Source: Terriglobales bacterium (GTDB lineage: Bacteria; Acidobacteriota; Terriglobia; Bryobacterales; Bryobacteraceae). From it: 64,000 nucleotides of DNA. Shown in pieces: positions 1 through 64,000 of the stretch. The DNA lies in assembly GCA_027485675.1 (NCBI GenBank), contig JAIXQP010000030.1, positions 62,001 through 126,000 of the forward strand, in the 5' to 3' direction. Each line of letters begins with the position of its first letter. Position 1 is the first letter of the stretch. Position numbers and translations under genes: made by a program. The notes under the pieces were generated by a model. That model did not search any database and was not told the DNA's origin. It saw only the letters and a program-made list of their open reading frames with translations.

Positions 1-2083
1 GGTTCTTGCCGCAGGTCGGGCAGGGCTCGTCGAGCGGGACATCCGCCTGCTTCGCCGCCTGGCCCAACTGCTTGGTGGTCTTGCAATCGGGGTAACCGGA
101 ACAGGCGTAGAACTGGCCGAAACGGCCCTTCTTGAGCACCATCGGGCGGCCGCAGTTCGGGCAGTACTCCTCCTCGCCCTGCTCGCCCATCTCCTCCGGC
201 TGCGCCGAAGGAAGCTCGCGCGTGTTCGAACACTCGGGGTAGCCGGTACAGGCGATAAAGCTCCCGTGCCGTCCCCACTTGATCACCATCGGCTTGCTGC
301 ACTTCTCGCAGATGAAGTCGGTCGGCTTCTCCATCCGCTTGATGTCGGTCATCTGGGTGGCCGCGCGCTCCAGGTCCACGGCGAAGCGCTCATAGAACGA
401 GCCCATCGCGTGCCGCCAGTCCACCTTGCCGTCTTCGATCTCGTCGAGCTCCTCTTCCATCCGCGCCGTATAGCGAATATCGAAGATGTCGCCGAAGGAC
501 TCGGTCAACAGATCCGTCACCACCGTACCGAGTTCGGTCGGATAGAACTTGCCGCCTTCCTTCTTGACGTACTCCCGCTCCTGAATCGTCGACAGGATGG
601 AGGCGTACGTGGACGGCCGGCCCACGCCCTTGGCTTCGAGCTCCTTGACGAGCGTCGCTTCGTTGAACCGGGGCGGCGGCTCCGTGAAATGCTGTTCGGA
701 GTCGAGCGACTTCAGCTTCAGCTCCTCGCCCTGGGTCACCAGGGGGAGCTTCTGCTTCAACTCGTCGTCGTCTTCGTCCTTAACGTCCTTGCCTTCCTCG
801 TAAACCGCCAGGAAGCCGTCGAACTTCGGCACCGAGCCCGTCGCCCGGAACAGGTATTCCGTCTTCGACTTGCCCTTGGCCACCACGTCGATCGTCGTCT
901 GATCGAAGACCGCGCTCGTCATCTGCGAAGCGACAAAACGCATCCAGATCAGCCGATACATCTTTAACTCGTCTTCCTGCAGGAACGGCGCCACGGACTC
1001 CGGCGTCCGCATGGCCGCCGTCGGCCGGATGGCTTCGTGGGCGTCCTGGGCGTCCTTCTTTCCCTTGTACAGGTTCGGCTTCTCCGGCAGATAGGCCGCG
1101 CCGTAGCGGTCGCCGATGAACTGCCGCACTTCGCCCAACGCGTCATCGGACACGCGGACCGAGTCGGTACGCATGTAGGTGATCAGACCGATCGACCCTT
1201 CGGCGCCCAACTCCACGCCTTCGTACAGCCGCTGCGCGATCATCATCGACCGCTTCACGGAAAACCGCAGCTTCCGGGCCGCTTCCTGCTGCAACGTCGA
1301 GGTGATGAACGGCGGCACCGGGTTCCGGCGCTTCTCCTTCGTTCCCACCGACTGCACCAGGTACGGCCGGTCCTGCAGATCCTTCACGATCCCCGAGGCC
1401 CGCTCTTCATTCGGAATGGCCTGATTCTCGCCGTCGATCTTCGCCAGACGCGCCTTCAGCACCGGCGCCTTCTTGGCGTTCAGGGCGACGTCAATCGTCC
1501 AGTACTCTTCCTGTAAGAAGGCCTGGATCTCGCGCTCCCGGTCCACGATCAGCCGCAAAGCCACCGTCTGCACACGCCCGGCCGAAAGGCCCCGGCGCAC
1601 CTTGTCCCAAAGCAATGGCGAAATCTTGTAGCCGACCAGCCTGTCGAGCACGCGGCGCGCCTGCTGGGCGTCCACCAGGTTCGTATTCACCTGCAGCGGA
1701 TTGTCGAACGCCTTTCGAACGGCCGTCGCGGTGATCTCGTTAAACATCACCCGGAAGATCTTCGGCCCTTTGGCGCTATTCTTCGACGCCAGCTCTTCCT
1801 GCAAGTGGTAGCAGATCGCTTCGCCTTCCCGATCCGGGTCGGCCGCGAGATAGATGGATTCGACACCCTTGGCGGCGGCGCGAAGTTCGCCGATCAGCTT
1901 CTTCTTGCCTTCAATGACTTCGTAGGTCGGTTCAAAGCCGCGATCGACGTCGACAGCCAGGTCGCTCTTCGGCAGGTCTTTAATATGACCGAGCGAAGCC
2001 TTGACCACGAACTGATTGCCAAGGTATTTTCCGATGGTTTTCGCCTTCGCCGGAGATTCGACGATGACGAGGGATTTGGACAT
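1..2083 (-). CDS. topA: DNA topoisomerase I, type IA (3' end beyond window)
   Basis: Relaxes negatively supercoiled DNA by single-strand passage. The reading frame starts at an ATG at 2083 and stays open to base 1, giving about 694 codons. It opens with a TOPRIM start (SLVIVESPAKAKTIGKYL) and has the TOPRIM acidic motif DPDREGEA. The active-site tyrosine lies in ITYMRTDSVR. The C-terminal part carries two complete four-cysteine zinc fingers (CEKC...CTGYPEC and CPNC...CSGYPDC), and a third begins at the window edge (CPTC). The gene lies 33 bases downstream of dprA on the same strand, a common dprA-topA order. Only the extreme C-terminus is missing. Confidence 0.97.
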   Translation of the reverse strand, partial: MSKSLVIVESPAKAKTIGKYLGNQFVVKASLGHIKDLPKSDLAVDVDRGFEPTYEVIEGKKKLIGELRAAAKGVESIYLAADPDREGEAICYHLQEELASKNSAKGPKIFRVMFNEITATAVRKAFDNPLQVNTNLVDAQQARRVLDRLVGYKISPLLWDKVRRGLSAGRVQTVALRLIVDREREIQAFLQEEYWTIDVALNAKKAPVLKARLAKIDGENQAIPNEERASGIVKDLQDRPYLVQSVGTKEKRRNPVPPFITSTLQQEAARKLRFSVKRSMMIAQRLYEGVELGAEGSIGLITYMRTDSVRVSDDALGEVRQFIGDRYGAAYLPEKPNLYKGKKDAQDAHEAIRPTAAMRTPESVAPFLQEDELKMYRLIWMRFVASQMTSAVFDQTTIDVVAKGKSKTEYLFRATGSVPKFDGFLAVYEEGKDVKDEDDDELKQKLPLVTQGEELKLKSLDSEQHFTEPPPRFNEATLVKELEAKGVGRPSTYASILSTIQEREYVKKEGGKFYPTELGTVVTDLLTESFGDIFDIRYTARMEEELDEIEDGKVDWRHAMGSFYERFAVDLERAATQMTDIKRMEKPTDFICEKCSKPMVIKWGRHGSFIACTGYPECSNTRELPSAQPEEMGEQGEEEYCPNCGRPMVLKKGRFGQFYACSGYPDCKTTKQLGQAAKQADVPLDEPCPTCGKN

Positions 2084-2116
2084 ATGGATTTTTACTCTTC
2101 GGGCGGATAGCCCAGA

Positions 2117-3280
2117 TTACCAGACTTTTACGAATTGTTTGCCGGGCAGCTGTTTCACCAAGCCGAGCAGCTCCAATTCAAACAGAGCCGCCACAATCTC
2201 AGACGAGGAATAGTTTTCCAGACGATCCAGCACTTCGTCAATATGGGTCGCCTTCTCGATCAGCAGGTTTTCAAGAATCGCCCGGCCGAGCGGCGCATTC
2301 GGACCCAGCGGCAAAAGCTGCTGCCCCAAGTCGCCACGTTGTTCTTTTTCAACAGTTTGCAATCGATACCGCTCGTCCGGCGGCAGCTCGCTGACAATGT
2401 CCTGGGCGTCCATCACCAGCTTGGCCCCCTGCCGGACTAAAAGATTCGGCGCCCAGCTCAACTTCGAGGTGATGTTGCCCGGCACCGCGAAAACCTCCCG
2501 CCCCTGGTCCATCGCCAGGCGCGCCGTAATGGCCGAGCCCGAGTACTGCGCCCCCTCGACGATCAGCACCCCCGAACTCATGCCGGATACGATCCGATTC
2601 CGAATCGGAAAATTCTGAGGGAAGGCCGGGGCACCCATCGGGAACTCGCTCACCAGCAGCCCCTTGGCTGCGATCTCCTCATAGAGCTTCCGGTTTTCGG
2701 ACGGATAGACCATGTCGACGCCGCACCCGAACACCGCGATGGTTTTGCCGCCCGCCTGCAGCGTCCCCCGGTGCGCCGCCGTGTCGATTCCGCGCGCCAT
2801 CCCGCTGATGACCCCAACGCCGAGCCCCGCCAGGTCCCCGGCCAGCTTCTCGGCGACGGCCATCCCGTACGGCGTCGGCTTCCGCGTGCCGACGACGGCC
2901 ACCGTGATCGCCGAGAGCAGCGCCAGATCGCCGCGGCAGAAGAGGACCGTCGGCGGGTCCAGGATGCCCCGCAGCTTTTCGGGATAGGCCGGGTCCGTCA
3001 CTGGCACCAGCTGCGAGCCGGTCGCCTTCAGCCGTTCGGCTTGCGTGGCGGCGTCTTCAAAGGTACAGCCGGATTGAATCGCCCGCGCCACGCCCGGCGA
3101 GAGGCCCGCCGCCTCCAGTTCGGTCACCGAAGCGCGGAAGAGGGCCAGGGGCGTCCGAAAGCGGTCCAGCACCGTGACGGCCTTCCGGGTGCCCAAGCCG
3201 GGGATCAGGCGAAGCGCCAACCAGTGCAGCAGTTCCTCGTCCGACAGCCGAGGGGCGAGAGTGGGAGCAGATCCTGTCAT
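2117..3280 (-). CDS. dprA: DNA-processing protein DprA/Smf
   Basis: 387 residues, the normal family length. DprA binds incoming single-stranded DNA during transformation and loads RecA. The Rossmann-like core is clear: VVGTRKPTPYG, then SGMARGIDTAAHRGTL, FGCGVDMVYPSEN, and FPIRNRIVSGMS. The N-terminus has a helix-hairpin-helix/SAM-like segment (LIPGLGTRKAV, then LSPGVARAI). The C-terminus resembles the DML1 winged helix (ATHIDEVLDRL...LELLGLVKQLPG). It precedes topA with a 33-base gap. The ATG start at 3280 has no obvious Shine-Dalgarno sequence. Presence of DprA suggests competence capacity but does not prove it. Confidence 0.95.
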   Translation of the reverse strand: MTGSAPTLAPRLSDEELLHWLALRLIPGLGTRKAVTVLDRFRTPLALFRASVTELEAAGLSPGVARAIQSGCTFEDAATQAERLKATGSQLVPVTDPAYPEKLRGILDPPTVLFCRGDLALLSAITVAVVGTRKPTPYGMAVAEKLAGDLAGLGVGVISGMARGIDTAAHRGTLQAGGKTIAVFGCGVDMVYPSENRKLYEEIAAKGLLVSEFPMGAPAFPQNFPIRNRIVSGMSSGVLIVEGAQYSGSAITARLAMDQGREVFAVPGNITSKLSWAPNLLVRQGAKLVMDAQDIVSELPPDERYRLQTVEKEQRGDLGQQLLPLGPNAPLGRAILENLLIEKATHIDEVLDRLENYSSSEIVAALFELELLGLVKQLPGKQFVKVW

Positions 3281-3342
3281 TAATGAGTGCTGTGGCGCGA
3301 GAGAGTCGGAAATCTCATACGGTTGCGATACCCTGAAGAGAT

Positions 3343-3792
3343 ATGAGCCAGCATGCCACGTTTGACGATGCCAATTTGATCCTGCGCCTGTACGAGATCC
3401 GGCGCGAGGAGCGGATGCGCGAAGCGCGGCGCTGGTACGCTCGCAATTTCGGCCCCGCCACCGTCGCCGAGTACCGCGCCATCTGCACCCCCGGCACGGA
3501 CGAAGACGAGTACGTCCGCATGGTCATCAGCTACTACGAGATGGTGGCGAGCTTCATCACGCAGGGCGTCCTCAGCACGCAGCTCTATTTTGCCACCGGC
3601 GGCGAACTAGGCCTGGTCTACTCCCGCGTTGAACCCGTCCTGGCCGATCTCCGGACCGCCACCGGCCACCCCGGCATGTTCAAGAACCTCGAAATTGTCG
3701 CCAAGCAGTACGGCGAGTTCCTCGACGCCCAAGCCCCCGGCAATTGGGAAGGGTTCAAGAAGCGCACCCGCGGCATGATCATCGCGAAGTAA
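3343..3792 (+). CDS. Conserved hypothetical protein, 149 aa
   Basis: Soluble, charged, mostly helical protein with no signal peptide or membrane segment. I do not recognise a named family. The N-terminal half is Arg/Glu-rich (LYEIRREERMREARRWYARN) and the middle contains an aromatic stretch (YYEMVASFITQG). Regular GC-rich codon use and the tight spacing to the next gene (3 bases after the stop) support it as real. The start ATG is preceded by a TACCCT hexamer 8 bases upstream and a weak GAAGAG. It diverges from dprA. The two small genes here probably form one transcript. Confidence 0.75.
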   Translation: MSQHATFDDANLILRLYEIRREERMREARRWYARNFGPATVAEYRAICTPGTDEDEYVRMVISYYEMVASFITQGVLSTQLYFATGGELGLVYSRVEPVLADLRTATGHPGMFKNLEIVAKQYGEFLDAQAPGNWEGFKKRTRGMIIAK

Positions 3793-3795
3793 TCC

Positions 3796-4065
3796 ATGCG
3801 CCGGGAACCGGATTTCTTCGGCGAGGACGAAGAACTCGACCTCGTCTACATCGCCAAGCGCCTCCTCGACGCCAAAGCCCTCGAAGAGAAACTGACGGCC
3901 GCCCAAATCGATTACCTCGTCGAACCCGATGAGTACCGGGGCGGCTTCCTGTTCCAGACCGTTCGCACCGGAGCCTTCTTCTACGTCCGGGGCACGGAGG
4001 GGGACGCCGTACGCGAAAAGCTGGCCGCGATGGGCTTCAAGCCCCAGCCGGTGGTGGAATCGTAG
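3796..4065 (+). CDS. Conserved hypothetical protein, 89 aa
   Basis: Small soluble acidic protein beginning 3 bases after the preceding stop, so very likely co-transcribed with it. The pattern LEEKLTAAQIDYLVEPDEY followed by a FYVRG strand resembles small DUF2007-like (putative signal-transducing) alpha/beta modules, but that is only a shape impression. Its last 29 bases overlap the 3' end of the convergent sulfatase gene. No catalytic motif is visible. Confidence 0.7.
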   Translation: MRREPDFFGEDEELDLVYIAKRLLDAKALEEKLTAAQIDYLVEPDEYRGGFLFQTVRTGAFFYVRGTEGDAVREKLAAMGFKPQPVVES

Positions 4066-5266
4066 CGTTCAGCCGGCGCTCCAGAGCCGCCATCGCCGGG
4101 GGCTTCGCCGAGGCCAGGTTGTTGACTTCGCCCGGGTCCTTCCGCAGATCGTAGAACTCGCGATGGCCGGTCTGATCGTATACGTTCAACTTGGCGTCGC
4201 GGGTCCGGATCGTCCGGATGGGATTCACCCACTTCTGTTTGGCGTAGTAGTCGGAGAAGACGGCGTCCCGCCGGTTGGGGCGGAGGAGCGATTGGCCGTC
4301 GACGGGCGCAGGCCAGCGGAGGCCCGCCGCGTCGGCCAGCGTCGGGGCGAAGTCGACTGTGGAGACGAGGTCGGTCCGCACGCCCGGACGCAGCCGGCCG
4401 GGGGCCGAGAGCACGAGCGGAATCCGCATGCACTCGTCATAGACGAAGGGCCCCTTAAACGGCAGCCCATGCTCGCCTAGCTGGTCGCCGTGGTCGGAGG
4501 TGAGCAGGATGATGGTCTTATCGAGGTCGATCGCATCGAGCACCTGCCCCAACTGCGCATCCGTTTTTTCAACGAGATCCAGGTAATAGCTGCGGTAGAG
4601 CTTCCACTGGGCCGGCGTGAAGTCCGCCGTGATCTTGCCCTGGTCCCGGTCGACGTACTCCCGCTGCTCCACCGGCTTCGCCGCCAGGTTACTTAAGTCC
4701 GTCGCCGGAAGGCGCACCTCCGGCCGGACGGTGGTCTTGGCCATCTCTCGCCGGACGGCATAGATGTCGTGGGGGTTGAGGAGCGACACCCAGGCGAGCC
4801 ACGGTCCACTCCGGCCGCGGAGCCATTCGACGGCGGCCGCCGTCACCGCCGGATCCTTGCCATCGACGCGGACATCGAAACCAAAGGGCCGCAGATCTTT
4901 ATCCGGCAGGCCGAGGTGCCACTTGCCGAACAAGGCCGTCTGGTAGCCTGCTTTTTGGAAGACCTGCCCCAGGTTCGGCAGAGCCGCCGAAAGGGGTTTG
5001 CCGAGGGAAGAGTCGTCGACGTTGGTCCACACGCCGGTTCGCTTGGGCATCAACCCGGTGAGGAACGAGGCCCGGGCCGCGGAGCATTGCGGGGTGGTGC
5101 AGAAGGCGTTCGCGAAGCGGACGCCGCGCGCAAGCAGGCGCTCCCGGTTGGGCAGGCGCGTCACCCCCGGCAGCAGAGCAGATTCCTGGTCCGTCATGAA
5201 CACCAGCACGTTGGGGGCTGGCGGCCGGACGGCCAGAGTCTGCATCCACCGCCGGCGGGTTAGCAT
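4037..5266 (-). CDS. Sulfatase (alkaline phosphatase superfamily)
   Basis: 409 residues. Hydrolyses sulfate esters, by homology of carbohydrates; the true substrate is unknown. The N-terminal metal motif NVLVFMTDQE and the active-site sequence C61-S-A-A-R65 followed by LTG are visible, as are GKWHLG (residues 115-120 region) and LTSDHGDQLGEHG. The cysteine should be converted to formylglycine. The motif is CxAxR rather than the usual CxPxR, which anaerobic-type maturases (anSME) are known to accept. The start ATG overlaps the upstream stop as TAATG, so it is translationally coupled to the NHL/TIGR03437 gene. A twin-arginine-like TRRRWMQTLA is followed by no proper hydrophobic stretch, so export is uncertain. 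Its 3' end overlaps the convergent 89-aa gene by 29 bases. Confidence 0.9.
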   Translation of the reverse strand: MLTRRRWMQTLAVRPPAPNVLVFMTDQESALLPGVTRLPNRERLLARGVRFANAFCTTPQCSAARASFLTGLMPKRTGVWTNVDDSSLGKPLSAALPNLGQVFQKAGYQTALFGKWHLGLPDKDLRPFGFDVRVDGKDPAVTAAAVEWLRGRSGPWLAWVSLLNPHDIYAVRREMAKTTVRPEVRLPATDLSNLAAKPVEQREYVDRDQGKITADFTPAQWKLYRSYYLDLVEKTDAQLGQVLDAIDLDKTIILLTSDHGDQLGEHGLPFKGPFVYDECMRIPLVLSAPGRLRPGVRTDLVSTVDFAPTLADAAGLRWPAPVDGQSLLRPNRRDAVFSDYYAKQKWVNPIRTIRTRDAKLNVYDQTGHREFYDLRKDPGEVNNLASAKPPAMAALERRLNATIPPPAGA

Positions 5267-8022
5267 TAGGGGTTTGCCGGCTGGACGACGACTTCGGTCG
5301 GGTTGCGCAGCGGGAACGTGATGACGTTACTCACGTAGATGTCCTGCGCGATGGTCAACTGCGTCGCCGAGTTGGTGGGCAGGTCGGAGTTCAGTTCGAG
5401 ATGGATTTCGTACAGGCCAATCGACCCCGGCCGCAGGGCGGCGTAGAGAACGTTGGCCGTCTTGCCACTCGCGAGCGAGGAGACGAACGCGCTGGGCTCG
5501 TTCAGGATCGGTCCGCGGTAGACCGCGCCGGTGACCGCCAGATTCTGCGCGAACGACTCCTTCAACCGGCCCAGACCCGTGCCGAAGACCACGATGGTCT
5601 GGCCGGGGAGCGCCGGGTTGGCCTCGGTCACGGCGGCGCCTTCGGTATTGGCGCAGCAGAGGTTGGGCGTGGTGGCCGTCAGAATGACCTGGGCCGTATC
5701 GTTGGTCTTCGTCGAATAGACGATGCCATTGCCGGCTTCCCCCGGAACGCGGGCGCGGAGCCGGATACGGGTAAACACGCCGGCGGCAAACGCTTCCACT
5801 CGTTCGTCCTTGTTGATCTCGAGGATCAACCCGTCACGCACGTCGGCCAGGCTATCCGTCTCCTTGACGGTGTACGAGTACTCGCGGCCGTCAATGATGA
5901 CCGTGGCCACGTCGCCTCTCTGGATGCTGCCGTCGACAGAAACCGTGCCGGTGGCGCGCGACGAGAAGTGCTGCACGATGCCCTGGCGGGGGTCTGTACC
6001 TTCAATCGCGAACAGACCGGGGTTCTCGGAGATGATCTGTACGGCAACTGGCATCGTGGTTGTCACGGTGCCATCAGCGTGGGTGCGGCGCACGTAAGCA
6101 CTGACGCTATTGCGGTCAAAGAACTCCCAGGGCATCTGCGCGTTGATGCGGTCCGGCGAAACCAGGAACAGGGGCGCCAGCTTGCCGTCGAGATACAACT
6201 CCACGTTGCCGAGCCGCGTGGGTAGAGTCTCGGCATTCTCCGGCGCCGCGACGACGCGATCGGCGAGGTTGCCGCCGAGCACCGAAACGATCGACCCGGG
6301 AGCGACACGGGCCGCATCCTGACCGCCCGTGAGAAACGCGCCAGCGGTCGTCAGGACGATCAGAGCGTCGGTGGGAGCCGTGCTCGTGGAGATTTCAATC
6401 GCGTTACCGCCTTCGCCGCCTTCCCGCGCCGTCAGCAGCAGGGTGCTGAGGTCCGGAATGACGCTCGCGGTGACGTACGGATCCGGCTTGGCGTTGATCA
6501 CGTTCACGAGGTTCGTCAACAGGCTGGAGACCGTATCGGTCTTGACAATCTTGTAGACGTATCTGTTCGTGGCATCACCCTTCTTGATCGTGATGGTGAT
6601 CTCGTCGTTCTCGCGGACCGTTCCCGACAGGCCAATGGTTTGCGTGGCGAACACATCGAGACTGGCGGCGTTGCGGACGGCGGTGTAGGGGATCGGTTGA
6701 TCGTGGGTGGAGAAGACCATCACCCGGCGGTTGAAGGGGTCGGCGACGTAGAGGTTCGTGCCGTCAAAGGCAAGGGACATGGGCGTCCGCAACTGGTCGG
6801 TGGAGGACCGCAACAGGGGAAACGCGCTGTCCGAGGAGCGGTTGATCGACTCGCCCACCTGACCCAAAACCGTATCGGCCTTCTGGCCGTTCCGGACCGG
6901 CAGGGTGTTGTAGACGAGAATGCGGTCGTTGCCGCCGTCGGCGATAAAGAGACGCCGGCCGTCGCTCAAGGCGAACCGGGGGAACTCGATGGACGCGGCG
7001 CAGAGACGGGGGAACACATCCACACCATCGCGCTTCCCGCTAGCCGGGCAGAGCTTCGGAGTGTTGTTGGCCTCGGCGGAGGTGAAGTCCGGCTGGCCCA
7101 ACACGAGATCGGCCGCCTGCGCATTCTGGGAGGGGATCGTGTTCCAGACCATGACCCGGTTGAAGCCGAGGTCGGAGACAAACAGGCGCTGGCCGTCGCT
7201 GGTCACCGAAACCGGATTCAGCAGGTTGTCGGCCTTGGGATCGATGCGGGTGACGACCAGGTCCAGTTCCACGCGGGTGGTGAAGTTGGGGGCGCCAAGG
7301 ACCACGTTGGCGGCTTGATTATTCTGCGTGGGGAAGTTGTTCCAGATGAGGACCCGGTTGTTGCTGGTATCGGCCACCATCAGCCGGTTGCCCTGGATCC
7401 AGACGCCCTGGGGGCCGCGGAGACTGCTCGCCGTCGGCGGATTCGCCACGCGGTTGGTAGTGAAGTTCTCCTGACCCAGGACGAGGTCGGCCGGTTGATT
7501 GTTCTGCGTGGGGATGCGATTCCAGATCAGGACGCGGTTGTTGTCCGTGTCGGAGACCACCAGCCGCACGCCGTCGGTAGCGACCGCGTTGGGCTGGCGA
7601 AGGGAGGCGTTGGTCGGCACCAGCTTCAACTCATTCGCGGTGAAGTCCGTTTGACCCAGCACGATCGACGCGGTACCCCGGCAGGCTGGACACAATTTTC
7701 CAGGGATCTGCGGCACGGCAGCGTTCACCGGCAGGGCAATCTCCTCGGCGACGTTCCGATAGATCAGCACGCGATGGTTCGTCGGGCCCGCCCCCACGCG
7801 ATTGGAGTCGGTGACGAACAGCATGTTGTTGGCAAACGCAACTCCACCGACTCCTCCCAAGGTATTTGCATTCAGGTCGGAGCTCTGCGCGGTAAACGTT
7901 TCCTGTCCAATCACAAGCCGGGCCGCTTGACCCGTAAAGAAATCGGCAGGCAGGGCAACCGCGGCGGTGGCCAGCAGGAGGGCGAAAGGCTTCATTCGGA
8001 AGAACTTCATCATCGAATACAC
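5266..8022 (-). CDS. Secreted NHL-repeat protein with Solibacter-type (TIGR03437) C-terminal domain
   Basis: About 918 residues from GTG 8022; an ATG at 8013 is an alternative start. A signal peptide (KPFALLLATAAVALPA) is followed by six or so NHL-type beta-propeller repeats, residues about 30-440. Their recurring tags are VLGQxDFT, DTxNNRVLIWN and LFVSD. The C-terminal part holds TIGR03437 landmarks: NAAS at 451-454, VAPGSIVSVLGGNL at 573-586, DRINAQMPWE at 624-633, ENPGLFA at 666-672, and GQTIVVFGTGLGRL at 807-820. Two related inserts of about 105 residues (462-568 and 690-795) interrupt that domain; see findings. A TATACT hexamer lies 8 bases before the GTG. It is coupled to the downstream sulfatase by TAATG. 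The function is unknown, but it is probably an extracellular binding protein. Confidence 0.88.
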   Translation of the reverse strand: MYSMMKFFRMKPFALLLATAAVALPADFFTGQAARLVIGQETFTAQSSDLNANTLGGVGGVAFANNMLFVTDSNRVGAGPTNHRVLIYRNVAEEIALPVNAAVPQIPGKLCPACRGTASIVLGQTDFTANELKLVPTNASLRQPNAVATDGVRLVVSDTDNNRVLIWNRIPTQNNQPADLVLGQENFTTNRVANPPTASSLRGPQGVWIQGNRLMVADTSNNRVLIWNNFPTQNNQAANVVLGAPNFTTRVELDLVVTRIDPKADNLLNPVSVTSDGQRLFVSDLGFNRVMVWNTIPSQNAQAADLVLGQPDFTSAEANNTPKLCPASGKRDGVDVFPRLCAASIEFPRFALSDGRRLFIADGGNDRILVYNTLPVRNGQKADTVLGQVGESINRSSDSAFPLLRSSTDQLRTPMSLAFDGTNLYVADPFNRRVMVFSTHDQPIPYTAVRNAASLDVFATQTIGLSGTVRENDEITITIKKGDATNRYVYKIVKTDTVSSLLTNLVNVINAKPDPYVTASVIPDLSTLLLTAREGGEGGNAIEISTSTAPTDALIVLTTAGAFLTGGQDAARVAPGSIVSVLGGNLADRVVAAPENAETLPTRLGNVELYLDGKLAPLFLVSPDRINAQMPWEFFDRNSVSAYVRRTHADGTVTTTMPVAVQIISENPGLFAIEGTDPRQGIVQHFSSRATGTVSVDGSIQRGDVATVIIDGREYSYTVKETDSLADVRDGLILEINKDERVEAFAAGVFTRIRLRARVPGEAGNGIVYSTKTNDTAQVILTATTPNLCCANTEGAAVTEANPALPGQTIVVFGTGLGRLKESFAQNLAVTGAVYRGPILNEPSAFVSSLASGKTANVLYAALRPGSIGLYEIHLELNSDLPTNSATQLTIAQDIYVSNVITFPLRNPTEVVVQPANP

Positions 8023-8030
8023 AATCTTGC

Positions 8031-8036
8031 AGTATA
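8031..8036 (-). promoter_or_regulatory. Candidate -10 box of the NHL protein-sulfatase operon
   Basis: The minus strand reads TATACT, a five-of-six match to TATAAT, eight bases before the GTG start of the secreted NHL protein. No convincing -35 is seen 16-18 bases upstream. The expected leader would be only one or two bases. Confidence 0.45.
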
Positions 8037-8083
8037 GCAGCCGACGTAAGCCGCAGCCGTTTCGTTGCTCGAATGGCGGAAAT

Positions 8084-8710
8084 TTACTTCCCCGTCACGA
8101 TCTCGCCCCAAATCACCTGATAAACCTCGAGTTGGCCCTCGATGTTTTTGCCCGCGCGGACGAACACCATCTGGTTCACGGGCAAGTTGGCGCGGTCGGA
8201 AATCACTCCGCGCTCTAAAAACCGGGTGTCGGGGCGCATCAGGAAGGGCCGGGCGGGCGCATTGCGCGTTTTCACGAGCACAGCGTTCTCGGTGAATCCG
8301 GTCACGACACCGGAGAACGCCAGATCCCCGCGGGGCATGATGTGCTCGGTGACACTCCGGTAAACGGGACGCCGCGGGTTGGGCGGCGGGGCATTGGGTT
8401 CCACGAGCCGGACGGTGCGGGCGTAGCAACGGCGGGTGCCGTCGGGCTGCAGCCGCTGATCGACCAACACCTCCACCGGGTCCGCCGGGGTGAACGCTTC
8501 CACTGAAACGCGCACCCGTTGCGATTCAAACCACGTCCGCTCGTCGTAGCTGCAGCGGGTTTCGCGGCCCGATTCGGCGGTGAGGAGGAAGCCGCCGCGC
8601 AGGCCATTCACTTTCGGATCGGAAAGTTTCCCGCGGACGATCCCCAGCGGTAGGTCGTCTTCCGCGGCCGAAACCGGGGCGAGCAGCACCAACAGGAAGA
8701 CCCAGCGCAT
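8084..8710 (-). CDS. Exported hypothetical protein, 208 aa
   Basis: The N-terminus is a clear signal peptide (MRWVFLLVLLAPVSAAED). The mature protein is predicted beta-rich, with a repeating ...SGVVTGFTENAVLVKTRN... strand pattern that resembles DUF5666-type OB-like modules. That resemblance is weak and I assign no function. The start codon abuts that of the divergent gene: the sequence CATATG at 8708-8713 contains both starts. There is therefore no intergenic promoter space, and a TAGCAT six bases before this ATG is a candidate -10 lying inside the neighbouring gene. Confidence 0.75.
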   Translation of the reverse strand: MRWVFLLVLLAPVSAAEDDLPLGIVRGKLSDPKVNGLRGGFLLTAESGRETRCSYDERTWFESQRVRVSVEAFTPADPVEVLVDQRLQPDGTRRCYARTVRLVEPNAPPPNPRRPVYRSVTEHIMPRGDLAFSGVVTGFTENAVLVKTRNAPARPFLMRPDTRFLERGVISDRANLPVNQMVFVRAGKNIEGQLEVYQVIWGEIVTGK

Positions 8711-9817
8711 ATGCCGATGCTACACTGTTTTGCTTTGCAGGATCTTCACGCTTTGCACTCACCTGTTTCGGAATCGCTCGCCCGCGCCGGCGCCTGGTTT
8801 TTACATTCGGGGATTCAGGAGCCCAACGGCGGGGTCGCCCGCTATCACCTGTCGGCGAAGGGCCGGAATCTGCCAGTGTCGACGGAGATCACCGGCTATG
8901 CCTGCAGCACCTTCTCCTATCTCTACCGTCTGACGGGGGAGGAGGCTTACCGCGCCGCCGGCCTCCGGGCCGCCGCGTTTCTCGCCGATGTGGCCTGGCA
9001 GCCGGAGATCGCCGCGATGCCGTTTGAGGTCGGCGATCCGCTGCCTCCGGCCTACTTCTTCGACTGCGGGATTATCATCCGGGGCCTGCTGACGGTGTAC
9101 CGGATGACCGGCGAGGCCCGGTGGCTCGAGCGCGCCCGCGAGATCGGCCTTTTCATGGGAAAGGCGTTCCGGGTGGAAGGCCGGTGCCATCCGATTGTCG
9201 CGCTGCCGTCGCTCGAACCGTGGCCCTATGAGAAACGCTGGTCGCGGGAGCCCGGGTGCCTGCAGTTGAAATCGGCCATGGCGTGGAATGATTTGGCGCC
9301 GTACTTCCCGGCGGACCCGTTTCTCGATTGGTACGAGGAGGCGCTCGCCGAGGCGCTGGCTACCTGGGAGAGCTTCCTGCCCGGCGATCCCGATCCGCTG
9401 CGGGTGATGGACCGGCTCCACGCCCACTGCTACTTTCTCGAAGGGATGCAGCCGAGAAAAGAGCGCCCGGAGGTTCGGGCGACGCTGCGCGCCGCGATCG
9501 ACCGGACGAGTCACTACCTTCGGGAGATCTCGCCCCGCTTTGAACGGAGCGACGTCTGCGCTCAACTGCTGCGGGCTCGGCTCTACACGGGTGACGTGAA
9601 CGTGGCCTTGGCCGCGGACGAGGCGGCCCGCTGCGGGACCCACCAGGTGTTTGGTCCCGAGCCGATGAAAAACGGCGGCTTCTGTTTTGGCCGCCGGGAC
9701 GGGCAACCGATGCCCTTTATGAATCCGGTCTCGACCGCGTTCTGCCTGCAGGCTCTCGAACAGTGGCGGCAGTTTGTAGCGGGCGAGTTCCGAGGCGACA
9801 TCGCGGAACTGATTTGA
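8711..9817 (+). CDS. Alpha/alpha-barrel (six-hairpin-like) carbohydrate-associated protein
   Basis: 368 residues, cytoplasmic, no signal peptide. Repeating helix-hairpin segments with aromatic loops (TEITGYACSTFSYLYRLTG, then FDCGIIIRGLLTVYRMTGEARWLERA, LHAHCYFLEG, ERSDVCAQLLRARLYTG) resemble (alpha/alpha)6 glycosidase/epimerase-like proteins that often sit in polysaccharide loci. I cannot assign a reaction. AGGAAGA at 8694-8700 lies about 10 bases before the ATG, a plausible ribosome site. Its TGA overlaps the TTG start of the downstream glycosyltransferase (TTGA). It is probably the first gene of the glycan cluster. Confidence 0.72.
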   Translation: MPMLHCFALQDLHALHSPVSESLARAGAWFLHSGIQEPNGGVARYHLSAKGRNLPVSTEITGYACSTFSYLYRLTGEEAYRAAGLRAAAFLADVAWQPEIAAMPFEVGDPLPPAYFFDCGIIIRGLLTVYRMTGEARWLERAREIGLFMGKAFRVEGRCHPIVALPSLEPWPYEKRWSREPGCLQLKSAMAWNDLAPYFPADPFLDWYEEALAEALATWESFLPGDPDPLRVMDRLHAHCYFLEGMQPRKERPEVRATLRAAIDRTSHYLREISPRFERSDVCAQLLRARLYTGDVNVALAADEAARCGTHQVFGPEPMKNGGFCFGRRDGQPMPFMNPVSTAFCLQALEQWRQFVAGEFRGDIAELI

Positions 9818-12453
9818 AACGGCAGTGCAAGGTCGCCTTCGCCACCGGGTCCGAGGATCTCATCCCGACGCTCCTCGAAGAGATGGCGAAGTTGCCCGGC
9901 GAGTTGCCGATCGTCGTCGTCAGCGAATTCCCTCCCCCGGCCGGCCGGTGGATTCCGTGGAACCCGGCCCGTTCGTTCGCGGATAACTATGAGCGGCTGC
10001 TGGCCGACCTCGGCGAGGAGGAGGTGGCCTTCGCAGGGATCATCCTGCAGCCGAACATGCCCTATTGGGCGATGCGCTGGGCGGCGCTGCGGGCGTTTGG
10101 GCTGCGGGTCGTCTTCTACAACGACAACCTGGACCACTTCATGCTCCGGCCGCGTTCGCTGCCGGTGATTGCGCGGCACTTCTGGTGGCAGACGAAGAAT
10201 CTGGTCCGGTGGGAGACGCGGCCGGGCGGCACGCTCTATACCTGGGCCTGGCGGCTGTTTCATCCGCGGTCGCTGCGGCGGCCGGTGCACTACGCCCTCG
10301 GGCGCTGGGCCGGGAGGCTGGCTTCGGGCACGGCGCCGGCGCCGGTGCTGCCGCCGGCGCTGCCGCCGGGGCTTTCCGTCGTGATCCCGACCCGGAACGG
10401 CCGGGACCTGCTCGAACGGCTTTGGCCGAGCTTGGCGCTGCCGGCCGGGGCGGAGGTGATCCTGGTGGACAACGGGAGCACCGACGGAACGGCGGCGGCG
10501 TTTCCGGAGGCGAAGGTGATTGTCTCGGCCGAACCGCTTTCGTTTGCGGCGGCCGTGAACCGGGGGATTGCCGCGGCGCAGTACTCGCATGTCTGTCTGC
10601 TGAACAACGACATGGTGCTGGAGCCGGGGTTCTTCGCGGCGCTGCGGGCGGCTTTCGACCAGGTTCCGGATCTGTTCGCGGCCACGGCGCAGATCTTCTT
10701 CCCGGAGGGCCAGCGCAGGGAAGAGACCGGCAAGGCGATGTACTACCCGGCGGCGAAGGACCATCTGCCGCTGCGCTGCGTCGAGCCCTTCGCGGGCGAG
10801 GACCGGACCTGGGTGCTGTACGGCTCCGGCGGCTGCACGCTATACGATACGGCGAAGCTGCGGGCGCTGGGCGGCTTCAACGAGACGTTCGTGCCGGCGT
10901 ATGTCGAGGACCTGGACGTCGGCTACCGGGGCTGGCTGCAAGGTTGGCCGTCGGTGTTTGTCGCCGGAGCACGGGTGCTGCATCTGCACCGGTCCACCAC
11001 GTCGAAGGTCTTCTCGCCGTTCGAGTTAGCTTGCGCCGTCGAACGGAACTATCTGCGCTTCGTGGCCACGGGCACGGGGCCGCACTTCCGGGTGCTGTGG
11101 GAGCAGGCGCTGGCGCAGTTGAACCATCAGGCGGCCAAGCAGGAGCCGGTGCGGAGCGCCGAGGTCGTATTGGCCGAAGCCTGGAAACTCGCTTTGACGA
11201 AACGAAGCCCACAGCGGGCGGCGGTGGCGGAGCCGGAGATTCTGGCGCTGAATCAGGGCACGGTGGCCGTCTTCCCCGGCGAGCGTTTTAACGAAACGAA
11301 GCCAATGGTTACCGTGGTAACGCCGTACCTGCCGTTTCCGCTGTCGCACGGCGGGGCGGTGCGAATGTTTAACCTGATGCGGGAGGCTACGAAGACCCAC
11401 AATCAGGTGCTGCTGGCATTCGTCGAGGAGTTGGCGCCGCCTCCGCCGGAGCTGCTCGCCCTGTGCGCCGAGGTGGTGCTGGTGCAGCGGAAGGGGTCGC
11501 ATCTGAACACGAGCCCGGAGCGGCCGGACGTGGTGGAGGACTTTGACCGGGCGGACTTCCGGGCGGCGCTGCGGTGGTCGATTCGCAAATGGTCTCCTAT
11601 TATCGTTCAGTTGGAGTTCACGCAGATGGGACTCTACGCGCCGGACTGCCGGCCGGCGAAGACCGTGCTGGTGGAGCACGACATTACGCTCGACCTCTAT
11701 GAGCAGTTGCTCGAGCACAAGGACGACTGGGAGACCCGGCGGCAGCACCGGCTTTGGGTTCGTTTCGAAAAACGGCTGTGGGGCGAGGTGGACGCGATCG
11801 CGGTGATGAGCGAGAAAGACCGGGAGCGGATTGGCCGCGAGAACGCGATCGTCATCCGGAACGGGGTGGACCTCGAACGGTTCCGGCCGGTGGAGGGCGC
11901 GCCGGAGCCGCGGCGGTTGCTGTTTCTGGGCTCGTTCGCGCACCTGCCGAACCTGCTGGCGCTGGACTTCTTTCTCGCCGAGGTGTGGCCGCGGCTCGAG
12001 AACGTCACGCTGCATATCATCGCCGGAAAGAACCATGAACGATATCTCGACGGGCGGGACTTTAGCCGGCCGGGGATTGAGCTCGAAGGGTTCGTCTCCG
12101 ATGTGCGTGGGGCGTATGGCCGGGCCACGGTGGTCCTGGCGCCGCTGGTGGCATCAGCGGGAACCAACATCAAGGTGATGGAAGCGATGGCGATGCGGAA
12201 GGCGATTGTAGCGACGCCGGCGGGAATCAACGGGCTCGATTTAACCGATGGCGAGGACGTGCTGATCGCGCGGACCGGGGCGGAGATGGCGGCGGCGATC
12301 GACTCGCTGCTCGACGATCCGGCGCGCCGCGAGGCGATTGAAGCCGCGGCCCGCCGCACGGCCGAGGAGCGCTACGGCTGGGACCGCATCGGCGCCGAGC
12401 AGGCGGCGATGTACCATACACTGAGAGATTCCTATGTCGCAAAAACTGTCTGA
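9814..12453 (+). CDS. Fused glycosyltransferase: N-terminal domain + GT2 + GT4
   Basis: About 879 residues from a TTG that overlaps the preceding TGA (TTGA, 9814-9817); a GTG at 9763 is an in-frame alternative. There are three parts. An N-terminal GT4-like N-lobe fragment of about 170 residues comes first. A GT2 domain follows ([39 protein letters not shown], then [20 protein letters not shown], about residues 187-425). A GT4 domain ends the protein ([65 protein letters not shown], about 495-875). No membrane helix is evident. A fused two-transferase enzyme suggests sequential addition of two sugars to a surface glycan. Its 3' end overlaps the gnd start by 20 bases. Confidence 0.9.
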
Positions 12454-13936
12454 CATCGGCTTGGTTGGCTTGGCGGTAATGGGCCAGAACCTTGCCTTGA
12501 ACATTGCCGATCACGGCTTCCAGATTTCGGTCTATAACCGGACCACGGAGACGATGGAGAAGTTCGTCGCCGAAAACCCGAACACGCCGGGCGGCGTGGT
12601 GGGCGAGGCTACGCTCGAAGGGTTTGTGGCTTCGCTCTCGAAGCCCCGCAAGATTATCATCCTGGTGAAGGCGGGTAAGCCCACCGACGCCGTCATCAGT
12701 TCGCTTGAGCCGTTGCTCGAGCAGGGCGACATCATCATCGACGGCGGCAACGCGCTGTGGACGGACACGATCCGCCGTGAGAAAGAGCTTTCGGCCAAGG
12801 GCCTGCGCTTTGTCGGCTCCGGCGTTTCGGGCGGCGAAGAGGGCGCGCGGTTCGGCCCGTCGCTGATGCCGGGCGGCGATCCTTCGAGCTTCGAGGAGAT
12901 CAAGCCGATTTGGGACGCGATTGCGGCCAAAGTGGACGCCGAGACGGGCAAGCCGTTGATGGGCGCGACGCCGGGTAACCCGGTGGTGGGTGGGGTGCCG
13001 TGCACCACCTACATCGGCCCGAACGGCGCCGGCCACTACGTGAAGATGGTGCACAACGGCATCGAGTACGGCGATATGCAGATGATCTGCGAGGCCTACG
13101 CGATTCTGACGCAGTTGGGCGGGTTGACCCCGGCCGAGTGCAGCCAGGTGTTCGCCGAATGGAACAAGGGCGTGCTCGACAGCTTCCTGATCGAGATTAC
13201 GGCTGACATTCTGCAGCAGAAGGACCCGATGACGGGCGGCCCGTTTGTCGACATCGTGCTCGATACGGCCGGGCAGAAGGGTACGGGCAAGTGGACGAGC
13301 GTGAACGCGCTCGACATGGGCGTGCCGGCGCCGACGGTGGCCGAGGCGGTGTTTGCGCGGTGCCTCTCCGCGGTGAAGGAAGAGCGCGTGGCGGCTTCGG
13401 CCACGTTGCAGGGCCCGAACAAGGTCTATTCGGGCGACCGGAATCAGCTGATCCACATGGTCCACGATGCGCTGTACCTTTCGAAGATCTGCTCCTACGC
13501 GCAGGGTTTCCAACTGATGCGGACGGCGCAGGCCGAGTACAACTGGACGCTGAACTTTGGCGAGATTGCGAAGATCTGGCGCGGCGGCTGCATCATCCGC
13601 GCAGGCTTCCTGCAGAAGATCACGGAAGCCTTTACGCTCAACCCGGAACTGGCGAACCTGTTGCTCGATCCCTACTTCAGCGCCGAGGTGCATCGCTGCC
13701 AGTCCAACTGGCGGACAGTGATTGCCCTGGCGGCCGGCCATGGCATTAGCGCGCCGACGTTCTTCTCGGCGCTCTCCTACTACGACGGTTACCGTTCGGC
13801 GCGGCTGCCGGCCAACCTGCTGCAGGCGCAGCGAGACTACTTCGGCGCCCACACCTACGAGCGGACGGACTTCCCGCGCGGCAAGTTCTTCCACCTCGAT
13901 TGGCCGGAGCCGGGCCGTCCGCAACTCGAAGTATGA
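12434..13936 (+). CDS. gnd: 6-phosphogluconate dehydrogenase, decarboxylating
   Basis: 500 residues. Oxidises 6-phosphogluconate to ribulose 5-phosphate + CO2 with NADP+ in the oxidative pentose phosphate pathway. The NADP-binding start [21 protein letters not shown] and the NRT that follows are canonical. So is IIDGGNALW and the substrate signature [20 protein letters not shown]. The catalytic-helix region [19 protein letters not shown] carries the expected Lys and Asn. It begins inside the 3' end of the glycosyltransferase gene and ends in an ATGA overlap with the AGE epimerase, so it lies inside a glycan-type operon rather than with zwf or pgl. It is slightly longer than the usual 470-480 residues at the C-terminus. 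Confidence 0.96.
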
Positions 13937-15060
13937 CGCTCGCGGCCTACGCCAGCTTCTACCGCGACCATCTGACCAACGCCGTGCTCCCGTTCTGGCT
14001 GAACCACACGCCGGACCGGGAGCACGGCGGTTACTTTTCCTGCGTCGACCGGCAGGGCCAGGTGTACGATCCGCGGAAGTACGTCTGGATGCAGGGCCGG
14101 GCCGTCTGGATGTTTCAAACGCTCTATAGCACTTTCGACGCGCGGCCGGAGTATGCGGATTTTGCGGCGAATGTGTTCCGGTTCGTCGACCGGTTTGCGC
14201 GGCGGAACGAGCCGCGCGTGTGGTTTTCGCTGGGGCGGGACGGCGCGCCGGGGTACTTTCAGCGGAAGCCGTATTCGGCGGTGTTCGTGGCCTTGGCGTG
14301 TATTTCGCAGGGACGGGTGGCGGAGGCGCGGGAGCTGTTCTGGCGGATTGACGGCTGGATCAAAGACCCCACGGTGCTGGGCCGGCCGGCGGGTCCGGTG
14401 TCGCAATTGGCCGACATCATGGTGCTGGCGCTGCTGGCGATGGAGCTGTTGGCCGTCGAGGAGGATCCGCGCTACCGGCTGAAGATCGCCGAGTGCCAGG
14501 AGGCGGTTTGGGCGCACTACGACGCGGCCAACTGGCTGCTGCTCGAAAACGTCGCCTCGCGAGATCTGCCGGAGGGCCGGATGGTGTGTCCGGGGAGTAT
14601 TCTCGAGGTCGCCTGGTTCCTGTTGCACACGATTGAGCGGGTGCCGAACGCGGAGCTTGAAGGGATGCTGCTGCGGTGCATCCTGGGGGCGCTCGAGTTC
14701 GGGTGGGACGGCGAGTACGGCGGCCTCTACTACTTCATGGATTTCGACGGACGCCCGCGGCCGGAGCTGGAAGCGAATATGAAGCTGTGGTGGCCGCACA
14801 CGGAAGCGCTCTACGCGCTCGTGCTGGCGTACACGCGGACGGGCGATGAGCGGTACAAACGCTGGCTGGACCGCGTGCACGAGTATACGTTTTCGACGTT
14901 CCCCGATTCGAAGTATGGCGAATGGTTTGGCTACTGCGACCGGAGCGGGCGCGTGGCGACGGAGATGAAGGGCGGCGCGTACAAGTGCTGCTTCCACGTG
15001 CCGCGGGCATTGCTCTATAGCATTCGGGCGATCGAACGGGCGGCTAGCGAACGAGCGTAA
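13933..15060 (+). CDS. AGE-family epimerase/isomerase (N-acylglucosamine 2-epimerase-like)
   Basis: 375 residues from the ATG in the ATGA overlap with gnd. An earlier GTG at 13900 would add 11 unlikely residues. (alpha/alpha)6 barrel of the AGE superfamily, which interconverts C2 epimers or ketose/aldose pairs of (acylated) sugars. Family marks are visible: [26 protein letters not shown], the His-bearing [11 protein letters not shown], and [10 protein letters not shown] near the C-terminus. The usual catalytic histidines are present. Substrate cannot be read from sequence. Its 3' end overlaps the convergent HDOD gene by 17 bases. Confidence 0.88.
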
Positions 15061-16465
15061 GGGCGTGCGCGAGGCCGTCGCGAATCTTGCCGAGGCGCGG
15101 CAGGAGCCCGTCGGTCTGGCAGGTGGTTTTGCGGTCGGCGTAGAGGATGCCGGCCAGTTGGCGATTGACGACGACGGGTAGCACGGCGAAGACGGCCGGT
15201 TGGACGGCTTTGACGAAGGGCGACTCGCGGAAGCGGCCGTCGGTGAGCAGGTCGACGAGCAGGTCCTGCTTCATGACGACGGCGAGCGAGAGCGGGGGCC
15301 GTTTGGGGAAGGCGACCGAGGAGGAGAAGAGCTTGCGGGCGGCGGCGGCGTCCATGCCGAGCACGCCGGTGGCCTCCATGTTTTCGAGCGACCGGCTGAC
15401 TTCGCAGAAGACGGCGCGATCGAACATGTTGGTATCGAGAACGGCTTCGAGCGCGAGCGCCACGGCGCTTTGGCGGTCCACGCCGCCGTCGGCGCGGCCG
15501 AGCATCTCTTCGAGCGGCTCTTTCACCTTGCGGTCGTTGGCTTGGAGCCGGTCGGCGCGGACACCCAGGTGGCGGAGGTTATCCTTGGCCTCATCCATGG
15601 CCCGTTCCATGAGTTTCGGCACCTGGGCGAGCGTGAGGCCGAAAACGCCGCCGTAGGTGTTCACCCAGTGGTCGAGGAGCTTCTGTTTTTCGGCCTCATC
15701 GCAGCGCTGGGAGGCGCCGACGACAATGTTGCCGAGCTTCGCGGCCAGGGCGATGCGGCTTTCGGGATCTTCGGCGGCCTGGGCCTTGAGCACTTCGGGC
15801 TCGACGACGACAGCCATTTGGGGGGCGCCGTGGAGGCCGAAGCTGGCGAGGACGCCCTTGCCGACTTCGTCAAAGGTGAAGGTGGTCTCTTTGCGGCACT
15901 CCACCTTTTCGGCCAGGAGCTTGCCTTCGCAGGCAGCCATGATCTTGGCGTACTGTTCGGGGCGATGGTAGGCGAAGACGATTTCGCCGACGTTGGCGAG
16001 CATGCCGGCGAGGTAGGCCTCTTCGGAGAGGCGGCCGTCGGTCTTCGTGGTGAGTTGCTTCGAGACGTTGGCCGAGAGCAGCGAGTACGTGACGAGTTCC
16101 ACGATGCCGGGCGACTTCTTGGCGTAGTGTTCGAGGAAGCGGGAGCTGGCGGCGATGTGGACGAGAGCGTCGAGGCCGAGCAGCGAGGCGGCATGGGAGA
16201 CGCTGAGGACGGGCCGGCCGGAGCGATTGTAGAGAGCGGAGTTGGCCGTGCGGAGAATCCGCAGAGTCAAGGCGACATCGCGCTGAATGGTGCTGGCGAA
16301 CTTCTGGATGGTTGCGTTCAGGTCGCTCGAGAGAGCGAGAATCGCGCGCACATGTTCGGCGCAAGCCGGAAAGTCGGGGTCGCTGCGGACCTGCTGTAGA
16401 AACACCTCGAGCGGTGTAATTCCTGACTTCGCGCTGTCCTTATCCACTGGCGTCCAGGGTATCAT
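15044..16465 (-). CDS. HDOD-domain signalling protein with C-terminal GAF-like region
   Basis: 473 residues, soluble. Residues about 20-230 match the HDOD fold: LALSSDLNATIQKFASTIQRDVALTLRILRTANSALYNRS, then SVSHAASLLGLDAL, AYLAGMLANVGEIV. This is the HD-related output domain that lacks a full phosphodiesterase metal site. The C-terminal about 150 residues (DTNMFDRAVFCEV...PVVVNRQLAGILYADRK) look GAF-like. Such proteins regulate motility, chemotaxis or stress responses, but no partner genes are nearby. GGAGG lies 12 bases before the ATG. The gene diverges from the HAD gene with only six bases between start codons. Confidence 0.87.
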   Translation of the reverse strand: MIPWTPVDKDSAKSGITPLEVFLQQVRSDPDFPACAEHVRAILALSSDLNATIQKFASTIQRDVALTLRILRTANSALYNRSGRPVLSVSHAASLLGLDALVHIAASSRFLEHYAKKSPGIVELVTYSLLSANVSKQLTTKTDGRLSEEAYLAGMLANVGEIVFAYHRPEQYAKIMAACEGKLLAEKVECRKETTFTFDEVGKGVLASFGLHGAPQMAVVVEPEVLKAQAAEDPESRIALAAKLGNIVVGASQRCDEAEKQKLLDHWVNTYGGVFGLTLAQVPKLMERAMDEAKDNLRHLGVRADRLQANDRKVKEPLEEMLGRADGGVDRQSAVALALEAVLDTNMFDRAVFCEVSRSLENMEATGVLGMDAAAARKLFSSSVAFPKRPPLSLAVVMKQDLLVDLLTDGRFRESPFVKAVQPAVFAVLPVVVNRQLAGILYADRKTTCQTDGLLPRLGKIRDGLAHALTLVR

Positions 16466-16474
16466 GAAAGGTTG
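16460..16474 (+). promoter_or_regulatory. Candidate leaderless promoter: TATCAT, six bases, TTG
   Basis: TATCAT (16460-16465) is followed by gaaagg and then the TTG start at 16472 of the HAD phosphatase, so the predicted transcription start coincides with the start codon. The hexamer overlaps the start codon of the divergent HDOD gene. No -35 match is visible. Confidence 0.5.
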
Positions 16475-17155
16475 CCGCCTCCGTTACTGCTTTTTGATAT
16501 CGATGGGACGCTTGTACGCCGGGCCGGGCCGTTGCACCGCGAGGTGCTTGAAGAAGCGGCGCGCGCCGTGACGGGCATCGCCTCGGCCACGACGGCAAAC
16601 ATTCCGACGCAGGGGATGCTGGACGGACAGATTTTGACGCTGATGCTGCGCGAGGGGGGCCTTTCGCTCGCGGCGATCCGGCGGGCGCTGCCGGCGATGA
16701 TGGAGATGGCGCAGGACCTATATGTTGACCGCTGCCCGGACCTGACGAAGAAGGTGTGTCCCGGTGCGCGGGGGCTGCTATCCCGGTTGGCGCGGAAGCA
16801 GGTGCGGACAGGGTTGGTAACCGGGAACCTGTCGCGCATCGGCTGGCGGAAGATGGAGCGGGCGGGGTTGCGGCAGTACTTGCAGTTTGGGGCGTTCGCC
16901 GAGCAGGCGGACGAGCGGCGGAAGCTGGTGGCCCATGCGCTGCGGACGGCGCGGCGCGAGGGCTGGATTGCGCGGGGTTCCGTGGTGGCGTTGGTGGGCG
17001 ACCACGAGAACGATATCCTGGCGGCGCAGGCCAACGGGATTCCGGTAGTTTCCGTGGCGACCGGCGTTTCTCCCGCCGCCGATTTGGCCAAGCTGCAACC
17101 CGATTATTTGATTGATGACCTTCGAAGTTTTCCCTGGCAGGATTTGTCCCTTTGA
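16472..17155 (+). CDS. HAD-family hydrolase (phosphoglycolate phosphatase-like)
   Basis: 227 residues from a TTG. HAD motif I FDIDGTLV begins at residue 7, so the start must lie at this position. Motif II is TGNLS, the motif III lysine lies in the RRKLV segment, and motif IV is GDHENDI. The cap domain is helical (C1 type). Acts on small phosphorylated metabolites; the substrate is unknown, and phosphoglycolate or a sugar phosphate would be typical. The TGA overlaps the TTG start of the methyltransferase (TTGA at 17152-17155), so the two are coupled. Confidence 0.88.
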   Translation: MPPPLLLFDIDGTLVRRAGPLHREVLEEAARAVTGIASATTANIPTQGMLDGQILTLMLREGGLSLAAIRRALPAMMEMAQDLYVDRCPDLTKKVCPGARGLLSRLARKQVRTGLVTGNLSRIGWRKMERAGLRQYLQFGAFAEQADERRKLVAHALRTARREGWIARGSVVALVGDHENDILAAQANGIPVVSVATGVSPAADLAKLQPDYLIDDLRSFPWQDLSL

Positions 17156-18579
17156 GCAAGAGTGAATCGCAGTCGCTGGCCGTAAAGCGGGCCCAAGTCG
17201 AGTTCCATAATTTTGCCTCCCTCGGCGAGCCGGAGCGGGCCAAGCGGGTCTACCACGAGGAGAACGTGCGGCGGGGCGCGATCCTGCGTCATCATGCGGC
17301 CTTCATTGGTTCGATGACGCCGTTTGTCGAGATCGGCGCGAACGCGGGCCACTCGTCGTACATGCTCTGCAACGAGTTTGGGCAGGACGGATTTGCGCTG
17401 GACATTTCGGCCGATTCGCTGCGGCACGGCATTGCGCTGATGGACGAGTGGGGGCTTGAGAAGGCGCCGGTGCGGATTGCGGGCGATGCGCTGAACCTGC
17501 CGTTTCAGGACAACTCGTTGCGGGCGGTGATCGCCTACCAGATGCTGTCGCAGTTTCAGGATATTGAAGCGGTGTTTGTGGAGGCCAAGCGAGTGCTGGC
17601 GCCGGGCGGCACGTTCATCTTCGCCGAGGAGCCGATGCGGCGGAAGCTATCGCTGCGGCTCTATCGCTGCCCGTACTACGACACGATGAAGTGGTGGGAG
17701 CGGAAGCTGTACGACTGGGGGCTGCTGGGCTTCTTTGTGCAGGACGTGATTGGCGCGGCGCAGGAGGAGGGCTTCGGCATCCGGCAGAACCACCGGCTGG
17801 AGCTGCGGGACTGGCACGCGCTGATGGTGAAGCACTTCGAAGATATGGAGTTCCGGCTGTTTCTGCCGCAGCGCGGATGGGGCGAGAAGCTGACGCGCTG
17901 GATTGGACAGCGGATCGACAAGGCGGGGTCGGACTGGGTGCCGGCGCGGCTGCTGGGCGGGACGCTGGCGGCGATGTGCCGGAAGTATGGCGAGGCGGAG
18001 GTGGATCCGCATGCGCCGTTCGAGTCGCGGCTGCGCTGCCCGGATTGCTACGCGGGCATGCGGGTGGACGAGGCGGGGACGCTGCATTGTCTGGCTTGCT
18101 CCTACGCGGCGCCGAACGAAGGCGGCGTGTATAACCTGATCCGTTCGCACGAGAAGAAAGAGCTCTACCCGGGCGATCGCGACGACGTGATTGACTTCAC
18201 GCTGCCGGGGCACGAGACGAAGCTGCTCGAAGGCTGGTTCAACCTGGAAGGCAGCTACGGCAACAAGTATCGGTGGATTGGCGAACGGGCGACGGCGAAG
18301 CTGAAGCCGATGGACGCGGCGCCGAAGCGGATCCGCATTCGCGGCCACGTGAGCGCGAACTTTTTGAAACCGGGCGCCTTTGTGAAGGTGAAGGTGAACG
18401 GCGTCGAGGTGGTGGCCTGGGAGGCCGAGCGGACGGGACTGTTCATCCTCGAAGCAGACCTGCCGCCGGCGGCAGAATATCTGGTGGAGATGCTGGCCGG
18501 TCCGCTGTGGAAGGTGCCGACCGATGAGCGCCAGTTCACGGTGACGCTGAGTATGCTGCGGCTAACTCCCCGCGACTAG
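17152..18579 (+). CDS. SAM-dependent methyltransferase with zinc-ribbon and beta C-terminal domain
   Basis: 475 residues from a TTG that overlaps the upstream TGA. Residues about 45-165 are a class I methyltransferase: VEIGANAGHSSY (SAM motif I), LDIS, then GDALNLPFQDNSL and VLAPGGTFIFAEEP. Near residues 290-325 a zinc ribbon is visible: CPDC, then CLAC 20 or so residues later, like a Trm112/YcaR-type ribbon. The last 120 residues (RIRIRGHVSANFLKPGAFVKVKVNG...) are predicted beta-sandwich. The arrangement is typical of enzymes acting on surface sugars, but the target is unknown. The 3' end overlaps a convergent gene by 18 bases. Confidence 0.82.
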   Translation: MSKSESQSLAVKRAQVEFHNFASLGEPERAKRVYHEENVRRGAILRHHAAFIGSMTPFVEIGANAGHSSYMLCNEFGQDGFALDISADSLRHGIALMDEWGLEKAPVRIAGDALNLPFQDNSLRAVIAYQMLSQFQDIEAVFVEAKRVLAPGGTFIFAEEPMRRKLSLRLYRCPYYDTMKWWERKLYDWGLLGFFVQDVIGAAQEEGFGIRQNHRLELRDWHALMVKHFEDMEFRLFLPQRGWGEKLTRWIGQRIDKAGSDWVPARLLGGTLAAMCRKYGEAEVDPHAPFESRLRCPDCYAGMRVDEAGTLHCLACSYAAPNEGGVYNLIRSHEKKELYPGDRDDVIDFTLPGHETKLLEGWFNLEGSYGNKYRWIGERATAKLKPMDAAPKRIRIRGHVSANFLKPGAFVKVKVNGVEVVAWEAERTGLFILEADLPPAAEYLVEMLAGPLWKVPTDERQFTVTLSMLRLTPRD

Positions 18580-19020
18580 TTTGGTGCCGGTTTCCTGGTC
18601 GACGAGTTCGAGGGTGCCGGACTGCGGGAAGTAGACGGCCAGGCAGTTGGCGTTGAGCAGGACGGCCATGAACTTGCCCATGAGGAGATAGGCTTCGTCG
18701 TCGGCCGCGCCCTTTTGCAGGTCGATGGACCACCAGCCGCGATGGCGGCGGACCGCGGCGCCGGTATCGGCCGAGGTGACCTTGGCGGCGAGATCTTCAA
18801 CGAACATGCCGGGGACGGACTGCACTACGAAGGTGCGGGCGCCGATGACGAAGCGCGGCCATTCGACAGTGAAGGCGCCTTCGCCCCAGGCGCGGGTGGC
18901 GGCCAGGGTGGCTGAGTTCTGCGGCAACTCGCGATAGTCCTGCAACAAGAAGACGATCGAAACCAGCGGGTCGCCTGGCGCAAACGCGAACAGACCCTTA
19001 ATCCAGGAAGCAAGACTCAC
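18562..19020 (-). CDS. Hypothetical protein, about 152 aa
   Basis: No recognised family. I choose the GTG at 19020 because a TATAAT box (19032-19027, minus strand) lies exactly six bases before it. The longer ATG start at 19044 would place this box inside the coding region and overlap the neighbouring start. Compact soluble protein with strands such as GRTFVVQSVPG-like and WSIDLQKGAADDEAYLLMGKF. No membrane segment after the first 20 residues. It diverges from the DUF1549 gene, and its 3' end overlaps the methyltransferase gene by 18 bases. Confidence 0.6.
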   Translation of the reverse strand: MSLASWIKGLFAFAPGDPLVSIVFLLQDYRELPQNSATLAATRAWGEGAFTVEWPRFVIGARTFVVQSVPGMFVEDLAAKVTSADTGAAVRRHRGWWSIDLQKGAADDEAYLLMGKFMAVLLNANCLAVYFPQSGTLELVDQETGTKLVAGS

Positions 19021-19032
19021 GCCGTGATTATA
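19018..19032 (-). promoter_or_regulatory. Candidate leaderless promoter: TATAAT, six bases, GTG
   Basis: On the minus strand a perfect TATAAT (19032-19027) is followed by six bases and a GTG that opens the frame of the 152-aa hypothetical protein. No -35 match at 16-18 bases. The plus-strand reading of the same segment (TATAGA, 19029-19034) could serve the divergent DUF1549 gene. Confidence 0.5.
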
Positions 19033-19036
19033 GAAT

Positions 19037-21205
19037 ATGGCCATGCGGTTAGCCTTTCTTTTCTTGCTTGCGATGACCGCTTGGGGGCAGAAGAAGTTCT
19101 GGGCCTTCCAGCCGCTCGAGCCGGCCGCGGGGTCGATCGACGAGATTTTGCAGCCGCAGGGGACGCCGGTGGCGGACGGGGTTTGGGCGCGGCGCGTGAG
19201 TTTTTCGCTGACCGGGCTGCCTCCCGCGGGAGAGATTCCCAGAGACCGGAAGGCTTACGTCGATAGTCTTTTGGCGAGCCCGCACTACGGCGAGCGGTGG
19301 GCGCGGCATTGGCTGGACCTGATGCGCTACGCCGAGACCAACGGGCACGAGTTCGATAACGACAAGAGCGATGCGTGGCGCTATCGCGACTACGTGATCC
19401 GGGCGTTGAACAGCGATCTGCCCTACGACCAGTTTGTGCGGGAGCACGTGGCCGGGGACCTGCTGGCGAAGCCGCGCCTGTCGGCGGATGGGAGTTCGCT
19501 CGAGTCGCCGATTGCGACCACGTCGTGGTGGTTCGGGGAGATTCTGAACTCGGCGACGGATTCGGCCAAGTCGCGGGCGGACGCCGTGGATAACCAGATT
19601 GACGTGTTTTCGAAGGCGTTTCTGGGGTTGACGGTGGCGTGCGCGCGATGCCACGACCATAAGTTCGACCCGATTCCGACGGCGGACTACTACGGGCTGG
19701 CCGGGGTGATGCATTCAACCAACGTGCGGGAGGCGGTGATCGATTCGCCGGCGCGCCGGGAGGCGATTGCGGCGAAGCTGGGACCGCGGCCCGAGGCCCG
19801 GGGGGCGAAGCTGGCGCTGCGGCCGGGCGATGAACTCTTTGAGGGATTCGAGAAGTGGCGGGCCGAGGGGCAGGCGATGGCCGTGAGCAATGGCGTGGCG
19901 AGTTCGGCGCCGAGGGAGGGCGTGGGATCGCTAACGTCGGCGAAGTTAAAGATGCCGAAGTTCTACGTGCATGTGCTGCTGCAGGGCACGAAGTACCGGC
20001 GGCCGCGGGTAGGCGAAGGCGACCTGCGGTTGACGCTGGTGGCGGATGATTTCAAGAGCTCGCACTGGTATGCGTCGGGGGTGCCGGGGTTCACGTGGCA
20101 GTCGAAACGGATGACGCTGTCGCACGGGCGGGAGTGGTATTTCGAGTTGGTGGACCGGTCGCGGAGCGGCTACGTAGGCGTGGCGGCGATTGTGATCTCA
20201 GACCATAAGACGCCGCCGGGGATTTTGGAGAACGCCACGTTGGCGGCGCCGGGTTCGGTGCCGGAGCTGCCGGAGTCCACCTTCGCGATGATCAGCAGCG
20301 ATGAGAATCCGCGGAACGTGAAGCTGCATGTGCGGGGGAGCCATCTGGATTTGGGGCCGGAGGTGCCGCGGGGGTTTTTAAAAGTGCTTTCGGCGCAGAG
20401 CCGGGAAGTGGCGGGGAGCGGGCGCCTGGAGTTTGCCGAGTGGCTGACGCAGGACGCGCAGGCGCTGCTGGCGCGAGTGATGGTGAACCGGGTGTGGAAG
20501 CACCATTTCGGCAAGGGGCTGGTGGCGTCGACGGACAACTTCGGGCTGCTGGGGGAGCGTCCGGCGAACCGGGGGCTGCTGGATGCGCTGGCGGCGCGGC
20601 TGATTGCCGGCGGTTGGCGGCTGAAGCCGCTGCACCGGGAGATTCTGCTTTCCGAGGCCTATGCGAAGACGGTGCCGGTGCGGCGCCTGGAGGCCGAGGC
20701 GATTCGGGATGCGATGCTGCAGCTATCCGGGCGGCTGGATGCGAAGCTCTACGGGCCGAGCGTGATGCCGCACATCAGCGCCTATCAGGACGGGCGCGGG
20801 AAGCCGCCTTCGGGGCCGCTGGACGGCGACGGACGGCGGAGCATCTACATCCAAGTGCGGCGGAACTTTTTGACGCCGATGTTCTTGGCCTTCGACCATC
20901 CTCTGCCGATTTCAGCGATTGGGAACCGGACGGCGAGCGTGGTGCCGAGCCAGGCGCTGATGCTACTGAATAACGAATTCGTGCTACAGCAGGCGCGGCT
21001 GTGGGCGCAGCGGACGATGAAGGAGGGCTTGGGGCCGGAGGATCTGGTGACGGCGCTCTACCGGGATGCCTTCGCCCGGGCGCCGAAGGTGACCGAGCAG
21101 ATCGCGGCGCTGGACTATCTGCGCCAGCACGGCGACAACGAAGATTCGCGGGCGGACCTGTGCCACGTTTTGTTCAATACGGCGGAGTTTAGCTATGTTC
21201 AGTAG
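19037..21205 (+). CDS. DUF1549/DUF1553 domain protein
   Basis: 722 residues with a signal peptide (MRLAFLFLLAMTAWGQ). Starts are ATG 19037 or ATG 19043; the second places MRLAF first. The N-terminal DUF1549 shows ARRVSFSLTGLPP, then YGERWARHWLDLMRYAETNGHEFDNDK, and DLPYDQFVREHVAGDLL. A CARCHDHKFDPI motif follows, and the C-terminal DUF1553 has MVNRVWKHHFGKGLV...DNFGLLGERPANRGLLDALA. No cytochrome-c CxxCH domain precedes them, unlike many planctomycete relatives. It is paired with a DUF1501 gene overlapping by 11 bases, the usual partner. The family is abundant in Planctomycetes, Verrucomicrobia and Solibacter; its biochemical role is unproven. Confidence 0.9.
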   Translation: MAMRLAFLFLLAMTAWGQKKFWAFQPLEPAAGSIDEILQPQGTPVADGVWARRVSFSLTGLPPAGEIPRDRKAYVDSLLASPHYGERWARHWLDLMRYAETNGHEFDNDKSDAWRYRDYVIRALNSDLPYDQFVREHVAGDLLAKPRLSADGSSLESPIATTSWWFGEILNSATDSAKSRADAVDNQIDVFSKAFLGLTVACARCHDHKFDPIPTADYYGLAGVMHSTNVREAVIDSPARREAIAAKLGPRPEARGAKLALRPGDELFEGFEKWRAEGQAMAVSNGVASSAPREGVGSLTSAKLKMPKFYVHVLLQGTKYRRPRVGEGDLRLTLVADDFKSSHWYASGVPGFTWQSKRMTLSHGREWYFELVDRSRSGYVGVAAIVISDHKTPPGILENATLAAPGSVPELPESTFAMISSDENPRNVKLHVRGSHLDLGPEVPRGFLKVLSAQSREVAGSGRLEFAEWLTQDAQALLARVMVNRVWKHHFGKGLVASTDNFGLLGERPANRGLLDALAARLIAGGWRLKPLHREILLSEAYAKTVPVRRLEAEAIRDAMLQLSGRLDAKLYGPSVMPHISAYQDGRGKPPSGPLDGDGRRSIYIQVRRNFLTPMFLAFDHPLPISAIGNRTASVVPSQALMLLNNEFVLQQARLWAQRTMKEGLGPEDLVTALYRDAFARAPKVTEQIAALDYLRQHGDNEDSRADLCHVLFNTAEFSYVQ

Positions 21206-22514
21206 GCGGCAGTTTTTGGCGATGGCGCTGGGGGCGCCGCACTTCGCGGCGAAGGCGAAGTCCGTGATTTTCCTTTTCATGGACGGGGGCCCTTCGCAGA
21301 TGGACACCTTCGACCCGAAGCCGCGGCTGAACGCCGAGGACGGCAAGGCGCTGCCGTTCCGGCCGCCGACGACGGTGTTCAACATCTCCGATAAGGTTCT
21401 GGGTTCGCCGTTTGCGTTTAAGCGCTACGGGCAATCGGGCACGCCGGTGAGCGAGTTGTTTCCGGAGACGGCGACGTGCGTCGATGACCTGTGCGTGATC
21501 CGGAGCATGGTGGCGGACCACTCCGAACACACGGCGGCGAACTACTTCATGCACTCGGGCAGCGGCTTTCAGGGGCGGCCAAGCATGGGGGCTTGGGTCA
21601 ACTACGGGCTAGGGAGCGAGAGCAAGAATCTGCCGGGGTTCGTGGTGCTGGAGGCGGGGTTGATTCCGCCGGGGGGCCTCGACTGCTTTGGGTCGGGGTT
21701 TCTGCCGGCGAGTTACCAGGGGACGATCTTCAAGCGCGGAGCGACGCCGATTGCGGACCTGCAGCCGCCGCCGGCCGAGCGGCCGAAGCAGAAAGACAAG
21801 CTCGCGCTGCTGGCGCAGTTGAATAGCGGCTTTGGCGGGTCGAGCGAGGTGGACGCGTTCATCAAGAACTACGAACTGGCGTTTCGGATGCAGGCGGCGG
21901 TGCCGGAGCTGTTGGATTTAACGGGGGAGAGCGAGGCGACGAAGAAGCTCTACGGGATGGACGAGGAGATTACGGCGGAGTTCGGCCGGGAGTGTTTGCT
22001 GGCGCGGCGGTTGGTGGAAATGGGCGTGCGGTTTGTGGAGCTGCTAACGCCGGCGCGGCCGGGGCTCGACCGGTGGGATCAGCATAGCGGGATTGAGAAC
22101 GGGCATCGGATCAACGCACGGAGCGTGGATAAGCCGATTGCGGGGTTGCTGAAGGATTTGAAGGCGCGAGGGATGTTGCAGGATACGCTGGTGATTTGGG
22201 GCGGCGAGTTTGGGCGGACGCCGTGCGCGCAGATCCCGGACAACGGGGATCGGAGCCGCGTGGGGCGGGACCATAACCCGTACGGCTTCACGATGTGGAT
22301 GGCGGGCGGCGGGGTGAAGGGCGGCATGGTGTACGGGGCGACGGATGAGTATGGCTACTTTGCCGTCGAGAACAAAGTGCACGTGCATGACCTGCATGCG
22401 ACGATGCTGCATCTGCTGGGCCTGGACCATAAGCGGCTCACCTACCGCTACTCGGGGCGGGATATGCGGCTGACCGATGTGCACGGAAACGTGGTGAAGG
22501 AGATTCTCGGGTAA
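21195..22514 (+). CDS. DUF1501 domain protein
   Basis: 439 residues. The start FSRRQFLAMALGAPHFAA is a twin-arginine-type signal. The fold is related to the alkaline phosphatase/sulfatase superfamily (DUF1501): IFLFMDGGPSQMDTFDPKP, MVADHSEHTAANYFMHSG, GGEFGRTPC, and GRDHNPYGFTMWMAGGGVKGG. The gene overlaps the DUF1549/DUF1553 gene by 11 bases, so the two exported proteins are made together. Function is unknown; the partnership is the main clue. Confidence 0.9.
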   Translation: MFSRRQFLAMALGAPHFAAKAKSVIFLFMDGGPSQMDTFDPKPRLNAEDGKALPFRPPTTVFNISDKVLGSPFAFKRYGQSGTPVSELFPETATCVDDLCVIRSMVADHSEHTAANYFMHSGSGFQGRPSMGAWVNYGLGSESKNLPGFVVLEAGLIPPGGLDCFGSGFLPASYQGTIFKRGATPIADLQPPPAERPKQKDKLALLAQLNSGFGGSSEVDAFIKNYELAFRMQAAVPELLDLTGESEATKKLYGMDEEITAEFGRECLLARRLVEMGVRFVELLTPARPGLDRWDQHSGIENGHRINARSVDKPIAGLLKDLKARGMLQDTLVIWGGEFGRTPCAQIPDNGDRSRVGRDHNPYGFTMWMAGGGVKGGMVYGATDEYGYFAVENKVHVHDLHATMLHLLGLDHKRLTYRYSGRDMRLTDVHGNVVKEILG

Positions 22515-22526
22515 ACTAGGAGGTTC

Positions 22527-23630
22527 ATGCTTTGTGCCGGAATTGTGGGCCTACCGAACGTAGGCAAGAGTACCCTGTTTAACGCGTTGACCCAGAGCCG
22601 GAAGGCGATGGCGGCCAACTATCGCTTCTGCACGATTGAGCCGAATAACGGCGTCGTCACCGTGCCGGATGAGCGGCTGGAGGTGCTGTCGAAGATCAGC
22701 GGCTCGCAGAAGCTCGTGCCGAGCGTCTTTGAGTTTGTGGATATCGCCGGCCTCGTGAAGGGCGCGAGCCAGGGCGAGGGATTGGGCAACCAGTTTCTGG
22801 GCCATATCCGCGAAGTGGACGCGATTGTGCAGGTGGTGCGGTGTTTTGAAAACTCCGACATTGAGCACGTGATGGATACGGTGGACCCGATCCGGGACAT
22901 CGAGGTTATCGATACGGAGCTGATTCTGGCCGACCTTGAGAGCGTGCAGAAGCGGCGGCAGCGGAATGCGAAGGCGGCGAAGTCCGGCGATAAGAAGGCC
23001 GCGGCGGAGTTGGAGCTGCTGGACCGGTTGGAGCCGCATTTGAGTTCCGGGAAGCATGCGTTTTCGCTTGAGACGACGGCGGAAGAGAAGGCGCTGATGA
23101 AGCCGCTGTTTTTGCTGACGTACAAGCCGACGCTGTTTGCGTGTAACGTGGCCGAGGGCGACCTGGCGAATCCGGACGCGAATCCGTGGGTGGGCAAGGT
23201 GCGGGAGTTGGCGGCGAAGCACCATGGGTGTGAAGTGGTGGTGGTTTCGGCGGAGATTGAGGCGGAGTTGATGAACCTTTCGCCGGAGGAACGGGCGGAG
23301 TATTTGGAGAGCCTGGGCGTGAAGGAGGGGGGCGCGGGGAGCCTCATTCGGGCCGCTTACCATTTGCTGGGGCTGCGGACGTACCTGACGACGGGCGAGA
23401 AGGAGACGCGGGCGTGGACGATTCGGGCTGGGGATAAGGCGCCGCAGGCGGCGGGCGTGATCCACTCGGATTTTGAGAAGGCGTTTATTTCGGCGGAGAC
23501 GATTGCGTATGCCGATTTGGTGGAGTTGGGGAGTTTTGCCGCAGCTCGCGCGGTGGGCAAGCTGCGGACCGAAGGGAAAGAGTACGTCGTGCAGGATGGC
23601 GACGTGATGGAGTTTAAGACCTTCGTCTAG
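22527..23630 (+). CDS. ychF: Redox-regulated ATPase/GTPase YchF (Obg-related)
   Basis: 367 residues, the standard length. Universally conserved ribosome-associated P-loop ATPase. Walker A is GIVGLPNVGKST (residues 5-16), the switch region DIAGLVKGASQGEGLGNQFL, and the base-recognition region CNVAEGDL. The family-typical coiled-coil insertion (QKRRQRNAKAAKSGDKKAAAELE) and the C-terminal TGS domain (RAWTIRAGDKAPQAAGVIHSDFEKAFI) are intact. AGGAGG ends only three bases before the ATG. It follows DUF1501 by 12 bases. Confidence 0.97.
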   Translation: MLCAGIVGLPNVGKSTLFNALTQSRKAMAANYRFCTIEPNNGVVTVPDERLEVLSKISGSQKLVPSVFEFVDIAGLVKGASQGEGLGNQFLGHIREVDAIVQVVRCFENSDIEHVMDTVDPIRDIEVIDTELILADLESVQKRRQRNAKAAKSGDKKAAAELELLDRLEPHLSSGKHAFSLETTAEEKALMKPLFLLTYKPTLFACNVAEGDLANPDANPWVGKVRELAAKHHGCEVVVVSAEIEAELMNLSPEERAEYLESLGVKEGGAGSLIRAAYHLLGLRTYLTTGEKETRAWTIRAGDKAPQAAGVIHSDFEKAFISAETIAYADLVELGSFAAARAVGKLRTEGKEYVVQDGDVMEFKTFV

Positions 23631-23638
23631 CTCGAAGC

Positions 23639-24226
23639 ATGAAGATTGGGCTGGTCCTTGGTCTGTTCGTGATTTTTGGCCGTCCGGCTGGGGCGCAGGA
23701 GACTGGTCCACCAGAGATCAAACGATACGATGCCCAGCATCCTCCGCGCTTTGAAGAGTTCCCGGCCACTGAGACTTGGAACCCGCCTTCCAAGCCGTTA
23801 AAGCTGGCGAGCCCGTCGGAGCGATTATTCAAAACCCGGCTAACGGAAGCCTCGAAGGAGAAACCGAATTTCGCCGGCCATTATAGACTGACTGACTGGG
23901 GGTGTGGCTCCAACTGCTCGGCCAGCGCGCTGATCGACCTGAATACAGGGGAGGTCTTCCCGCCACCTCTGGCGAGGCCGCACAAAACGGGGTGGGATCG
24001 TTGGATTTCGTGCGTGTCGTCGTTTGAAGGTACCGGGACGGAGATTAGGCTCGACAGCCGCCTGACGATCATTCGATGCGGAATGAACTATTCGGAGGAG
24101 CTGCAGAAGAACCTGCCCGACACCTACTACTTCGTCTGGGAGAGTAATCGTTTTCGGCAGCTGCTCAAGATTCCGGGATTGCCTCCGCCTGCAAAGCGAC
24201 GTGGCGAAGGCCGCCAAAGGGACTAA
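23639..24226 (+). CDS. Exported hypothetical protein, 195 aa
   Basis: Signal peptide (MKIGLVLGLFVIFGRPAGAQ) followed by a small beta-rich domain. A characteristic segment, NFAGHYRLTDWGCGSNCSASALIDL, occurs in exported proteins of unknown function that I have met in Acidobacteria and Proteobacteria; the paired cysteines may form a disulfide. The start lies 8 bases after the ychF stop. The stop interlocks with that of the convergent mqnE gene (CTAA, 24223-24226). Confidence 0.75.
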   Translation: MKIGLVLGLFVIFGRPAGAQETGPPEIKRYDAQHPPRFEEFPATETWNPPSKPLKLASPSERLFKTRLTEASKEKPNFAGHYRLTDWGCGSNCSASALIDLNTGEVFPPPLARPHKTGWDRWISCVSSFEGTGTEIRLDSRLTIIRCGMNYSEELQKNLPDTYYFVWESNRFRQLLKIPGLPPPAKRRGEGRQRD

Positions 24227-25337
24227 GTCAGAATCGTGAACGCCGTCTCCGTGCGGACCACCGGGCGATAGAGCGTATCCCGTTCAAACGGCTGCCGGCC
24301 GGCTTCGCGGATCAGGCGGAGGAGGTCGCCGCGGCGGAGGTTCTGGCTCGTTGTGGCGCCGGCGTCGTGGTAGATCTTTTCCTCGACTACCGTGCCGTCA
24401 ATGTCATTCGCGCCGAAACGCTGGGCGATCTGGGCGATCGCTTCCGACATCATCACCCAGTAGGCCTTGATGTGCGGGATGTTGTCGAGCATCAGGCGGG
24501 AGACGGCGATGTTGCGGATGTCGTCGAAGCCGGTCGTCGTCGGCAGGTGCGACATGGCCGTGTTGGCCGGGTGGAAGGCCAAGGGAATAAACGTCTGGAA
24601 GCCGCCAGTCTCGTCCTGGAGTTCGCGGAGCTTGATGAGATGGTCGACGCGGTCCGCCTCCGTTTCAATGTGGCCGTAGAGCATCGTGCAGTTCGACTTC
24701 AGGCCGAGCTTGTGCGATTCGCGGGCGATTTCGAGCCATTCGCCGCCGTCGATCTTGTGATCGCAGATCACGCGGCGGATGCGCTCACTGAAGATCTCGG
24801 CGCCGCCGCCGGGCTGGGAGTCGATGCCGGCCGCCATCAGGCGCTCGAGCACCTCGCGGTTGGAGATCTTCATGCGCTTCGAGAAATAGGAGATCTCCAC
24901 CATCGTGAAGGCCTTCAGATGCACCTGCGGATAGCGCTCCTTGAGGCCGCGGATCATCTCGCAGTACCAGTCGAGGGTGAGTTCGGGATGGAGACCGCCG
25001 ACGATGTGGAACTCGCTGACCGCTTCCGTGTAGCCTTCACCGGCGCGGTGCCAGACCTCTTCGAGCGACATGGTGTAGCCGTTGGGGTCCTTGGCCTTCT
25101 TGCCGAAGGCGCAGAGGCGACAGGAAGCGGTGCAGACGTCGGTGGGGTTGATGTGGCGGTTGACGTTGAAGTAGGTCAGATCGCCGTGCATGCGCTCGCG
25201 GACGAGATTGGCGAGGTAGCCGACGCCGAGGATATCGGGGGTCTGGTAGAGGAGCAGGCCGTCGTCAAACGACAGGCGGCGCTCCGTCTGGACTTTTTCG
25301 AGAACCGGCAACAGGCGGGCATCTTCAAAACGCGGAA

Positions 25338-25341
<4 letters not shown>
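24223..25341 (-). CDS. mqnE: Aminodeoxyfutalosine synthase (radical SAM)
   Basis: 372 residues from the ATG at 25341, which overlaps the upstream mqnP stop (ATGA). A much longer open frame continues upstream but is only the antisense/offset frame of mqnP. Radical SAM enzyme that joins 3-(1-carboxyvinyloxy)benzoate and SAM to give 6-amino-6-deoxyfutalosine in the futalosine route to menaquinone. The [4Fe-4S] motif is C70-x3-C74-x2-C77 (CTASCRLC). Also typical: SEFHIVGGLHPELTLDWY, GGGAEIF, and AYWVMM. Together with mqnP this shows menaquinone is made by the futalosine pathway. Confidence 0.94.
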
Positions 25342-26219
<878 letters not shown>

Positions 26220-26240
26220 TCTGCGTTACCATTTTACTGG

Positions 26241-26702
26241 ATGCTCGCCAGATCATTTTTGCTGCTGTTTGTCGTCAGTTTCCTTGGATGCTACCAGAGC
26301 CCGCGGAAGACGGTCACGACCGACGATTACCACCTTCGCGATGTGAAGCTGCCCAGTGGGGCAGTTTTGAAGGTGGAAACGATGTCGAAGATGGCCGATG
26401 TGATGCGGGGGATGATGTTCCGGGATCATCTGGCGCCAGACCGCGGCATGCTGTTTATCCACGGGGAACCGGGACTGTATCCGTACTGGATGTACCAGGT
26501 GCGGATTCCGCTCGATATCGTCTGGATTGACCGCTACAAGATTGTGACCGAGATTTCGCCGCGGACTCCGCCCTGCCCCAGCGAAAAAAGCTCCGAGTGT
26601 CCGAAATTTGGTGGCTCACGGACGTCCCTCTACGTTCTCGAAATGGCCGCCGGGGAAGCGGAGAAGAATAAATTGCAAGTTGGCGACAGGATCGATTTTT
26701 AA
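26241..26702 (+). CDS. DUF192 lipoprotein
   Basis: 153 residues from ATG 26241; an upstream open frame is an antisense shadow of mqnP. A hydrophobic leader ends in a lipobox (SFLGC, Cys17), so the mature protein should be lipid-anchored. The DUF192 core follows: [31 protein letters not shown], then [24 protein letters not shown], and GDRIDF at the end. The role of the family is unknown. There is no Shine-Dalgarno sequence; TACCAT lies eight bases upstream. The stop is two bases before larB. Confidence 0.88.
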
Positions 26703-26704
26703 TT

Positions 26705-27451
26705 ATGGACCATAACTTATTGAGGGACCTGCTCGAGCAGGTGAGAGATGGCCGCACGGATGTCGGAGCAGCAGCCGAACGGTTGCGGCACCTGCCGTTT
26801 GAAGATTTGGGCTTTGCGAAGGTGGACCACCACCGGGCGCTGCGGCATGGCGTTCCGGAGGTGATCTTCGGTTTGGGTAAGGCGCCGGAGCACGTGGTGG
26901 ATATCGCCAAGAAGCTGCAGGAGAAGGCGAGCAATCTGCTGATCACGCGGACGACGAAGGAGTGCGCCGCAATGGTGCTCGAAGCCATTCCGGACGCGGA
27001 GTATTTCCCGCTTTCGGGGTGTATCCGGGTGTGGAAAGACAAGACGATTTTCGGCCGGGGCAAGGTGGGCATTGTCTGCGCGGGCACGAGCGACATCCCG
27101 GTGGCCGAAGAGGCGCGGGTGACGGCCGAGGTGATGGGTAACGAGGTCTTCTCGATCTATGACGTGGGCGTGGCGGGCATCCACCGGCTGATGAGCAACC
27201 GGGAGAAGCTGATGGAGGCCAAGGTGCTCGTGGTTTGCGCGGGCATGGAGGGGGCGCTGCCTTCGGCGATTGGCGGATTGGTGAGCGTGCCGGTGATCGC
27301 GGTGCCGACTTCGGTGGGTTATGGCGCGGCGTTTCATGGCCTGGCGGCGATGTTGGGGATGTTGACCAGTTGCGCGAGCAACGTGACCGTCGTGAACATC
27401 GACAACGGGTTCGGCGGCGCCTATGTCGCCAGCCTGATCAACCGGCCCTAG
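26705..27451 (+). CDS. larB: Nickel pincer cofactor biosynthesis protein LarB
   Basis: 248 residues. LarB carboxylates nicotinic acid adenine dinucleotide to start synthesis of the nickel-pincer nucleotide used by lactate racemase and relatives; it resembles PurE (AIR carboxylase) at its C-terminus. Visible marks: [67 protein letters not shown], and NGFGGAYVA. The N-terminal helical part is normal. larC and larE are not adjacent here. It begins two bases after the DUF192 stop with no ribosome site, suggesting reinitiation. Its stop interlocks with a convergent stop (CTAG, 27448-27451). Confidence 0.93.
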
Positions 27452-27804
27452 GCGACCGGTTCGAGGGCGACGTAGAGGCCGAAGCGCGGTTCGAGCGAAC
27501 CACGGCCCCAGCGATTGACCGTCCAGCGGACCCGCAGGAAACGTACCAGCGGGTCCGCCGGGAGTTCGAACAAGAGAGCCGTGGTGCCGACGTAGAACTT
27601 CTGCGGGAAGGCGGCGAGGGGCGGCGTGAGCCAGGTGGCGCCGTCGGGGGAGCCTTCAAGGACGAGATCGAGCGACTCCTGCTCGACGATGGCGGTGATG
27701 CCGAGCGTCAATTGAGCGGTGCGCCAACCCTCCTCAATCGGGGTTGCGGGCGAGGCGCCATTGGACCGGACGACCGTTTCCGGCAGCAAGAACAGCGGAG
27801 CCAT
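27448..27804 (-). CDS. Hypothetical protein, 118 aa
   Basis: Small protein with predicted beta strands ([23 protein letters not shown], then [14 protein letters not shown]). The pattern resembles a jelly-roll-like sheet as in phage or adhesin accessory domains, but I do not recognise a family. It lies eight bases after the RodZ-like gene stop, so the two are likely co-transcribed. Its stop TAG forms CTAG with the larB stop. Confidence 0.6.
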
Positions 27805-27812
27805 GCCGGGAA

Positions 27813-28700
27813 CTAGACTTCTCCGGCCGGTTTCGGGGGGGTGGCGCGATTGGGTTCGAGAATCTCGACCTGGTCCTTGGTGAGACGCACCACCCGCACC
27901 TGACCGCGGGGACCGATGGGGCCGATGTCGCGGCCGGCCTTCTGCACCGTGATGCCACCGGCATTGCCGACCACCATCCGCGCCGTCTCCGACGTGCTCA
28001 TGGTCTGGGTCTGGCCGGGTTCGAGGACGCCCATGAAGATGCGCTTGCCGTCGGCGGTCACTTCAATCCAGGTCTTTTCCGTGGCGGCGATGTTCAGCGA
28101 CATGACGCCTTCGACAACGGCTTTGTTCTCCGGCGCGGCGGCGGTGGTGACCGGGGTGACGGCGGGTTCCTCGGGAGCGGGCGTGGGGCGCGGCTGGGCG
28201 GGGACGACGGGTTGCAGCGCGGGACGGTCCGCGGCGACCGGGGCTTTCTGTGCCTCCGCACCGCGCAGGTTGTCCCAGAGGAGCGAGACGAGGCCGCCGC
28301 CGGCGATCAGGATCACCAACGAAGCAACGGCTAAACCGGTCCGTCCATCAAAAAACGAGGAATGGCGCTCGGTGACCGGCGCGATGGAGATCAACTTTTT
28401 CTCTTCGAGCAGTTTGGCGCGGGGATCCCGGGCGGCGCTGATGGCTTCGAGGTCGACGAGGGGATCGCGCTTTAAAACCGCGGCGTACTCGTTTTCAAAC
28501 TTGTGGCCGTCCAATCCGAGCGCCTGCGCGTACTGCCGCACGAAGCTGCGATTGAAAAAGCCGCCGGGGAGTTGATCCCACTGTTCGGCCTCAATCGCTT
28601 CCAAATATCGAGAACCGATTCGCAAATCCTCAGAGATCGGGCGGATCTCCTTACCTTGCCGAAGCCGCTCTTCTCGTAATCGCTGCCCAAGACTTGCCAT
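27813..28700 (-). CDS. RodZ-like membrane protein with N-terminal HTH
   Basis: 295 residues. Residues 1-75 form an HTH_25 domain (LGQRLREERLRQGKEI, DLRIGSRYLEAIEAEQWDQLPGGFFNR, FVRQYAQALGLD). A single membrane helix lies near residue 130 (LAVASLVILIAGGGLVSLLW), then a Pro/Ala/Glu linker and a C-terminal DUF4115-like beta domain (KTWIEVTADGKRIFMGVLEPGQTQTM). This is the layout of RodZ, which ties MreB to the envelope; in Acidobacteria such proteins are rarely studied. No mre genes are adjacent. Shares a short divergent promoter region with the GT2 gene. Confidence 0.85.
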   Translation of the reverse strand: MASLGQRLREERLRQGKEIRPISEDLRIGSRYLEAIEAEQWDQLPGGFFNRSFVRQYAQALGLDGHKFENEYAAVLKRDPLVDLEAISAARDPRAKLLEEKKLISIAPVTERHSSFFDGRTGLAVASLVILIAGGGLVSLLWDNLRGAEAQKAPVAADRPALQPVVPAQPRPTPAPEEPAVTPVTTAAAPENKAVVEGVMSLNIAATEKTWIEVTADGKRIFMGVLEPGQTQTMSTSETARMVVGNAGGITVQKAGRDIGPIGPRGQVRVVRLTKDQVEILEPNRATPPKPAGEV

Positions 28701-28724
28701 AGAACCAGATATCTCTAACCAGCC

Positions 28725-28739
28725 TATAATATACCATTG
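28725..28739 (+). promoter_or_regulatory. Candidate leaderless promoter: TATAAT, six bases, TTG
   Basis: A perfect TATAAT (28725-28730), then atacca, then the TTG at 28737 that opens the GT2 frame. The predicted transcription start is the first base of the TTG. There is no -35 match and no Shine-Dalgarno. An in-frame ATG at 28761 would leave a 24-base leader, also without a ribosome site. Confidence 0.55.
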
Positions 28740-29771
28740 TCAACCGAAGTCCCAGTACCAATGGCGACTGTGATTGTCGTCAATTGGAATCGCCGCGAGT
28801 TCTTGCGGGAGTGCCTTGTATCTATAGGAAACCAGGTCACTTACGCCGGCGCCGCGTTCCCTTGCGAGATCCTCGTCGTGGATAACGGCTCCGTAGACGG
28901 CTCGGCGGAGATGGTGGCCGGCGAATTTCCGGCGGTCCGTTTGATCCGGAATCCCTCAAATAGGGGATTTTGCGCCGCCAACAACCAGGGGATTGCGGCG
29001 GCGCGAGCACCCCGGATTGCGTTGCTCAACAATGACGCCGCCGCGGAGCCGCGCTGGCTGGCGGCGTTGACGGCGGCGCACGACCGGAGCGAGACCACGG
29101 GCATGGCCGCCAGCAAAATTTTGCAGTACGAAGCGCCGGGGCGGATTGATAAGGCGGGTCACATTCTCTATCTCGACGGGCAAAACCGGGGCCGGGGTAC
29201 GGGGGAAGCGGACCGGGGCCAGTATGACGGTCCGCTGCAGATTGGGTGGCCGGATGGCTGCGCGGCCATGTATCGTAAAGCGATGCTCGATCAGATTGGC
29301 GGGTTCGATGAGGACCTGTTCGCCTACGCCGATGACGCCGAACTGGGCCTGCGTGCCCGGATTGCGGGATGGGAGTGTGCGTATGCGCCGGAAGCCGTTG
29401 TTCGCCACCGCCGGGGGGCCACCTTGGGACAAGGCAATCCGCGCCGCGTGTTTCTGATTGAACGGAACCGGATCCTGCTGGCCGCGAAGCTGTTTCCCTG
29501 GCGGCTACTGCTGTTGAACCCCTACTACTTTCTCCGGCGGCTGTGCGCCGCGGCCGGGCAGCCGGGCGATCTGGCGGCTTTCCCCGGTTGGCGGGGCAAG
29601 CTGAGCTTGGCGGCGGCGATCGTCCGGGCGGACCTGGCCGCGCTGTGGCTGCTGCCCCGCTTTCTGGCCAAGCGGAGCGCAATCCGGCGCATCGCCCGGC
29701 TCCGGGGCCGCGAGTTGGCCGAACTGTTGCGGCGAGAGGCGCCCGAACCGGCGGCAATGTACGGCCAATGA
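28737..29771 (+). CDS. Glycosyltransferase family 2
   Basis: 344 residues from TTG 28737; ATG 28761 is the alternative. GT2 marks: ATVIVVNWNRREFLRECLVSI, EILVVDNGSVDGSAEMV, NRGFCAANNQGIAAARAP, LLNNDAAAEPRWL, and GGFDEDLFAYADDAELGLRARIAGW. A hydrophobic stretch near residue 245 (LLLLNPYYFLRRL) may contact the membrane. It is similar to rhamnosyltransferase-type enzymes of surface polysaccharides. The stop overlaps the next gene's start (ATGA at 29768), opening a three-gene glycan/methyltransferase operon. Confidence 0.9.
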   Translation: MSTEVPVPMATVIVVNWNRREFLRECLVSIGNQVTYAGAAFPCEILVVDNGSVDGSAEMVAGEFPAVRLIRNPSNRGFCAANNQGIAAARAPRIALLNNDAAAEPRWLAALTAAHDRSETTGMAASKILQYEAPGRIDKAGHILYLDGQNRGRGTGEADRGQYDGPLQIGWPDGCAAMYRKAMLDQIGGFDEDLFAYADDAELGLRARIAGWECAYAPEAVVRHRRGATLGQGNPRRVFLIERNRILLAAKLFPWRLLLLNPYYFLRRLCAAAGQPGDLAAFPGWRGKLSLAAAIVRADLAALWLLPRFLAKRSAIRRIARLRGRELAELLRREAPEPAAMYGQ

Positions 29772-30727
29772 TTGACTCGCGCCACATCAAGTGCCCCGCC
29801 TGCGGGCATGATGAATACAAGTCGCTGTTTCACGGGACCGATCGGCTTTACGGGACCACGGACCGCAGTTTTACGGTGGTCGAGTGCAGCCAGTGTCGAT
29901 TGCTGCGGCTGTTTCCGCAGCCCGATCCGAGCGAGCTCGGCAAGTACTATCCCGCCAATTACTGGTTTAATCCGGCCCAATCGACGGTCTCTTCGCTGGA
30001 GGAACGGTACCGACGCTTCGTGCTGGGGGACCATGTCCGGTTCGTCGAAGGGGCGATCGAAGCAGCCGGGGAGCGCGGGCCGGTGCTCGACGTCGGCTGC
30101 GGCGGAGGACTGTTCTTGCGATTGCTGCGGGAGCGGGGCCACCGGGTGGTGGGCTTGGACTTTTCGCTGGATGCAGCGCAGGTGGCTTGGAAGCAGAACC
30201 GGGTGCCCGCGCTCTGCGCGACGCTGACGCGCGCGCCGTTGCCGCCTAAAACGTTTTCGACCATCACGATGTTCCATGTGCTCGAACATCTCTACGACCC
30301 GATTGGCTATTGCGACGCGGCGCGGGAGTTGCTGCGGGACGATGGGCGGCTGGTGATTCAGGTGCCCAATGCCGCCTGCTGGCAGTTTCTGCTGTTCGGT
30401 GAGCATTGGAACGGAATCGATATTCCCCGGCACCTGATCAACTTCAAAGAGAAAGATCTGGTGGATCTGCTGGATGTCTGCGGCTTTGAGGTGGTGCGGC
30501 GGAAGCACTTTTCGCTGCGGGATAATCCGGCGGGCTTGGCGACGACGCTGGCGGTGGGGCTCGATCCGATGGCGCGGCGGATTCGGAAACAGGCCGAATC
30601 GCCGCGGATGCGCCTGCTCAAGGACGGGATCTACTTCGGCTTGATGCTCGCCTGCATTCTGCCGACGGCTATTGAGGCCGCCTGTCGGGCGGGTTCGACG
30701 ATTATGGTGGAAGCCCGGAAGAAATGA
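29768..30727 (+). CDS. SAM-dependent methyltransferase with N-terminal zinc motif
   Basis: 319 residues from the ATG in the ATGA overlap. The N-terminus carries a Cys-rich motif (CPAC at residues 9-12, CSQC near 42) followed by LRLFPQP and YYPANYW, typical of sugar or polyketide-modifying methyltransferases with an N-terminal zinc-binding region. The SAM site is VLDVGCGGGLFLRLL (motif I), then VVGLDFS, FHVLEHLYDP, and LIQVPNAACWQ-like. A hydrophobic C-terminus (FGLMLACILPTAIEAAC) may be membrane-associated. Chained by ATGA overlaps on both sides. Confidence 0.88.
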   Translation: MIDSRHIKCPACGHDEYKSLFHGTDRLYGTTDRSFTVVECSQCRLLRLFPQPDPSELGKYYPANYWFNPAQSTVSSLEERYRRFVLGDHVRFVEGAIEAAGERGPVLDVGCGGGLFLRLLRERGHRVVGLDFSLDAAQVAWKQNRVPALCATLTRAPLPPKTFSTITMFHVLEHLYDPIGYCDAARELLRDDGRLVIQVPNAACWQFLLFGEHWNGIDIPRHLINFKEKDLVDLLDVCGFEVVRRKHFSLRDNPAGLATTLAVGLDPMARRIRKQAESPRMRLLKDGIYFGLMLACILPTAIEAACRAGSTIMVEARKK

Positions 30728-31410
30728 AGGGGTACGTGCTGCACTTTGAGGCGGCGATTGCGAGCGCGGTGGGGCGCTTGGCGGCGACGCTCGAGCCGGG
30801 GAGCCGGGTGCTGGACGCGGGGGCGGGCGAGGGGCAGTATGCGGGGCATTTTGGGGGGCACCGGTATGTCGGGGTGGACCTCGGGATTGGGGACACGCGA
30901 TGGGACTATCGGCGGCTGGACGCGATTGCCGACTTGCGGGCGCTTCCCTTCCCGGATGGCGCCTTTGCCGGGGCGTTGAATGTGGTGACGCTGGAGCACG
31001 TGACGGATCCGGAGCAGGTGGTGCGGGAGATGGCGCGGGTGCTCGCGCCGGGGGGGCGGCTGCTGCTGATTGTGCCGCATGAGTGGGAGGTGCATCAGCA
31101 TCCGCACGACTACTTCCGGTACACGAAATTCGGCTGCCGGTTGCTGCTCGAGCGGGCGGGATTGGCGGTTGATTCGATCGCGCCGGTGGGCGGGTACTTC
31201 CGGCTGCTGAGCCGGCGGCTGCTTTCGGGGTACAAGTTCTTTCCGGCGCCGCTGAGCTGGCTGTGGCTGGTGGTGGTGGCCGGGCCGGCGCTGCTGCTGC
31301 CGCTGCTCGACGGCCTGGATCGGGAGGCCGACTATACGCTGGGCTACATCTGCCTGGCGCACAAGGAGGCGAAATCGGGTTACGCTGTTGGCTATGCCGA
31401 AACGCCGTGA
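30724..31410 (+). CDS. SAM-dependent methyltransferase, membrane-associated
   Basis: 228 residues from the ATG in the ATGA overlap with the previous methyltransferase. Class I motifs: RVLDAGAGEGQYAGHF, YVGVDLGIGD, LPFPDGAFAGALNVVTLEHV, and RVLAPGGRLLLIVPHEW. A hydrophobic segment (WLWLVVVAGPALLLPLL) lies near residues 180-200. It probably methylates a glycan or lipid-linked product of the neighbouring GT2. The C-terminus overlaps the cupin gene start. Confidence 0.86.
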   Translation: MKGYVLHFEAAIASAVGRLAATLEPGSRVLDAGAGEGQYAGHFGGHRYVGVDLGIGDTRWDYRRLDAIADLRALPFPDGAFAGALNVVTLEHVTDPEQVVREMARVLAPGGRLLLIVPHEWEVHQHPHDYFRYTKFGCRLLLERAGLAVDSIAPVGGYFRLLSRRLLSGYKFFPAPLSWLWLVVVAGPALLLPLLDGLDREADYTLGYICLAHKEAKSGYAVGYAETP

Positions 31411-31798
31411 TCTGATTGCGCTCGCCGCTCCCTTCGCCCTGTTCGCCGCCAAGCCGGGCGGGTTGCCTAATGTGACCCTGAACGCCAAGGACGTGAAGGT
31501 GCAGAAGAACCCGTTTGGGGAGCTGCGGATTTACTTTGATGGTCCGACCGATCAATTGCGGGCGATGACCGCGGGGAGCCTGCTGTTGAACGCGGGGGCA
31601 ACGCCGCATCCGCCGCATGCGCATCCGGAAGAGGAGTTCATGGTAGTGACCGAGGGGACGGGCGAGATGTTCTGTGATGGGAAGACGGTGAAGATTGGAC
31701 CGGGGTCCATGATGTACTGCGCGGCGAACGTTTCGCACGGAATCGTCAACACGGGGAAGAAGCCGTTGTTGTTCTACTTCTACAAGTGGAAAGCGTAA
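31394..31798 (+). CDS. Cupin-domain protein, exported
   Basis: 134 residues from ATG 31394 (a TTG six bases earlier is in frame). The start PKRRDLIALAAPFALFAA is a twin-arginine-type signal. One conserved-barrel cupin: HPPHAHPEEEFMVVTEGTGEMF (metal-site His/Glu) and GPGSMMYCAANVSHGIVN. Cupins of this size bind a metal and may be isomerases, dioxygenases or sensors; no function is assigned. It overlaps the methyltransferase gene by 17 bases. Confidence 0.85.
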   Translation: MPKRRDLIALAAPFALFAAKPGGLPNVTLNAKDVKVQKNPFGELRIYFDGPTDQLRAMTAGSLLLNAGATPHPPHAHPEEEFMVVTEGTGEMFCDGKTVKIGPGSMMYCAANVSHGIVNTGKKPLLFYFYKWKA

Positions 31799-32154
31799 GG
31801 CGCCCCTTCCGAGTTCTTGCACACCCTAGGTGCTTCCTGGCTTCTGACCAAGCCGAGTAACGGCGAGAGAACTAGCGGGGAGTTTAACGATTCGTTTGCA
31901 TTGAATTCCGTAGCGTTGGGTACTAAGTTGGACGGACGAAGGCGAAATGAAAGGCTCGTGGGTTCGGCAATCGGAGCCTGGGTAGGCGCGCCGGGAGGAC
32001 GAAGCTTCGCACTTTGCGGCGGAATGGCGGCTTTCTTGTGTTGTTATGTTATCTTGTCAGAGTGCCAAAGTAAGACAAAGCCAAGGAGCTCCTCTGCGAG
32101 GCCCCGTGGATATTCAGTTTGGCTGATACTGCTGCAAGCCGTCCGGAGAGCAAA
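31799..32154. other. Intergenic region between cupin and PEP-CTERM genes
   Basis: 356 bases with lower GC and poor coding character. One possible 113-codon frame starts at 31817 but lacks recognisable features. An AT-rich stretch (ttgttatgttatcttgtcag, 32041-32060) contains a TATCTT at 32050 and may hold the promoter of the PEP-CTERM gene. A palindrome GGAGCTCC lies at 32084-32091. Nothing else seen. Confidence 0.4.
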
Positions 32155-32157
32155 TTG
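32145..32157 (+). promoter_or_regulatory. Ribosome-binding site deciding a TTG start
   Basis: GGAGAG (32145-32150) precedes a TTG at 32155 by four bases, with the GGAG core six bases away. This supports the TTG as the true start of the PEP-CTERM protein, directly before its signal peptide. Earlier in-frame starts lack such a site. Confidence 0.6.
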
Positions 32158-32718
32158 AAAAGACTAATACTAGGAGTTCTAGTATTTGGAACGTTTTCGG
32201 GTCTGGAAGCAGGACCCATCTTGTGGACCGTGCAAAACGCAGTCTTCACCGATGGGGGGACATTAACCGGGAGCTTCACTTATGACTCGGTTCTGGACCA
32301 GATCCTCAGTTACCGGCTTGAGGTGACGGGGGGAAGCCTGACAAATTTTCCCGCTTTCGTCTATCAAAATGGGGTGGCGCCGAATACCAGCGGTAGTAGA
32401 CTAACTGCTTTCATTCGTTCCATCGAAACGAATGGTTACTTTTTTGAAACAAGTCTGGCTCGACCGGGTAGGCCTTTCGCACAGCGAGAGTTGAGACTGT
32501 TTACGGTGCCGGAAAACCTCCCGGCGAACGGCGGCACTGTGGACTTGGACCGCAGTCTTGCAGTTGAATGCTTTGACTGCGGTCTCTTCCGGCTCTTCGA
32601 ATCAGGGATTCTTTTGGGCACAGCGGTCAGCGACGTTCCGGAGCCGAGTACGTTCGCGCTTTTGGCGTTGGGCGGAGCGGTCCTATACGGCTTCAGGGCG
32701 AAGAGGCGCCAGGCATAG
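32155..32718 (+). CDS. PEP-CTERM sorting-domain protein
   Basis: About 187 residues from TTG 32155. Signal peptide KRLILGVLVFGTFSGLEAGP, a beta-rich middle, and a classical C-terminal sorting tail: VPEPSTFALLALGGAVLYG followed by FRAKRR. That tail is the recognition signal for exosortase, which moves such proteins to the surface or matrix, often together with exopolysaccharide synthesis. No exosortase gene is in the window. The middle contains two paired cysteines (ECFDCG). Base composition is less GC-rich than the neighbours. Confidence 0.88.
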   Translation: MKRLILGVLVFGTFSGLEAGPILWTVQNAVFTDGGTLTGSFTYDSVLDQILSYRLEVTGGSLTNFPAFVYQNGVAPNTSGSRLTAFIRSIETNGYFFETSLARPGRPFAQRELRLFTVPENLPANGGTVDLDRSLAVECFDCGLFRLFESGILLGTAVSDVPEPSTFALLALGGAVLYGFRAKRRQA

Positions 32719-33022
32719 AAGGCGCGCCGGGCGGTGATCCTTAGGCCTTCACGGCCGAAGGGAGCAGGTTCTCAGGTCGGGTTTGTGTAGGCTGACAAGA
32801 CTGCCTGGAACGGTGTTGCGTTCGGCAAGAGTGATCGGCAGCCAGCGATCTCCGTTCAGCCCGGAGGCGGTGAACCGATTCGGTTGTCTTGCACGGCATC
32901 CGTAGCACAACGTGCAATCCGCTGGGGTCGCTTTCTCTGCAATGGAACGCCTATCGCCGATTTAATGTTTCTTTGCAGTAAATCAGTTGTTTGCTGCCGT
33001 CCAAGGCACTAGACTAGTTCGG
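32719..33022. other. Intergenic region upstream of ECF sigma factor gene
   Basis: 304 bases without a credible gene. A perfect 7-base inverted repeat, TTGCACG (32889-32895) and CGTGCAA (32911-32917) with a 15-base spacer, lies about 105 bases before the sigma factor start and could be a binding site. The 3' part is AT-rich (gatttaatgtttctttgcag). No RNA gene seen. Confidence 0.4.
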
Positions 33023-33637
33023 ATGGAAGCCACGGACGCAGAGCTGATGTGCCGGTTTCAGGATGGCGAGTTGTGGGCCTACGAGGAGCTCGTAGGCCGC
33101 TACACGATGCGGCTGCACCGATTTTTGCAGCGATTGGTGTTGAACGCCGCCGTCGCGGAAGAGTTGACGCAGGATACGTTTCTGCGGGTTTTTCTCGCCC
33201 GGGGCCGCTATCAGCCGTCGGCGAACTTTTCGACGTGGATCTACCGGATCGCCACCAATCTGGCGCTCAATTGGATCCGCGACTCCCGGCATAGCCGGCA
33301 GGCGGCGAGCCTGGAGGCGCTGTCGATGTTCGGGACGCGCGTGCAGATTGCCTCCCTGGAGAGGACGGCCGAGCAGCAGATGGTCGACTTGGCGGAACGT
33401 GACCGTATCCGCGCGGCGATCGCCGCGTTACCGGATCGGCAGCGGGCGGCTGTGCTGCTGCACAAGTACGATGGCCTCGACTATGAGGCCATCGCGCGGA
33501 CGCTGGGTTGTTCCGTGCCGGCACTCAAGAGCCTGCTGTGCCGCGCATATTCTGTCCTGCGCGGGCGCCTCAGTGCCGCGCCCGAGCCGGATCAGAACTC
33601 GTTGCCCTTGTACATCGAAGCCACGTATTGCTCGTAG
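33023..33637 (+). CDS. ECF-type RNA polymerase sigma factor
   Basis: 204 residues from ATG 33023; an earlier in-frame TTG at 32987 would add 12 unlikely residues. Sigma region 2: DAELMCRFQDGELWAYEELVGRY, then AEELTQDTFLRVFLARGRY and FSTWIYRIATNLALNWIRD. Region 4: ALPDRQRAAVLLHKYDGLDYEAIARTLGCSVPALKSLLCRAYSVLR. No anti-sigma gene follows; instead the 3' end overlaps the convergent msrP gene by 46 bases, the largest overlap in the window. Such factors respond to envelope or oxidative stress. Confidence 0.93.
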   Translation: MEATDAELMCRFQDGELWAYEELVGRYTMRLHRFLQRLVLNAAVAEELTQDTFLRVFLARGRYQPSANFSTWIYRIATNLALNWIRDSRHSRQAASLEALSMFGTRVQIASLERTAEQQMVDLAERDRIRAAIAALPDRQRAAVLLHKYDGLDYEAIARTLGCSVPALKSLLCRAYSVLRGRLSAAPEPDQNSLPLYIEATYCS

Positions 33638-34497
33638 CCGTTGTAGAGGAGAGTGGGCTTACGCTGCATGGTCGGGATCAACTGCTCGACAGACTGCGAC
33701 CAGCGGGGATGAGGCTTCTTCGGATCGACGTTTGAATAGAAGCCGTACTCCTGGGCGTTGAGCTTGTTCCAGAACGTCGGCGGTTCACTGGACGTGAACT
33801 CAATTCTCACAATCGACTTGATGGACTTGTAGCCGTACTTCCACGGCACGACCAGACGCACCGGAGCCCCATTCTGCTTCGGTAGCGGCTTGCCGTACAT
33901 GCCGGTGGTGAGCAGCGTCAGCTCGTTCATGGCCTCGTCCATGCGAAGGCCTTCGAAGTAGGGCCAGGGATAGGGGGCCTGCTTCATGCCCGGCATCTGG
34001 TTCGGGCGATTGACGGTGACGAAGCGGATGTACTTGGCCGCGGGCTTGGGCTCCACCATCTTGATGAGTTCGCTGAGGGGGAAGCCGGACCACGGAACCG
34101 CCATCGCCCACCGTTCGACGCAGCGGAAGCGGTAGATCCGCTCTTCGGTCGGGAACTTTTTGAGCAGGTCGTCGAGGTCCAGGGTTTGCGGCTTATTGAC
34201 CTGGCCGGTGACGTCGATCTTCCAGGGCGAAATGACGAACTCGCTCGTCAGCGGCGCCAGACCCTCTTTGGCGTAGGGGTTGAACTCGTAGTAATTGTTG
34301 TAGCCCGTGGCGGCCCACTCTTCGGTGACCGGACGGTCCAGCGTGTACTTTTCGTTGCGCTTAGGCGCGGCGCCGGCGAGGGAGGGCAGCGACAGCAGCC
34401 CGGCCGCCGCGATCAGCTGCCGGCGGTTCAGATACACCGATTCGGGAGTCGCTTCCCGTTCGGGGATCTCCCAACCTTTCCGAATTCGAATCACCAT
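33592..34497 (-). CDS. msrP: Protein-methionine-sulfoxide reductase catalytic subunit MsrP
   Basis: 301 residues from ATG 34497; the open frame upstream is not coding. Periplasmic molybdopterin enzyme that reduces methionine sulfoxide in exported proteins. Twin-arginine signal NRRQLIAAAGLLSLPSLAGA at residues 24-43. Sulfite-oxidase-type fold with the molybdenum-ligand cysteine in YRFRCVERWAMAVPWSG, then YIRFVTVNRPNQMPG and VRLVVPWKYGYKSIKSI. Its usual membrane partner msrQ is not adjacent. A TACAGT box lies exactly six bases before the ATG. Confidence 0.94.
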   Translation of the reverse strand: MVIRIRKGWEIPEREATPESVYLNRRQLIAAAGLLSLPSLAGAAPKRNEKYTLDRPVTEEWAATGYNNYYEFNPYAKEGLAPLTSEFVISPWKIDVTGQVNKPQTLDLDDLLKKFPTEERIYRFRCVERWAMAVPWSGFPLSELIKMVEPKPAAKYIRFVTVNRPNQMPGMKQAPYPWPYFEGLRMDEAMNELTLLTTGMYGKPLPKQNGAPVRLVVPWKYGYKSIKSIVRIEFTSSEPPTFWNKLNAQEYGFYSNVDPKKPHPRWSQSVEQLIPTMQRKPTLLYNGYEQYVASMYKGNEF

Positions 34498-34509
34498 GCT
34501 ACTACTGTA
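34495..34509 (-). promoter_or_regulatory. Candidate leaderless promoter of msrP: TACAGT, six bases, ATG
   Basis: On the minus strand TACAGT (34509-34504) matches the -10 consensus at four positions, including the first two and last. It stands six bases before the msrP ATG, the spacing shared with several other operon heads here. No -35 seen. Confidence 0.35.
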
Positions 34510-34554
34510 CAAATTTTGGGGAACACCCAGGGCGCATCTTTCGTTACGTTTGGC

Positions 34555-34881
34555 ATGTACTGCAACGCTTGTGGATTTGAGATGGAAAGCGAGCACCGCT
34601 ACTGTGCGCGCTGCGGCAAGCCGGCCCAGGCGGGCCAATTCCAGTGGGCGGCCCCTTCGTTCACCCGCGGCCGGCTGGAACGGGATATGTACGACAAAAA
34701 GATTGCCGGCGTCTGTTCCGGCATGGCGAAATGGCTGGGGTGGGATGTCACCCTGATGCGCCTGTTGTGGGTCGGGGTCGCGCTGTTCACGGGGGTTGGC
34801 TTCATCGCGTATCCGCTGTGTTGGATCGTGATGCCGCGCAACGACACGCGCGCGCCGATGGGTCTGCCCGCCGCGACGTAA
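34555..34881 (+). CDS. Zinc-ribbon + PspC-domain membrane protein
   Basis: 108 residues from ATG 34555. A zinc ribbon with CNAC at residues 3-6 and CARC near 18-21 is followed by a PspC domain: LERDMYDKKIAGVCSGMAKWLGWDVTLMRLLWV, then a membrane helix (VALFTGVGFIAYPLCWIVMP). PspC is the membrane-stress partner of PspA/PspB; in many phyla stand-alone PspC proteins occur without the rest. It diverges from msrP across 57 bases, and a strong hairpin follows its stop. Confidence 0.9.
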   Translation: MYCNACGFEMESEHRYCARCGKPAQAGQFQWAAPSFTRGRLERDMYDKKIAGVCSGMAKWLGWDVTLMRLLWVGVALFTGVGFIAYPLCWIVMPRNDTRAPMGLPAAT

Positions 34882-35202
34882 ACCTCCCGTGCGGTGGTGT
34901 TGCCGAAACCCGGAGCCAGGCTGTGAACCGCCACAGAACACAGCCTGGCCGATGGTAAGCAGACGGCGCCGCCGCGCACTTGCCCGAGTGCCGGTGACGC
35001 CGTTGTCTTTCTCATGGGAGCCGCAACGCACAGACTCCGGCTTAGCGGTCCCTCAACCGCTCGCCTCCGTCCGGGGCACTCAACCACTCGATTTGCTTAC
35101 ACCCCAACTTTCCCACACGCGTTGGCGGGACGCCGATCTGACATTTCTCTATGTCGTTGAAACAAAGAGAAATAAAATTTGCGATCGTGTGGGAACGCCC
35201 GG
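34882..35202. other. Intergenic region between convergent PspC and LD-carboxypeptidase genes
   Basis: 321 bases between two convergent stops, the only convergent pair here with a wide gap. It contains an 11-base perfect inverted repeat (see separate entry) and an AT-rich stretch at 35155-35185 (gaaacaaagagaaataaaat). No credible gene; a long plus-strand open frame in it has no start signal or family marks. Confidence 0.5.
34915..34949 (+). terminator. Strong inverted repeat after the PspC gene, terminator-like
   Basis: GCCAGGCTGTG (34915-34925) and CACAGCCTGGC (34939-34949) are perfect reverse complements with a 13-base loop, 33 bases after the PspC stop. There is no T-run after the stem, so Rho-independent termination is uncertain; it may instead protect the mRNA end. 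Confidence 0.5.
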
Positions 35203-36222
35203 CTAGACGGTCGCCGCTTCGGTGATGGTGAGCGTTCCCTGGTCCGCATCGAGGGTGGCGGACACCCCCATGGGCAGGGTCAATTGGTCGGCGGTATGGC
35301 CGATGGTCATCCCGGCCAGCACCGGGATCTTGAGTTTGCCGAGAATCTCATCCACCACTTCGCCCAGCGAGAGGTTATTGTCGAACCCCGGCTTGTACTC
35401 CTTCGGGGTGCAGCGGGAGCACTCGCCAAACACGATGCCGGCCGCCTGGTCCAGTTTGCCGGCCAACCGCATTTGCGTCAGCATGCGGTCCATCGAGTAG
35501 GGTTCCTCGCCGACGTCCTCGATGAAGAAGATCTTGCCCCGGGTATCCACTTCGTAGGGCGTGCCCATGGTGGTGGCGAGCAGCGTCAGGCAGCCCCCGG
35601 TGAGCGGTCCACTGGCCTTGCCGCCCACCACGGTCCGCAGGGAGTGATTCGGCCGCAGGGGATTGGACTCTACCGGATTCGTCAGCGCGCCGATTGGCCC
35701 TTTCTCAAACAACGCCTTCCGGTAGTGCTTCTGGGTGTATTCGGTGAAGGCAGAGAGCGGAACCGGCCCGTGGAAGGTCACCAGGCCCGTCTTCTGGTGG
35801 ATGGCCAGATGCATGGCCGTAATGTCGCTGTAGCCGATGAAGATCTTCGGGTTCTTGGCGATCAGGTCGTAGTCGAGCGCCGGCAGGATCTGCGCGCTGC
35901 CGTAGCCGCCACGGATGGCGAAGACGGCGTCGACGGCCTTGTCGGCGAACATGGCGTTCACGTCTGCCGCCCGTTCCTCAATCGTTCCGCCCAGATAGCC
36001 GAGCTTCTTTTTGACGAACTGCCCCATCTTCACCTTGCAGCCGAAGTGCTCGAGCGTCCGCACGGCGGTGCGCAGTTCGTCCGGATCGGAGACGTAGGTG
36101 GAGGGGGTGACCAGACCGACGGTCATGCCCGGCTGCAGCCGTTTGGGTTTGATCAACTTCGGCGCGGCGGCCTGCGCGGCGCTGGCCGCGGCAACAGTTC
36201 CAAGGAACGATCGGCGTTTCAT
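35203..36222 (-). CDS. LD-carboxypeptidase, peptidase family S66
   Basis: 339 residues. Cleaves the terminal D-Ala from muropeptide tetrapeptides during murein recycling, or related amide bonds. Twin-arginine-like start KRRSFLGTVAAASAAQA suggests export, unlike cytoplasmic LdcA of E. coli. Catalytic triad as in the family: Ser132 in GYSDITAMH, Glu235 in FFIEDVGEEPYSMDRM, His309 in TIGHTADQLTLPMG. The RGGYGSAQILPALDYDLI segment is also typical. A TAGACT lies eight bases before the ATG. It follows the methyltransferase-like membrane protein gene by 11 bases. Confidence 0.92.
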   Translation of the reverse strand: MKRRSFLGTVAAASAAQAAAPKLIKPKRLQPGMTVGLVTPSTYVSDPDELRTAVRTLEHFGCKVKMGQFVKKKLGYLGGTIEERAADVNAMFADKAVDAVFAIRGGYGSAQILPALDYDLIAKNPKIFIGYSDITAMHLAIHQKTGLVTFHGPVPLSAFTEYTQKHYRKALFEKGPIGALTNPVESNPLRPNHSLRTVVGGKASGPLTGGCLTLLATTMGTPYEVDTRGKIFFIEDVGEEPYSMDRMLTQMRLAGKLDQAAGIVFGECSRCTPKEYKPGFDNNLSLGEVVDEILGKLKIPVLAGMTIGHTADQLTLPMGVSATLDADQGTLTITEAATV

Positions 36223-36233
36223 TAGAGTTGAGT

Positions 36234-36734
36234 CTAAAGCAAAGGCCGGACGCGCCGCTGATAGTCGCGATAGGGCTGCCCCAACTCCCGCACCAGTTTG
36301 CGCTCCTCAAACTGGAGGCCCACCAGGATGTAGACGGTGAGCGTGGCCGAAAGCAGCAATCCGCCCTCGGACATCACCGGCCGGAGCCATAAGATTCCGA
36401 GCGCGGCCACATAGATCGGATGGCGGGAGTAGCGATAGAGAAACGGCTCCCGGAACTCCGGCAGGCCGGGTTCGCGCCAGCCCAGTAACTCCCCCGCCCC
36501 GAGCGAGGCGCCCGCCCAGAGGAGCAGCCCGAAGCTGGCGGCCCACAGCGGCCACAGCCAGGCTGGAGTCCGCCACAGGAGATCCGGCATGGGCCTCCAC
36601 AACGCCCAACCCAGCGCCACCACCGCATACGAAGCCAGCGCGTACGTCCGCCGCCGTACGCGGAGACGCGCCATGCCACTATGCTGCACGGCGAAGAGCA
36701 GTAGCAGGCTCAGGTTCCAGGCGGCCGGCGTCAC
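36234..36734 (-). CDS. Isoprenylcysteine methyltransferase/NnrU-like membrane protein
   Basis: 166 residues with about four membrane helices, from a GTG that overlaps the glgB stop (GTGA, 36731-36734). The C-terminal motif [14 protein letters not shown]...[24 protein letters not shown] is the SAM-binding signature of the ICMT/PEMT-like family. The N-terminus [16 protein letters not shown] resembles methanethiol S-methyltransferase (MddA)/NnrU proteins, although MddA is longer. Substrate unknown; probably a membrane-bound small-molecule methyltransferase. Confidence 0.78.
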
Positions 36735-38869
36735 ACGCGTTTGAAAACCAGCACGCCCAAAGGAGGCAGCGTCAGCGACACGCTGTACGGCCGCCCGTGG
36801 TTGGGGACCTCTTCGGCCAACACCCAGCCGTGGTTGCCGACGTTGGATCCGCCGAACAGGTGGGAGTCGGAGTTGAGGAGTTCGAGATAGGTTCCTAACT
36901 CGTGGACGCCAATCCGGTAGTCATGGCGCACAATGGGCGTGAAGTTACACACGACTAACAGCCAGTCCCGCGGATCTTTCGCTTTGCGGTTGAAGGAGAT
37001 TACCGACGATTCGACATCGCGGAAATCGACCCAGTCGAAACCGTCGACATCATTGTCCCGCTCATACAGGGCCGGATGCCGGCGATAGAGCGCGTTCAAC
37101 TCCGCGACGAAATGCTGCAACTGCCGGTGCAGCGGATAGTCGAGCATGGCCCAGTTACAGCTCGTCTTTTCGTCCCACTCTTCGTACTGGCCGATCTCCT
37201 GGCCCATGAAGAGGAGCTTCTTGCCCGGGTGCGTGTACATGTAGCCCAGAAACGCCCGGACGTTGGCGAAACGCTGCCATTCGTCCCCGGGCATCTTGCC
37301 GATCAGCGCGCTCTTGCCGTGCACCACTTCGTCATGCGAAATGGGCAGCAGGAAGTTTTCCGTAAAGGCGTACAGCAGCGAGAAAGTAATGTGGTTCTGG
37401 TTGAACTTCCGGAACACGGGGTCGTGCTTGAAGAAGGCGAACATGTCGTGCATCCAGCCCATGTTCCACTTCATGGTGAAGCCGAGGCCGCCGGTGTAGA
37501 CCGGGCGGGAGACGCCAACGAAGGAGGTGGACTCCTCGGCAATCGTCACCGCGCCGGGGATCTTGTGTACCTCGGTGTTGCACTTACGCAGAAACGAGAT
37601 CGCTTCCAGGTTTTCGCGGCCGCCGAACTCATTGGCGAGCCATTCGCCCGGCTCGCGGCAATAGTCGAGATACAACATGGACGCCACGGCATCCACGCGC
37701 AACCCATCAATGTGATATTGCTCGAGCCAGAAGAGGGCGTTCGAAATCAGAAAGCTGACCACTTCACTCCGCCCGTAGTTGAAGACGAGCGTGCCCCAAC
37801 CTTTGTGCTCGCCTTTGCGCGGGTCGGCATGTTCATAGAGGGCGGTGCCGTCAAAGTAGGCCAGGCCATGGGTGTCGCGCGGATAGTGGCCCGGCACCCA
37901 ATCGACAATCACGCCGATGCCGGCGGCGTGGCAGCGGTCAACGAAGTATTTGAAATCATCCGGCGAGCCGAACCGCGCCGTGGGCGCATAGAAGCCGGTT
38001 ACCTGGTAGCCCCACGAGCCGGAGAAGGGATGCTCCATGATGGGCAGCAGTTCGATGTGCGTATAGTGGAGCCGCTTGACGTATTCGACCAGCGCCACCG
38101 CCAGTTCCCGATAGGAGAGCGAACGGCCATCGGGGTGGCGCATCCAGCTTTCCAGGTGGACCTCATAGACCGCCATCGGCTCGTCGAGGGCGTTGCGCCG
38201 GGCGCGCTCGTCGAGCCACGCCGCGTCGTTCCACTGATAACTGTTCAGATCGGCCACGACGGAGGCGGTCTTCGGCGGCACCTCGGTGGCGAAACCATAG
38301 GGGTCGCACTTCAGTTGCTCGTAACCGTTGTACTTACTTTTTACGAAGTACTTATAGTGCATCCCGTAAGTTACGCCCGGAATGAACAGCTCCCATACGC
38401 CGCCGTCGCGCATCCGCATGGGATGGCGCCGGCTATCCCATTCATTGCAGTCTCCGGTGACGCTCACCGATTGCGCGTTCGGCGCCCAGACGGCAAACAG
38501 CACCCCGTCCACGCCGTCCACTTCCATGCGGTGGGCGCCCAGCGTCTCCCAGGCGCGGTAGAGCGTGCCCTCGCCGTGCAGGTGGAGATCGAACTCGCTC
38601 AGGATCGGCCAGAAGCGGTAGGGGTCGTCGAGTTCCAACGTCGCGCCGCCCGGCAGCGTCACGGCGAACCGGTAGGTGCCGGTCCATTCGCCGATCCAGA
38701 AACCGCCTTCATGCTCCTTGCGCATGGCTACCCGCAGGTCGCCCCGCACCAACGTTACCGCTTCGGCCTGCGGCAGGAAGGCGCGGACCTCTCCGCTGTG
38801 CGGACCCAGAATCCGAAACGGGTCGCCGTGGTAACCGCCAAGAATGGCGTCAATCTCATCGCGGAGCAT
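36731..38869 (-). CDS. glgB: 1,4-alpha-glucan branching enzyme
   Basis: 712 residues from ATG 38869. Introduces alpha-1,6 branches into glycogen (GH13). An N-terminal beta domain ([16 protein letters not shown]) and a CBM48 ([23 protein letters not shown]) precede the catalytic barrel. Active-site regions: [31 protein letters not shown], the nucleophile Asp in [17 protein letters not shown], the acid Glu in TIAEEST, and [11 protein letters not shown]. No other glg genes are adjacent. A CATAAT box lies exactly six bases before the start, inside the divergent deaminase gene. Confidence 0.97.
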
Positions 38870-38881
38870 GCGACTATTATG
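38867..38881 (-). promoter_or_regulatory. Candidate leaderless promoter of glgB: CATAAT, six bases, ATG
   Basis: Minus strand CATAAT (38881-38876), five of six to TATAAT, stands six bases before the glgB ATG. It overlaps the ATG of the divergent deaminase gene; only nine bases separate the two start codons. TTCAGG at the -35 position is a weak match. Confidence 0.5.
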
Positions 38882-39775
38882 GCAACAGTGCTTGATTTCC
38901 TGAAGACGCTTCCCAAAGCCGAACTCCATGTCCATCTGGAGGGCTCCTTTACCCCTGACGTTCCCGACGCCGAACTCGCCGCCAAGTGGGACTGCTGCGA
39001 CTTTTCGAGCTTCCTCGAATCGTTTAAGTGGACGGTCAGTTTCCTCAAAAAGCCTGAGGATTATGGCCGCGCGGCCAAGCAGTTGATCTCGTCGCTGCGG
39101 CGCCAAGGGGTCACCTACGCCGAGATTACGCTCTCGGCCGGAGTCGTTCGCTGGAAGAAGCTCGACCTTGAAGAAGTGTACGCCGCGGTCAACCACGAGT
39201 CGCGCCGCGCTACGTTTCCCGTCTACTGGATCGTCGATTGCATCCGCCAGCACGGCGGCGGCGGTGCGATGCCGGTGGCCAAGTTCGCCGCGCGCCACGC
39301 CAATAACGGGATTGTCGGTTTTGGTATTGGCGGCGATGAAACCAGCACGCCGGCCGAAGAGTTTCGCGGCGCCGTGGCGGCCGCGGGGGTTCCCTTCGTG
39401 CCGCACGCCGGCGAGGTTTCAAACGCCGAAAACATCTGGGAGATGGTGCGGCTCGGGGCCCGCCGCATCGGCCACGGCATCCGCGCCGTCCACGATCCGG
39501 CGCTCTGCGCCTACCTGAAGGAGCACGATATCCCGCTCGAAATTTCGCTCACGAGCAACGTCCGCACCGGTGCGGTGCCGTCGCTGCAGGCGCACCCCCT
39601 GCGGCAGCTCTTTGATGCCGGGGTGCCCATCGTGCTTGGCACTGACGACCCCGCCATCTTCGGCACCACTCTGATCGACGAGTATCTGCTGGCGGCCGAG
39701 CTCGGCTTCTCGCGGGCCGAACTGGAACAGTTAGCCGAGAACAGCCTCCGCTATGGCTTCCAGCGCGCTAAGTAA
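38879..39775 (+). CDS. Adenosine deaminase-family enzyme (possibly aminodeoxyfutalosine deaminase)
   Basis: 298 residues from ATG 38879; the long open frame upstream is antisense to glgB. Zinc-dependent amidohydrolase of the adenosine/AMP deaminase family: [13 protein letters not shown] (metal His pair), [15 protein letters not shown] (His-Ala-Gly-Glu), [11 protein letters not shown], and [10 protein letters not shown]. Shorter than typical adenosine deaminases (about 330-345 residues). COG1816 relatives are known to deaminate aminodeoxyfutalosine in menaquinone synthesis. With mqnE and mqnP in this window, that activity is a real alternative to adenosine. GGAG lies 12 bases before the ATG. 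The 3' end overlaps the convergent gene by 25 bases. Confidence 0.88.
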
Positions 39776-40671
39776 ATCGCGGTCTTGCCTTCGTGCGAGC
39801 TGTAGTAACTGATCCACAGCTCGCCTTTCTCCCAAACGAGACCCGCATAACTCGAATCCCCGCTCGAAGGCAGCTTCTCTAACTCCGTCAGTTTGCCGGT
39901 GGCCGGGTCGATCTCCACGATCGACGTCCGCTGCTGTCCGTCGTAGAGCCGTACGACGCCGATCACACGGCCGCCCGGAATCTGCAGCATGTGCGGGCCG
40001 CCGATTCGTACGCCCATATCCTGCCACGTCCACTCCTGGTAGGGCGGCTTGCTGGTTCCCCATTGGCCGGTCATCGTTCCGCGGTCCCGGCGGAGGAACA
40101 GCCGCGCCGTGCCGTCTTTCTCAAAGATCATCGACGTTTCGTTCGGGTAACCTTCGGTAAACAGCCGCGGCACCCAGCTCTCAAACCGCCGGCCATCGGC
40201 GCTGCGGTAGAGCCGCGTGAAGTCGTTGTCGCGATTGATGGTGCCGTAGCCGACGCTGTAGGCCATGCCCTTGTGCCACTGCACGCGCCACAGCCAGAAG
40301 TTCAGGTCACCCACCTTGACGGGGTCGCCCCACGTCCGTCCGTCCTTCGAGAACCAGACCATCGACTGGTGAGACACCGGTTCCTTGGGCCGGTCGGCAG
40401 CGGCGGTGGTCAGCATGAGCTCCCCGCGCGGCGTCAGGGTCAGCTTCGGGTCTCGCAGGTCCAGTTCCGGCAGGCTGATCCGGGCGGCCGAGGTCCAGGC
40501 CTTGCCGTCCTTGCTCGTAATCACGCGGATCGCGCCGTCCGGCGAGACATGCTTGGCGCCCTCGCGGAAGGCGCAGAACCACTGCCCTTGAAAGCGGATC
40601 AGGTCCGTGAACGCATTGTGCGGCGCCGCATCCCAAATTCGCGTCACCATCAACAGGCTAGCCAGTATCAT
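39751..40671 (-). CDS. Sialidase/BNR-repeat-like beta-propeller protein
   Basis: 306 residues from ATG 40671 with a hydrophobic leader (MILASLLMVTRIWDAAP). The fold is a sialidase-like six-bladed propeller: FREGAKHVSPDGAIRVITSKDGKAWTSAA, DLRDPKLTLTPRGELML, MVWFSKDGRTWGDPVKV, and SSYAGLVWEKGELWISYYSSHEG. The Asp-box-like repeats SKDGKAW and SKDGRTW are visible, but the full sialidase active site (Arg triad, Tyr) is not clear. It may be a glycosidase or a binding protein. AGGA lies nine bases before the ATG. The divergent NUDIX start is six bases away. Confidence 0.8.
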   Translation of the reverse strand: MILASLLMVTRIWDAAPHNAFTDLIRFQGQWFCAFREGAKHVSPDGAIRVITSKDGKAWTSAARISLPELDLRDPKLTLTPRGELMLTTAAADRPKEPVSHQSMVWFSKDGRTWGDPVKVGDLNFWLWRVQWHKGMAYSVGYGTINRDNDFTRLYRSADGRRFESWVPRLFTEGYPNETSMIFEKDGTARLFLRRDRGTMTGQWGTSKPPYQEWTWQDMGVRIGGPHMLQIPGGRVIGVVRLYDGQQRTSIVEIDPATGKLTELEKLPSSGDSSYAGLVWEKGELWISYYSSHEGKTAIYLARWKP

Positions 40672-40680
40672 AAGCAAGTG
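40666..40680 (+). promoter_or_regulatory. Candidate leaderless promoter: TATCAT, six bases, GTG
   Basis: TATCAT (40666-40671) is followed by aagcaa and the GTG at 40678 that opens the NUDIX hydrolase. It is the same hexamer and spacing as at 16460. It overlaps the start codon of the divergent sialidase-like gene. Confidence 0.5.
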
Positions 40681-41211
40681 TCCTGGAAACTCCTCAACAG
40701 CCGTACTCTCATCGAAGACCGGTGGATCACCGTCCGCAGCAACGACTATCTTACCCGCGATGGACGCGAGATTGACGGCTATTATCTGGTGGAACGGAGT
40801 AATTTCGTCATCATCGTCGCCGAGAACCGCGGCAAGCTCGTCATGATTCGGGAATTCCGCCCCGGCACCGGACGCCAGTACCTGACCCTACCCGCCGGGC
40901 ACATTGACGCCGGCGAGGAACCCGTGGCCGCAGCCGCCCGGGAGTTGCAGGAGGAGACCGGTTTCGAAGGCCGCAATGGCCGGCTGCTCGCCGTGCTCGA
41001 TCCTCAGCCCGCCTATCTCCGCAGCTTCGGACATGTGGTCTATCTCGAGGCGAGTGACCGGCCGGTGGCGCGCGCCACGGACGGCGAAGTGGATGCCGTC
41101 CTGCTGCTCGATTGGGAAACGGTGATCGCCAAAGCCCGGACGGGAGAGATCAACGATATGCAGACCGTGGCGGCACTCTATCTGGTCCGCGATCTACTGG
41201 GAAAGGGTTGA
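40678..41211 (+). CDS. NUDIX hydrolase (ADP-ribose pyrophosphatase-like)
   Basis: 177 residues from GTG 40678; the longer upstream frame is antisense to the sialidase-like gene. The start [28 protein letters not shown] is typical of ADP-ribose pyrophosphatases. The Nudix box is complete: G-x5-E-x7-REL-x-EE-x-GF (from GHIDAGEE to EETGF). It probably hydrolyses ADP-ribose or another nucleoside diphosphate-linked compound. Its 3' end overlaps cysE by 18 bases. Confidence 0.92.
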
Positions 41212-41856
41212 AGGCGCCGCCAACGTCTTGACGAGTTGCTCAAGCTTGGCGACGCGCTCGCGCAGCTCCGCAATCGCCTGGCCTTCCGGATCCGGCAGTT
41301 TGCCGTGGTCGAGGTCGTCGTCCGTCTCCGCCCGCCGCCGCACCACTTTGCCGGGGATCCCGACCACGGTTGAGCCCGGCGGCACCGGACGCACCACCAC
41401 GCTCCCGGCGCCAATCCGCGAACCGTCGCCGACCAGGATATTGCCCAGCACCTTGGCGCCCGTGCCCACGACGACATGGTTGCCAATCGTTGGATGCCGT
41501 TTCCCGCACTCCTTACCCGTACCACCCAGGGTGACGCCCTGATAGAGCAGCACGTCGTCGCCAATCTCGGCCGTCTCGCCGATCACGACTCCCATGCCGT
41601 GGTCAATAAAGAAGCGCCGGCCGATCTTAGCCCCGGGATGAATCTCAATTCCGGTGATCCAGCGGCTGAACTGGGAGATCAGCCGGGGAAACAGCGGCAC
41701 TCCGGCCCGGTGCAGCCGATGCGATAAGCGATGAAGCAAAATCGCGTGCAGGCCGGGGTAGCAGAGCAGGATCTCGAGCGTGCTCTTGGCAGCCGGGTCC
41801 TCCCGGAAAACCGTTTCGATCTGTTCACGGATCGTGCGAAACATCGATTGCACCAT
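41194..41856 (-). CDS. cysE: Serine O-acetyltransferase (EpsC/CysE type)
   Basis: 220 residues. Acetylates L-serine, the first step of cysteine synthesis. N-terminal helical part ([26 protein letters not shown]) and left-handed beta-helix hexapeptides: [43 protein letters not shown], then [30 protein letters not shown]. This shorter form matches the EpsC class. A C-terminal helical extension ([19 protein letters not shown]) may trimerise. cysK is not adjacent. Diverges from nuoA. Confidence 0.94.
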
Positions 41857-41937
41857 TATGATGACATCTCACCGCTTACGGATGCGACCTTCTTTTTTCT
41901 TCCGGCGGCCGGAAAACCGCGTCCCAGGCCTATACGC

Positions 41938-41952
41938 TATAGTGGGTCTATG
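41938..41952 (+). promoter_or_regulatory. Candidate leaderless promoter of nuoA: TATAGT, six bases, ATG
   Basis: TATAGT (41938-41943), five of six to consensus, then gggtct and the nuoA ATG at 41950. It lies in the cysE-nuoA divergent region of 93 bases, the only clean intergenic location among the leaderless candidates. No Shine-Dalgarno; -35 position not conserved. Confidence 0.5.
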
Positions 41953-42306
41953 TTGGAAGGCTACCTTCCCCTGTTCGTGTTCCTCGGTCTGTCGATCGCT
42001 TTCCCGCTTGCCGCTTTGCTCGTCGGGAAGGCGCTACGCCCCTCTGTGCAGGTTCCGGCCAAGCTGGAGTCGTATGAGTGCGGCATTGAAGCCGTCGGCG
42101 GCGCCCGGGGACGCTACAGTGTCCGCTTCTATTTGGTGGCCATCTTGTTCGTCATCTTCGACGTCGAAACCGTGTTTCTGTTCCCCTGGGCTGTCCGCTA
42201 TAAGCAGCTCGGCTGGTTCGGAGTGGCTGAGGCGCTTGTGTTCCTCGGCATCCTGGTCGTCGGCTACGTCTGGGCGTACAAGAAGGGCGCGCTTGAATGG
42301 GTCTAA
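41950..42306 (+). CDS. nuoA: NADH-quinone oxidoreductase subunit A
   Basis: 118 residues, full length, three membrane helices: FVFLGLSIAFPLAALLVG, YLVAILFVIFDVETVFLFPWAV, and ALVFLGILVVGYVWAYKKG. The conserved loop KLESYECGIEAVGGARGRYSVRFY and FDVETVFLFPWA identify NuoA of complex I. It normally opens the nuoABCD... operon, but here no nuoB follows; the next gene is a TIGR03437 secreted protein 72 bases away. The subunit is therefore encoded apart from the remainder of complex I, or is an additional copy. The start is supported by TATAGT-N6-ATG. Confidence 0.95.
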   Translation: MLEGYLPLFVFLGLSIAFPLAALLVGKALRPSVQVPAKLESYECGIEAVGGARGRYSVRFYLVAILFVIFDVETVFLFPWAVRYKQLGWFGVAEALVFLGILVVGYVWAYKKGALEWV

Positions 42307-42378
42307 TCTCCGCTCTCTCCCCGCATCCGCACGTCCCCCGCGTCCAAAACAAAATCAAGTAGAATTGTGAGGATTCCT

Positions 42379-44139
42379 ATGAATACCCTTCTTTCGGAAA
42401 TGGTCCGCCGGAGCCTGCCTATCGCGCTCCTCGGCCTCTGCAGTCTGGGGGCCGCCTTCGCTCAGCCCCGGCTCCGTCTTTCGGAGACGACGGTCGGTCC
42501 CGTCTCGGTCGCGGTGGGCGCCAACGGTCCGGCGCGCACAATCGACGCTACGAACGCCGGCAGCGGGAGCCTGAACCTCTCCGCCGCGTCGTCGGTTCCG
42601 TGGATCGCCCCCACCATCGGCGCACCCCGCACCTGCTCCATTATCGGCGGCAGCACCTGCATCCCCGTGCAAATCGCGCTGAATACCACCTCTCTCACCC
42701 GCGGCATTTACACCGGAATCGTCACCGTCTCCGACCCGAACGCGATCGACGCCCCGCAAACCATCACCGTCACCGTGCAGGTCGGCGGCAGCGTGCCGGA
42801 CGCGGCGACCCTCTTTCTGCCTACCACGACCGGGGCCACCACCAGAACCCAGTTCTTTACGAACAGCGTCATCCAGGGTACCCCCACCACCACCTCCGGC
42901 GGCAACTGGCTCTCGCTCGCCTTCGACGGCGCCAGCAGCTTCGCCTTCACGCTGCCTTACGCCATCCGCGCCACCAATCCGGGCCTCGCCGAGGGCACCT
43001 ACAATGGCTCGGTCGCCATCACCGGCTCCACCTTCGCGCCGGATAACAAGACCGTACCGGTCACTTTAAATGTCACCTCCCGGCCCATCATCGCCCTCTC
43101 GCAGCGCTCTCTCCGTCTGCGTCTCGCGCAGACCGCCGCGCCCCAGTCGAACTTCGTCAACTGCACCAACGACGGCCTCGGTACGCTGACCCTCGCGGAA
43201 AACCCGGCCTCCGTCTCCGCCGGCGCCGCGTGGTTAACCGCCAACCGCTTCCCCGGCACGAACTTCATTCAGATAGACGTCAATCCGTCTTCACTCTCGC
43301 CCGGCAGCTACTCGGCCACCGTCACCATCAACAGCAACGCCGCTAATGGCGCCCAGACGGTCCCCGTCGACCTCCAGGTAATCCCCGCCGGGCCGCCGCA
43401 GGTCTCCGCCGGTGGTGTCGTCGATAACGCCACCTTCGCCGGCAACGATGAACTCGGCCGCGGCACCATCGCCGCCGTTTTCGGCGAACAGTTGCTGATG
43501 ACCGCACCCGTCGCCGCCACCAGCCTTCCCCTCCAGACCACTTTGAGCGGGGTTCGGGTTCTCGTGAACAATCAGCCCGCACCGGTCTATTTCGCCTCCT
43601 ACGGCCAGATCAACTTCCAGATTCCCTTCGATGCCCCCGAAGGTCTCACCACCGTGGCGGTGGAACGCGGTGGCACGCGGTCTAACCTCACCGCCGTCCG
43701 CATCGCCAATCGTTCACCCCGGCTGCTGACCTTCGGCAACTTCCCCGGCTACGGCATCATCGTCAACCAGGACGGCACCTATCCGCTGCCCGCCAGCGCT
43801 GGTCTCGGCGCCGCTGCCCGTCCGGCCCGGTCCGGCGATACGCTAGTCGTCTACGCTCTCGGCCTCGGCCCCACGGTGCCGACGGTCGCCAGCGGCGCCG
43901 GTGCTCCCACCAGCCCGCTTGCCGTCGTCAGCCCCGCGCCGGGGGTCGTCATCGGAGCGAACTCCATCGCCCAGGTCGATTCCATCGTTCCGGACTTCGT
44001 CGGCCTCACCCCGAACTTCGTCGGTCTCTACCAGATCAACGTCCGGGTCCCGGCCCAGGTCGAACGCGGCAACGCCGTCCCGCTCTACATTAATTTCGGG
44101 GCGCAGGTCAGCAACCGCGTCAATCTGGCCATCCAGTAA
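42379..44139 (+). CDS. Secreted protein with BACON-like repeats and TIGR03437 C-terminal domain
   Basis: 586 residues from ATG 42379, preceded by GAGGA at 5-6 bases; a GTG at 42367 is less likely. Signal peptide RRSLPIALLGLCSLGAAFAQ. Three or so tandem beta-sandwich modules of about 100 residues follow (endings such as RGIYTGIVTVSD, EGTYNGSVAITG, PGSYSATVTINSNAANG), similar to BACON domains. The C-terminal about 220 residues are a full TIGR03437: VDNATFAGNDELGRGTIAAVFGEQL, VYFASYGQINFQIPFDAPEG, and GDTLVVYALGLGPTVP. Unlike the 918-residue protein, this domain is uninterrupted. Probably an extracellular adhesion or binding protein. Confidence 0.88.
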   Translation: MNTLLSEMVRRSLPIALLGLCSLGAAFAQPRLRLSETTVGPVSVAVGANGPARTIDATNAGSGSLNLSAASSVPWIAPTIGAPRTCSIIGGSTCIPVQIALNTTSLTRGIYTGIVTVSDPNAIDAPQTITVTVQVGGSVPDAATLFLPTTTGATTRTQFFTNSVIQGTPTTTSGGNWLSLAFDGASSFAFTLPYAIRATNPGLAEGTYNGSVAITGSTFAPDNKTVPVTLNVTSRPIIALSQRSLRLRLAQTAAPQSNFVNCTNDGLGTLTLAENPASVSAGAAWLTANRFPGTNFIQIDVNPSSLSPGSYSATVTINSNAANGAQTVPVDLQVIPAGPPQVSAGGVVDNATFAGNDELGRGTIAAVFGEQLLMTAPVAATSLPLQTTLSGVRVLVNNQPAPVYFASYGQINFQIPFDAPEGLTTVAVERGGTRSNLTAVRIANRSPRLLTFGNFPGYGIIVNQDGTYPLPASAGLGAAARPARSGDTLVVYALGLGPTVPTVASGAGAPTSPLAVVSPAPGVVIGANSIAQVDSIVPDFVGLTPNFVGLYQINVRVPAQVERGNAVPLYINFGAQVSNRVNLAIQ

Positions 44140-44144
44140 CCGCC

Positions 44145-45212
44145 ATGCGCCTCTACTACGACAACGCCTACGCCACGTCGTTTGAGGCGCATGTCACCGC
44201 CACCGCGGACGAAGGCCGCCGGGTCTATCTCGACCAGACGGCCTTCTATCCCACCTCCGGCGGCCAACTCCACGACCTCGGCACCCTCAACGAAGTACCC
44301 GTCGTCGACGTCATCGACGAAGACGATGGCCGCATCGCCCACGTTCTCGCCGCGCCTCTCACCGCCGAAACGGTCCACGGCCGCATCGACTGGCCCCGCC
44401 GCTTCGACTTCATGCAGCAGCATTCCGGCCAGCACCTGCTCTCCGCCGTCATCCCCCAACCCACCCTCAGCGTCCATCTCGGCCTCGAACTTTCGACCAT
44501 CGACGTCGAAGCCGACAAGCTCGACCTGACGGCCATCGAAGACCGCGCCAACGCCGCCGTCTTCGCCAATCATCCTCTCGCCGTGTCGTATGAAGACGCC
44601 GCCACCGCCACCGGCCTCCGCAAAGCCACCGGCCGCACCGGCACCATTCGCATCGTCACCATCGACGGCCTCGACCGCTCCGCCTGCGGCGGCACCCACG
44701 TCCGCGCCACCGGCGAAATCGGCCCGATTCTTCTCCGCAAGACCGAGAAGATGCGTGGCAATCTCCGCATCCATTTTCTCTGCGGCCATCGCGCCCTCCG
44801 CGCCCTTCGCGCGGACCACGCCCAACACGGCGCCGCCGTCGCCCAACTCACCGAAGCGGCCAGAGAAGCCGACAAACGGGCCGCGAAATTGGCCCTCGAA
44901 CTGGCGGCCTATCAAGGCCGCGAACTCTATGCCCAGTCGCCGCGCCAGCGCCTCGCGGGGCCGATTGACGAAAGCACCCGCGCCGTGGCCAACGCCTTCC
45001 TCACCGCCGGCCCCGGCCGCATTCTCTTCACGAGCCAGAACGCCGTTCTGTTCGCCTCGAACCAGGTGCACGCCGGCAATGAACTGAAGCCGCTCCTCGC
45101 CGCCCACGGAGGCCGCGGCGGCGGTAGCGCCAATCTGGCGCAGGGGTCACTGCCGGATGCCGCGGCCGTCGAAGCCGTTGCCGTTGCGCTAGGCTTCCCC
45201 GTCGTCGGGTAG
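44145..45212 (+). CDS. Alanyl-tRNA editing protein (AlaX-like, with DHHA1)
   Basis: 355 residues. Hydrolyses mischarged Ser-tRNA(Ala) or Gly-tRNA(Ala). Editing-site zinc ligands: H93 and H97 in QQHSGQHLLSAV, C181 and H185 in SACGGTHVRATG. The N-terminal TAFYPTSGGQLHDLG is also typical. A coiled middle (LTEAAREADKRAAKLALELAAYQG) and a C-terminal DHHA1 domain ending in GGRGGGSANLAQGS complete a long AlaX. No aminoacylation domain. It starts five bases after the preceding stop, and its 3' end overlaps the antitoxin gene by 24 bases. Confidence 0.93.
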   Translation: MRLYYDNAYATSFEAHVTATADEGRRVYLDQTAFYPTSGGQLHDLGTLNEVPVVDVIDEDDGRIAHVLAAPLTAETVHGRIDWPRRFDFMQQHSGQHLLSAVIPQPTLSVHLGLELSTIDVEADKLDLTAIEDRANAAVFANHPLAVSYEDAATATGLRKATGRTGTIRIVTIDGLDRSACGGTHVRATGEIGPILLRKTEKMRGNLRIHFLCGHRALRALRADHAQHGAAVAQLTEAAREADKRAAKLALELAAYQGRELYAQSPRQRLAGPIDESTRAVANAFLTAGPGRILFTSQNAVLFASNQVHAGNELKPLLAAHGGRGGGSANLAQGSLPDAAAVEAVAVALGFPVVG

Positions 45213-45458
45213 AATCTCGTCGCCCGGCCGGGGTGGCTCGCCGCCCTCGCGGTTGAGAATCTCCAGAAATCTCCCCCGGTCGGCCCGGCTCCGCCGCTCG
45301 CGGAAGAACCGTTCGGCCTCCAACGCCGCCACCTTCTCCGCAATCGCCAACACCATAAATTGATTCATACTCGTCCCGTCATCGGCGCTCAGTTTTTCTA
45401 CCGCCGACCGAATCGAGGCAGGAAGCCGCAAAGGATATGTACTCGCCTTCGTCGCCAT
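45189..45458 (-). CDS. Putative ribbon-helix-helix antitoxin (HicB-like)
   Basis: 89 residues. The segment YPLRLPASIRSAVEKLSADDGTSMNQFMVLAIAEKVAALEAERFF is the ribbon-helix-helix pattern of HicB-like antitoxins that accompany PIN toxins. The strand (YPLRLP) and two helices bind operator DNA, and the acidic tail (PGDEILPDDGEA) would contact the toxin. It lies three bases downstream of the PIN gene, so toxin precedes antitoxin, the reverse of the common order. Confidence 0.82.
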   Translation of the reverse strand: MATKASTYPLRLPASIRSAVEKLSADDGTSMNQFMVLAIAEKVAALEAERFFRERRSRADRGRFLEILNREGGEPPRPGDEILPDDGEA

Positions 45459-45461
45459 AAT

Positions 45462-45884
45462 CTATACTCCTCCGCGCAGTTGCCGCAGCGCCGCGCTGGG
45501 CCTCATCAACCGAATACCAAACCGCGCTGGCGCACCGCCAAAGTCGCGCTGATTAAAGCTCACCAACCCATCGGCGCCCCAATTCACCGCCGCCTCCAAC
45601 ACCATCTCGTCCCCGGGATCCCGTAGCAGCGGCCGCCACTGATAATGAATCGGCACCGGCTCCGCCCGGGAGATGAGATAGGTGACAAAAACGTCAGCTT
45701 CTTCCCGCGAAATCCCCGCCGCCTCGTAATGCACCGCCAAGCCGCACTTCGCCTCATACTCAAACGCCAGGGCCACGCTCACTCCGAAACTCCCCTGTCC
45801 CTCATCCAAGAGCCGCAATAGCGCCGCCGAAGCCCCACCCGGACTCCGCATCGCCGCCACCACTACATCCGTATCCAGCACCAA
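45462..45884 (-). CDS. PIN-domain toxin (putative toxin-antitoxin, COG1569-like)
   Basis: 140 residues from TTG 45884 (GTG 45881 is an alternative). PIN-fold RNase: acidic cluster MVLDTDVVVAAMRSP at the N-terminus, Glu in ALAFEYEAKC, RDPGDEMVLEAAVNWGADGLVSFNQRDF towards the C-terminus. Such toxins cleave RNA, often tRNA or mRNA, when the antitoxin decays. GGGGTAGG, six bases from the TTG, is a plausible ribosome site. A TATCAT follows the pdeM stop and may be an internal promoter. It is the third gene of the Lhr-PdeM operon direction. Confidence 0.88.
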   Translation of the reverse strand: MVLDTDVVVAAMRSPGGASAALLRLLDEGQGSFGVSVALAFEYEAKCGLAVHYEAAGISREEADVFVTYLISRAEPVPIHYQWRPLLRDPGDEMVLEAAVNWGADGLVSFNQRDFGGAPARFGIRLMRPSAALRQLRGGV

Positions 45885-45899
45885 TCGCGCCTACCCCAA

Positions 45900-45905
45900 A
45901 TGATA
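45900..45905 (-). promoter_or_regulatory. Candidate internal -10 box for the toxin-antitoxin pair
   Basis: The minus strand reads TATCAT directly after the pdeM TGA, 15 bases before the TTG of the PIN gene. A transcript from here would carry a short leader with the GGGGTAGG ribosome-site candidate. No -35 recognised. Confidence 0.35.
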
Positions 45906-46640
45906 TCACCCCCGCCGCGCCCGCACCCACGGCGGAACCTCCGGACCCCGCCTCCCCTTCGGCTTCCCGATCTTCAACTCCAACAGCCGCTCCCCATCCG
46001 TCACCACCGCCCGCACCGCATCCGCCCCAAACCACTCCCGCAACTCCGCCGGCATCTCCCGCCGCATGTCACACCCCATCGAAAAACCCGAAAACGCCGG
46101 CAACACCACCAGTCCCCTGCCCGCGAGAAACGCCGCCATCCGCTGGCTCGCCCCCGATGCCGTCTTCACCTTGACCACCGGATGGAAATGCCCCACCACC
46201 GTCACCCCCCCCTCCTCCGGACCCTCCGGCAACGCATCCCCGTGCACCACCCGCACCCCCGCCGTCCGCCACTCCCGCACCGCCGGAAACTCCGCAAACT
46301 CCTCGGCAAACGCCCGGTCATGGTTCCCCAACACGCACACCAGCTCCGCCCGGCCCCGCAGCGCCTCCAGCGTCTCCCCAATCATCCGCCGCTCCTCCGC
46401 CGCCGGCCGTGGCGCATGGACAATATCCCCCACCAACACCACCCGCTCGGGCCGCCCCACCGAAACTAATCCCAACAACCGCTCCCGCGCCCCACCCTCC
46501 ACCACCGGGCCCAGCTCCCCCCGCCGCCGCTGCGCCCACCCGTATCCCAAGTGCAGATCCGCCACCAGCATCGTCCGCCCCTCCTCCACCCACAGCACCC
46601 CCGCCGGATCAAACCGCACGCACCGGCTCCCATTCGGCAT
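45906..46640 (-). CDS. pdeM: Ligase-associated DNA-damage-response endonuclease PdeM
   Basis: About 244 residues from ATG 46640; a GTG at 46619 is a shorter alternative. Both overlap the 3' end of the helicase gene. Calcineurin-like metallophosphoesterase: VADLHLGYG, LVGDIVHAPRP, CVLGNHDRAFAEEF, and VVGHFHPVVKV carry the Asp, His and Asn metal ligands. The family co-occurs with Lhr-like helicase, DNA ligase and a beta-CASP exonuclease in a repair module; here only the helicase is adjacent. The PIN gene follows after 21 bases. Confidence 0.9.
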   Translation of the reverse strand: MPNGSRCVRFDPAGVLWVEEGRTMLVADLHLGYGWAQRRRGELGPVVEGGARERLLGLVSVGRPERVVLVGDIVHAPRPAAEERRMIGETLEALRGRAELVCVLGNHDRAFAEEFAEFPAVREWRTAGVRVVHGDALPEGPEEGGVTVVGHFHPVVKVKTASGASQRMAAFLAGRGLVVLPAFSGFSMGCDMRREMPAELREWFGADAVRAVVTDGERLLELKIGKPKGRRGPEVPPWVRARRG

Positions 46641-49122
46641 ACACCGCCGCCGCCATCTCATCAAACGCCCGGTGCACATCCCCGGCCAGCAACACATCCC
46701 GATTGAACGCCGCAAACAACGGCAATGCAAACGGCGACGGCCGCGGATGCTCAAACCACTCCCATGGCGCCTCATGCAGCCGCCGCGCCTCCACTAACGC
46801 CCGCGGCGCGTCCAGTAAGTCTTCGAAGATCTCCCGCACCGTCTCCCGCACCAATACATGGTCCGGCTCATAAGTCATCAACGTCTGGTACAACAAACTC
46901 CCGTTCCAACTCGAATACTTCTTGTTCACCGGCCCCTTGTAACTGCGTTTCGGAATCAATTGTCCAGTCTCCGCCACGTTCCGGAACTTCCGCCCTAAGG
47001 TATCGGTCCCCCGCAGCACGGTCTCGAGATCGTTCATGAATCCCCCCGGCTCGAGCGCCGCCCGCAGCCGCGCCTCGTCCACCGGGACATGCGCCCCCAT
47101 CGACAGCAGAAACCCATGGTCGTTCGAGTTCGAAACCACGCTCTCTCCGCGTGCCAGCCGCCACGCCGCCACCCACGCCAGGCTCTGGTTCACCGCCCGC
47201 CCCGAAACGCTGTGCACCATGACCACCTGCTGCCGGCCCCGCTTCACCCGCTCCACCTGTACCGGCGAATCCACCGGCACCGGCGCTGCCTCGCTCTGCC
47301 GTTCGACGAACTCCGCCGCCAACGCCGCCACCCGCTCCGGCACCCGGAACACCTCCCGCAGCAACGCCTCGCACGCCGCCCGCCCCCCGGCCGCAAACGT
47401 CTCCCGCAGCGTCCGCCGCAGCCGCAGTTCCTCCTCGGCCATTCGGGAGCTCAGCGGCATCTTCCCGCCCATCCACCGGGGCGTCTGCACCCGTTCGCTC
47501 GCCGACGGCTTTACGATAGCCACCCCCGGCTCCAACCGTTCAATCTCTACCACCTTCCCCGCCATCAGAAACGCTTCGCCCGGCCGCAGGGAAGCCACGA
47601 ACCCCTCCTCCACATCCCCCAGCCGCCGGTTGTTCTTCGTCATCACTTTCACCCGGAAATCCTCGGAAATCGTCCCGATCCCATGAAAGTAGTCCCGCGC
47701 AATCTTCGGGCTCGCCACCTGAAAATGCCCGTCCTCGACGACAATCTTCCCGTACCGCGCCAGCACCTGCCCGCCCCCGGCCAGGTACGTCAACACCTCG
47801 CGAAACTCGTGTTCCGGCAGCTCCAAGTAGGGCCCCGCCCGCCGCACCATCGCCAGCGCCTCGCCAATCTCCCACCGCCGCTCCACGGCCATCCCCAACA
47901 GCACCTGCGCCAATACATCGAGCGGCGCCTGCGGCACGCGCAGCTCCTCCAAAGCCCCGGCCCGCACTGCCTCCCGCATCGCAATCGCTTCGAGCAGGTC
48001 CGGCAAACTCAACGGCAGCAGCCGCCCATAAGCCATCTGCCCCGTGCGATGGCCGCTCCGTCCCAAGCGCTGCAGCGCCCGCGAAACCCCGCGGGGCGTC
48101 CCCACCAGCAGCACCTGGTCCACGCCCGCATAGTCCACGCCGAGTTCGAGCGAGGTCGAACACACCACGCACTTCATCTCCCCCCGCGCCAGCCGCTCTT
48201 CGAGCAGCTCCCGCTGCCCGCGCTCAATCGACGAATGGTGCACGCCAATCCGGTCTTCCTCCTCCGGCAGCAGATATCCCAGCGCCACGCCCAGCCGTTC
48301 GGAGGCGGACCGCGTTGAACAGAACGCAATCGTCGATTGGGCATCGCCCAGGGCTTCCACGGCGGCCATCGCCACCCGCCCCGGGTCGTACCCCGCCGCC
48401 GGCAGCTTTTCGGGAATGTGCAGATCGATCCGGTGGGTCCGCCGCACCGAGTCCTGCACGATGGCGCACTGCCGGTGCCCGCAGAGCAGCTCTGCAATCG
48501 CGGACGCCGGCGAAGCCGTGGCGGAAAGCCCGATCCGTTGGAGCGCCCCGTGTCCCCGGCCCGCCAGGCGTTCGAGAGTCAGCGCCAGCAAGGCGCCGCG
48601 TTTGTTTTCGGCGAAGGCATGGATCTCATCGACGATGACGACCTGCGGAACGAACCCGTCGACCCAAGCCTTTTGCGACAGCAGCGAACTCAGGCTCTCG
48701 GGCGTGGTCAGCAGCAGATGGGGCCGCTGGCGCGCCATGCGGGACCGGTCTTTCATGGCGGTGTCGCCGGTCCGGATCTCCATGCGGACGCGTTGCTTTG
48801 GCGGCAGGCCTTCGTTCAAGGCGGCCAACGGCTCTTCGAGGTTCCGCTGAATGTCGCGTCCCAAGGCGCGCAGAGGCGTCACATAAACGGCAACGGTCGC
48901 GTTCGGCAGCGCCCCTCGGGCCGCCTCGGCGCCCAAACGGGCCAAAACCGAAAAGAAGGCGGCCAGCGTCTTGCCGCTTCCGGTGGGAGCCAGGATCAGC
49001 GTATTGTCGCCCCGCAGCGTCCGCCGCCAGGCGATGTCCTGCACATTAGTCGGGGCGGCATAGCGCGACGCGAACCAATCGGTCAACGCCTTCGGCATCC
49101 ACTCTGGCCACACCCTTCGCAA
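46609..49122 (-). CDS. Ligase-associated DEXH-box DNA helicase (Lhr family)
   Basis: 837 residues from TTG 49122; other in-frame starts shortly downstream are possible. Superfamily 2 helicase: Q-motif region PTNVQDIAWRRTLRG, motif I LAPTGSGKTLAAF, motif II VDEIHAFAENKRGALL, motif III SATASP, then CSTSLELGVDYAGVDQVLLVGTPRGVSRALQRLGRSGHR (motifs V and VI). The C-terminal winged-helix and Lhr-core domain follow. This size is that of the ligase-associated group, not the 1500-residue Lhr. It leads the operon lhr-pdeM-PIN-antitoxin. A TAGACT box lies six bases before the TTG. Confidence 0.93.
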   Translation of the reverse strand: MRRVWPEWMPKALTDWFASRYAAPTNVQDIAWRRTLRGDNTLILAPTGSGKTLAAFFSVLARLGAEAARGALPNATVAVYVTPLRALGRDIQRNLEEPLAALNEGLPPKQRVRMEIRTGDTAMKDRSRMARQRPHLLLTTPESLSSLLSQKAWVDGFVPQVVIVDEIHAFAENKRGALLALTLERLAGRGHGALQRIGLSATASPASAIAELLCGHRQCAIVQDSVRRTHRIDLHIPEKLPAAGYDPGRVAMAAVEALGDAQSTIAFCSTRSASERLGVALGYLLPEEEDRIGVHHSSIERGQRELLEERLARGEMKCVVCSTSLELGVDYAGVDQVLLVGTPRGVSRALQRLGRSGHRTGQMAYGRLLPLSLPDLLEAIAMREAVRAGALEELRVPQAPLDVLAQVLLGMAVERRWEIGEALAMVRRAGPYLELPEHEFREVLTYLAGGGQVLARYGKIVVEDGHFQVASPKIARDYFHGIGTISEDFRVKVMTKNNRRLGDVEEGFVASLRPGEAFLMAGKVVEIERLEPGVAIVKPSASERVQTPRWMGGKMPLSSRMAEEELRLRRTLRETFAAGGRAACEALLREVFRVPERVAALAAEFVERQSEAAPVPVDSPVQVERVKRGRQQVVMVHSVSGRAVNQSLAWVAAWRLARGESVVSNSNDHGFLLSMGAHVPVDEARLRAALEPGGFMNDLETVLRGTDTLGRKFRNVAETGQLIPKRSYKGPVNKKYSSWNGSLLYQTLMTYEPDHVLVRETVREIFEDLLDAPRALVEARRLHEAPWEWFEHPRPSPFALPLFAAFNRDVLLAGDVHRAFDEMAAAVYAEWEPVRAV

Positions 49123-49134
49123 CCAACCAGTCTA
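49120..49134 (-). promoter_or_regulatory. Candidate leaderless promoter of the helicase operon: TAGACT, six bases, TTG
   Basis: On the minus strand TAGACT (49134-49129), then GGTTGG, then the TTG at 49122. The divergent secreted-protein gene shows the same spacing 23 bases away on the plus strand. Confidence 0.35.
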
Positions 49135-49144
49135 GCAACTCTGC

Positions 49145-49159
49145 TACCCTACGAACTTG
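49145..49159 (+). promoter_or_regulatory. Candidate leaderless promoter: TACCCT, six bases, TTG
   Basis: TACCCT (49145-49150), acgaac, then TTG 49157, which opens a signal peptide. The hexamer matches TATAAT only at the three most conserved positions. There is no Shine-Dalgarno sequence. Confidence 0.3.
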
Positions 49160-52100
49160 CGAGCCGGTCTTCTAACACTCCACTTACTCTGGGCCAGCCA
49201 ATCTATCTGGGCCCAATGCCGCACCGAAGTAACCGAAGCGCCCCCTCTCCGCGTCGAAAGCCGCGCCGAACAGATTGCGGACCTCCGCCTCATCTGCGCC
49301 GGCCTCGCCCCGCCCGGCACCGCTAACTTCACCGTAACCCTTTCGAGCCCCATCGCGACGCCGCTCACCGGCGTCCGCCTCGAAGTCGGCCAGCCGCCGG
49401 TCACCTACTCCCCCACCCTCGACGGAACCCACCGAGTGCGTTTCGCCAACGTCACCCTCCCCGGCGGCGTCGAATCCGCCGTCCGCATCACCGGCCTCCG
49501 CGTCGACCTCGCCGGCCTCGACTCGACGCTCCGTGCCGAACCACCCGCCGTGCGCGCCACCCTCTCCGCCGGACCCATCACCGTTACCGCCCCCGAACTC
49601 GTAGCCGGTTATCCCGCGCAAAGTCTCTCCGCCCGCTTGATCGATGCCTCCACGAACCAGCCCACCCTCTCTCTCAACCTCCGCCCGGGCAGCGCACTAA
49701 GTCCAACCCATTCAATACACTTTCGAGAACGCTTTCGCGGCGCCTTCCGCACCCGATCACAGGAACCCATCGCCGCTCACGGAACCCTTCTCGTGGCCGA
49801 GTTTTCCAATCTCCCCGTGGGCGCCGGCATCTCCGTAGCCTTGGCCGACGGCTTAAACTCCGCCCGTCTGGTCGCCAGCGAAGCCAACCCGATTCCAATT
49901 CTTCAGCCCACCGCGCCGTACTTGCCGCTCCCCATCACCAACGGACGTGCGACCGCCGTCTGGGAGGTTACCGAGAACGCCACCCCCGGCATAACGTACG
50001 CCTTCGCCATCGTCGCTACCGGACCGGCCGTTACTGCCGGAGCCGGGCTACGCTACGGGCCCACCCAATCTCCGGCCCTCCCGCGGTTCGAAGCGACCAC
50101 CAAGCTCGATCCTCTCGACTGCCAGCAAAACTGTTTCTCGATTCCGGCCGTCATCTCGGTTACCCGCCGTTTCGGGCAGCCGTTACCGTCCAGGATCCAA
50201 TTACCGATAGAATTCGCCGGCCCCCCGTTTGAGCTCCGCGCTGAGGCGTATGCCGAATCCAGTCCACCGCTCCTCACCATTGACCCGTTCGGGCAGGCCT
50301 TTGACCTCCGTTTCCAACCCACCATCGTCGCACCGGGCGTCTATACCATCATCGTCGGGCTGCGCCCTCAGGGTGGCGGCCCCAGCCGGTACACCCTCGT
50401 TGTGCTTACCGTAACTCCGGCGCTCGCGGGAGAAGATCCCCCACCAGTTTGCACGCCAATTCCTCCCGTTCAAACGATCCTGCGGGCAGAGGGAATGTAC
50501 GAACCCCTGCCGGCCATCGTCGTGGAATGCCACGGAGGCGTCCCCGGCTCTTCCATCTCCGGCTCGCTATCCGGAAAAATGAACTCCGGCTTCGTTAGTC
50601 GGCTCATCGACGCCCAGCACACGGAGGCGCTGCTTGTGGTGGGCGAATCCGCCAATCCCGTCCGCCTGGTGGACGAGTTTCCCGTTCCTCGGAGCTCGAA
50701 TTTTCCTTCCACTCGACCGGTTACCGCGTTCGTTGTCAACTTCAGTTACCGTGTACCGGCAGACCGGCGAATCCGTCTCCACTTGAGGAATGTCCGGATC
50801 TCTGCCGCTTCTTTGGCCGATCATGTGGCAAGCCCATCGGCGCCCGTGGCAACCATGGAACTCAGCGCCAGCGGCGGCATTGCCATGCGGCCCACCATAC
50901 TGGCGCTGGGATCCATTCGACGAGGACTCGAATTCGGACTCCATACTCCGGACGGCCGTCCCGTCGCTCGCCTCTCGAACCCGGGGCAGTATCAAGTGCG
51001 CTTCCGCGAGGGCGCGCCTGCAGTCTTCCGGCGCCGAAATGTCGCCACCACCGTGGACAATCCGGGCGCGCTCGCCAACCAGACCGCACTAGACAACGAT
51101 CCGGCCACTGAAACCATGTTCTACGCCGAATCCCGCGGTACCGCCGGTCTCGCCACCAGTGGCACTCGTGTCAACGCCCGCTTCAGTGGGATCCCCGCCG
51201 ATGCTCGCCTCCTGGTCACCGTGGAAAACCTTCGGTCCTCCACCTCCACCGTGCGCGCGCGATTTAACTCCTCGCGCCACGGCTCCTTCGCCCCCCCTTC
51301 CCCGTCAGGAGAAACCGCTCTTTTCGAAGGCATTCCCTATGCCATGACGGAACTGGCCTTCTTTGACGGTCGGAGTAGAGACGCCAACTGGGAGGTCTTC
51401 GCCGCCGACCCAACGCAATTGGAAGAGCTCCGTTTTGGCGTCCTGCTGGTTTCGCCGGCTCCCGTGAGTCCGGTTGCCGTACTCGGGTTGCTCCATCCCA
51501 TCGACGTTAGCCTGACTCCTGCTTTCTCTGACTTCTCTCCCTCTGGACGCCGTTCGTGCACCGAGCCTGCCTGCATCTTCTATCGGGATGACGGTGGCGA
51601 GGTTCGCCTCGAACAGCGTTCGACCGACCCTGCGGTGCAATCGCGCGAGTTTTTTGTCGACACGAACGGCCCCATCATCCGATTCTTCGCCACTTCGGAC
51701 AAGCCATGGCTCACGTTCTCCAGCCTAATCGGCCAGGCACCCGGCAGTGTAGCTATTCGGGCTGACGCGACTGGCTTGGCTCCCGGAGTGCACCGTGCCA
51801 CGGTTACCCTCAACGGATTTTCGATCCCCGTGAAATTGACCATCCACCCCGTCGTTTCGCCCGTTTTGACGATCGACCCTCCCACAACACCTCCCTCGCC
51901 TCCCAACCGCCGAACGTTTCGCGTCAGTACGGGCAGCGAGAACCAGGCGACCGAAACAACCATCGTCAATGTCCTCATTAACTCCTCGCTCGACGGGGCA
52001 CGCGGCTGCTACCTCGCTTACTCGAATCCCGCTCAGGCGCTGTTTCTCGTCAACGATCAGGGGCCCGAAGCCGGTCTCTCCGCTCCCTTAGTTCTTGGAT

Positions 52101-52768
52101 CAGCAGGCGAGATATCCAACAGCCAATGCCGCATCCATGGCGCAACTTCATCGGTAACGCGGATCGGCCGAATCTTGCGCCTCACCCTTGACGTCTCCTT
52201 TACCCCCGAATTCACCGGCTCCAAAGTCATTTATGCGGCTTCCCGAACGGCCGATCTGGGTTCGAGCGGATGGATACTTCAGGATGCGCTGCACCTCCCC
52301 GGACCGGAGACGTTCCCAAGAGCCCTGGGCGGTTTGACCACGAACTATTTCTTCAGTTTCGGAGACGGAGGTCGAACCAGCATGACCTTCGTGTATGAGG
52401 ACGCAACGGACGCGCGTAATCTCGAAACGGTCTGGGGCCTCATGAACACTGGTGTCGATGCCCGTAGCGCCTGCTATTTCGCATACTATGTACCCGGCGA
52501 CCTTCTGTTCCTGTATCCCGACGACGGCAACGGAGCCGCTGCGGAAAGCATGCCGCTGCTGGGAAACCGCCTCCTGTCGAACTCGCAATGCACCCTCCTC
52601 GCCGATGGGGCCTTCGCGGAGATTTCCGGACGGCAATTGAAGCTCACCGTCTCGTTCCGGTTTCCGAACGGATTCAACCTGGAGAAAGGCGTCTGGGGCG
52701 CCGCCAAGTCCTTCACCAACCCCCAAGCCAGCCCCTGGCGGATACTAGGATCTGCTGAATTGCAATGA
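49157..52768 (+). CDS. Large secreted multidomain beta protein with two pairs of internal repeats
   Basis: 1203 residues from TTG 49157; signal peptide GLLTLHLLWASQSIWAQ. Domain A occurs twice: about residues 25-125 (LRVESRAEQIADLRLICAG) and 440-550 (LRAEGMYEPLPAIVVECHG). A BACON-like module spans about 825-897 (GPIIRFFATSDKPWLTFSS...GLAPGVHRATVTLNG). Domain B occurs twice at the C-terminus: about 935-1040 and 1090-1197, with shared marks CYLAY/CYFAY, LFLVNDQG/LFLYPDDG, and NSQC in both. Each B copy has a Cys pair about 40 residues apart, perhaps a disulfide. I recognise A and B as recurring modules of Solibacter-type secreted proteins but no function is known. The stop overlaps the peptidase start (ATGA). 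Confidence 0.82.
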   Translation: MRAGLLTLHLLWASQSIWAQCRTEVTEAPPLRVESRAEQIADLRLICAGLAPPGTANFTVTLSSPIATPLTGVRLEVGQPPVTYSPTLDGTHRVRFANVTLPGGVESAVRITGLRVDLAGLDSTLRAEPPAVRATLSAGPITVTAPELVAGYPAQSLSARLIDASTNQPTLSLNLRPGSALSPTHSIHFRERFRGAFRTRSQEPIAAHGTLLVAEFSNLPVGAGISVALADGLNSARLVASEANPIPILQPTAPYLPLPITNGRATAVWEVTENATPGITYAFAIVATGPAVTAGAGLRYGPTQSPALPRFEATTKLDPLDCQQNCFSIPAVISVTRRFGQPLPSRIQLPIEFAGPPFELRAEAYAESSPPLLTIDPFGQAFDLRFQPTIVAPGVYTIIVGLRPQGGGPSRYTLVVLTVTPALAGEDPPPVCTPIPPVQTILRAEGMYEPLPAIVVECHGGVPGSSISGSLSGKMNSGFVSRLIDAQHTEALLVVGESANPVRLVDEFPVPRSSNFPSTRPVTAFVVNFSYRVPADRRIRLHLRNVRISAASLADHVASPSAPVATMELSASGGIAMRPTILALGSIRRGLEFGLHTPDGRPVARLSNPGQYQVRFREGAPAVFRRRNVATTVDNPGALANQTALDNDPATETMFYAESRGTAGLATSGTRVNARFSGIPADARLLVTVENLRSSTSTVRARFNSSRHGSFAPPSPSGETALFEGIPYAMTELAFFDGRSRDANWEVFAADPTQLEELRFGVLLVSPAPVSPVAVLGLLHPIDVSLTPAFSDFSPSGRRSCTEPACIFYRDDGGEVRLEQRSTDPAVQSREFFVDTNGPIIRFFATSDKPWLTFSSLIGQAPGSVAIRADATGLAPGVHRATVTLNGFSIPVKLTIHPVVSPVLTIDPPTTPPSPPNRRTFRVSTGSENQATETTIVNVLINSSLDGARGCYLAYSNPAQALFLVNDQGPEAGLSAPLVLGSAGEISNSQCRIHGATSSVTRIGRILRLTLDVSFTPEFTGSKVIYAASRTADLGSSGWILQDALHLPGPETFPRALGGLTTNYFFSFGDGGRTSMTFVYEDATDARNLETVWGLMNTGVDARSACYFAYYVPGDLLFLYPDDGNGAAAESMPLLGNRLLSNSQCTLLADGAFAEISGRQLKLTVSFRFPNGFNLEKGVWGAAKSFTNPQASPWRILGSAELQ

Positions 52769-54771
52769 CGAACCCCTTCTTCTCCCCCTGGTCCACCCCC
52801 CACGCCGTCCCCCCGTTCGACCTCATCGAACCGGCCCATTTCCTCCCCGCCTTCCACGAAGGCATCCGCCTCCACCTGGCCGAAATCGACGCCCTCACCG
52901 CCAACCCCGATCCGCCCACCTTCCCCAACACCATCGAAGCCCTCGAACGCTCCGGCGCCTTCCTCTCCCGCGTCGGCGACGTCTTCGGCAACCTCAACGC
53001 CTCCCACACCAACCCCGAACTCCAAGCCATCGCCCGCGAAGTCGCCCCCCTCATGGCTAACCATCGCAGCGCCATCACCCTCAACCCCGCCCTCTTCGCC
53101 CGCGTCGACGCCGTCCACGCCCAATCCCCCGCCCTCCCCGCCGAAGCCGCCCGCCTCCTCCTCCAAACCCACAAACACTTCGTCCGCGCCGGCGCCCAAC
53201 TCCCCCCGGATGCCAAATCCCGCCTCGCCGCCATCGACCAATCCCTCGCCTCCCTCACCAACCAATTCGAACAAAACCTCCTCGCCGATACCGCCGCCTA
53301 CGAACTCATCCTCCCCAACGAAGCCGACGTCCCCCCCTCCCTCCGCGCCGCCGCCGCCCGCGACCGCCACTGGGTCATCACCCTCCAACGCAGCAGCATC
53401 GAACCCTTCCTCCAGCTCAGCCCCCGCCGCGACCTCCGCCGCACCGCCTTCACCGCCTGGGCCGCCCGCGGCGACAACAACAACCCCTACGACAACAAAG
53501 CCCTAATCGCCGAAATCGTCCAACTGCGCCGCGAACGCGCCCAACTCCTCGGCTACCCCCACTACGCCGCCTACTCCCTCGCCGACACCATGGCGAAAAC
53601 CCCCGCCGCCGCCCGCGCCCTCCTCGACCAACTCTGGCAACCCGCCCTCGCCGCCGCCCAGCGCGAAACCGCCGAACTCACCGCCGCCCTCGAAGCCGAA
53701 GGCGTCGATACCGCCCCCCTCGAACCCTGGGACTGGCGCTACTACGCCGAAAAGGTCCGCCTCGCCGAGTACGACCTCGACGAAGAGCAGCTCAAGCCCT
53801 ACTTCCTCCTCGAGAATATGATCGAAGCGGCCTTCTGGGTCGCCCAGCAACTCTTCGGCCTCTCCTTCACGGAACGCCCCGATCTCCCCGTCTACCATCC
53901 CGATGTCCGCGCCTGGGAGGTCTTCCATCGCGACGGCACCCACTGCGGCATCTTCTACGGCGACTATTACGCCCGCCCCTCCAAGCGCAGCGGCGCGTGG
54001 ATGAACTCCTTCCGCGACCAACAGCGCCTGGCCGGCGACATCGCCCCCATCGTCATCAACAATCTCAACTTCAACCAACCCCCCGCCGGCCTCCCCACAT
54101 TACTCTCCTACGACGACGCGACCACCCTCTTCCACGAGTTCGGCCACGCCCTCCACGGCCTGCTTTCGAACGTCACCTATCCCTCGCTCTCCGGCACCAA
54201 CGTCGTCCGCGATTGGGTCGAAATGCCGTCGCAGATCTACGAGCACTGGCTCTCGGAACCCGCCGTCCTCGCCCGCTTCGCCCGCCACTACGAAACCAAC
54301 CAGCCCCTCCCCGCCGATCTTCTGGCCAAGCGCAAAGCCGCCCAGAACTTCAACCAGGGCTTCGCCATGATCGAGTACCTCGCCTCCTCCTACGTCGATC
54401 TCGAATGGCATCTGCTCGAAGACTCGACGCCCCGCGACGTTCGCGCCGCCGAAGCCGCCTGGCTCGAACAAATCGGCATGCCCCGCGAGATCATCATGCG
54501 CCACCGCTCGCCCCACTTCGCGCACATCTTCGGCAGCCCCACCGGCTACGCCGCCGGCTACTATAGCTACCGCTGGTCGGCCGTCCTCGATACCGACGCC
54601 TTCGCCGCCTTCGAAGAAAAGGGCGACGCCTTTGATCCGGAAGTCGCCGGCCGTCTGCTCCGTCACGTCTACGCCGCTGGCGGCACCGCGGACCCCATGG
54701 AACTCTATTTGGGTTTCCGCGACCGCGAGCCGGATACCAAAGCCCTCATGCGATCCCTTGGCTTCGACTGA
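52765..54771 (+). CDS. M3-family zinc metallopeptidase (oligopeptidase A/Dcp type)
   Basis: 668 residues, the usual length. Cytoplasmic thimet-oligopeptidase-like enzyme degrading short peptides. The zinc motif is H457-E458-F-G-H461 in LFHEFGHALHG, with the third ligand Glu in MPSQIYEHWLSEP. Other family marks: NPYDNKALIAEIVQLRRERAQLLGY, HRDGTHCGIFYGDYYARPSKRSGAWM, GYAAGYYSYRWSAVLDTDAFAAFEE. No signal peptide. Codon use is extremely C-rich in its 5' half. It is coupled to the upstream secreted-protein gene by ATGA. A decayed copy of its last 60 codons lies at 55650-55810. Confidence 0.95.
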   Translation: MTNPFFSPWSTPHAVPPFDLIEPAHFLPAFHEGIRLHLAEIDALTANPDPPTFPNTIEALERSGAFLSRVGDVFGNLNASHTNPELQAIAREVAPLMANHRSAITLNPALFARVDAVHAQSPALPAEAARLLLQTHKHFVRAGAQLPPDAKSRLAAIDQSLASLTNQFEQNLLADTAAYELILPNEADVPPSLRAAAARDRHWVITLQRSSIEPFLQLSPRRDLRRTAFTAWAARGDNNNPYDNKALIAEIVQLRRERAQLLGYPHYAAYSLADTMAKTPAAARALLDQLWQPALAAAQRETAELTAALEAEGVDTAPLEPWDWRYYAEKVRLAEYDLDEEQLKPYFLLENMIEAAFWVAQQLFGLSFTERPDLPVYHPDVRAWEVFHRDGTHCGIFYGDYYARPSKRSGAWMNSFRDQQRLAGDIAPIVINNLNFNQPPAGLPTLLSYDDATTLFHEFGHALHGLLSNVTYPSLSGTNVVRDWVEMPSQIYEHWLSEPAVLARFARHYETNQPLPADLLAKRKAAQNFNQGFAMIEYLASSYVDLEWHLLEDSTPRDVRAAEAAWLEQIGMPREIIMRHRSPHFAHIFGSPTGYAAGYYSYRWSAVLDTDAFAAFEEKGDAFDPEVAGRLLRHVYAAGGTADPMELYLGFRDREPDTKALMRSLGFD

Positions 54772-54784
54772 CGCCGCGTCGCCA

Positions 54785-55378
54785 TCATCCTTCTTCGTCG
54801 ACTCGCATCACAGGGTCGTGCGTAAGCTGGAAGATCTGCGGAGCCTGCGAATTGGGATCCACATAAACCACCGTCGCTCCGATAAACAGCTCAATCTTTC
54901 GCTCGCCGTTCACCCCCTCGGCCGGTGGCGCCACGGTGCCCAGGTTCAGCATCCACCAGTCGGTATCGCCCGGATGGTCCGGCAAGATGGAAACGATCGT
55001 GTCGAAAATCGCCAGCGGCGTGCGCAGCCCAGGAATATTCAATCGGAACGGGCTCGACTCCGACTTCGATTCATCCTGCCCGCTCCTTGAACACATCACC
55101 GTCATCTTGACCGCCGGACTGACCAGCTTCAGCGCTTGGGCGATGCCGAGCACGACCTGCACCTGGTCCCCCGGCTTCATATGAAAGTCGACCTTGCTGT
55201 CTTCACCAATGAGGCTCGAGCCTGTGTCGGTTTTCTTGATCCAGGCCATTGAGTAGAAGTTGAAATCCCAGGGGTGATCGGGAGGATTTTTCGGATTCTG
55301 CGGGTAAGGCAGGAACAGCCCTTTTTGGCAGTCCTCATGGTTCGGATCGAAGAATAGATTCAATGTGTAGGTCGTCAT
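54785..55378 (-). CDS. Hypothetical protein, 197 aa
   Basis: From ATG 55378, with AAGGAG four to five bases upstream, one of the best Shine-Dalgarno matches in the window. Soluble protein without signal peptide; predicted mixed beta (TTYTLNLFFDPNHEDCQKG, DFHMKPGDQVQVVLGIAQAL, GERKIELFIGATVVYVDP). I do not recognise the family. The gene sits between the M3 peptidase and the decayed copy of its 3' end, and is less GC-rich than both, so it may be a later arrival. A short hairpin precedes its ribosome site. Confidence 0.72.
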   Translation of the reverse strand: MTTYTLNLFFDPNHEDCQKGLFLPYPQNPKNPPDHPWDFNFYSMAWIKKTDTGSSLIGEDSKVDFHMKPGDQVQVVLGIAQALKLVSPAVKMTVMCSRSGQDESKSESSPFRLNIPGLRTPLAIFDTIVSILPDHPGDTDWWMLNLGTVAPPAEGVNGERKIELFIGATVVYVDPNSQAPQIFQLTHDPVMRVDEEG

Positions 55379-55391
55379 GTCTCTCCTTGTT

Positions 55392-55408
55392 CGCCAGCGA
55401 AACTGGCG
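55392..55408 (-). promoter_or_regulatory. Hairpin in the 5' leader of the 197-aa gene
   Basis: CGCCAG (55392-55397) and CTGGCG (55403-55408) pair around a five-base loop. Read on the minus strand it ends eight bases before the AAGGAG ribosome site and could affect translation or stability. Confidence 0.4.
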
Positions 55409-55541
55409 GCGCCACTTCCCGTGCATTTCGCTTTCCACCGCCTCCCCTACGAAGAATCGAGCGTGTAAGTGCTTCTTGTTCAAGGCGAAAACGGCTTTGC
55501 ACCCGGCATTGCCCGGACCTTGTCCCGGCGAGCACGCTAAC

Positions 55542-55591
55542 CCAACGGTTAATGGGTTGACGGATAAAAACCCATGGGTTAACGCCGTTGG
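55542..55591. repeat. Long imperfect inverted repeat
   Basis: The left arm 55542-55558 contains CCAACGG, GTTAA and TGGGTT; the right arm 55569-55591 contains AACCCA, TTAAC and CCGTTGG in mirror order, with a three-base and a one-base bulge. Loop about ten bases. Neither arm is followed by a T-run. It may be a transcription boundary or a remnant end of an inserted segment. Confidence 0.5.
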
Positions 55592-55649
55592 CCTTACCCG
55601 GGCCCTCCTCGAAATCCGCACGCCTCCACCTGGCGTCTGCAACAGTCCC

Positions 55650-55810
55650 GTTCTCGATACCGCCGCCTTCGCCGCGTTCGAAGAAGAGACAAGCGGGACT
55701 CCCCTCCCGGGGCCTCCGGCGGCACCGCGGAACCCATGGAGCTCAACCAAGCCTTCCTCGGCTAAGAACCCAATACCATCGCCCTCAGGCGTTCCCTTGG
55801 CTTCGATTGA
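55650..55810 (+). pseudogene. Decayed duplicate of the 3' end of the M3 peptidase gene
   Basis: The segment aligns to bases 54583-54771, the last 63 codons of the M3 gene. The first 39 bases match with four differences (the encoded VLDT-AFAAFEE is preserved). A shared GGCGGCACCGCGGA block follows in the middle. The last 22 bases match with two differences, ending in the same TGA. A net 28 bases are lost, shifting the frame. Only this terminal part remains. It is a gene relic, not a functional peptidase. Confidence 0.8.
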
Positions 55811-55849
55811 GCCTACTGCGGGCCCATCCATTTAGTCCATTAACTGGTC

Positions 55850-55878
55850 TGGACACTCCAATTCCCATGTACTATCTT
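55850..55878 (+). promoter_or_regulatory. Sigma-70-type promoter, TGGACA-N17-TATCTT
   Basis: TGGACA (55850-55855, five of six to TTGACA), a 17-base spacer and TATCTT (55873-55878). Five bases later the GTG of the 456-aa gene begins, so the transcript would start at or next to that codon. This is the only candidate here with a good -35 match. Confidence 0.6.
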
Positions 55879-55883
55879 GAGCT

Positions 55884-57254
55884 GTGACCCTCGCACGCGC
55901 CTTCCAGGTTGGGCTGTTCGCCGCCACAGCCTTCCCCTCCCTCGCTCAGCATGTGGAAACTTTGGATCTCTTACAGTTCGCCGCCCCTCCCGGACAACGC
56001 GAGAAGATCAGCGGAGGACTCCAGTTTACGGAAGTCCGGGGCAACAGCTATTGCCGCTTGGCGGTCTTTAGCAGCTTAGCTTCTTCCGGCGACCCCGCGG
56101 CTGATTTCGAACGGGAGTGGACCAACCTGGCCAAAGGACGCGGCACCACCACGCCGACGCCGCCCACCCAAACAGCAAAGGCGCCCAATGGCTGGATCCG
56201 CAGCGATGCCACCGCCGAGGAACAAACACCGTCGGCTGGACGGTATCGGTATCGACTGGTAACCTTCACCGGGAACGGCCGCCGCACCGCCGCTGCCGCC
56301 ATGCTGAACAACGAAGCGCTGTGCCGGGCAAGCGTCGATAATTTCTTCGCGGGACTCACGCCACTGCCACCCGCCGCCGGCCCCACCAACGCCCCGCCGC
56401 CGCCCACGCCCACGCCCACGCCCGCCACCGGCTTCGCCTTCACCACCACCAACTTCGACGACGGCTGGACGGCCACCGAACAAACCGACTGGGTCCGCGC
56501 CGTCAAGGGCAATGCCACCGTACTCATCCACCACGCCCAGCCCGACATCCGGCCCTTCAACAATGTCGATGAAGCCACCGCCCACGTCTGGAATCTCCTC
56601 GTGGCCCCCCGGTACACCAACGTGTCGAATCTCTGGGTGCGGCGCCCCTTCTGGTCCGACGGTGGACCGTTCGGCGCCAAGCACTTCGCCGAAGGGGACC
56701 TGACGGACAAAGCCACGGGCAAACGCGTCCACGTCGCCCTCCACCGCAGCGGCAACGGGCTGCGCTGGCTCGAGTTCATCACCCCCACCCGCGATAGTTT
56801 CTATCAGCAATTCGGCGTGGTGCAGCCGCAGGACGGGACGGATTGGGATCGCCTCGCCTCGGTGGCCAACTGCAACCGCTTTGCCGTTGCCGCGCGGGAC
56901 CTGCCTGGGAAGTGGAAGTCCTCGAGCGGCGCGGCAGTCGAGTATGTGAACATCTACACCGGGAACAGCATGGGCATGGCCTCGGCTTCCAGCACCACCG
57001 AGATAACGTTCCACCCCGATGGCACTTACGTCAGCGTCTACAAAGGCGTCGACGGCGCCAACGGCGTGAACCGCTATGTCGGAGAGACCTTCCGCGGAAC
57101 CACCACCGTCGACCGCTGGGAGATGAAGTTAACCAACCGGTTCAAAGGCGCCACCGACACCTTTGCCGTGCAGTTTGAAGCCGTCAAAGGTGGGCGGATC
57201 CTCCACATGCGCCGCGGCACTGTGGAGGAGCTGCACCTCTTCCGGCTTCCGTAA
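55884..57254 (+). CDS. Secreted two-domain hypothetical protein, 456 aa
   Basis: From GTG 55884, directly after a good promoter. Signal peptide ARAFQVGLFAATAFPSLAQ. An N-terminal domain of about 150 residues is joined by a Pro/Thr-rich linker (PPPPTPTPTPATG, about 173-185) to a C-terminal domain of about 270 residues. The latter ends in a lipocalin-like beta pattern (LPGKWKSSSGAAVEYVN, TEITFHPDGTYVSVYKG, RWEMKLTNRFKGATDTFAVQFEAVKGG). I do not recognise a named family. No coupled neighbours. Confidence 0.78.
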   Translation: MTLARAFQVGLFAATAFPSLAQHVETLDLLQFAAPPGQREKISGGLQFTEVRGNSYCRLAVFSSLASSGDPAADFEREWTNLAKGRGTTTPTPPTQTAKAPNGWIRSDATAEEQTPSAGRYRYRLVTFTGNGRRTAAAAMLNNEALCRASVDNFFAGLTPLPPAAGPTNAPPPPTPTPTPATGFAFTTTNFDDGWTATEQTDWVRAVKGNATVLIHHAQPDIRPFNNVDEATAHVWNLLVAPRYTNVSNLWVRRPFWSDGGPFGAKHFAEGDLTDKATGKRVHVALHRSGNGLRWLEFITPTRDSFYQQFGVVQPQDGTDWDRLASVANCNRFAVAARDLPGKWKSSSGAAVEYVNIYTGNSMGMASASSTTEITFHPDGTYVSVYKGVDGANGVNRYVGETFRGTTTVDRWEMKLTNRFKGATDTFAVQFEAVKGGRILHMRRGTVEELHLFRLP

Positions 57255-57268
57255 CGGCGATGCCGCGA

Positions 57269-60013
57269 TTACTGCGCTAACCCCGCCTTCTTCAGATCCC
57301 CCGCCTTAAAGATACTCAGGGCACTGAAGTCCACATACTTCTTCACGGCGGCGTTTACTTCCTCAGCGGTTAACGCGGCCACCTTCGCCTCCATCTGCGC
57401 GGACCAATCCATCCGCCGGCCATAGAACTCCAATCCGGACAACAGGCCCAGCAACGCCTGGTCCTGCGTCCGCTGCACCTGCTGCGCTTGCAGCCAGGCT
57501 CGCTTCCCCTTGGCCACCTCCTCCGCCGGAAACCCGTCCGTCAGAATCTTTTGGAACTCCTCCTTCACCCCGTTCTCGAGCTTCGTCAGATTTTCCGGCG
57601 CCAGAATGGCAAACACCTGCATCGCCCCGCCGTTCTCCTTCGTACCGGCCATCAGGCTCGAACCGGCGCCATAACTCCAGCCCTCTTTCTGACGCAGCCG
57701 GTTGAACAGCCGCGAATCGGCGTTCTGCCCGAACAGGTAATTGGCGAACAAAATCGCCGGATAGCCCGGGTCTTCGTCGGTCAAGGCAATATTCATCCCC
57801 GCCATAAACATCGCGTTGGCTTTGTCCGGCGTGTTGATCGTCTGGTTCACCGCCGCCACCTTTTGATACACATTCGGAACGCGCGTAAACCCTTTGGGCG
57901 ACTTCCAATCGCCCAGCAGACCGCGCAACTGCGTCTCCACCGCGGCCGGATCAAAGTCACCCACCAACGTGATCACCCCACCGCTCGTGCCGCCGAAAAA
58001 CTGCTGGTGAAACTGCTTGGCGTCTTCGAGCTTAGCCGCCTTGATCGCGGTAATGCTCTCCGCAAACGTCTTCACCCCGCGGACATCACCCTCCGGGTAC
58101 GGGCGCAAGTGCTTGCTCAGCATCACCCCGGCCACCGCCTGGGGCTCGCGCAGGTTGGCTTCGTAGCTCGACAGAATCGCCTGTTTCAGCGTTTCGAACT
58201 CCCGCTCCTCAAAACTCGGCTGCCGCAACACCTCCACGGCCAGGCTCAACGCCCCCGCCAGGTTCTCGCGCGTCGTCTCCACGCTGGCCGTGCCGGAAGT
58301 CGCCCCGCCCCCCGCATTCAGGCGCAGTTTCAGCTTGTCCGCTTCGTCCTGAATCTGTTGCCGCGTCTTCGTCTTCGTGCCGCGCATCAACATAGACCAC
58401 GCCAGGGACGCGTTTTCGCCCGTGCCAAACAGCGACTTCTCATCGCCCATCCGCAGTGTGATCCGGCCGTAGACCGTGTTGCCCCGGTTCTTCTTCGGCA
58501 TCATCACCAGCTTCATGCCGTTCGGCAGTGTCACGCGCTTGGTACGGCTCTCGATATTCGCCGGAGTCGGGTCGAACACCTCACCTGCTGCCATCGCCGC
58601 CCTGCCCTTGTAGTTCGTCACCAGGTTCGTAAAGTCCGGCGGCGGGGGAATCTCCGCCCGGTCTGGCTTCTCCACCGGCATGAACGTTCCAACCGTGCGG
58701 TTGTCTTCTTTCAGATACGCCTTGGCCACCCGCTGCACATCCTCGGGAGTTACCTGCTGCAACCGGTCGCGGGAGACAAACAGCATGCGCCAGTCGGCCA
58801 TCGAAGCCAGATCGCTCAACGAAATCGCAATCTGCTGCGAGTTGGTCATCATCAGTTCGATCTGCTTGCTCAGGTTATTCTTGGCGCGTTCCACCTCTTC
58901 CTTGCTCGGCGGTTCCTTCAGCACCCCTTCCAAGGTGGCGAACATCGCGCGCTTGGCTTCGTCCAGAGACTGATCCTTGCGCAACTGGGAACCGAACATC
59001 AGCAGCCCCGGGTCCGCCCCCTGCATGCCGAATCCGAAAATCCCCGCTGCCTTCTTGGTCTCCACCATCGCTTTGTAGAGGCGGCCGGAGGGATTGTTAC
59101 TCAGCACGCTCGAGAGCACTTCGAGCGCCTCGGAATCGGGATGAATGCCAGAAGGGATGTGATACGCCGCCAGCAGCAACTGCACGTCCCCGACGCGGCG
59201 CACGGTCACCGTCCGCTCCCCATCCTGCGTCGGTTCGGAGGTCCAAATTTTTTCGAGCTTCCGCTCCGGCCGCGGGATCGCCCCAAAGTTCTTGGCCACT
59301 AAACTCAGCGCCTTGGCCTCATCGAACTTCCCGGCAATCACCAGCACCGCGTTATCAGGCTGGTAGTACTTGCGGTAGAACGCCTGCAACCGTTCAATCG
59401 GCACGTTCTCGATGTCCGCCCGCGACCCAATCGTCGTCTTGCCGTAGTTGTGCCACTCGTAGGCCGCCGCCTGGGTCCGCTGCATCAGCACCTGCATCGG
59501 GCTATTCTCGCCGGCTTCAAACTCGTTGCGGACGACGGTCATCTCCTTGTCCAGGTCGCTTTTGGAGATCAGGGCGTTCACCATCCGGTCGGCCTCTAAC
59601 TCAATCGCCCACTGCAGGTTTTCCTCGGTGGCATTCACGGTTTCGAAGTAGTTGGTCCGATCGAGCCAGGTCGTGCCGTTGAACTGCGCCCCGTGGTCGG
59701 TCATCTCTTTGATGATGTTGCCCCGGTTCTTCGTCGGCTTGAAGACCATGTGTTCGAGCAGATGGGCCATCCCCGTCTCGCCGTAGTTTTCGTGCTTGGA
59801 ACCGACCAGGTACGTGATATTCACGGTCAGTTTCGGGCTCGAAGCATCCGGAAACAGGAGCAATCGCATTCCATTGTCCAGGCGATATTCGGTAATGCCT
59901 TCTACCGTCGCCAGCTTCTGGACGCCGCCGGGTAGGGCAGGCTGCCCCAGCAGCATTCCGGCCAACAGGGGGATCAGGCAACAAGGCGCCGCAAGAGGAG
60001 TTCTTAGGTTCAT
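57269..60013 (-). CDS. M16-family zinc peptidase, two-domain (pitrilysin-like)
   Basis: 914 residues from ATG 60013; an upstream in-frame start at 60070 is less likely because a signal peptide follows the ATG (NLRTPLAAPCCLIPLLAGMLLGQ). The first half has the inverted zinc motif H84-x-x-E87-H88 in MAHLLEHMVFKPT with the downstream Glu in IELEADRM. The second half (about 500-910) repeats the fold without HxxEH, as expected for the inactive partner domain (RITLRMGDEKSLFGTGENASLAWSMLMRG). It ends GDLKKAGLAQ. Extracytoplasmic peptide-degrading enzyme. Confidence 0.93.
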   Translation of the reverse strand: MNLRTPLAAPCCLIPLLAGMLLGQPALPGGVQKLATVEGITEYRLDNGMRLLLFPDASSPKLTVNITYLVGSKHENYGETGMAHLLEHMVFKPTKNRGNIIKEMTDHGAQFNGTTWLDRTNYFETVNATEENLQWAIELEADRMVNALISKSDLDKEMTVVRNEFEAGENSPMQVLMQRTQAAAYEWHNYGKTTIGSRADIENVPIERLQAFYRKYYQPDNAVLVIAGKFDEAKALSLVAKNFGAIPRPERKLEKIWTSEPTQDGERTVTVRRVGDVQLLLAAYHIPSGIHPDSEALEVLSSVLSNNPSGRLYKAMVETKKAAGIFGFGMQGADPGLLMFGSQLRKDQSLDEAKRAMFATLEGVLKEPPSKEEVERAKNNLSKQIELMMTNSQQIAISLSDLASMADWRMLFVSRDRLQQVTPEDVQRVAKAYLKEDNRTVGTFMPVEKPDRAEIPPPPDFTNLVTNYKGRAAMAAGEVFDPTPANIESRTKRVTLPNGMKLVMMPKKNRGNTVYGRITLRMGDEKSLFGTGENASLAWSMLMRGTKTKTRQQIQDEADKLKLRLNAGGGATSGTASVETTRENLAGALSLAVEVLRQPSFEEREFETLKQAILSSYEANLREPQAVAGVMLSKHLRPYPEGDVRGVKTFAESITAIKAAKLEDAKQFHQQFFGGTSGGVITLVGDFDPAAVETQLRGLLGDWKSPKGFTRVPNVYQKVAAVNQTINTPDKANAMFMAGMNIALTDEDPGYPAILFANYLFGQNADSRLFNRLRQKEGWSYGAGSSLMAGTKENGGAMQVFAILAPENLTKLENGVKEEFQKILTDGFPAEEVAKGKRAWLQAQQVQRTQDQALLGLLSGLEFYGRRMDWSAQMEAKVAALTAEEVNAAVKKYVDFSALSIFKAGDLKKAGLAQ

Positions 60014-60093
60014 AGTCGTTACTTCTCTGACGTCAAGTATCGCCGATTTCGCCCTACCTTTCGGTCGCACGCCTTGCCTGGAAACGTAAGAAT

Positions 60094-60336
60094 TTACAGG
60101 AACGAGATCTCGAGGAAGGCGGCGGGGAGTCCAAGGCAGAGAGCAACCGGCTTATCCCCAGCGCGCGGAGTTGCCGCCGCAAGGGCATCCGCAAACAAGT
60201 CCAGTGCCTGGTCAACGCCCGCGTCCTCGTAGCGCCCGGCGCTAGCCAGGTGCGCGATCTGGACCACGATATCCTTCGCCTCCAGCGGTACGTTTTCAAG
60301 GAACGTGCGGGCCTGTTTGGGGTCGATATTCAGCAT
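60094..60336 (-). CDS. Small hypothetical protein, about 80 aa
   Basis: Possible gene from ATG 60336 (GTG 60348 is an alternative). The product is helical and contains KQARTFLENVPLEAKDIVVQIAHLASAGRYEDAG and a hydrophobic end. No family recognised. It fills a stretch that would otherwise be empty and has reasonable codon use, but there is no coupled neighbour or ribosome site to confirm it. Confidence 0.4.
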   Translation of the reverse strand: MLNIDPKQARTFLENVPLEAKDIVVQIAHLASAGRYEDAGVDQALDLFADALAAATPRAGDKPVALCLGLPAAFLEISFL

Positions 60337-60559
60337 GCCCGGCGCCACGGGCCATCGCGCGAATCACCTACCCGTTCAGCGGATTGACCCCGCAAAACGC
60401 TACTAGCCGGCCCGCCGGCCCAAAAGATGGCAGCGGCCTCCTGGTCCCGAGGCAAGGTAGCTCCGGGATCATCCGCCAGCCGGACGATCCTTACGAATCG
60501 GGTTCGTTCGAGAATCGCGGGTCCTTCGTCGCCAGAAGCATTGTAGGACGATAGATCTC

Positions 60560-61039
60560 ATGGACCTCACCGCGCAACTCCCAGAACATCAGTGGCTACA
60601 GCAAATGGCCGGAACTTGGACCTACGAATCCGAGGTCAAAATGGCGCCGGACGAACCGCCCAGGAAAAGTAGCGGAACGGAGCTCGTCCGTGCCGTTGGC
60701 GATTTCTGGATCCTGGCTGAGGGGCAGGGCACGATGCCGGATGGCAAGCCAGCCACCATGGTCATTACGGCCGGATACGACACCGCGTTGAAGCGGTTCG
60801 TCGCAACATGGTTCGGGTCGATGATGACGAGACTGTGGGTCTACGAATGTTCGAAAGAAGGGAACACGTTAAACATGGATGCTGAAGGCCCCAGCATGGC
60901 GGGCGATGGAACCACCGCGCTGTACCGGGATTCGATCGAAATCATTGACGCCGATAACAGAACCTTCCGTTCGCAGATGCGCAATCCTGACGGAAGCTGG
61001 ATGCAGTTCATGACCATACGCTACTGCCGGGTGCAGTAG
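60560..61039 (+). CDS. DUF1579-family protein
   Basis: 159 residues from ATG 60560; AGGA lies 11 bases upstream. The family pattern is clear: EHQWLQQMAGTWTYESEV at the N-terminus, then GDFWILAEGQGTMPDGKPATMVITAGYDTALKRFVATWFGSMMTRLWVYEC, and ending MQFMTIRYCRVQ. DUF1579 proteins are lipocalin-like barrels of unknown function, common in soil bacteria. No operon partner. Confidence 0.9.
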   Translation: MDLTAQLPEHQWLQQMAGTWTYESEVKMAPDEPPRKSSGTELVRAVGDFWILAEGQGTMPDGKPATMVITAGYDTALKRFVATWFGSMMTRLWVYECSKEGNTLNMDAEGPSMAGDGTTALYRDSIEIIDADNRTFRSQMRNPDGSWMQFMTIRYCRVQ

Positions 61040-61167
61040 CGGCATCGCGGCCGCGGGGCCCCGAATCCCTAGCCAGGTTCAAGGAAATGGAAGCTCCGCC
61101 CCCATCGGCAGTCCCGAACCTGGCGATTCCCGCAGCTTCCCCACCGGGCAGGATCCCCCGGCCCAGC

Positions 61168-62229
61168 CTAGCGCCGTTGGAAACCCACCGCCTGCAAAGC
61201 ACCCAAATCAACCCGCCCTGCCAGCGCCGGCCCTTCCGCCTCGAGAGCCTGCCGGGCTCTCTGTTCCGCCGCCTTGGCCTCCGGCTTCCGATGCAGCCGG
61301 CGCAAGATCATCGCCTGAAGCGACAAAACGTGACTCAGCCTTGGGTAACCAACGCCCGCCCGCGATTCGACCAGGGAGAGTAACACTTCGGTCACTTCGG
61401 CGGCCTGCCCGGTGGCGCCCGATTTCCAGAAACTCTGCGCCAAATTCAACAACAGGGACGGATCCAGGTCCCGCTGCTCCCCCCCGCCCGCTTGCAAACC
61501 CTCCCGAAACTGCGCCCAACTCCGCTGGCTCTGCCCAAAGTAACTCCCGGTCTCGGCCGTCCGGCTTTCCTTGTGCGTGAGTAGCCCCAGGTCGTTCGTC
61601 ACCAGAATCGTCTGCAAGACGTGGTTTCTACCTGCTTTCGGGTTCGCAATCGCCAAAAACTTCCGGTAGCTCTCTTCCGCCTCCTGGTGCCGATTCAGCG
61701 TCATTCTCACGTTCCCGAGGTTGTAGTGCAGCTGAATGAGCGCCGGACTCGCGGGCCCCGCAAACCGCTCGATCAGGCCGGCGGACCGGACCAATGTCTG
61801 GTGCGACTCGGCGAGACGGCCGTCGTCCCACAGCAGCGTAGCAAGATTGTTCATAGTGGTCGCCGCATGCAGGCTGAACCTCTCACCCGACCGCTCCCAG
61901 TCGGCGATCGATTGCTTGTAGTAACGGTAGGCCCGGGCGACTTGGTGCTGCTCCTGGTTCAACGTGCCCAGGTCGTTGTAGATATAAGCCAGAACGTGTC
62001 CGGGCGCCTCGTCAGCATGAAGCTCGACGAACTTGAGGAGCAACCGTTCCGCCTCCGCCGGTTGTCCTTGCTTCCGCAGCCGGTCCGCACCCAGGCGAGT
62101 CTGCTCTCCTACCTTGCCCAGTGCCGCCCCGCTCGTGGCAACGCCGGGAGTTGGCCCGTCAGCGCCACGCAGCGAATACGTCCAAAGTCCAGTCATCAGG
62201 ATCAGTAAAGTAGCCGTTTGGGGTTTCAT
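61168..62229 (-). CDS. Exported tetratricopeptide-repeat protein
   Basis: 353 residues from ATG 62229; an earlier TTG start would add 16 residues before the signal peptide (MKPQTATLLILMTGLWTYSL). Several TPR units: LGADRLRKQGQPAEAERLLLKFVELHADEAPG, YIYNDLGTLNQEQHQVARAYRYYKQSIADWE, MNNLATLLWDDGRLAESHQTLV, HYNLGNVRMTLNRHQEAEESYRKFL. TPR proteins of this kind lie beside ECF sigma factor/kinase pairs in Acidobacteria and may belong to that signalling unit. It diverges from the sigma gene. Confidence 0.88.
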   Translation of the reverse strand: MKPQTATLLILMTGLWTYSLRGADGPTPGVATSGAALGKVGEQTRLGADRLRKQGQPAEAERLLLKFVELHADEAPGHVLAYIYNDLGTLNQEQHQVARAYRYYKQSIADWERSGERFSLHAATTMNNLATLLWDDGRLAESHQTLVRSAGLIERFAGPASPALIQLHYNLGNVRMTLNRHQEAEESYRKFLAIANPKAGRNHVLQTILVTNDLGLLTHKESRTAETGSYFGQSQRSWAQFREGLQAGGGEQRDLDPSLLLNLAQSFWKSGATGQAAEVTEVLLSLVESRAGVGYPRLSHVLSLQAMILRRLHRKPEAKAAEQRARQALEAEGPALAGRVDLGALQAVGFQRR

Positions 62230-62350
62230 AGAGAGGGTTCCGCCATCGAAGGCGGAAACTAGGGCCCTCACACACAAACCGGCTCAGATTTTTTTGACCA
62301 CCCTCCGCCTGCGGTGTAGCATACTGGTTCAGGCTTACCGCGGCCGCGAG

Positions 62351-62920
62351 ATGAATACCGTCACGCGATTACTGATTCGATGGCGGCAGGGCGATACGGC
62401 CGGCCGCGATGAGCTGTTTCAGGCCGTACAGCATGAGCTGCACCGGATCGCCTACCGGTATATGCAGAGGGAACGCGATGGGCACCTTCTCCAGGCCACC
62501 GCTCTTGTCAATGAAGCCTACCTGCGGCTCATCGATCAACCCGAAGCGAACTGGCAAAACCGCGCCCATTTCTTTGCCATTTCCGCCCACCTCATGCGGC
62601 AGATCCTGGTCGACCACGCCCGCGGCTCCGCGGCGCATAAGCGCGGCGGAGCCCTCCTCCACTTGCCCTTGGACGAAGGTCTCCACCTTGCACCGGAAAA
62701 GTCCAAAGAGCTTCTGGCGCTCGATGAAGCCCTCACCGCCTTAGCTCTGGTCGATCGCCGGAAGGCGGACGTGGTCGAGCTGCGCTACTTCGGCGGACTC
62801 GAGGTGGAAGAGGTCGCCGAACTGCTTAAAGTCCATCCCAATACCGTAATTCGCGACTGGCGGCTCGCCAAAGCGTGGCTGAAACGGAAAATCGATACCG
62901 CGGATCGAACGGCATCCTAG
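62351..62920 (+). CDS. ECF sigma factor, TIGR02999-like
   Basis: 189 residues from ATG 62351. The pattern LLIRWRQGDTAGRDELFQAVQHELHRIAYRYMQRE, LLQATALVNEAYLRLIDQ, NRAHFFAISAHLMRQILVDHARG, and KRGG in region 2 is that of the acidobacterial/planctomycete ECF group often linked to Ser/Thr kinases. Region 4 is ALVDRRKADVVELRYFGGLEVEEVAELLKVHPNTVIRDWRLAKAWLKR. It faces a kinase gene tail to tail, with interlocked CTAG stops (62917-62920). No anti-sigma gene is visible. Confidence 0.93.
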   Translation: MNTVTRLLIRWRQGDTAGRDELFQAVQHELHRIAYRYMQRERDGHLLQATALVNEAYLRLIDQPEANWQNRAHFFAISAHLMRQILVDHARGSAAHKRGGALLHLPLDEGLHLAPEKSKELLALDEALTALALVDRRKADVVELRYFGGLEVEEVAELLKVHPNTVIRDWRLAKAWLKRKIDTADRTAS

Positions 62921-64000
62921 CGTCTGGCCACCCGCTCCGCCACCAACTGCTGGATCCGCTCCATATTACGCGGCACCCGGAAACTCGCCTTCCCCTCGAC
63001 GCGAATAAGCTCAAACGGCGTAATCCGGCCCGTCAACTGCGGATACCGCCGCGTCACCCCCGCAAGCCATCGCTGCTGCGACTGCTGCGACCAGTCCCGG
63101 GAATAGACGACGAAGTGCATCGCGCCGTTCGAGTTCGCCAAATAACCTAACAGAGACTCCATCTTGTCGCGTCCAATTCGGGTCAACCGCCGGTACAGCT
63201 CCTCGTCAGTCGCCGGGTCCGCTTGCGGCGTTTTCACAAGCGGGTCCGGCGAAAACTCGAACGCGAGGGCATGGACGAACGCCGAGCGATGAATCAGAAT
63301 CAAAGCCGGCGACCGCTTGAGAATCTGGTCCTCGCGGTTCCATTCGACGCTGAGCGTTTCCTTCTGGAATACCGCCGGCAGCCCGGAGAGTCCGTTCGAA
63401 AGATCGTCCGCGTTCGTTCCGCTTTGGTGCCGGGTTTCGTCGTCATAGACCCCGGAAGGCGCCGATGTATCCATCAGCATAACGACGGGGGTTGTCAAAT
63501 CCACACGGTCCCGGAAGAACCCAACCAGCGCCACGGTCAGCAGAAGCAATCCGGCCGCGAAAACCGCGGTGCGAACGGGTTTCCGGGACGCTGCCGCCGG
63601 CGGCGCCATCAGGTTCCCCTGCTGTGCGATCCACCGCAGCTCATCTCGCAGGTCAGCGGCAGTCTGCCAGCGAGTTTCGGGGTCCTTCGCCATGCATTTA
63701 TGGATCACCCGCGCCAGTGCGGGCGACACTCGTGGCTGAACTTCGGAAATCGGCGGCGGATCGTCCTTCAGAATCGACGCCATCAGCGTGATCGAACTCG
63801 TCGCCTGAAAGGCGGGAGTTCCCGCGATCACCTCATAAAGAACCAGGCCGAAGGCGTAAATGTCCGTCCGCTCGCTCGCCGGCCGGCCCTCGAGCTGTTC
63901 GGGTCCGAGGTAGCGCAACGTGCCGGGAATCTGGTGCTCCGTGGTGATCGTGTCCGATCCGGTGGGCTCCCCTCCCACCGGATCCGTTCGTTTTGCAATG
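62917..64000 (-). CDS. Membrane Ser/Thr protein kinase (5' end beyond window)
   Basis: The frame is open to base 64000. The visible N-terminal edge reads IAKRTD, the IAK that follows DFG in Ser/Thr kinases, so HRD and DFG lie just outside. Visible kinase parts: GTLRYLGPEQL (the APE-like PEQ), DIYAFGLVLYEVI, and KCMAKDPETRWQTAADLRDEL (Arg of subdomain XI). One membrane helix follows (AVFAAGLLLLTVALVGFF), then an extracytoplasmic domain of about 200 residues of unknown fold. Such receptors pair with ECF sigma factors of the group encoded next door. About 360 codons are visible. Confidence 0.9.
   Translation of the reverse strand, partial: IAKRTDPVGGEPTGSDTITTEHQIPGTLRYLGPEQLEGRPASERTDIYAFGLVLYEVIAGTPAFQATSSITLMASILKDDPPPISEVQPRVSPALARVIHKCMAKDPETRWQTAADLRDELRWIAQQGNLMAPPAAASRKPVRTAVFAAGLLLLTVALVGFFRDRVDLTTPVVMLMDTSAPSGVYDDETRHQSGTNADDLSNGLSGLPAVFQKETLSVEWNREDQILKRSPALILIHRSAFVHALAFEFSPDPLVKTPQADPATDEELYRRLTRIGRDKMESLLGYLANSNGAMHFVVYSRDWSQQSQQRWLAGVTRRYPQLTGRITPFELIRVEGKASFRVPRNMERIQQLVAERVARR

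What the first reader, a model, noticed from the sequence alone, without database searches (positions are those of the whole stretch)
16460..55886. A -10 hexamer exactly six bases before start codons: probable leaderless mRNAs
At eight operon-leading genes a TAnnnT or CATAAT hexamer is followed by exactly six bases and then the start codon: 16460 TATCAT/TTG, 28725 TATAAT/TTG, 40666 TATCAT/GTG, 41938 TATAGT/ATG, 49145 TACCCT/TTG, and on the minus strand 38881 CATAAT/ATG, 34509 TACAGT/ATG, 49134 TAGACT/TTG. A ninth (19032 TATAAT/GTG) fits if the GTG start is right, and 55873 TATCTT has five bases. In such GC-rich DNA a TAnnnT at one fixed position should be rare (below about 2 percent per gene). 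Nearly all lack a Shine-Dalgarno. A TANNNT box seven bases from the start codon is the known mark of leaderless genes in Deinococcus and Actinobacteria; I know of little on it in Acidobacteria.
Basis: partly seen in the sequence, partly recalled or inferred. Interest (0 to 1): 0.72.

Follow-up and report, generated by a model that had tools for sequence, protein, structure and literature searches.

The report
Leaderless genes with shared mini-promoters
In this acidobacterium many genes seem to be copied into RNA starting right at the first codon, sometimes an unusual UUG, and some neighbouring genes that point away from each other appear to share one tiny promoter; leaderless genes were already predicted for this phylum, the UUG starts and the shared promoters are the unusual part.

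Summary
All eight listed boxes lie exactly six bases before the stated start codon, and the 'ninth' (19032, minus strand, GTG 19020) is right too. With starts called without looking upstream, TAnnnT at spacer 6 precedes 22 of 191 divergent-gene starts in 845 kb of this genome, against 2.2 per control offset; a sister species agrees, E. coli does not. Box, spacer and start are conserved in the genus. Best reading: a sigma-70-type -10 element whose transcript starts at, or within a few bases of, the start codon. No RNA data exist, so this is inference. 'Exactly six' is the mode; 7 and 8 also occur. Leaderless genes in Acidobacteria were already predicted (Zheng 2011: 3 of 3 genomes, 13.3%). Two aspects go further: TTG starts conserved at the leaderless position (16 of 16 genomes for one gene), although TTG was ineffective there in mycobacteria and UUG absent from leaderless genes of C. 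diphtheriae; and 7 of 99 divergent pairs sharing a symmetric ANNNTANNNT core with 21-25 bp between start codons: one two-way promoter apparently feeding two leaderless mRNAs.

The parts
16460..16465 (+). -10 box TATCAT, six bases before TTG 16472 (HAD hydrolase)
   Evidence: TTG at spacer 6 in 9 of 15 aligned loci; in the other 6 a GTG or ATG start, 5 of these with a box at spacer 6 or 7 (read)
16472..17155 (+). HAD hydrolase gene, start TTG
   Evidence: Pfam match from residue 5; no other start codon before residue 5 in the window
16456..16461 (-). -10 box TACCCT, eight bases before GTG 16447; shares TA with the plus box 16460-16465 (core AGGGTATCAT 16456-16465)
   Evidence: (3 of 4 relatives)
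15044..16447 (-). HDOD-domain gene, start GTG
19027..19032 (-). -10 box TATAAT, six bases before GTG 19020; core ATTATAGAAT 19027-19036 shared with the plus gene
   Evidence: 5 of 5 relatives
18562..19020 (-). gene without Pfam match at E 0.001, start GTG 19020
19031..19036 (+). -10 box TAGAAT, six bases before ATG 19043
   Evidence: 3 of 3 relatives; in G016 the upstream ATG at 19037 reads AAT
19043..21205 (+). PSCyt2/PSD1 gene, start ATG 19043
8717..8722 (-). -10 box TAGCAT, six bases before ATG 8710; core ATGCTACACT 8717-8726 shared with the plus gene
   Evidence: 4 of 4 relatives
8721..8726 (+). -10 box TACACT, eight bases before TTG 8735
   Evidence: 4 of 4 relatives
28725..28730 (+). -10 box TATAAT, six bases before TTG 28737
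   Evidence: box (TATAAT, in one TATACT), spacer and TTG in 16 of 16 genomes with an aligned ortholog, of 19 searched
28737..29771 (+). glycosyltransferase 2 gene, start TTG
   Evidence: L109 and L110 show no other ATG, GTG or TTG in the first 12 codons
34504..34509 (-). -10 box TACAGT, six bases before ATG 34497
   Evidence: 8 of 16 aligned loci; the other 8 have no box there but a GGGAG leader, 7 of them with TAGGAT or TACGAT about 23-25 bases upstream (read)
33592..34497 (-). molybdopterin oxidoreductase gene, start ATG
38876..38881 (-). -10 box CATAAT, six bases before ATG 38869 (GlgB)
   Evidence: CATAAT at spacer 6 (14) or 7 (2) before ATG in 16 of 16 aligned loci (read)
36731..38869 (-). 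glgB, start ATG 38869
   Evidence: GlgB_N match from residue 4
40666..40671 (+). -10 box TATCAT, six bases before GTG 40678
   Evidence: TAnnnT at spacer 6 or 7 in 17 of 17 aligned loci, start GTG in 16, ATG in 1 (read)
40678..41211 (+). NUDIX gene, start GTG
41938..41943 (+). -10 box TATAGT, six bases before ATG 41950
   Evidence: 9 of 9 aligned loci L079-L087; the 40-44%-identical second copies were not aligned
41950..42306 (+). NADH dehydrogenase chain 3, start ATG
49129..49134 (-). -10 box TAGACT, six bases before TTG 49122
   Evidence: window and 5 near relatives share GTTGCTAnACTGGT and TTG; 15 more distant loci in the same call do not show this unit
46609..49122 (-). Lhr-type helicase, start TTG
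   Evidence: in L051 and L057 TTG is the only start before the conserved WPEWM
49145..49150 (+). -10 box TACCCT, six bases before TTG 49157
   Evidence: one relative only: TAACCT, six bases, TTG in G017
49157..52768 (+). 1203-aa gene without Pfam match at E 0.001, start TTG
36231..36236 (-). -10 box TAGACT, eight bases before ATG 36222
   Evidence: 6 of 6 relatives
3329..3334 (+). -10 box TACCCT, eight bases before ATG 3343
   Evidence: 4 of 4 relatives
31381..31386 (+). -10 box TACGCT, seven bases before ATG 31394
   Evidence: 7 of 7 relatives
8031..8036 (-). -10 box TATACT, eight bases before GTG 8022
   Evidence: 4 of 4 relatives
55873..55878 (+). TATCTT, five bases before GTG 55884; unsupported candidate
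   Evidence: no ortholog among fetched stretches

Best explanation
The hexamers are -10 elements of ordinary (sigma-70/RpoD-type) promoters set so close to the gene that RNA polymerase starts at the first base of the start codon, or one to three bases before it. The mRNA therefore has no leader and no Shine-Dalgarno site, and the ribosome must start on a 5'-terminal AUG, GUG or UUG. Shown here by computation: the box, its position, its conservation and the lack of Shine-Dalgarno words. Inferred: that RNA polymerase uses it, where transcription starts, and that ribosomes start there. In a subset of divergent gene pairs two such boxes overlap by the self-complementary TA (ANNNTANNNT), so one core would fire in either direction and give two leaderless mRNAs; this too is inferred from sequence and conservation.
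For: Spacer-6 peak 22 of 191 divergent starts against 2.2 per offset here, 8 of 76 against 1.0 in 400 kb of sister species G017. In-frame test over both, divergent, leading and edge genes: ATG 44 (background 8.7), GTG 16 (5.0), TTG 15 (5.6), CTG 5 (8.1); out of frame these four codons stay at 6 or fewer. Inside the box A is enriched and T depleted at the fourth and fifth position, although the search fixed only T, A and T. 14 of 36 window genes with at least three orthologs have a box at 5-9 conserved in all or all but one, against 2, 2, 2 and 1 for four control ranges of equal width under the same rules. Box-led genes lack Shine-Dalgarno words. E. coli through the same pipeline: no peak, in blind starts or in 141 annotated starts.
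Against: No transcript 5' ends, no protein N-termini. My caller's starts are approximate (106 of 141 annotated E. coli starts identical). No -35 signal was seen at spacer-6 genes. In two genomes of another family of the order (200 kb each) the signal is lower: divergent plus leading genes at spacers 6, 7, 8 give 3, 2, 6 against 1.0 per offset (G028, n 107) and 3, 4, 1 against 1.2 (G035, n 112; plus 4 of 43 operon genes at 6 against 0.3). Out-of-frame ATA also shows an excess at spacer 6 (8 against 2.0). The TTG excess in this genome alone is 9 against 3.1 in leading genes and 9 against 4.5 over all classes; the pooled 15 count four ortholog pairs twice and include three TTGATG cases. Across 149 Acidobacteria genomes the bare two-way pattern gives 1065 sites against 1009 for its reversed control, which holds the commoner AT in place of TA. 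No shared core was found among 49 divergent pairs of G028 and G035.
Confidence: 0.9

Rival explanations
1. The mRNAs are leaderless, but never on UUG: at TTG genes transcription starts one or more bases upstream, giving a very short leader, or translation starts at a later codon.
For: TTG was a poor leaderless initiator in M. smegmatis and UUG occurs only in leadered genes of C. diphtheriae. The initiating nucleotide is usually a purine (passage on E. coli-type promoters), and HAD, Lhr and the window's GT2 gene have G or A just before TTG. Three of 15 TTG cases are TTGATG.
Against: A later start is hard to hold for GT2 (no other start codon in the first 12 codons of L109/L110), HAD (domain from residue 5), Lhr (L051/L057) and QueA (TTG at the conserved N-terminus, in-frame stop 9 bases upstream). 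A one- or two-base leader is not excluded, and would still mean UUG initiation without a Shine-Dalgarno site.
Confidence: 0.3
2. The box is a translation signal (an A/T-rich ribosome-recruiting element in a leadered mRNA), not a promoter element.
For: Its position is close to where ribosome sites lie; no -35 was found.
Against: The internal composition is that of a -10 element; the peak sits at the -12 to -7 geometry for a +1 at the start codon (recalled); eight of 16 loci of the 34497 gene lack the box there and have a GGGAG leader instead; in D. radiodurans the same kind of motif acted as a promoter and could not be replaced by a ribosome site (passages).
Confidence: 0.06
3. Chance: TAnnnT is short, and starts were chosen to fit it.
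Against: Starts were chosen without looking upstream; peak and conservation exceed the controls.
Confidence: 0.02

Closest known systems
TA-led (leaderless) genes of Zheng et al. 2011, incl. Acidobacteria (PMC3160421)
   Same: TA-like signal about 10 bp before the start; TAnnnT in high-GC groups; 3 of 3 Acidobacteria genomes, 13.3% on average, range 9.7-19.4 (abstract, section 7 and passages)
   Different: The words TTG and GTG occur 0 times in its held text; the parts read do not speak of shared divergent promoters
-10 motif next to ORFs in Deinococcus-Thermus (PMC12340547)
   Same: -10 motif about 6-7 bp before the ORF, tested there as a promoter (passages)
   Different: Another phylum; nearly one-third of genes there; 'acidobacteri' occurs 0 times in its text and the single TTG is part of a -35 hexamer
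Mycobacterial and corynebacterial leaderless mRNAs (PMC4633059, PMC5784534)
   Same: Leaderless translation as a normal route (passages)
   Different: ATG or GTG needed in M. smegmatis; UUG confined to leadered genes in C. diphtheriae. Here TTG is conserved at the leaderless position
Bidirectional promoters with symmetric -10 (PMC12825309, PMC10268837)
   Same: One -10 region read in both directions, TSSs 7-25 bp apart (passages)
   Different: [quoted passage not shown] here the offset for 23 bp prevails and both sides are protein starts

Membership tests
Leaderless (TA-led) genes | -10-like box at fixed distance before the start, enriched over the genome | tested here: met
   22 of 191 against 2.2 in a 12.8% sample
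Leaderless (TA-led) genes | no Shine-Dalgarno at box-led starts | tested here: met
   6 of 64 at spacer 6, 0 of 31 at 7, 4 of 29 at 8, 4 of 23 at 9, against 116 of 470 unboxed
Leaderless (TA-led) genes | conserved position in orthologs | tested here: met
Leaderless (TA-led) genes | transcript 5' end at or within about 5 nt of the start codon | not testable with these tools
   no RNA data held
Leaderless (TA-led) genes | translation starts at that codon | not testable with these tools
   N-terminal homology agrees but is not an assay
Mycobacterial-type leaderless rule | start codon is ATG or GTG only | tested here: not met
   by sequence only: TTG at spacer 6 in GT2 (16 of 16 genomes aligned), HAD, Lhr, 49157 and QueA
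Symmetric bidirectional promoters | overlapping -10 elements on both strands, TSS distance 7-25 bp | tested here: met
   by sequence only: 7 of 99 divergent pairs, core ANNNTANNNT, distance 23 bp if both transcripts start seven bases after the box
Symmetric bidirectional promoters | usual 18-bp distance | tested here: not met
   7 pairs at the 23-bp offset, 2 at the 18-bp offset, one of these rejected, in the own sample
Symmetric bidirectional promoters | divergent transcripts seen | not testable with these tools
   no RNA data held

The most novel reading that the evidence does not exclude
Bryobacteraceae translate leaderless mRNAs from 5'-terminal (or nearly terminal) UUG as a conserved, normal route, and pack divergent genes back to back so that a 10-bp symmetric core (ANNNTANNNT) and 21-25 bp of DNA are the whole non-coding control region for two leaderless mRNAs, with any -35 contacts falling inside the opposite gene's first codons.
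Probability: 0.6. Interest if true: 0.65.

Novelty: new variant of a known kind. Interest (0 to 1): 0.5.

Why it matters
In the species where it was tested, leaderless initiation needs AUG, or AUG/GUG. A lineage in which UUG sits at that position, unchanged across proteins down to about 58% identity, would let one ask what its ribosome or initiation factors do differently. The shared cores would be very small two-gene control regions: polymerase can face only one way at a time and there is hardly room for a regulator. In practice, gene callers that rely on Shine-Dalgarno sites may misplace starts in this environmental phylum.

Tried and rejected
Rejected: that 19032 was an error. I first read it on the plus strand, where the box does not fit; on the minus strand it is right. 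Rejected: 34516(+) as a second gene facing 34497; box and TTG are kept in only 2 of 4 relatives and the frame shifts. Rejected as evidence for the phylum: the bare pattern CAH-N6-ANNNTANNNT-N6-DTG; 1065 sites against 1009 reversed over 149 genomes, and 99 against 108 in the 16 same-class genomes outside the order. In this genome it gave 8 sites against 4 reversed; 5 of the 8 lie between two coding ORFs, but the 4 control sites were not examined in the same way. Not useful: upstream regions of 29 NuoA loci across the phylum, where starts were hard to align. The search for 16S rRNA found none in this assembly, so the anti-Shine-Dalgarno was not checked.

Rows dropped: genes under 300 bp or 240 bp (47 and later), and starts within 60 bases of a stretch end; orthologs under 60% identity, aligned only past residue 25, or with less than 75 bases upstream; window genes with fewer than three orthologs (36 were left); weak or partial hits (paralogs, fragments). 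Genes and neighbours come from my own caller, not from an annotation. Of 519 kb of G017 used, 119 kb had been picked because they hold window orthologs; the 400 kb had not. Loci from named and unnamed sources overlap (see below), so the Lhr rows are partly the same DNA.

Literature was read as abstracts, single sections or passages only: PMC3160421, PMC10783764, PMC12340547, PMC4633059, PMC5756330, PMC9031893, PMC12825309, PMC10268837, PMC5784534. PMC7612053 and PMC4007540 are not held. Statements that something was not found in print rest on searches of an open-access library. Recalled, from no call: the -12 to -7 geometry of the -10 element, the N-terminal motif of QueA.
Full report
Where the window lies. 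It is part of a 6.59-Mb, 54-contig genome, 97% complete. The 20 loci that are 51-97% identical to its Lhr helicase and whose titles name a group bear Acidobacteria, Acidobacteriaceae, Bryobacterales, Bryobacteraceae, Bryobacter or 'Candidatus Sulfopaludibacter' names.

Checking the observation. Each listed site was printed: 8 of 8 have six bases between hexamer and start codon. 19032 is on the minus strand (TATAAT, six bases, GTG 19020). 55873 has five. Pfam finds HAD, GT2, NUDIX, NADH dehydrogenase chain 3, GlgB, molybdopterin oxidoreductase and Lhr helicase in seven of the ten proteins first scanned, PSCyt2/PSD1 in an eighth (the plus-strand gene at 19037), and nothing in 49157 and 55884.

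Is it more than chance? I wrote a gene caller that scores coding hexamers and picks starts without looking upstream. On 200 kb of E. coli it gave the annotated 5' end for 106 of 141 genes. In the acidobacterium, TAnnnT stands at spacer 6 before 22 of 191 divergent-gene starts, against 2.2 at an average control offset, with 8 and 9 at spacers 7 and 8. Sister species G017 gives 8 of 76 against 1.0 in 400 kb, and 15 of 124 against 1.8 when stretches with window orthologs are added. E. coli gives 1 of 50 against 1.0, and 0 of 141 annotated starts against 2.1. Two genomes of another family of the order, 200 kb each, give lower signals: 3, 2, 6 at spacers 6, 7, 8 against 1.0 (G028, 107 divergent or leading genes) and 3, 4, 1 against 1.2 (G035, 112 genes), with 4 of 43 G035 operon genes at spacer 6 against 0.3. 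The excess at spacers 6-8 in this genome is 17% of divergent, 12% of divergent plus leading and 8% of operon-internal genes, near the 9.7-19.4% range that Zheng et al. report for three Acidobacteria.

What the element looks like. At the 64 spacer-6 starts the unfixed fourth and fifth box positions favour A and avoid T, and -14 favours G; no -35 is visible. Shine-Dalgarno words occur at 6 of 64, against 116 of 470 unboxed divergent or leading genes and 50 of 470 in a stretch further upstream.

Conservation. Orthologs from 19 genomes of the genus were lined up on their starts (counts read off the printout). GT2: TATAAT, once TATACT, six bases, TTG in 16 of 16 genomes with an aligned ortholog, down to about 58% protein identity. 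NUDIX: box at 6 or 7 in 17 of 17, GTG in 16, ATG in one (one row, L167, has a stop at codon 3). GlgB: CATAAT at 6 or 7 before ATG in 16 of 16. NuoA: 9 of 9. HAD: TTG at 6 in 9 of 15; the other six start with GTG or ATG, five of them with a box at 6 or 7. The 34497 gene: box at 6 in 8 of 16; the other 8 have GGGAG in a leader and 7 of these TAGGAT or TACGAT 23-25 bases upstream, an apparent switch between leaderless and leadered within one genus. Lhr: GTTGCTAnACTGGT...TTG in the window and 5 near relatives, while most DNA further upstream differs; 15 more distant loci in the same call do not show the unit. Over the window, 36 genes had at least three orthologs in fetched stretches; 16 have a box at spacer 5-9 before an in-frame start and 14 keep it in all or all but one ortholog, against 2, 2, 2 and 1 in four control ranges. 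One of the 14 (22527, spacer 9) also carries AGGAGG and is ambiguous.

TTG starts. An in-frame test over both genomes gives spacer-6 boxes before ATG 44 (background 8.7; also 27, 19 and 25 at 7, 8 and 9), GTG 16 (5.0), TTG 15 (5.6) and CTG 5 (8.1) (P for TTG 7e-4). Of the other codon-frame combinations tested, out-of-frame ATA stands out (8 against 2.0). The TTG figure is weaker than it looks: four cases are orthologs counted in both species and three are TTGATG; in this genome alone TTG is 9 against 3.1 in leading genes and 9 against 4.5 over all classes. The case rests on conservation: GT2, HAD and Lhr above; 49157, with TAACCT, six bases and TTG in G017; and QueA, with TTG at the conserved N-terminus after a box at six bases in this genome, G017, G013 and, in another genus of the family, G135: 4 of the 30 loci aligned, of 59 genomes with a match; three further rows have TTG without such a box and the rest other codons. 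In L109/L110 (GT2) and L051/L057 (Lhr), and before residue 5 in the window's HAD gene, there is no other start codon. Whether transcription begins at the T or one or two bases earlier cannot be told.

Shared cores. Three divergent pairs in the window have -10 boxes overlapping by TA: ATGCTACACT (8717-8726), AGGGTATCAT (16456-16465), ATTATAGAAT (19027-19036). In the 845-kb sample 99 divergent pairs were called; 18 have a box at 5-9 on both sides, and 7 of these have exactly this overlap, with 22, 24, 25, 21, 24, 24 and 22 bp between the start codons; the 18-bp arrangement occurs twice (one is the rejected 34516 case) and no other offset from -12 to 60 more than twice. G017 has five among 64 pairs, three of them orthologs of the window pairs; G028 and G035 have none among 49. 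Of 20 sites in this genome with two in-frame starts around any 10-bp core at these spacers, 7 read ANNNTANNNT; eleven other four-letter cores gave 0 or 1. A genome-wide pattern search with both spacers six gave 8 sites against 4 for the reversed control; 5 of the 8 lie between two coding ORFs, among them a GDPD/SpoU-methylase pair and a mandelate-racemase-like gene; two of the five were already in the sample, and the control sites were not examined. Across 149 Acidobacteria the bare pattern gives 1065 sites against 1009, so wider spread is open.

Comparison. Leaderless genes are known, by prediction also in this phylum. In M. smegmatis TTG at the leaderless position was ineffective; in C. diphtheriae UUG occurs only in leadered genes; in Gluconobacter 2 of 62 leaderless genes use TTG; a review says UUG is much less efficient in E. 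coli. Bidirectional promoters are known, usually with 18 bp between the two starts. I found no paper joining bacterial leaderless genes and shared divergent promoters in searches, over an open-access library only.

Verdict. The TTG use and the two-gene cores make it a variant worth testing.

Noticed in passing
33592-34509 and loci L187-L194: Within one genus the molybdopterin oxidoreductase gene seems to switch from leaderless (box six bases before ATG) to leadered (box further upstream, GGGAG in the leader).
   Followed up: partly
17942-18041: ARAGORN calls a tRNA-Ser (gga) wholly inside the 475-aa ORF 17152-18579; one of the two is probably a false call.
   Followed up: no
L034:3490(-), L036:10741(+), L242:2545(+) (G017 C2): Three genes start TTGATG with a box six bases before TTG (nine before ATG), as if the start could slip between the two codons.
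   Followed up: no
31381-31394: A conserved box seven bases before an ATG lies inside the end of the upstream gene, so leaderless starts may occur within operons.
   Followed up: partly
G000 assembly: No bacterial 16S rRNA match in the assembly, likely an assembly gap.
   Followed up: no
L049:4524/4545 and G017 C2:19775/19797: Two possible divergent pairs with the 18-bp symmetric arrangement of -10 boxes.
   Followed up: no
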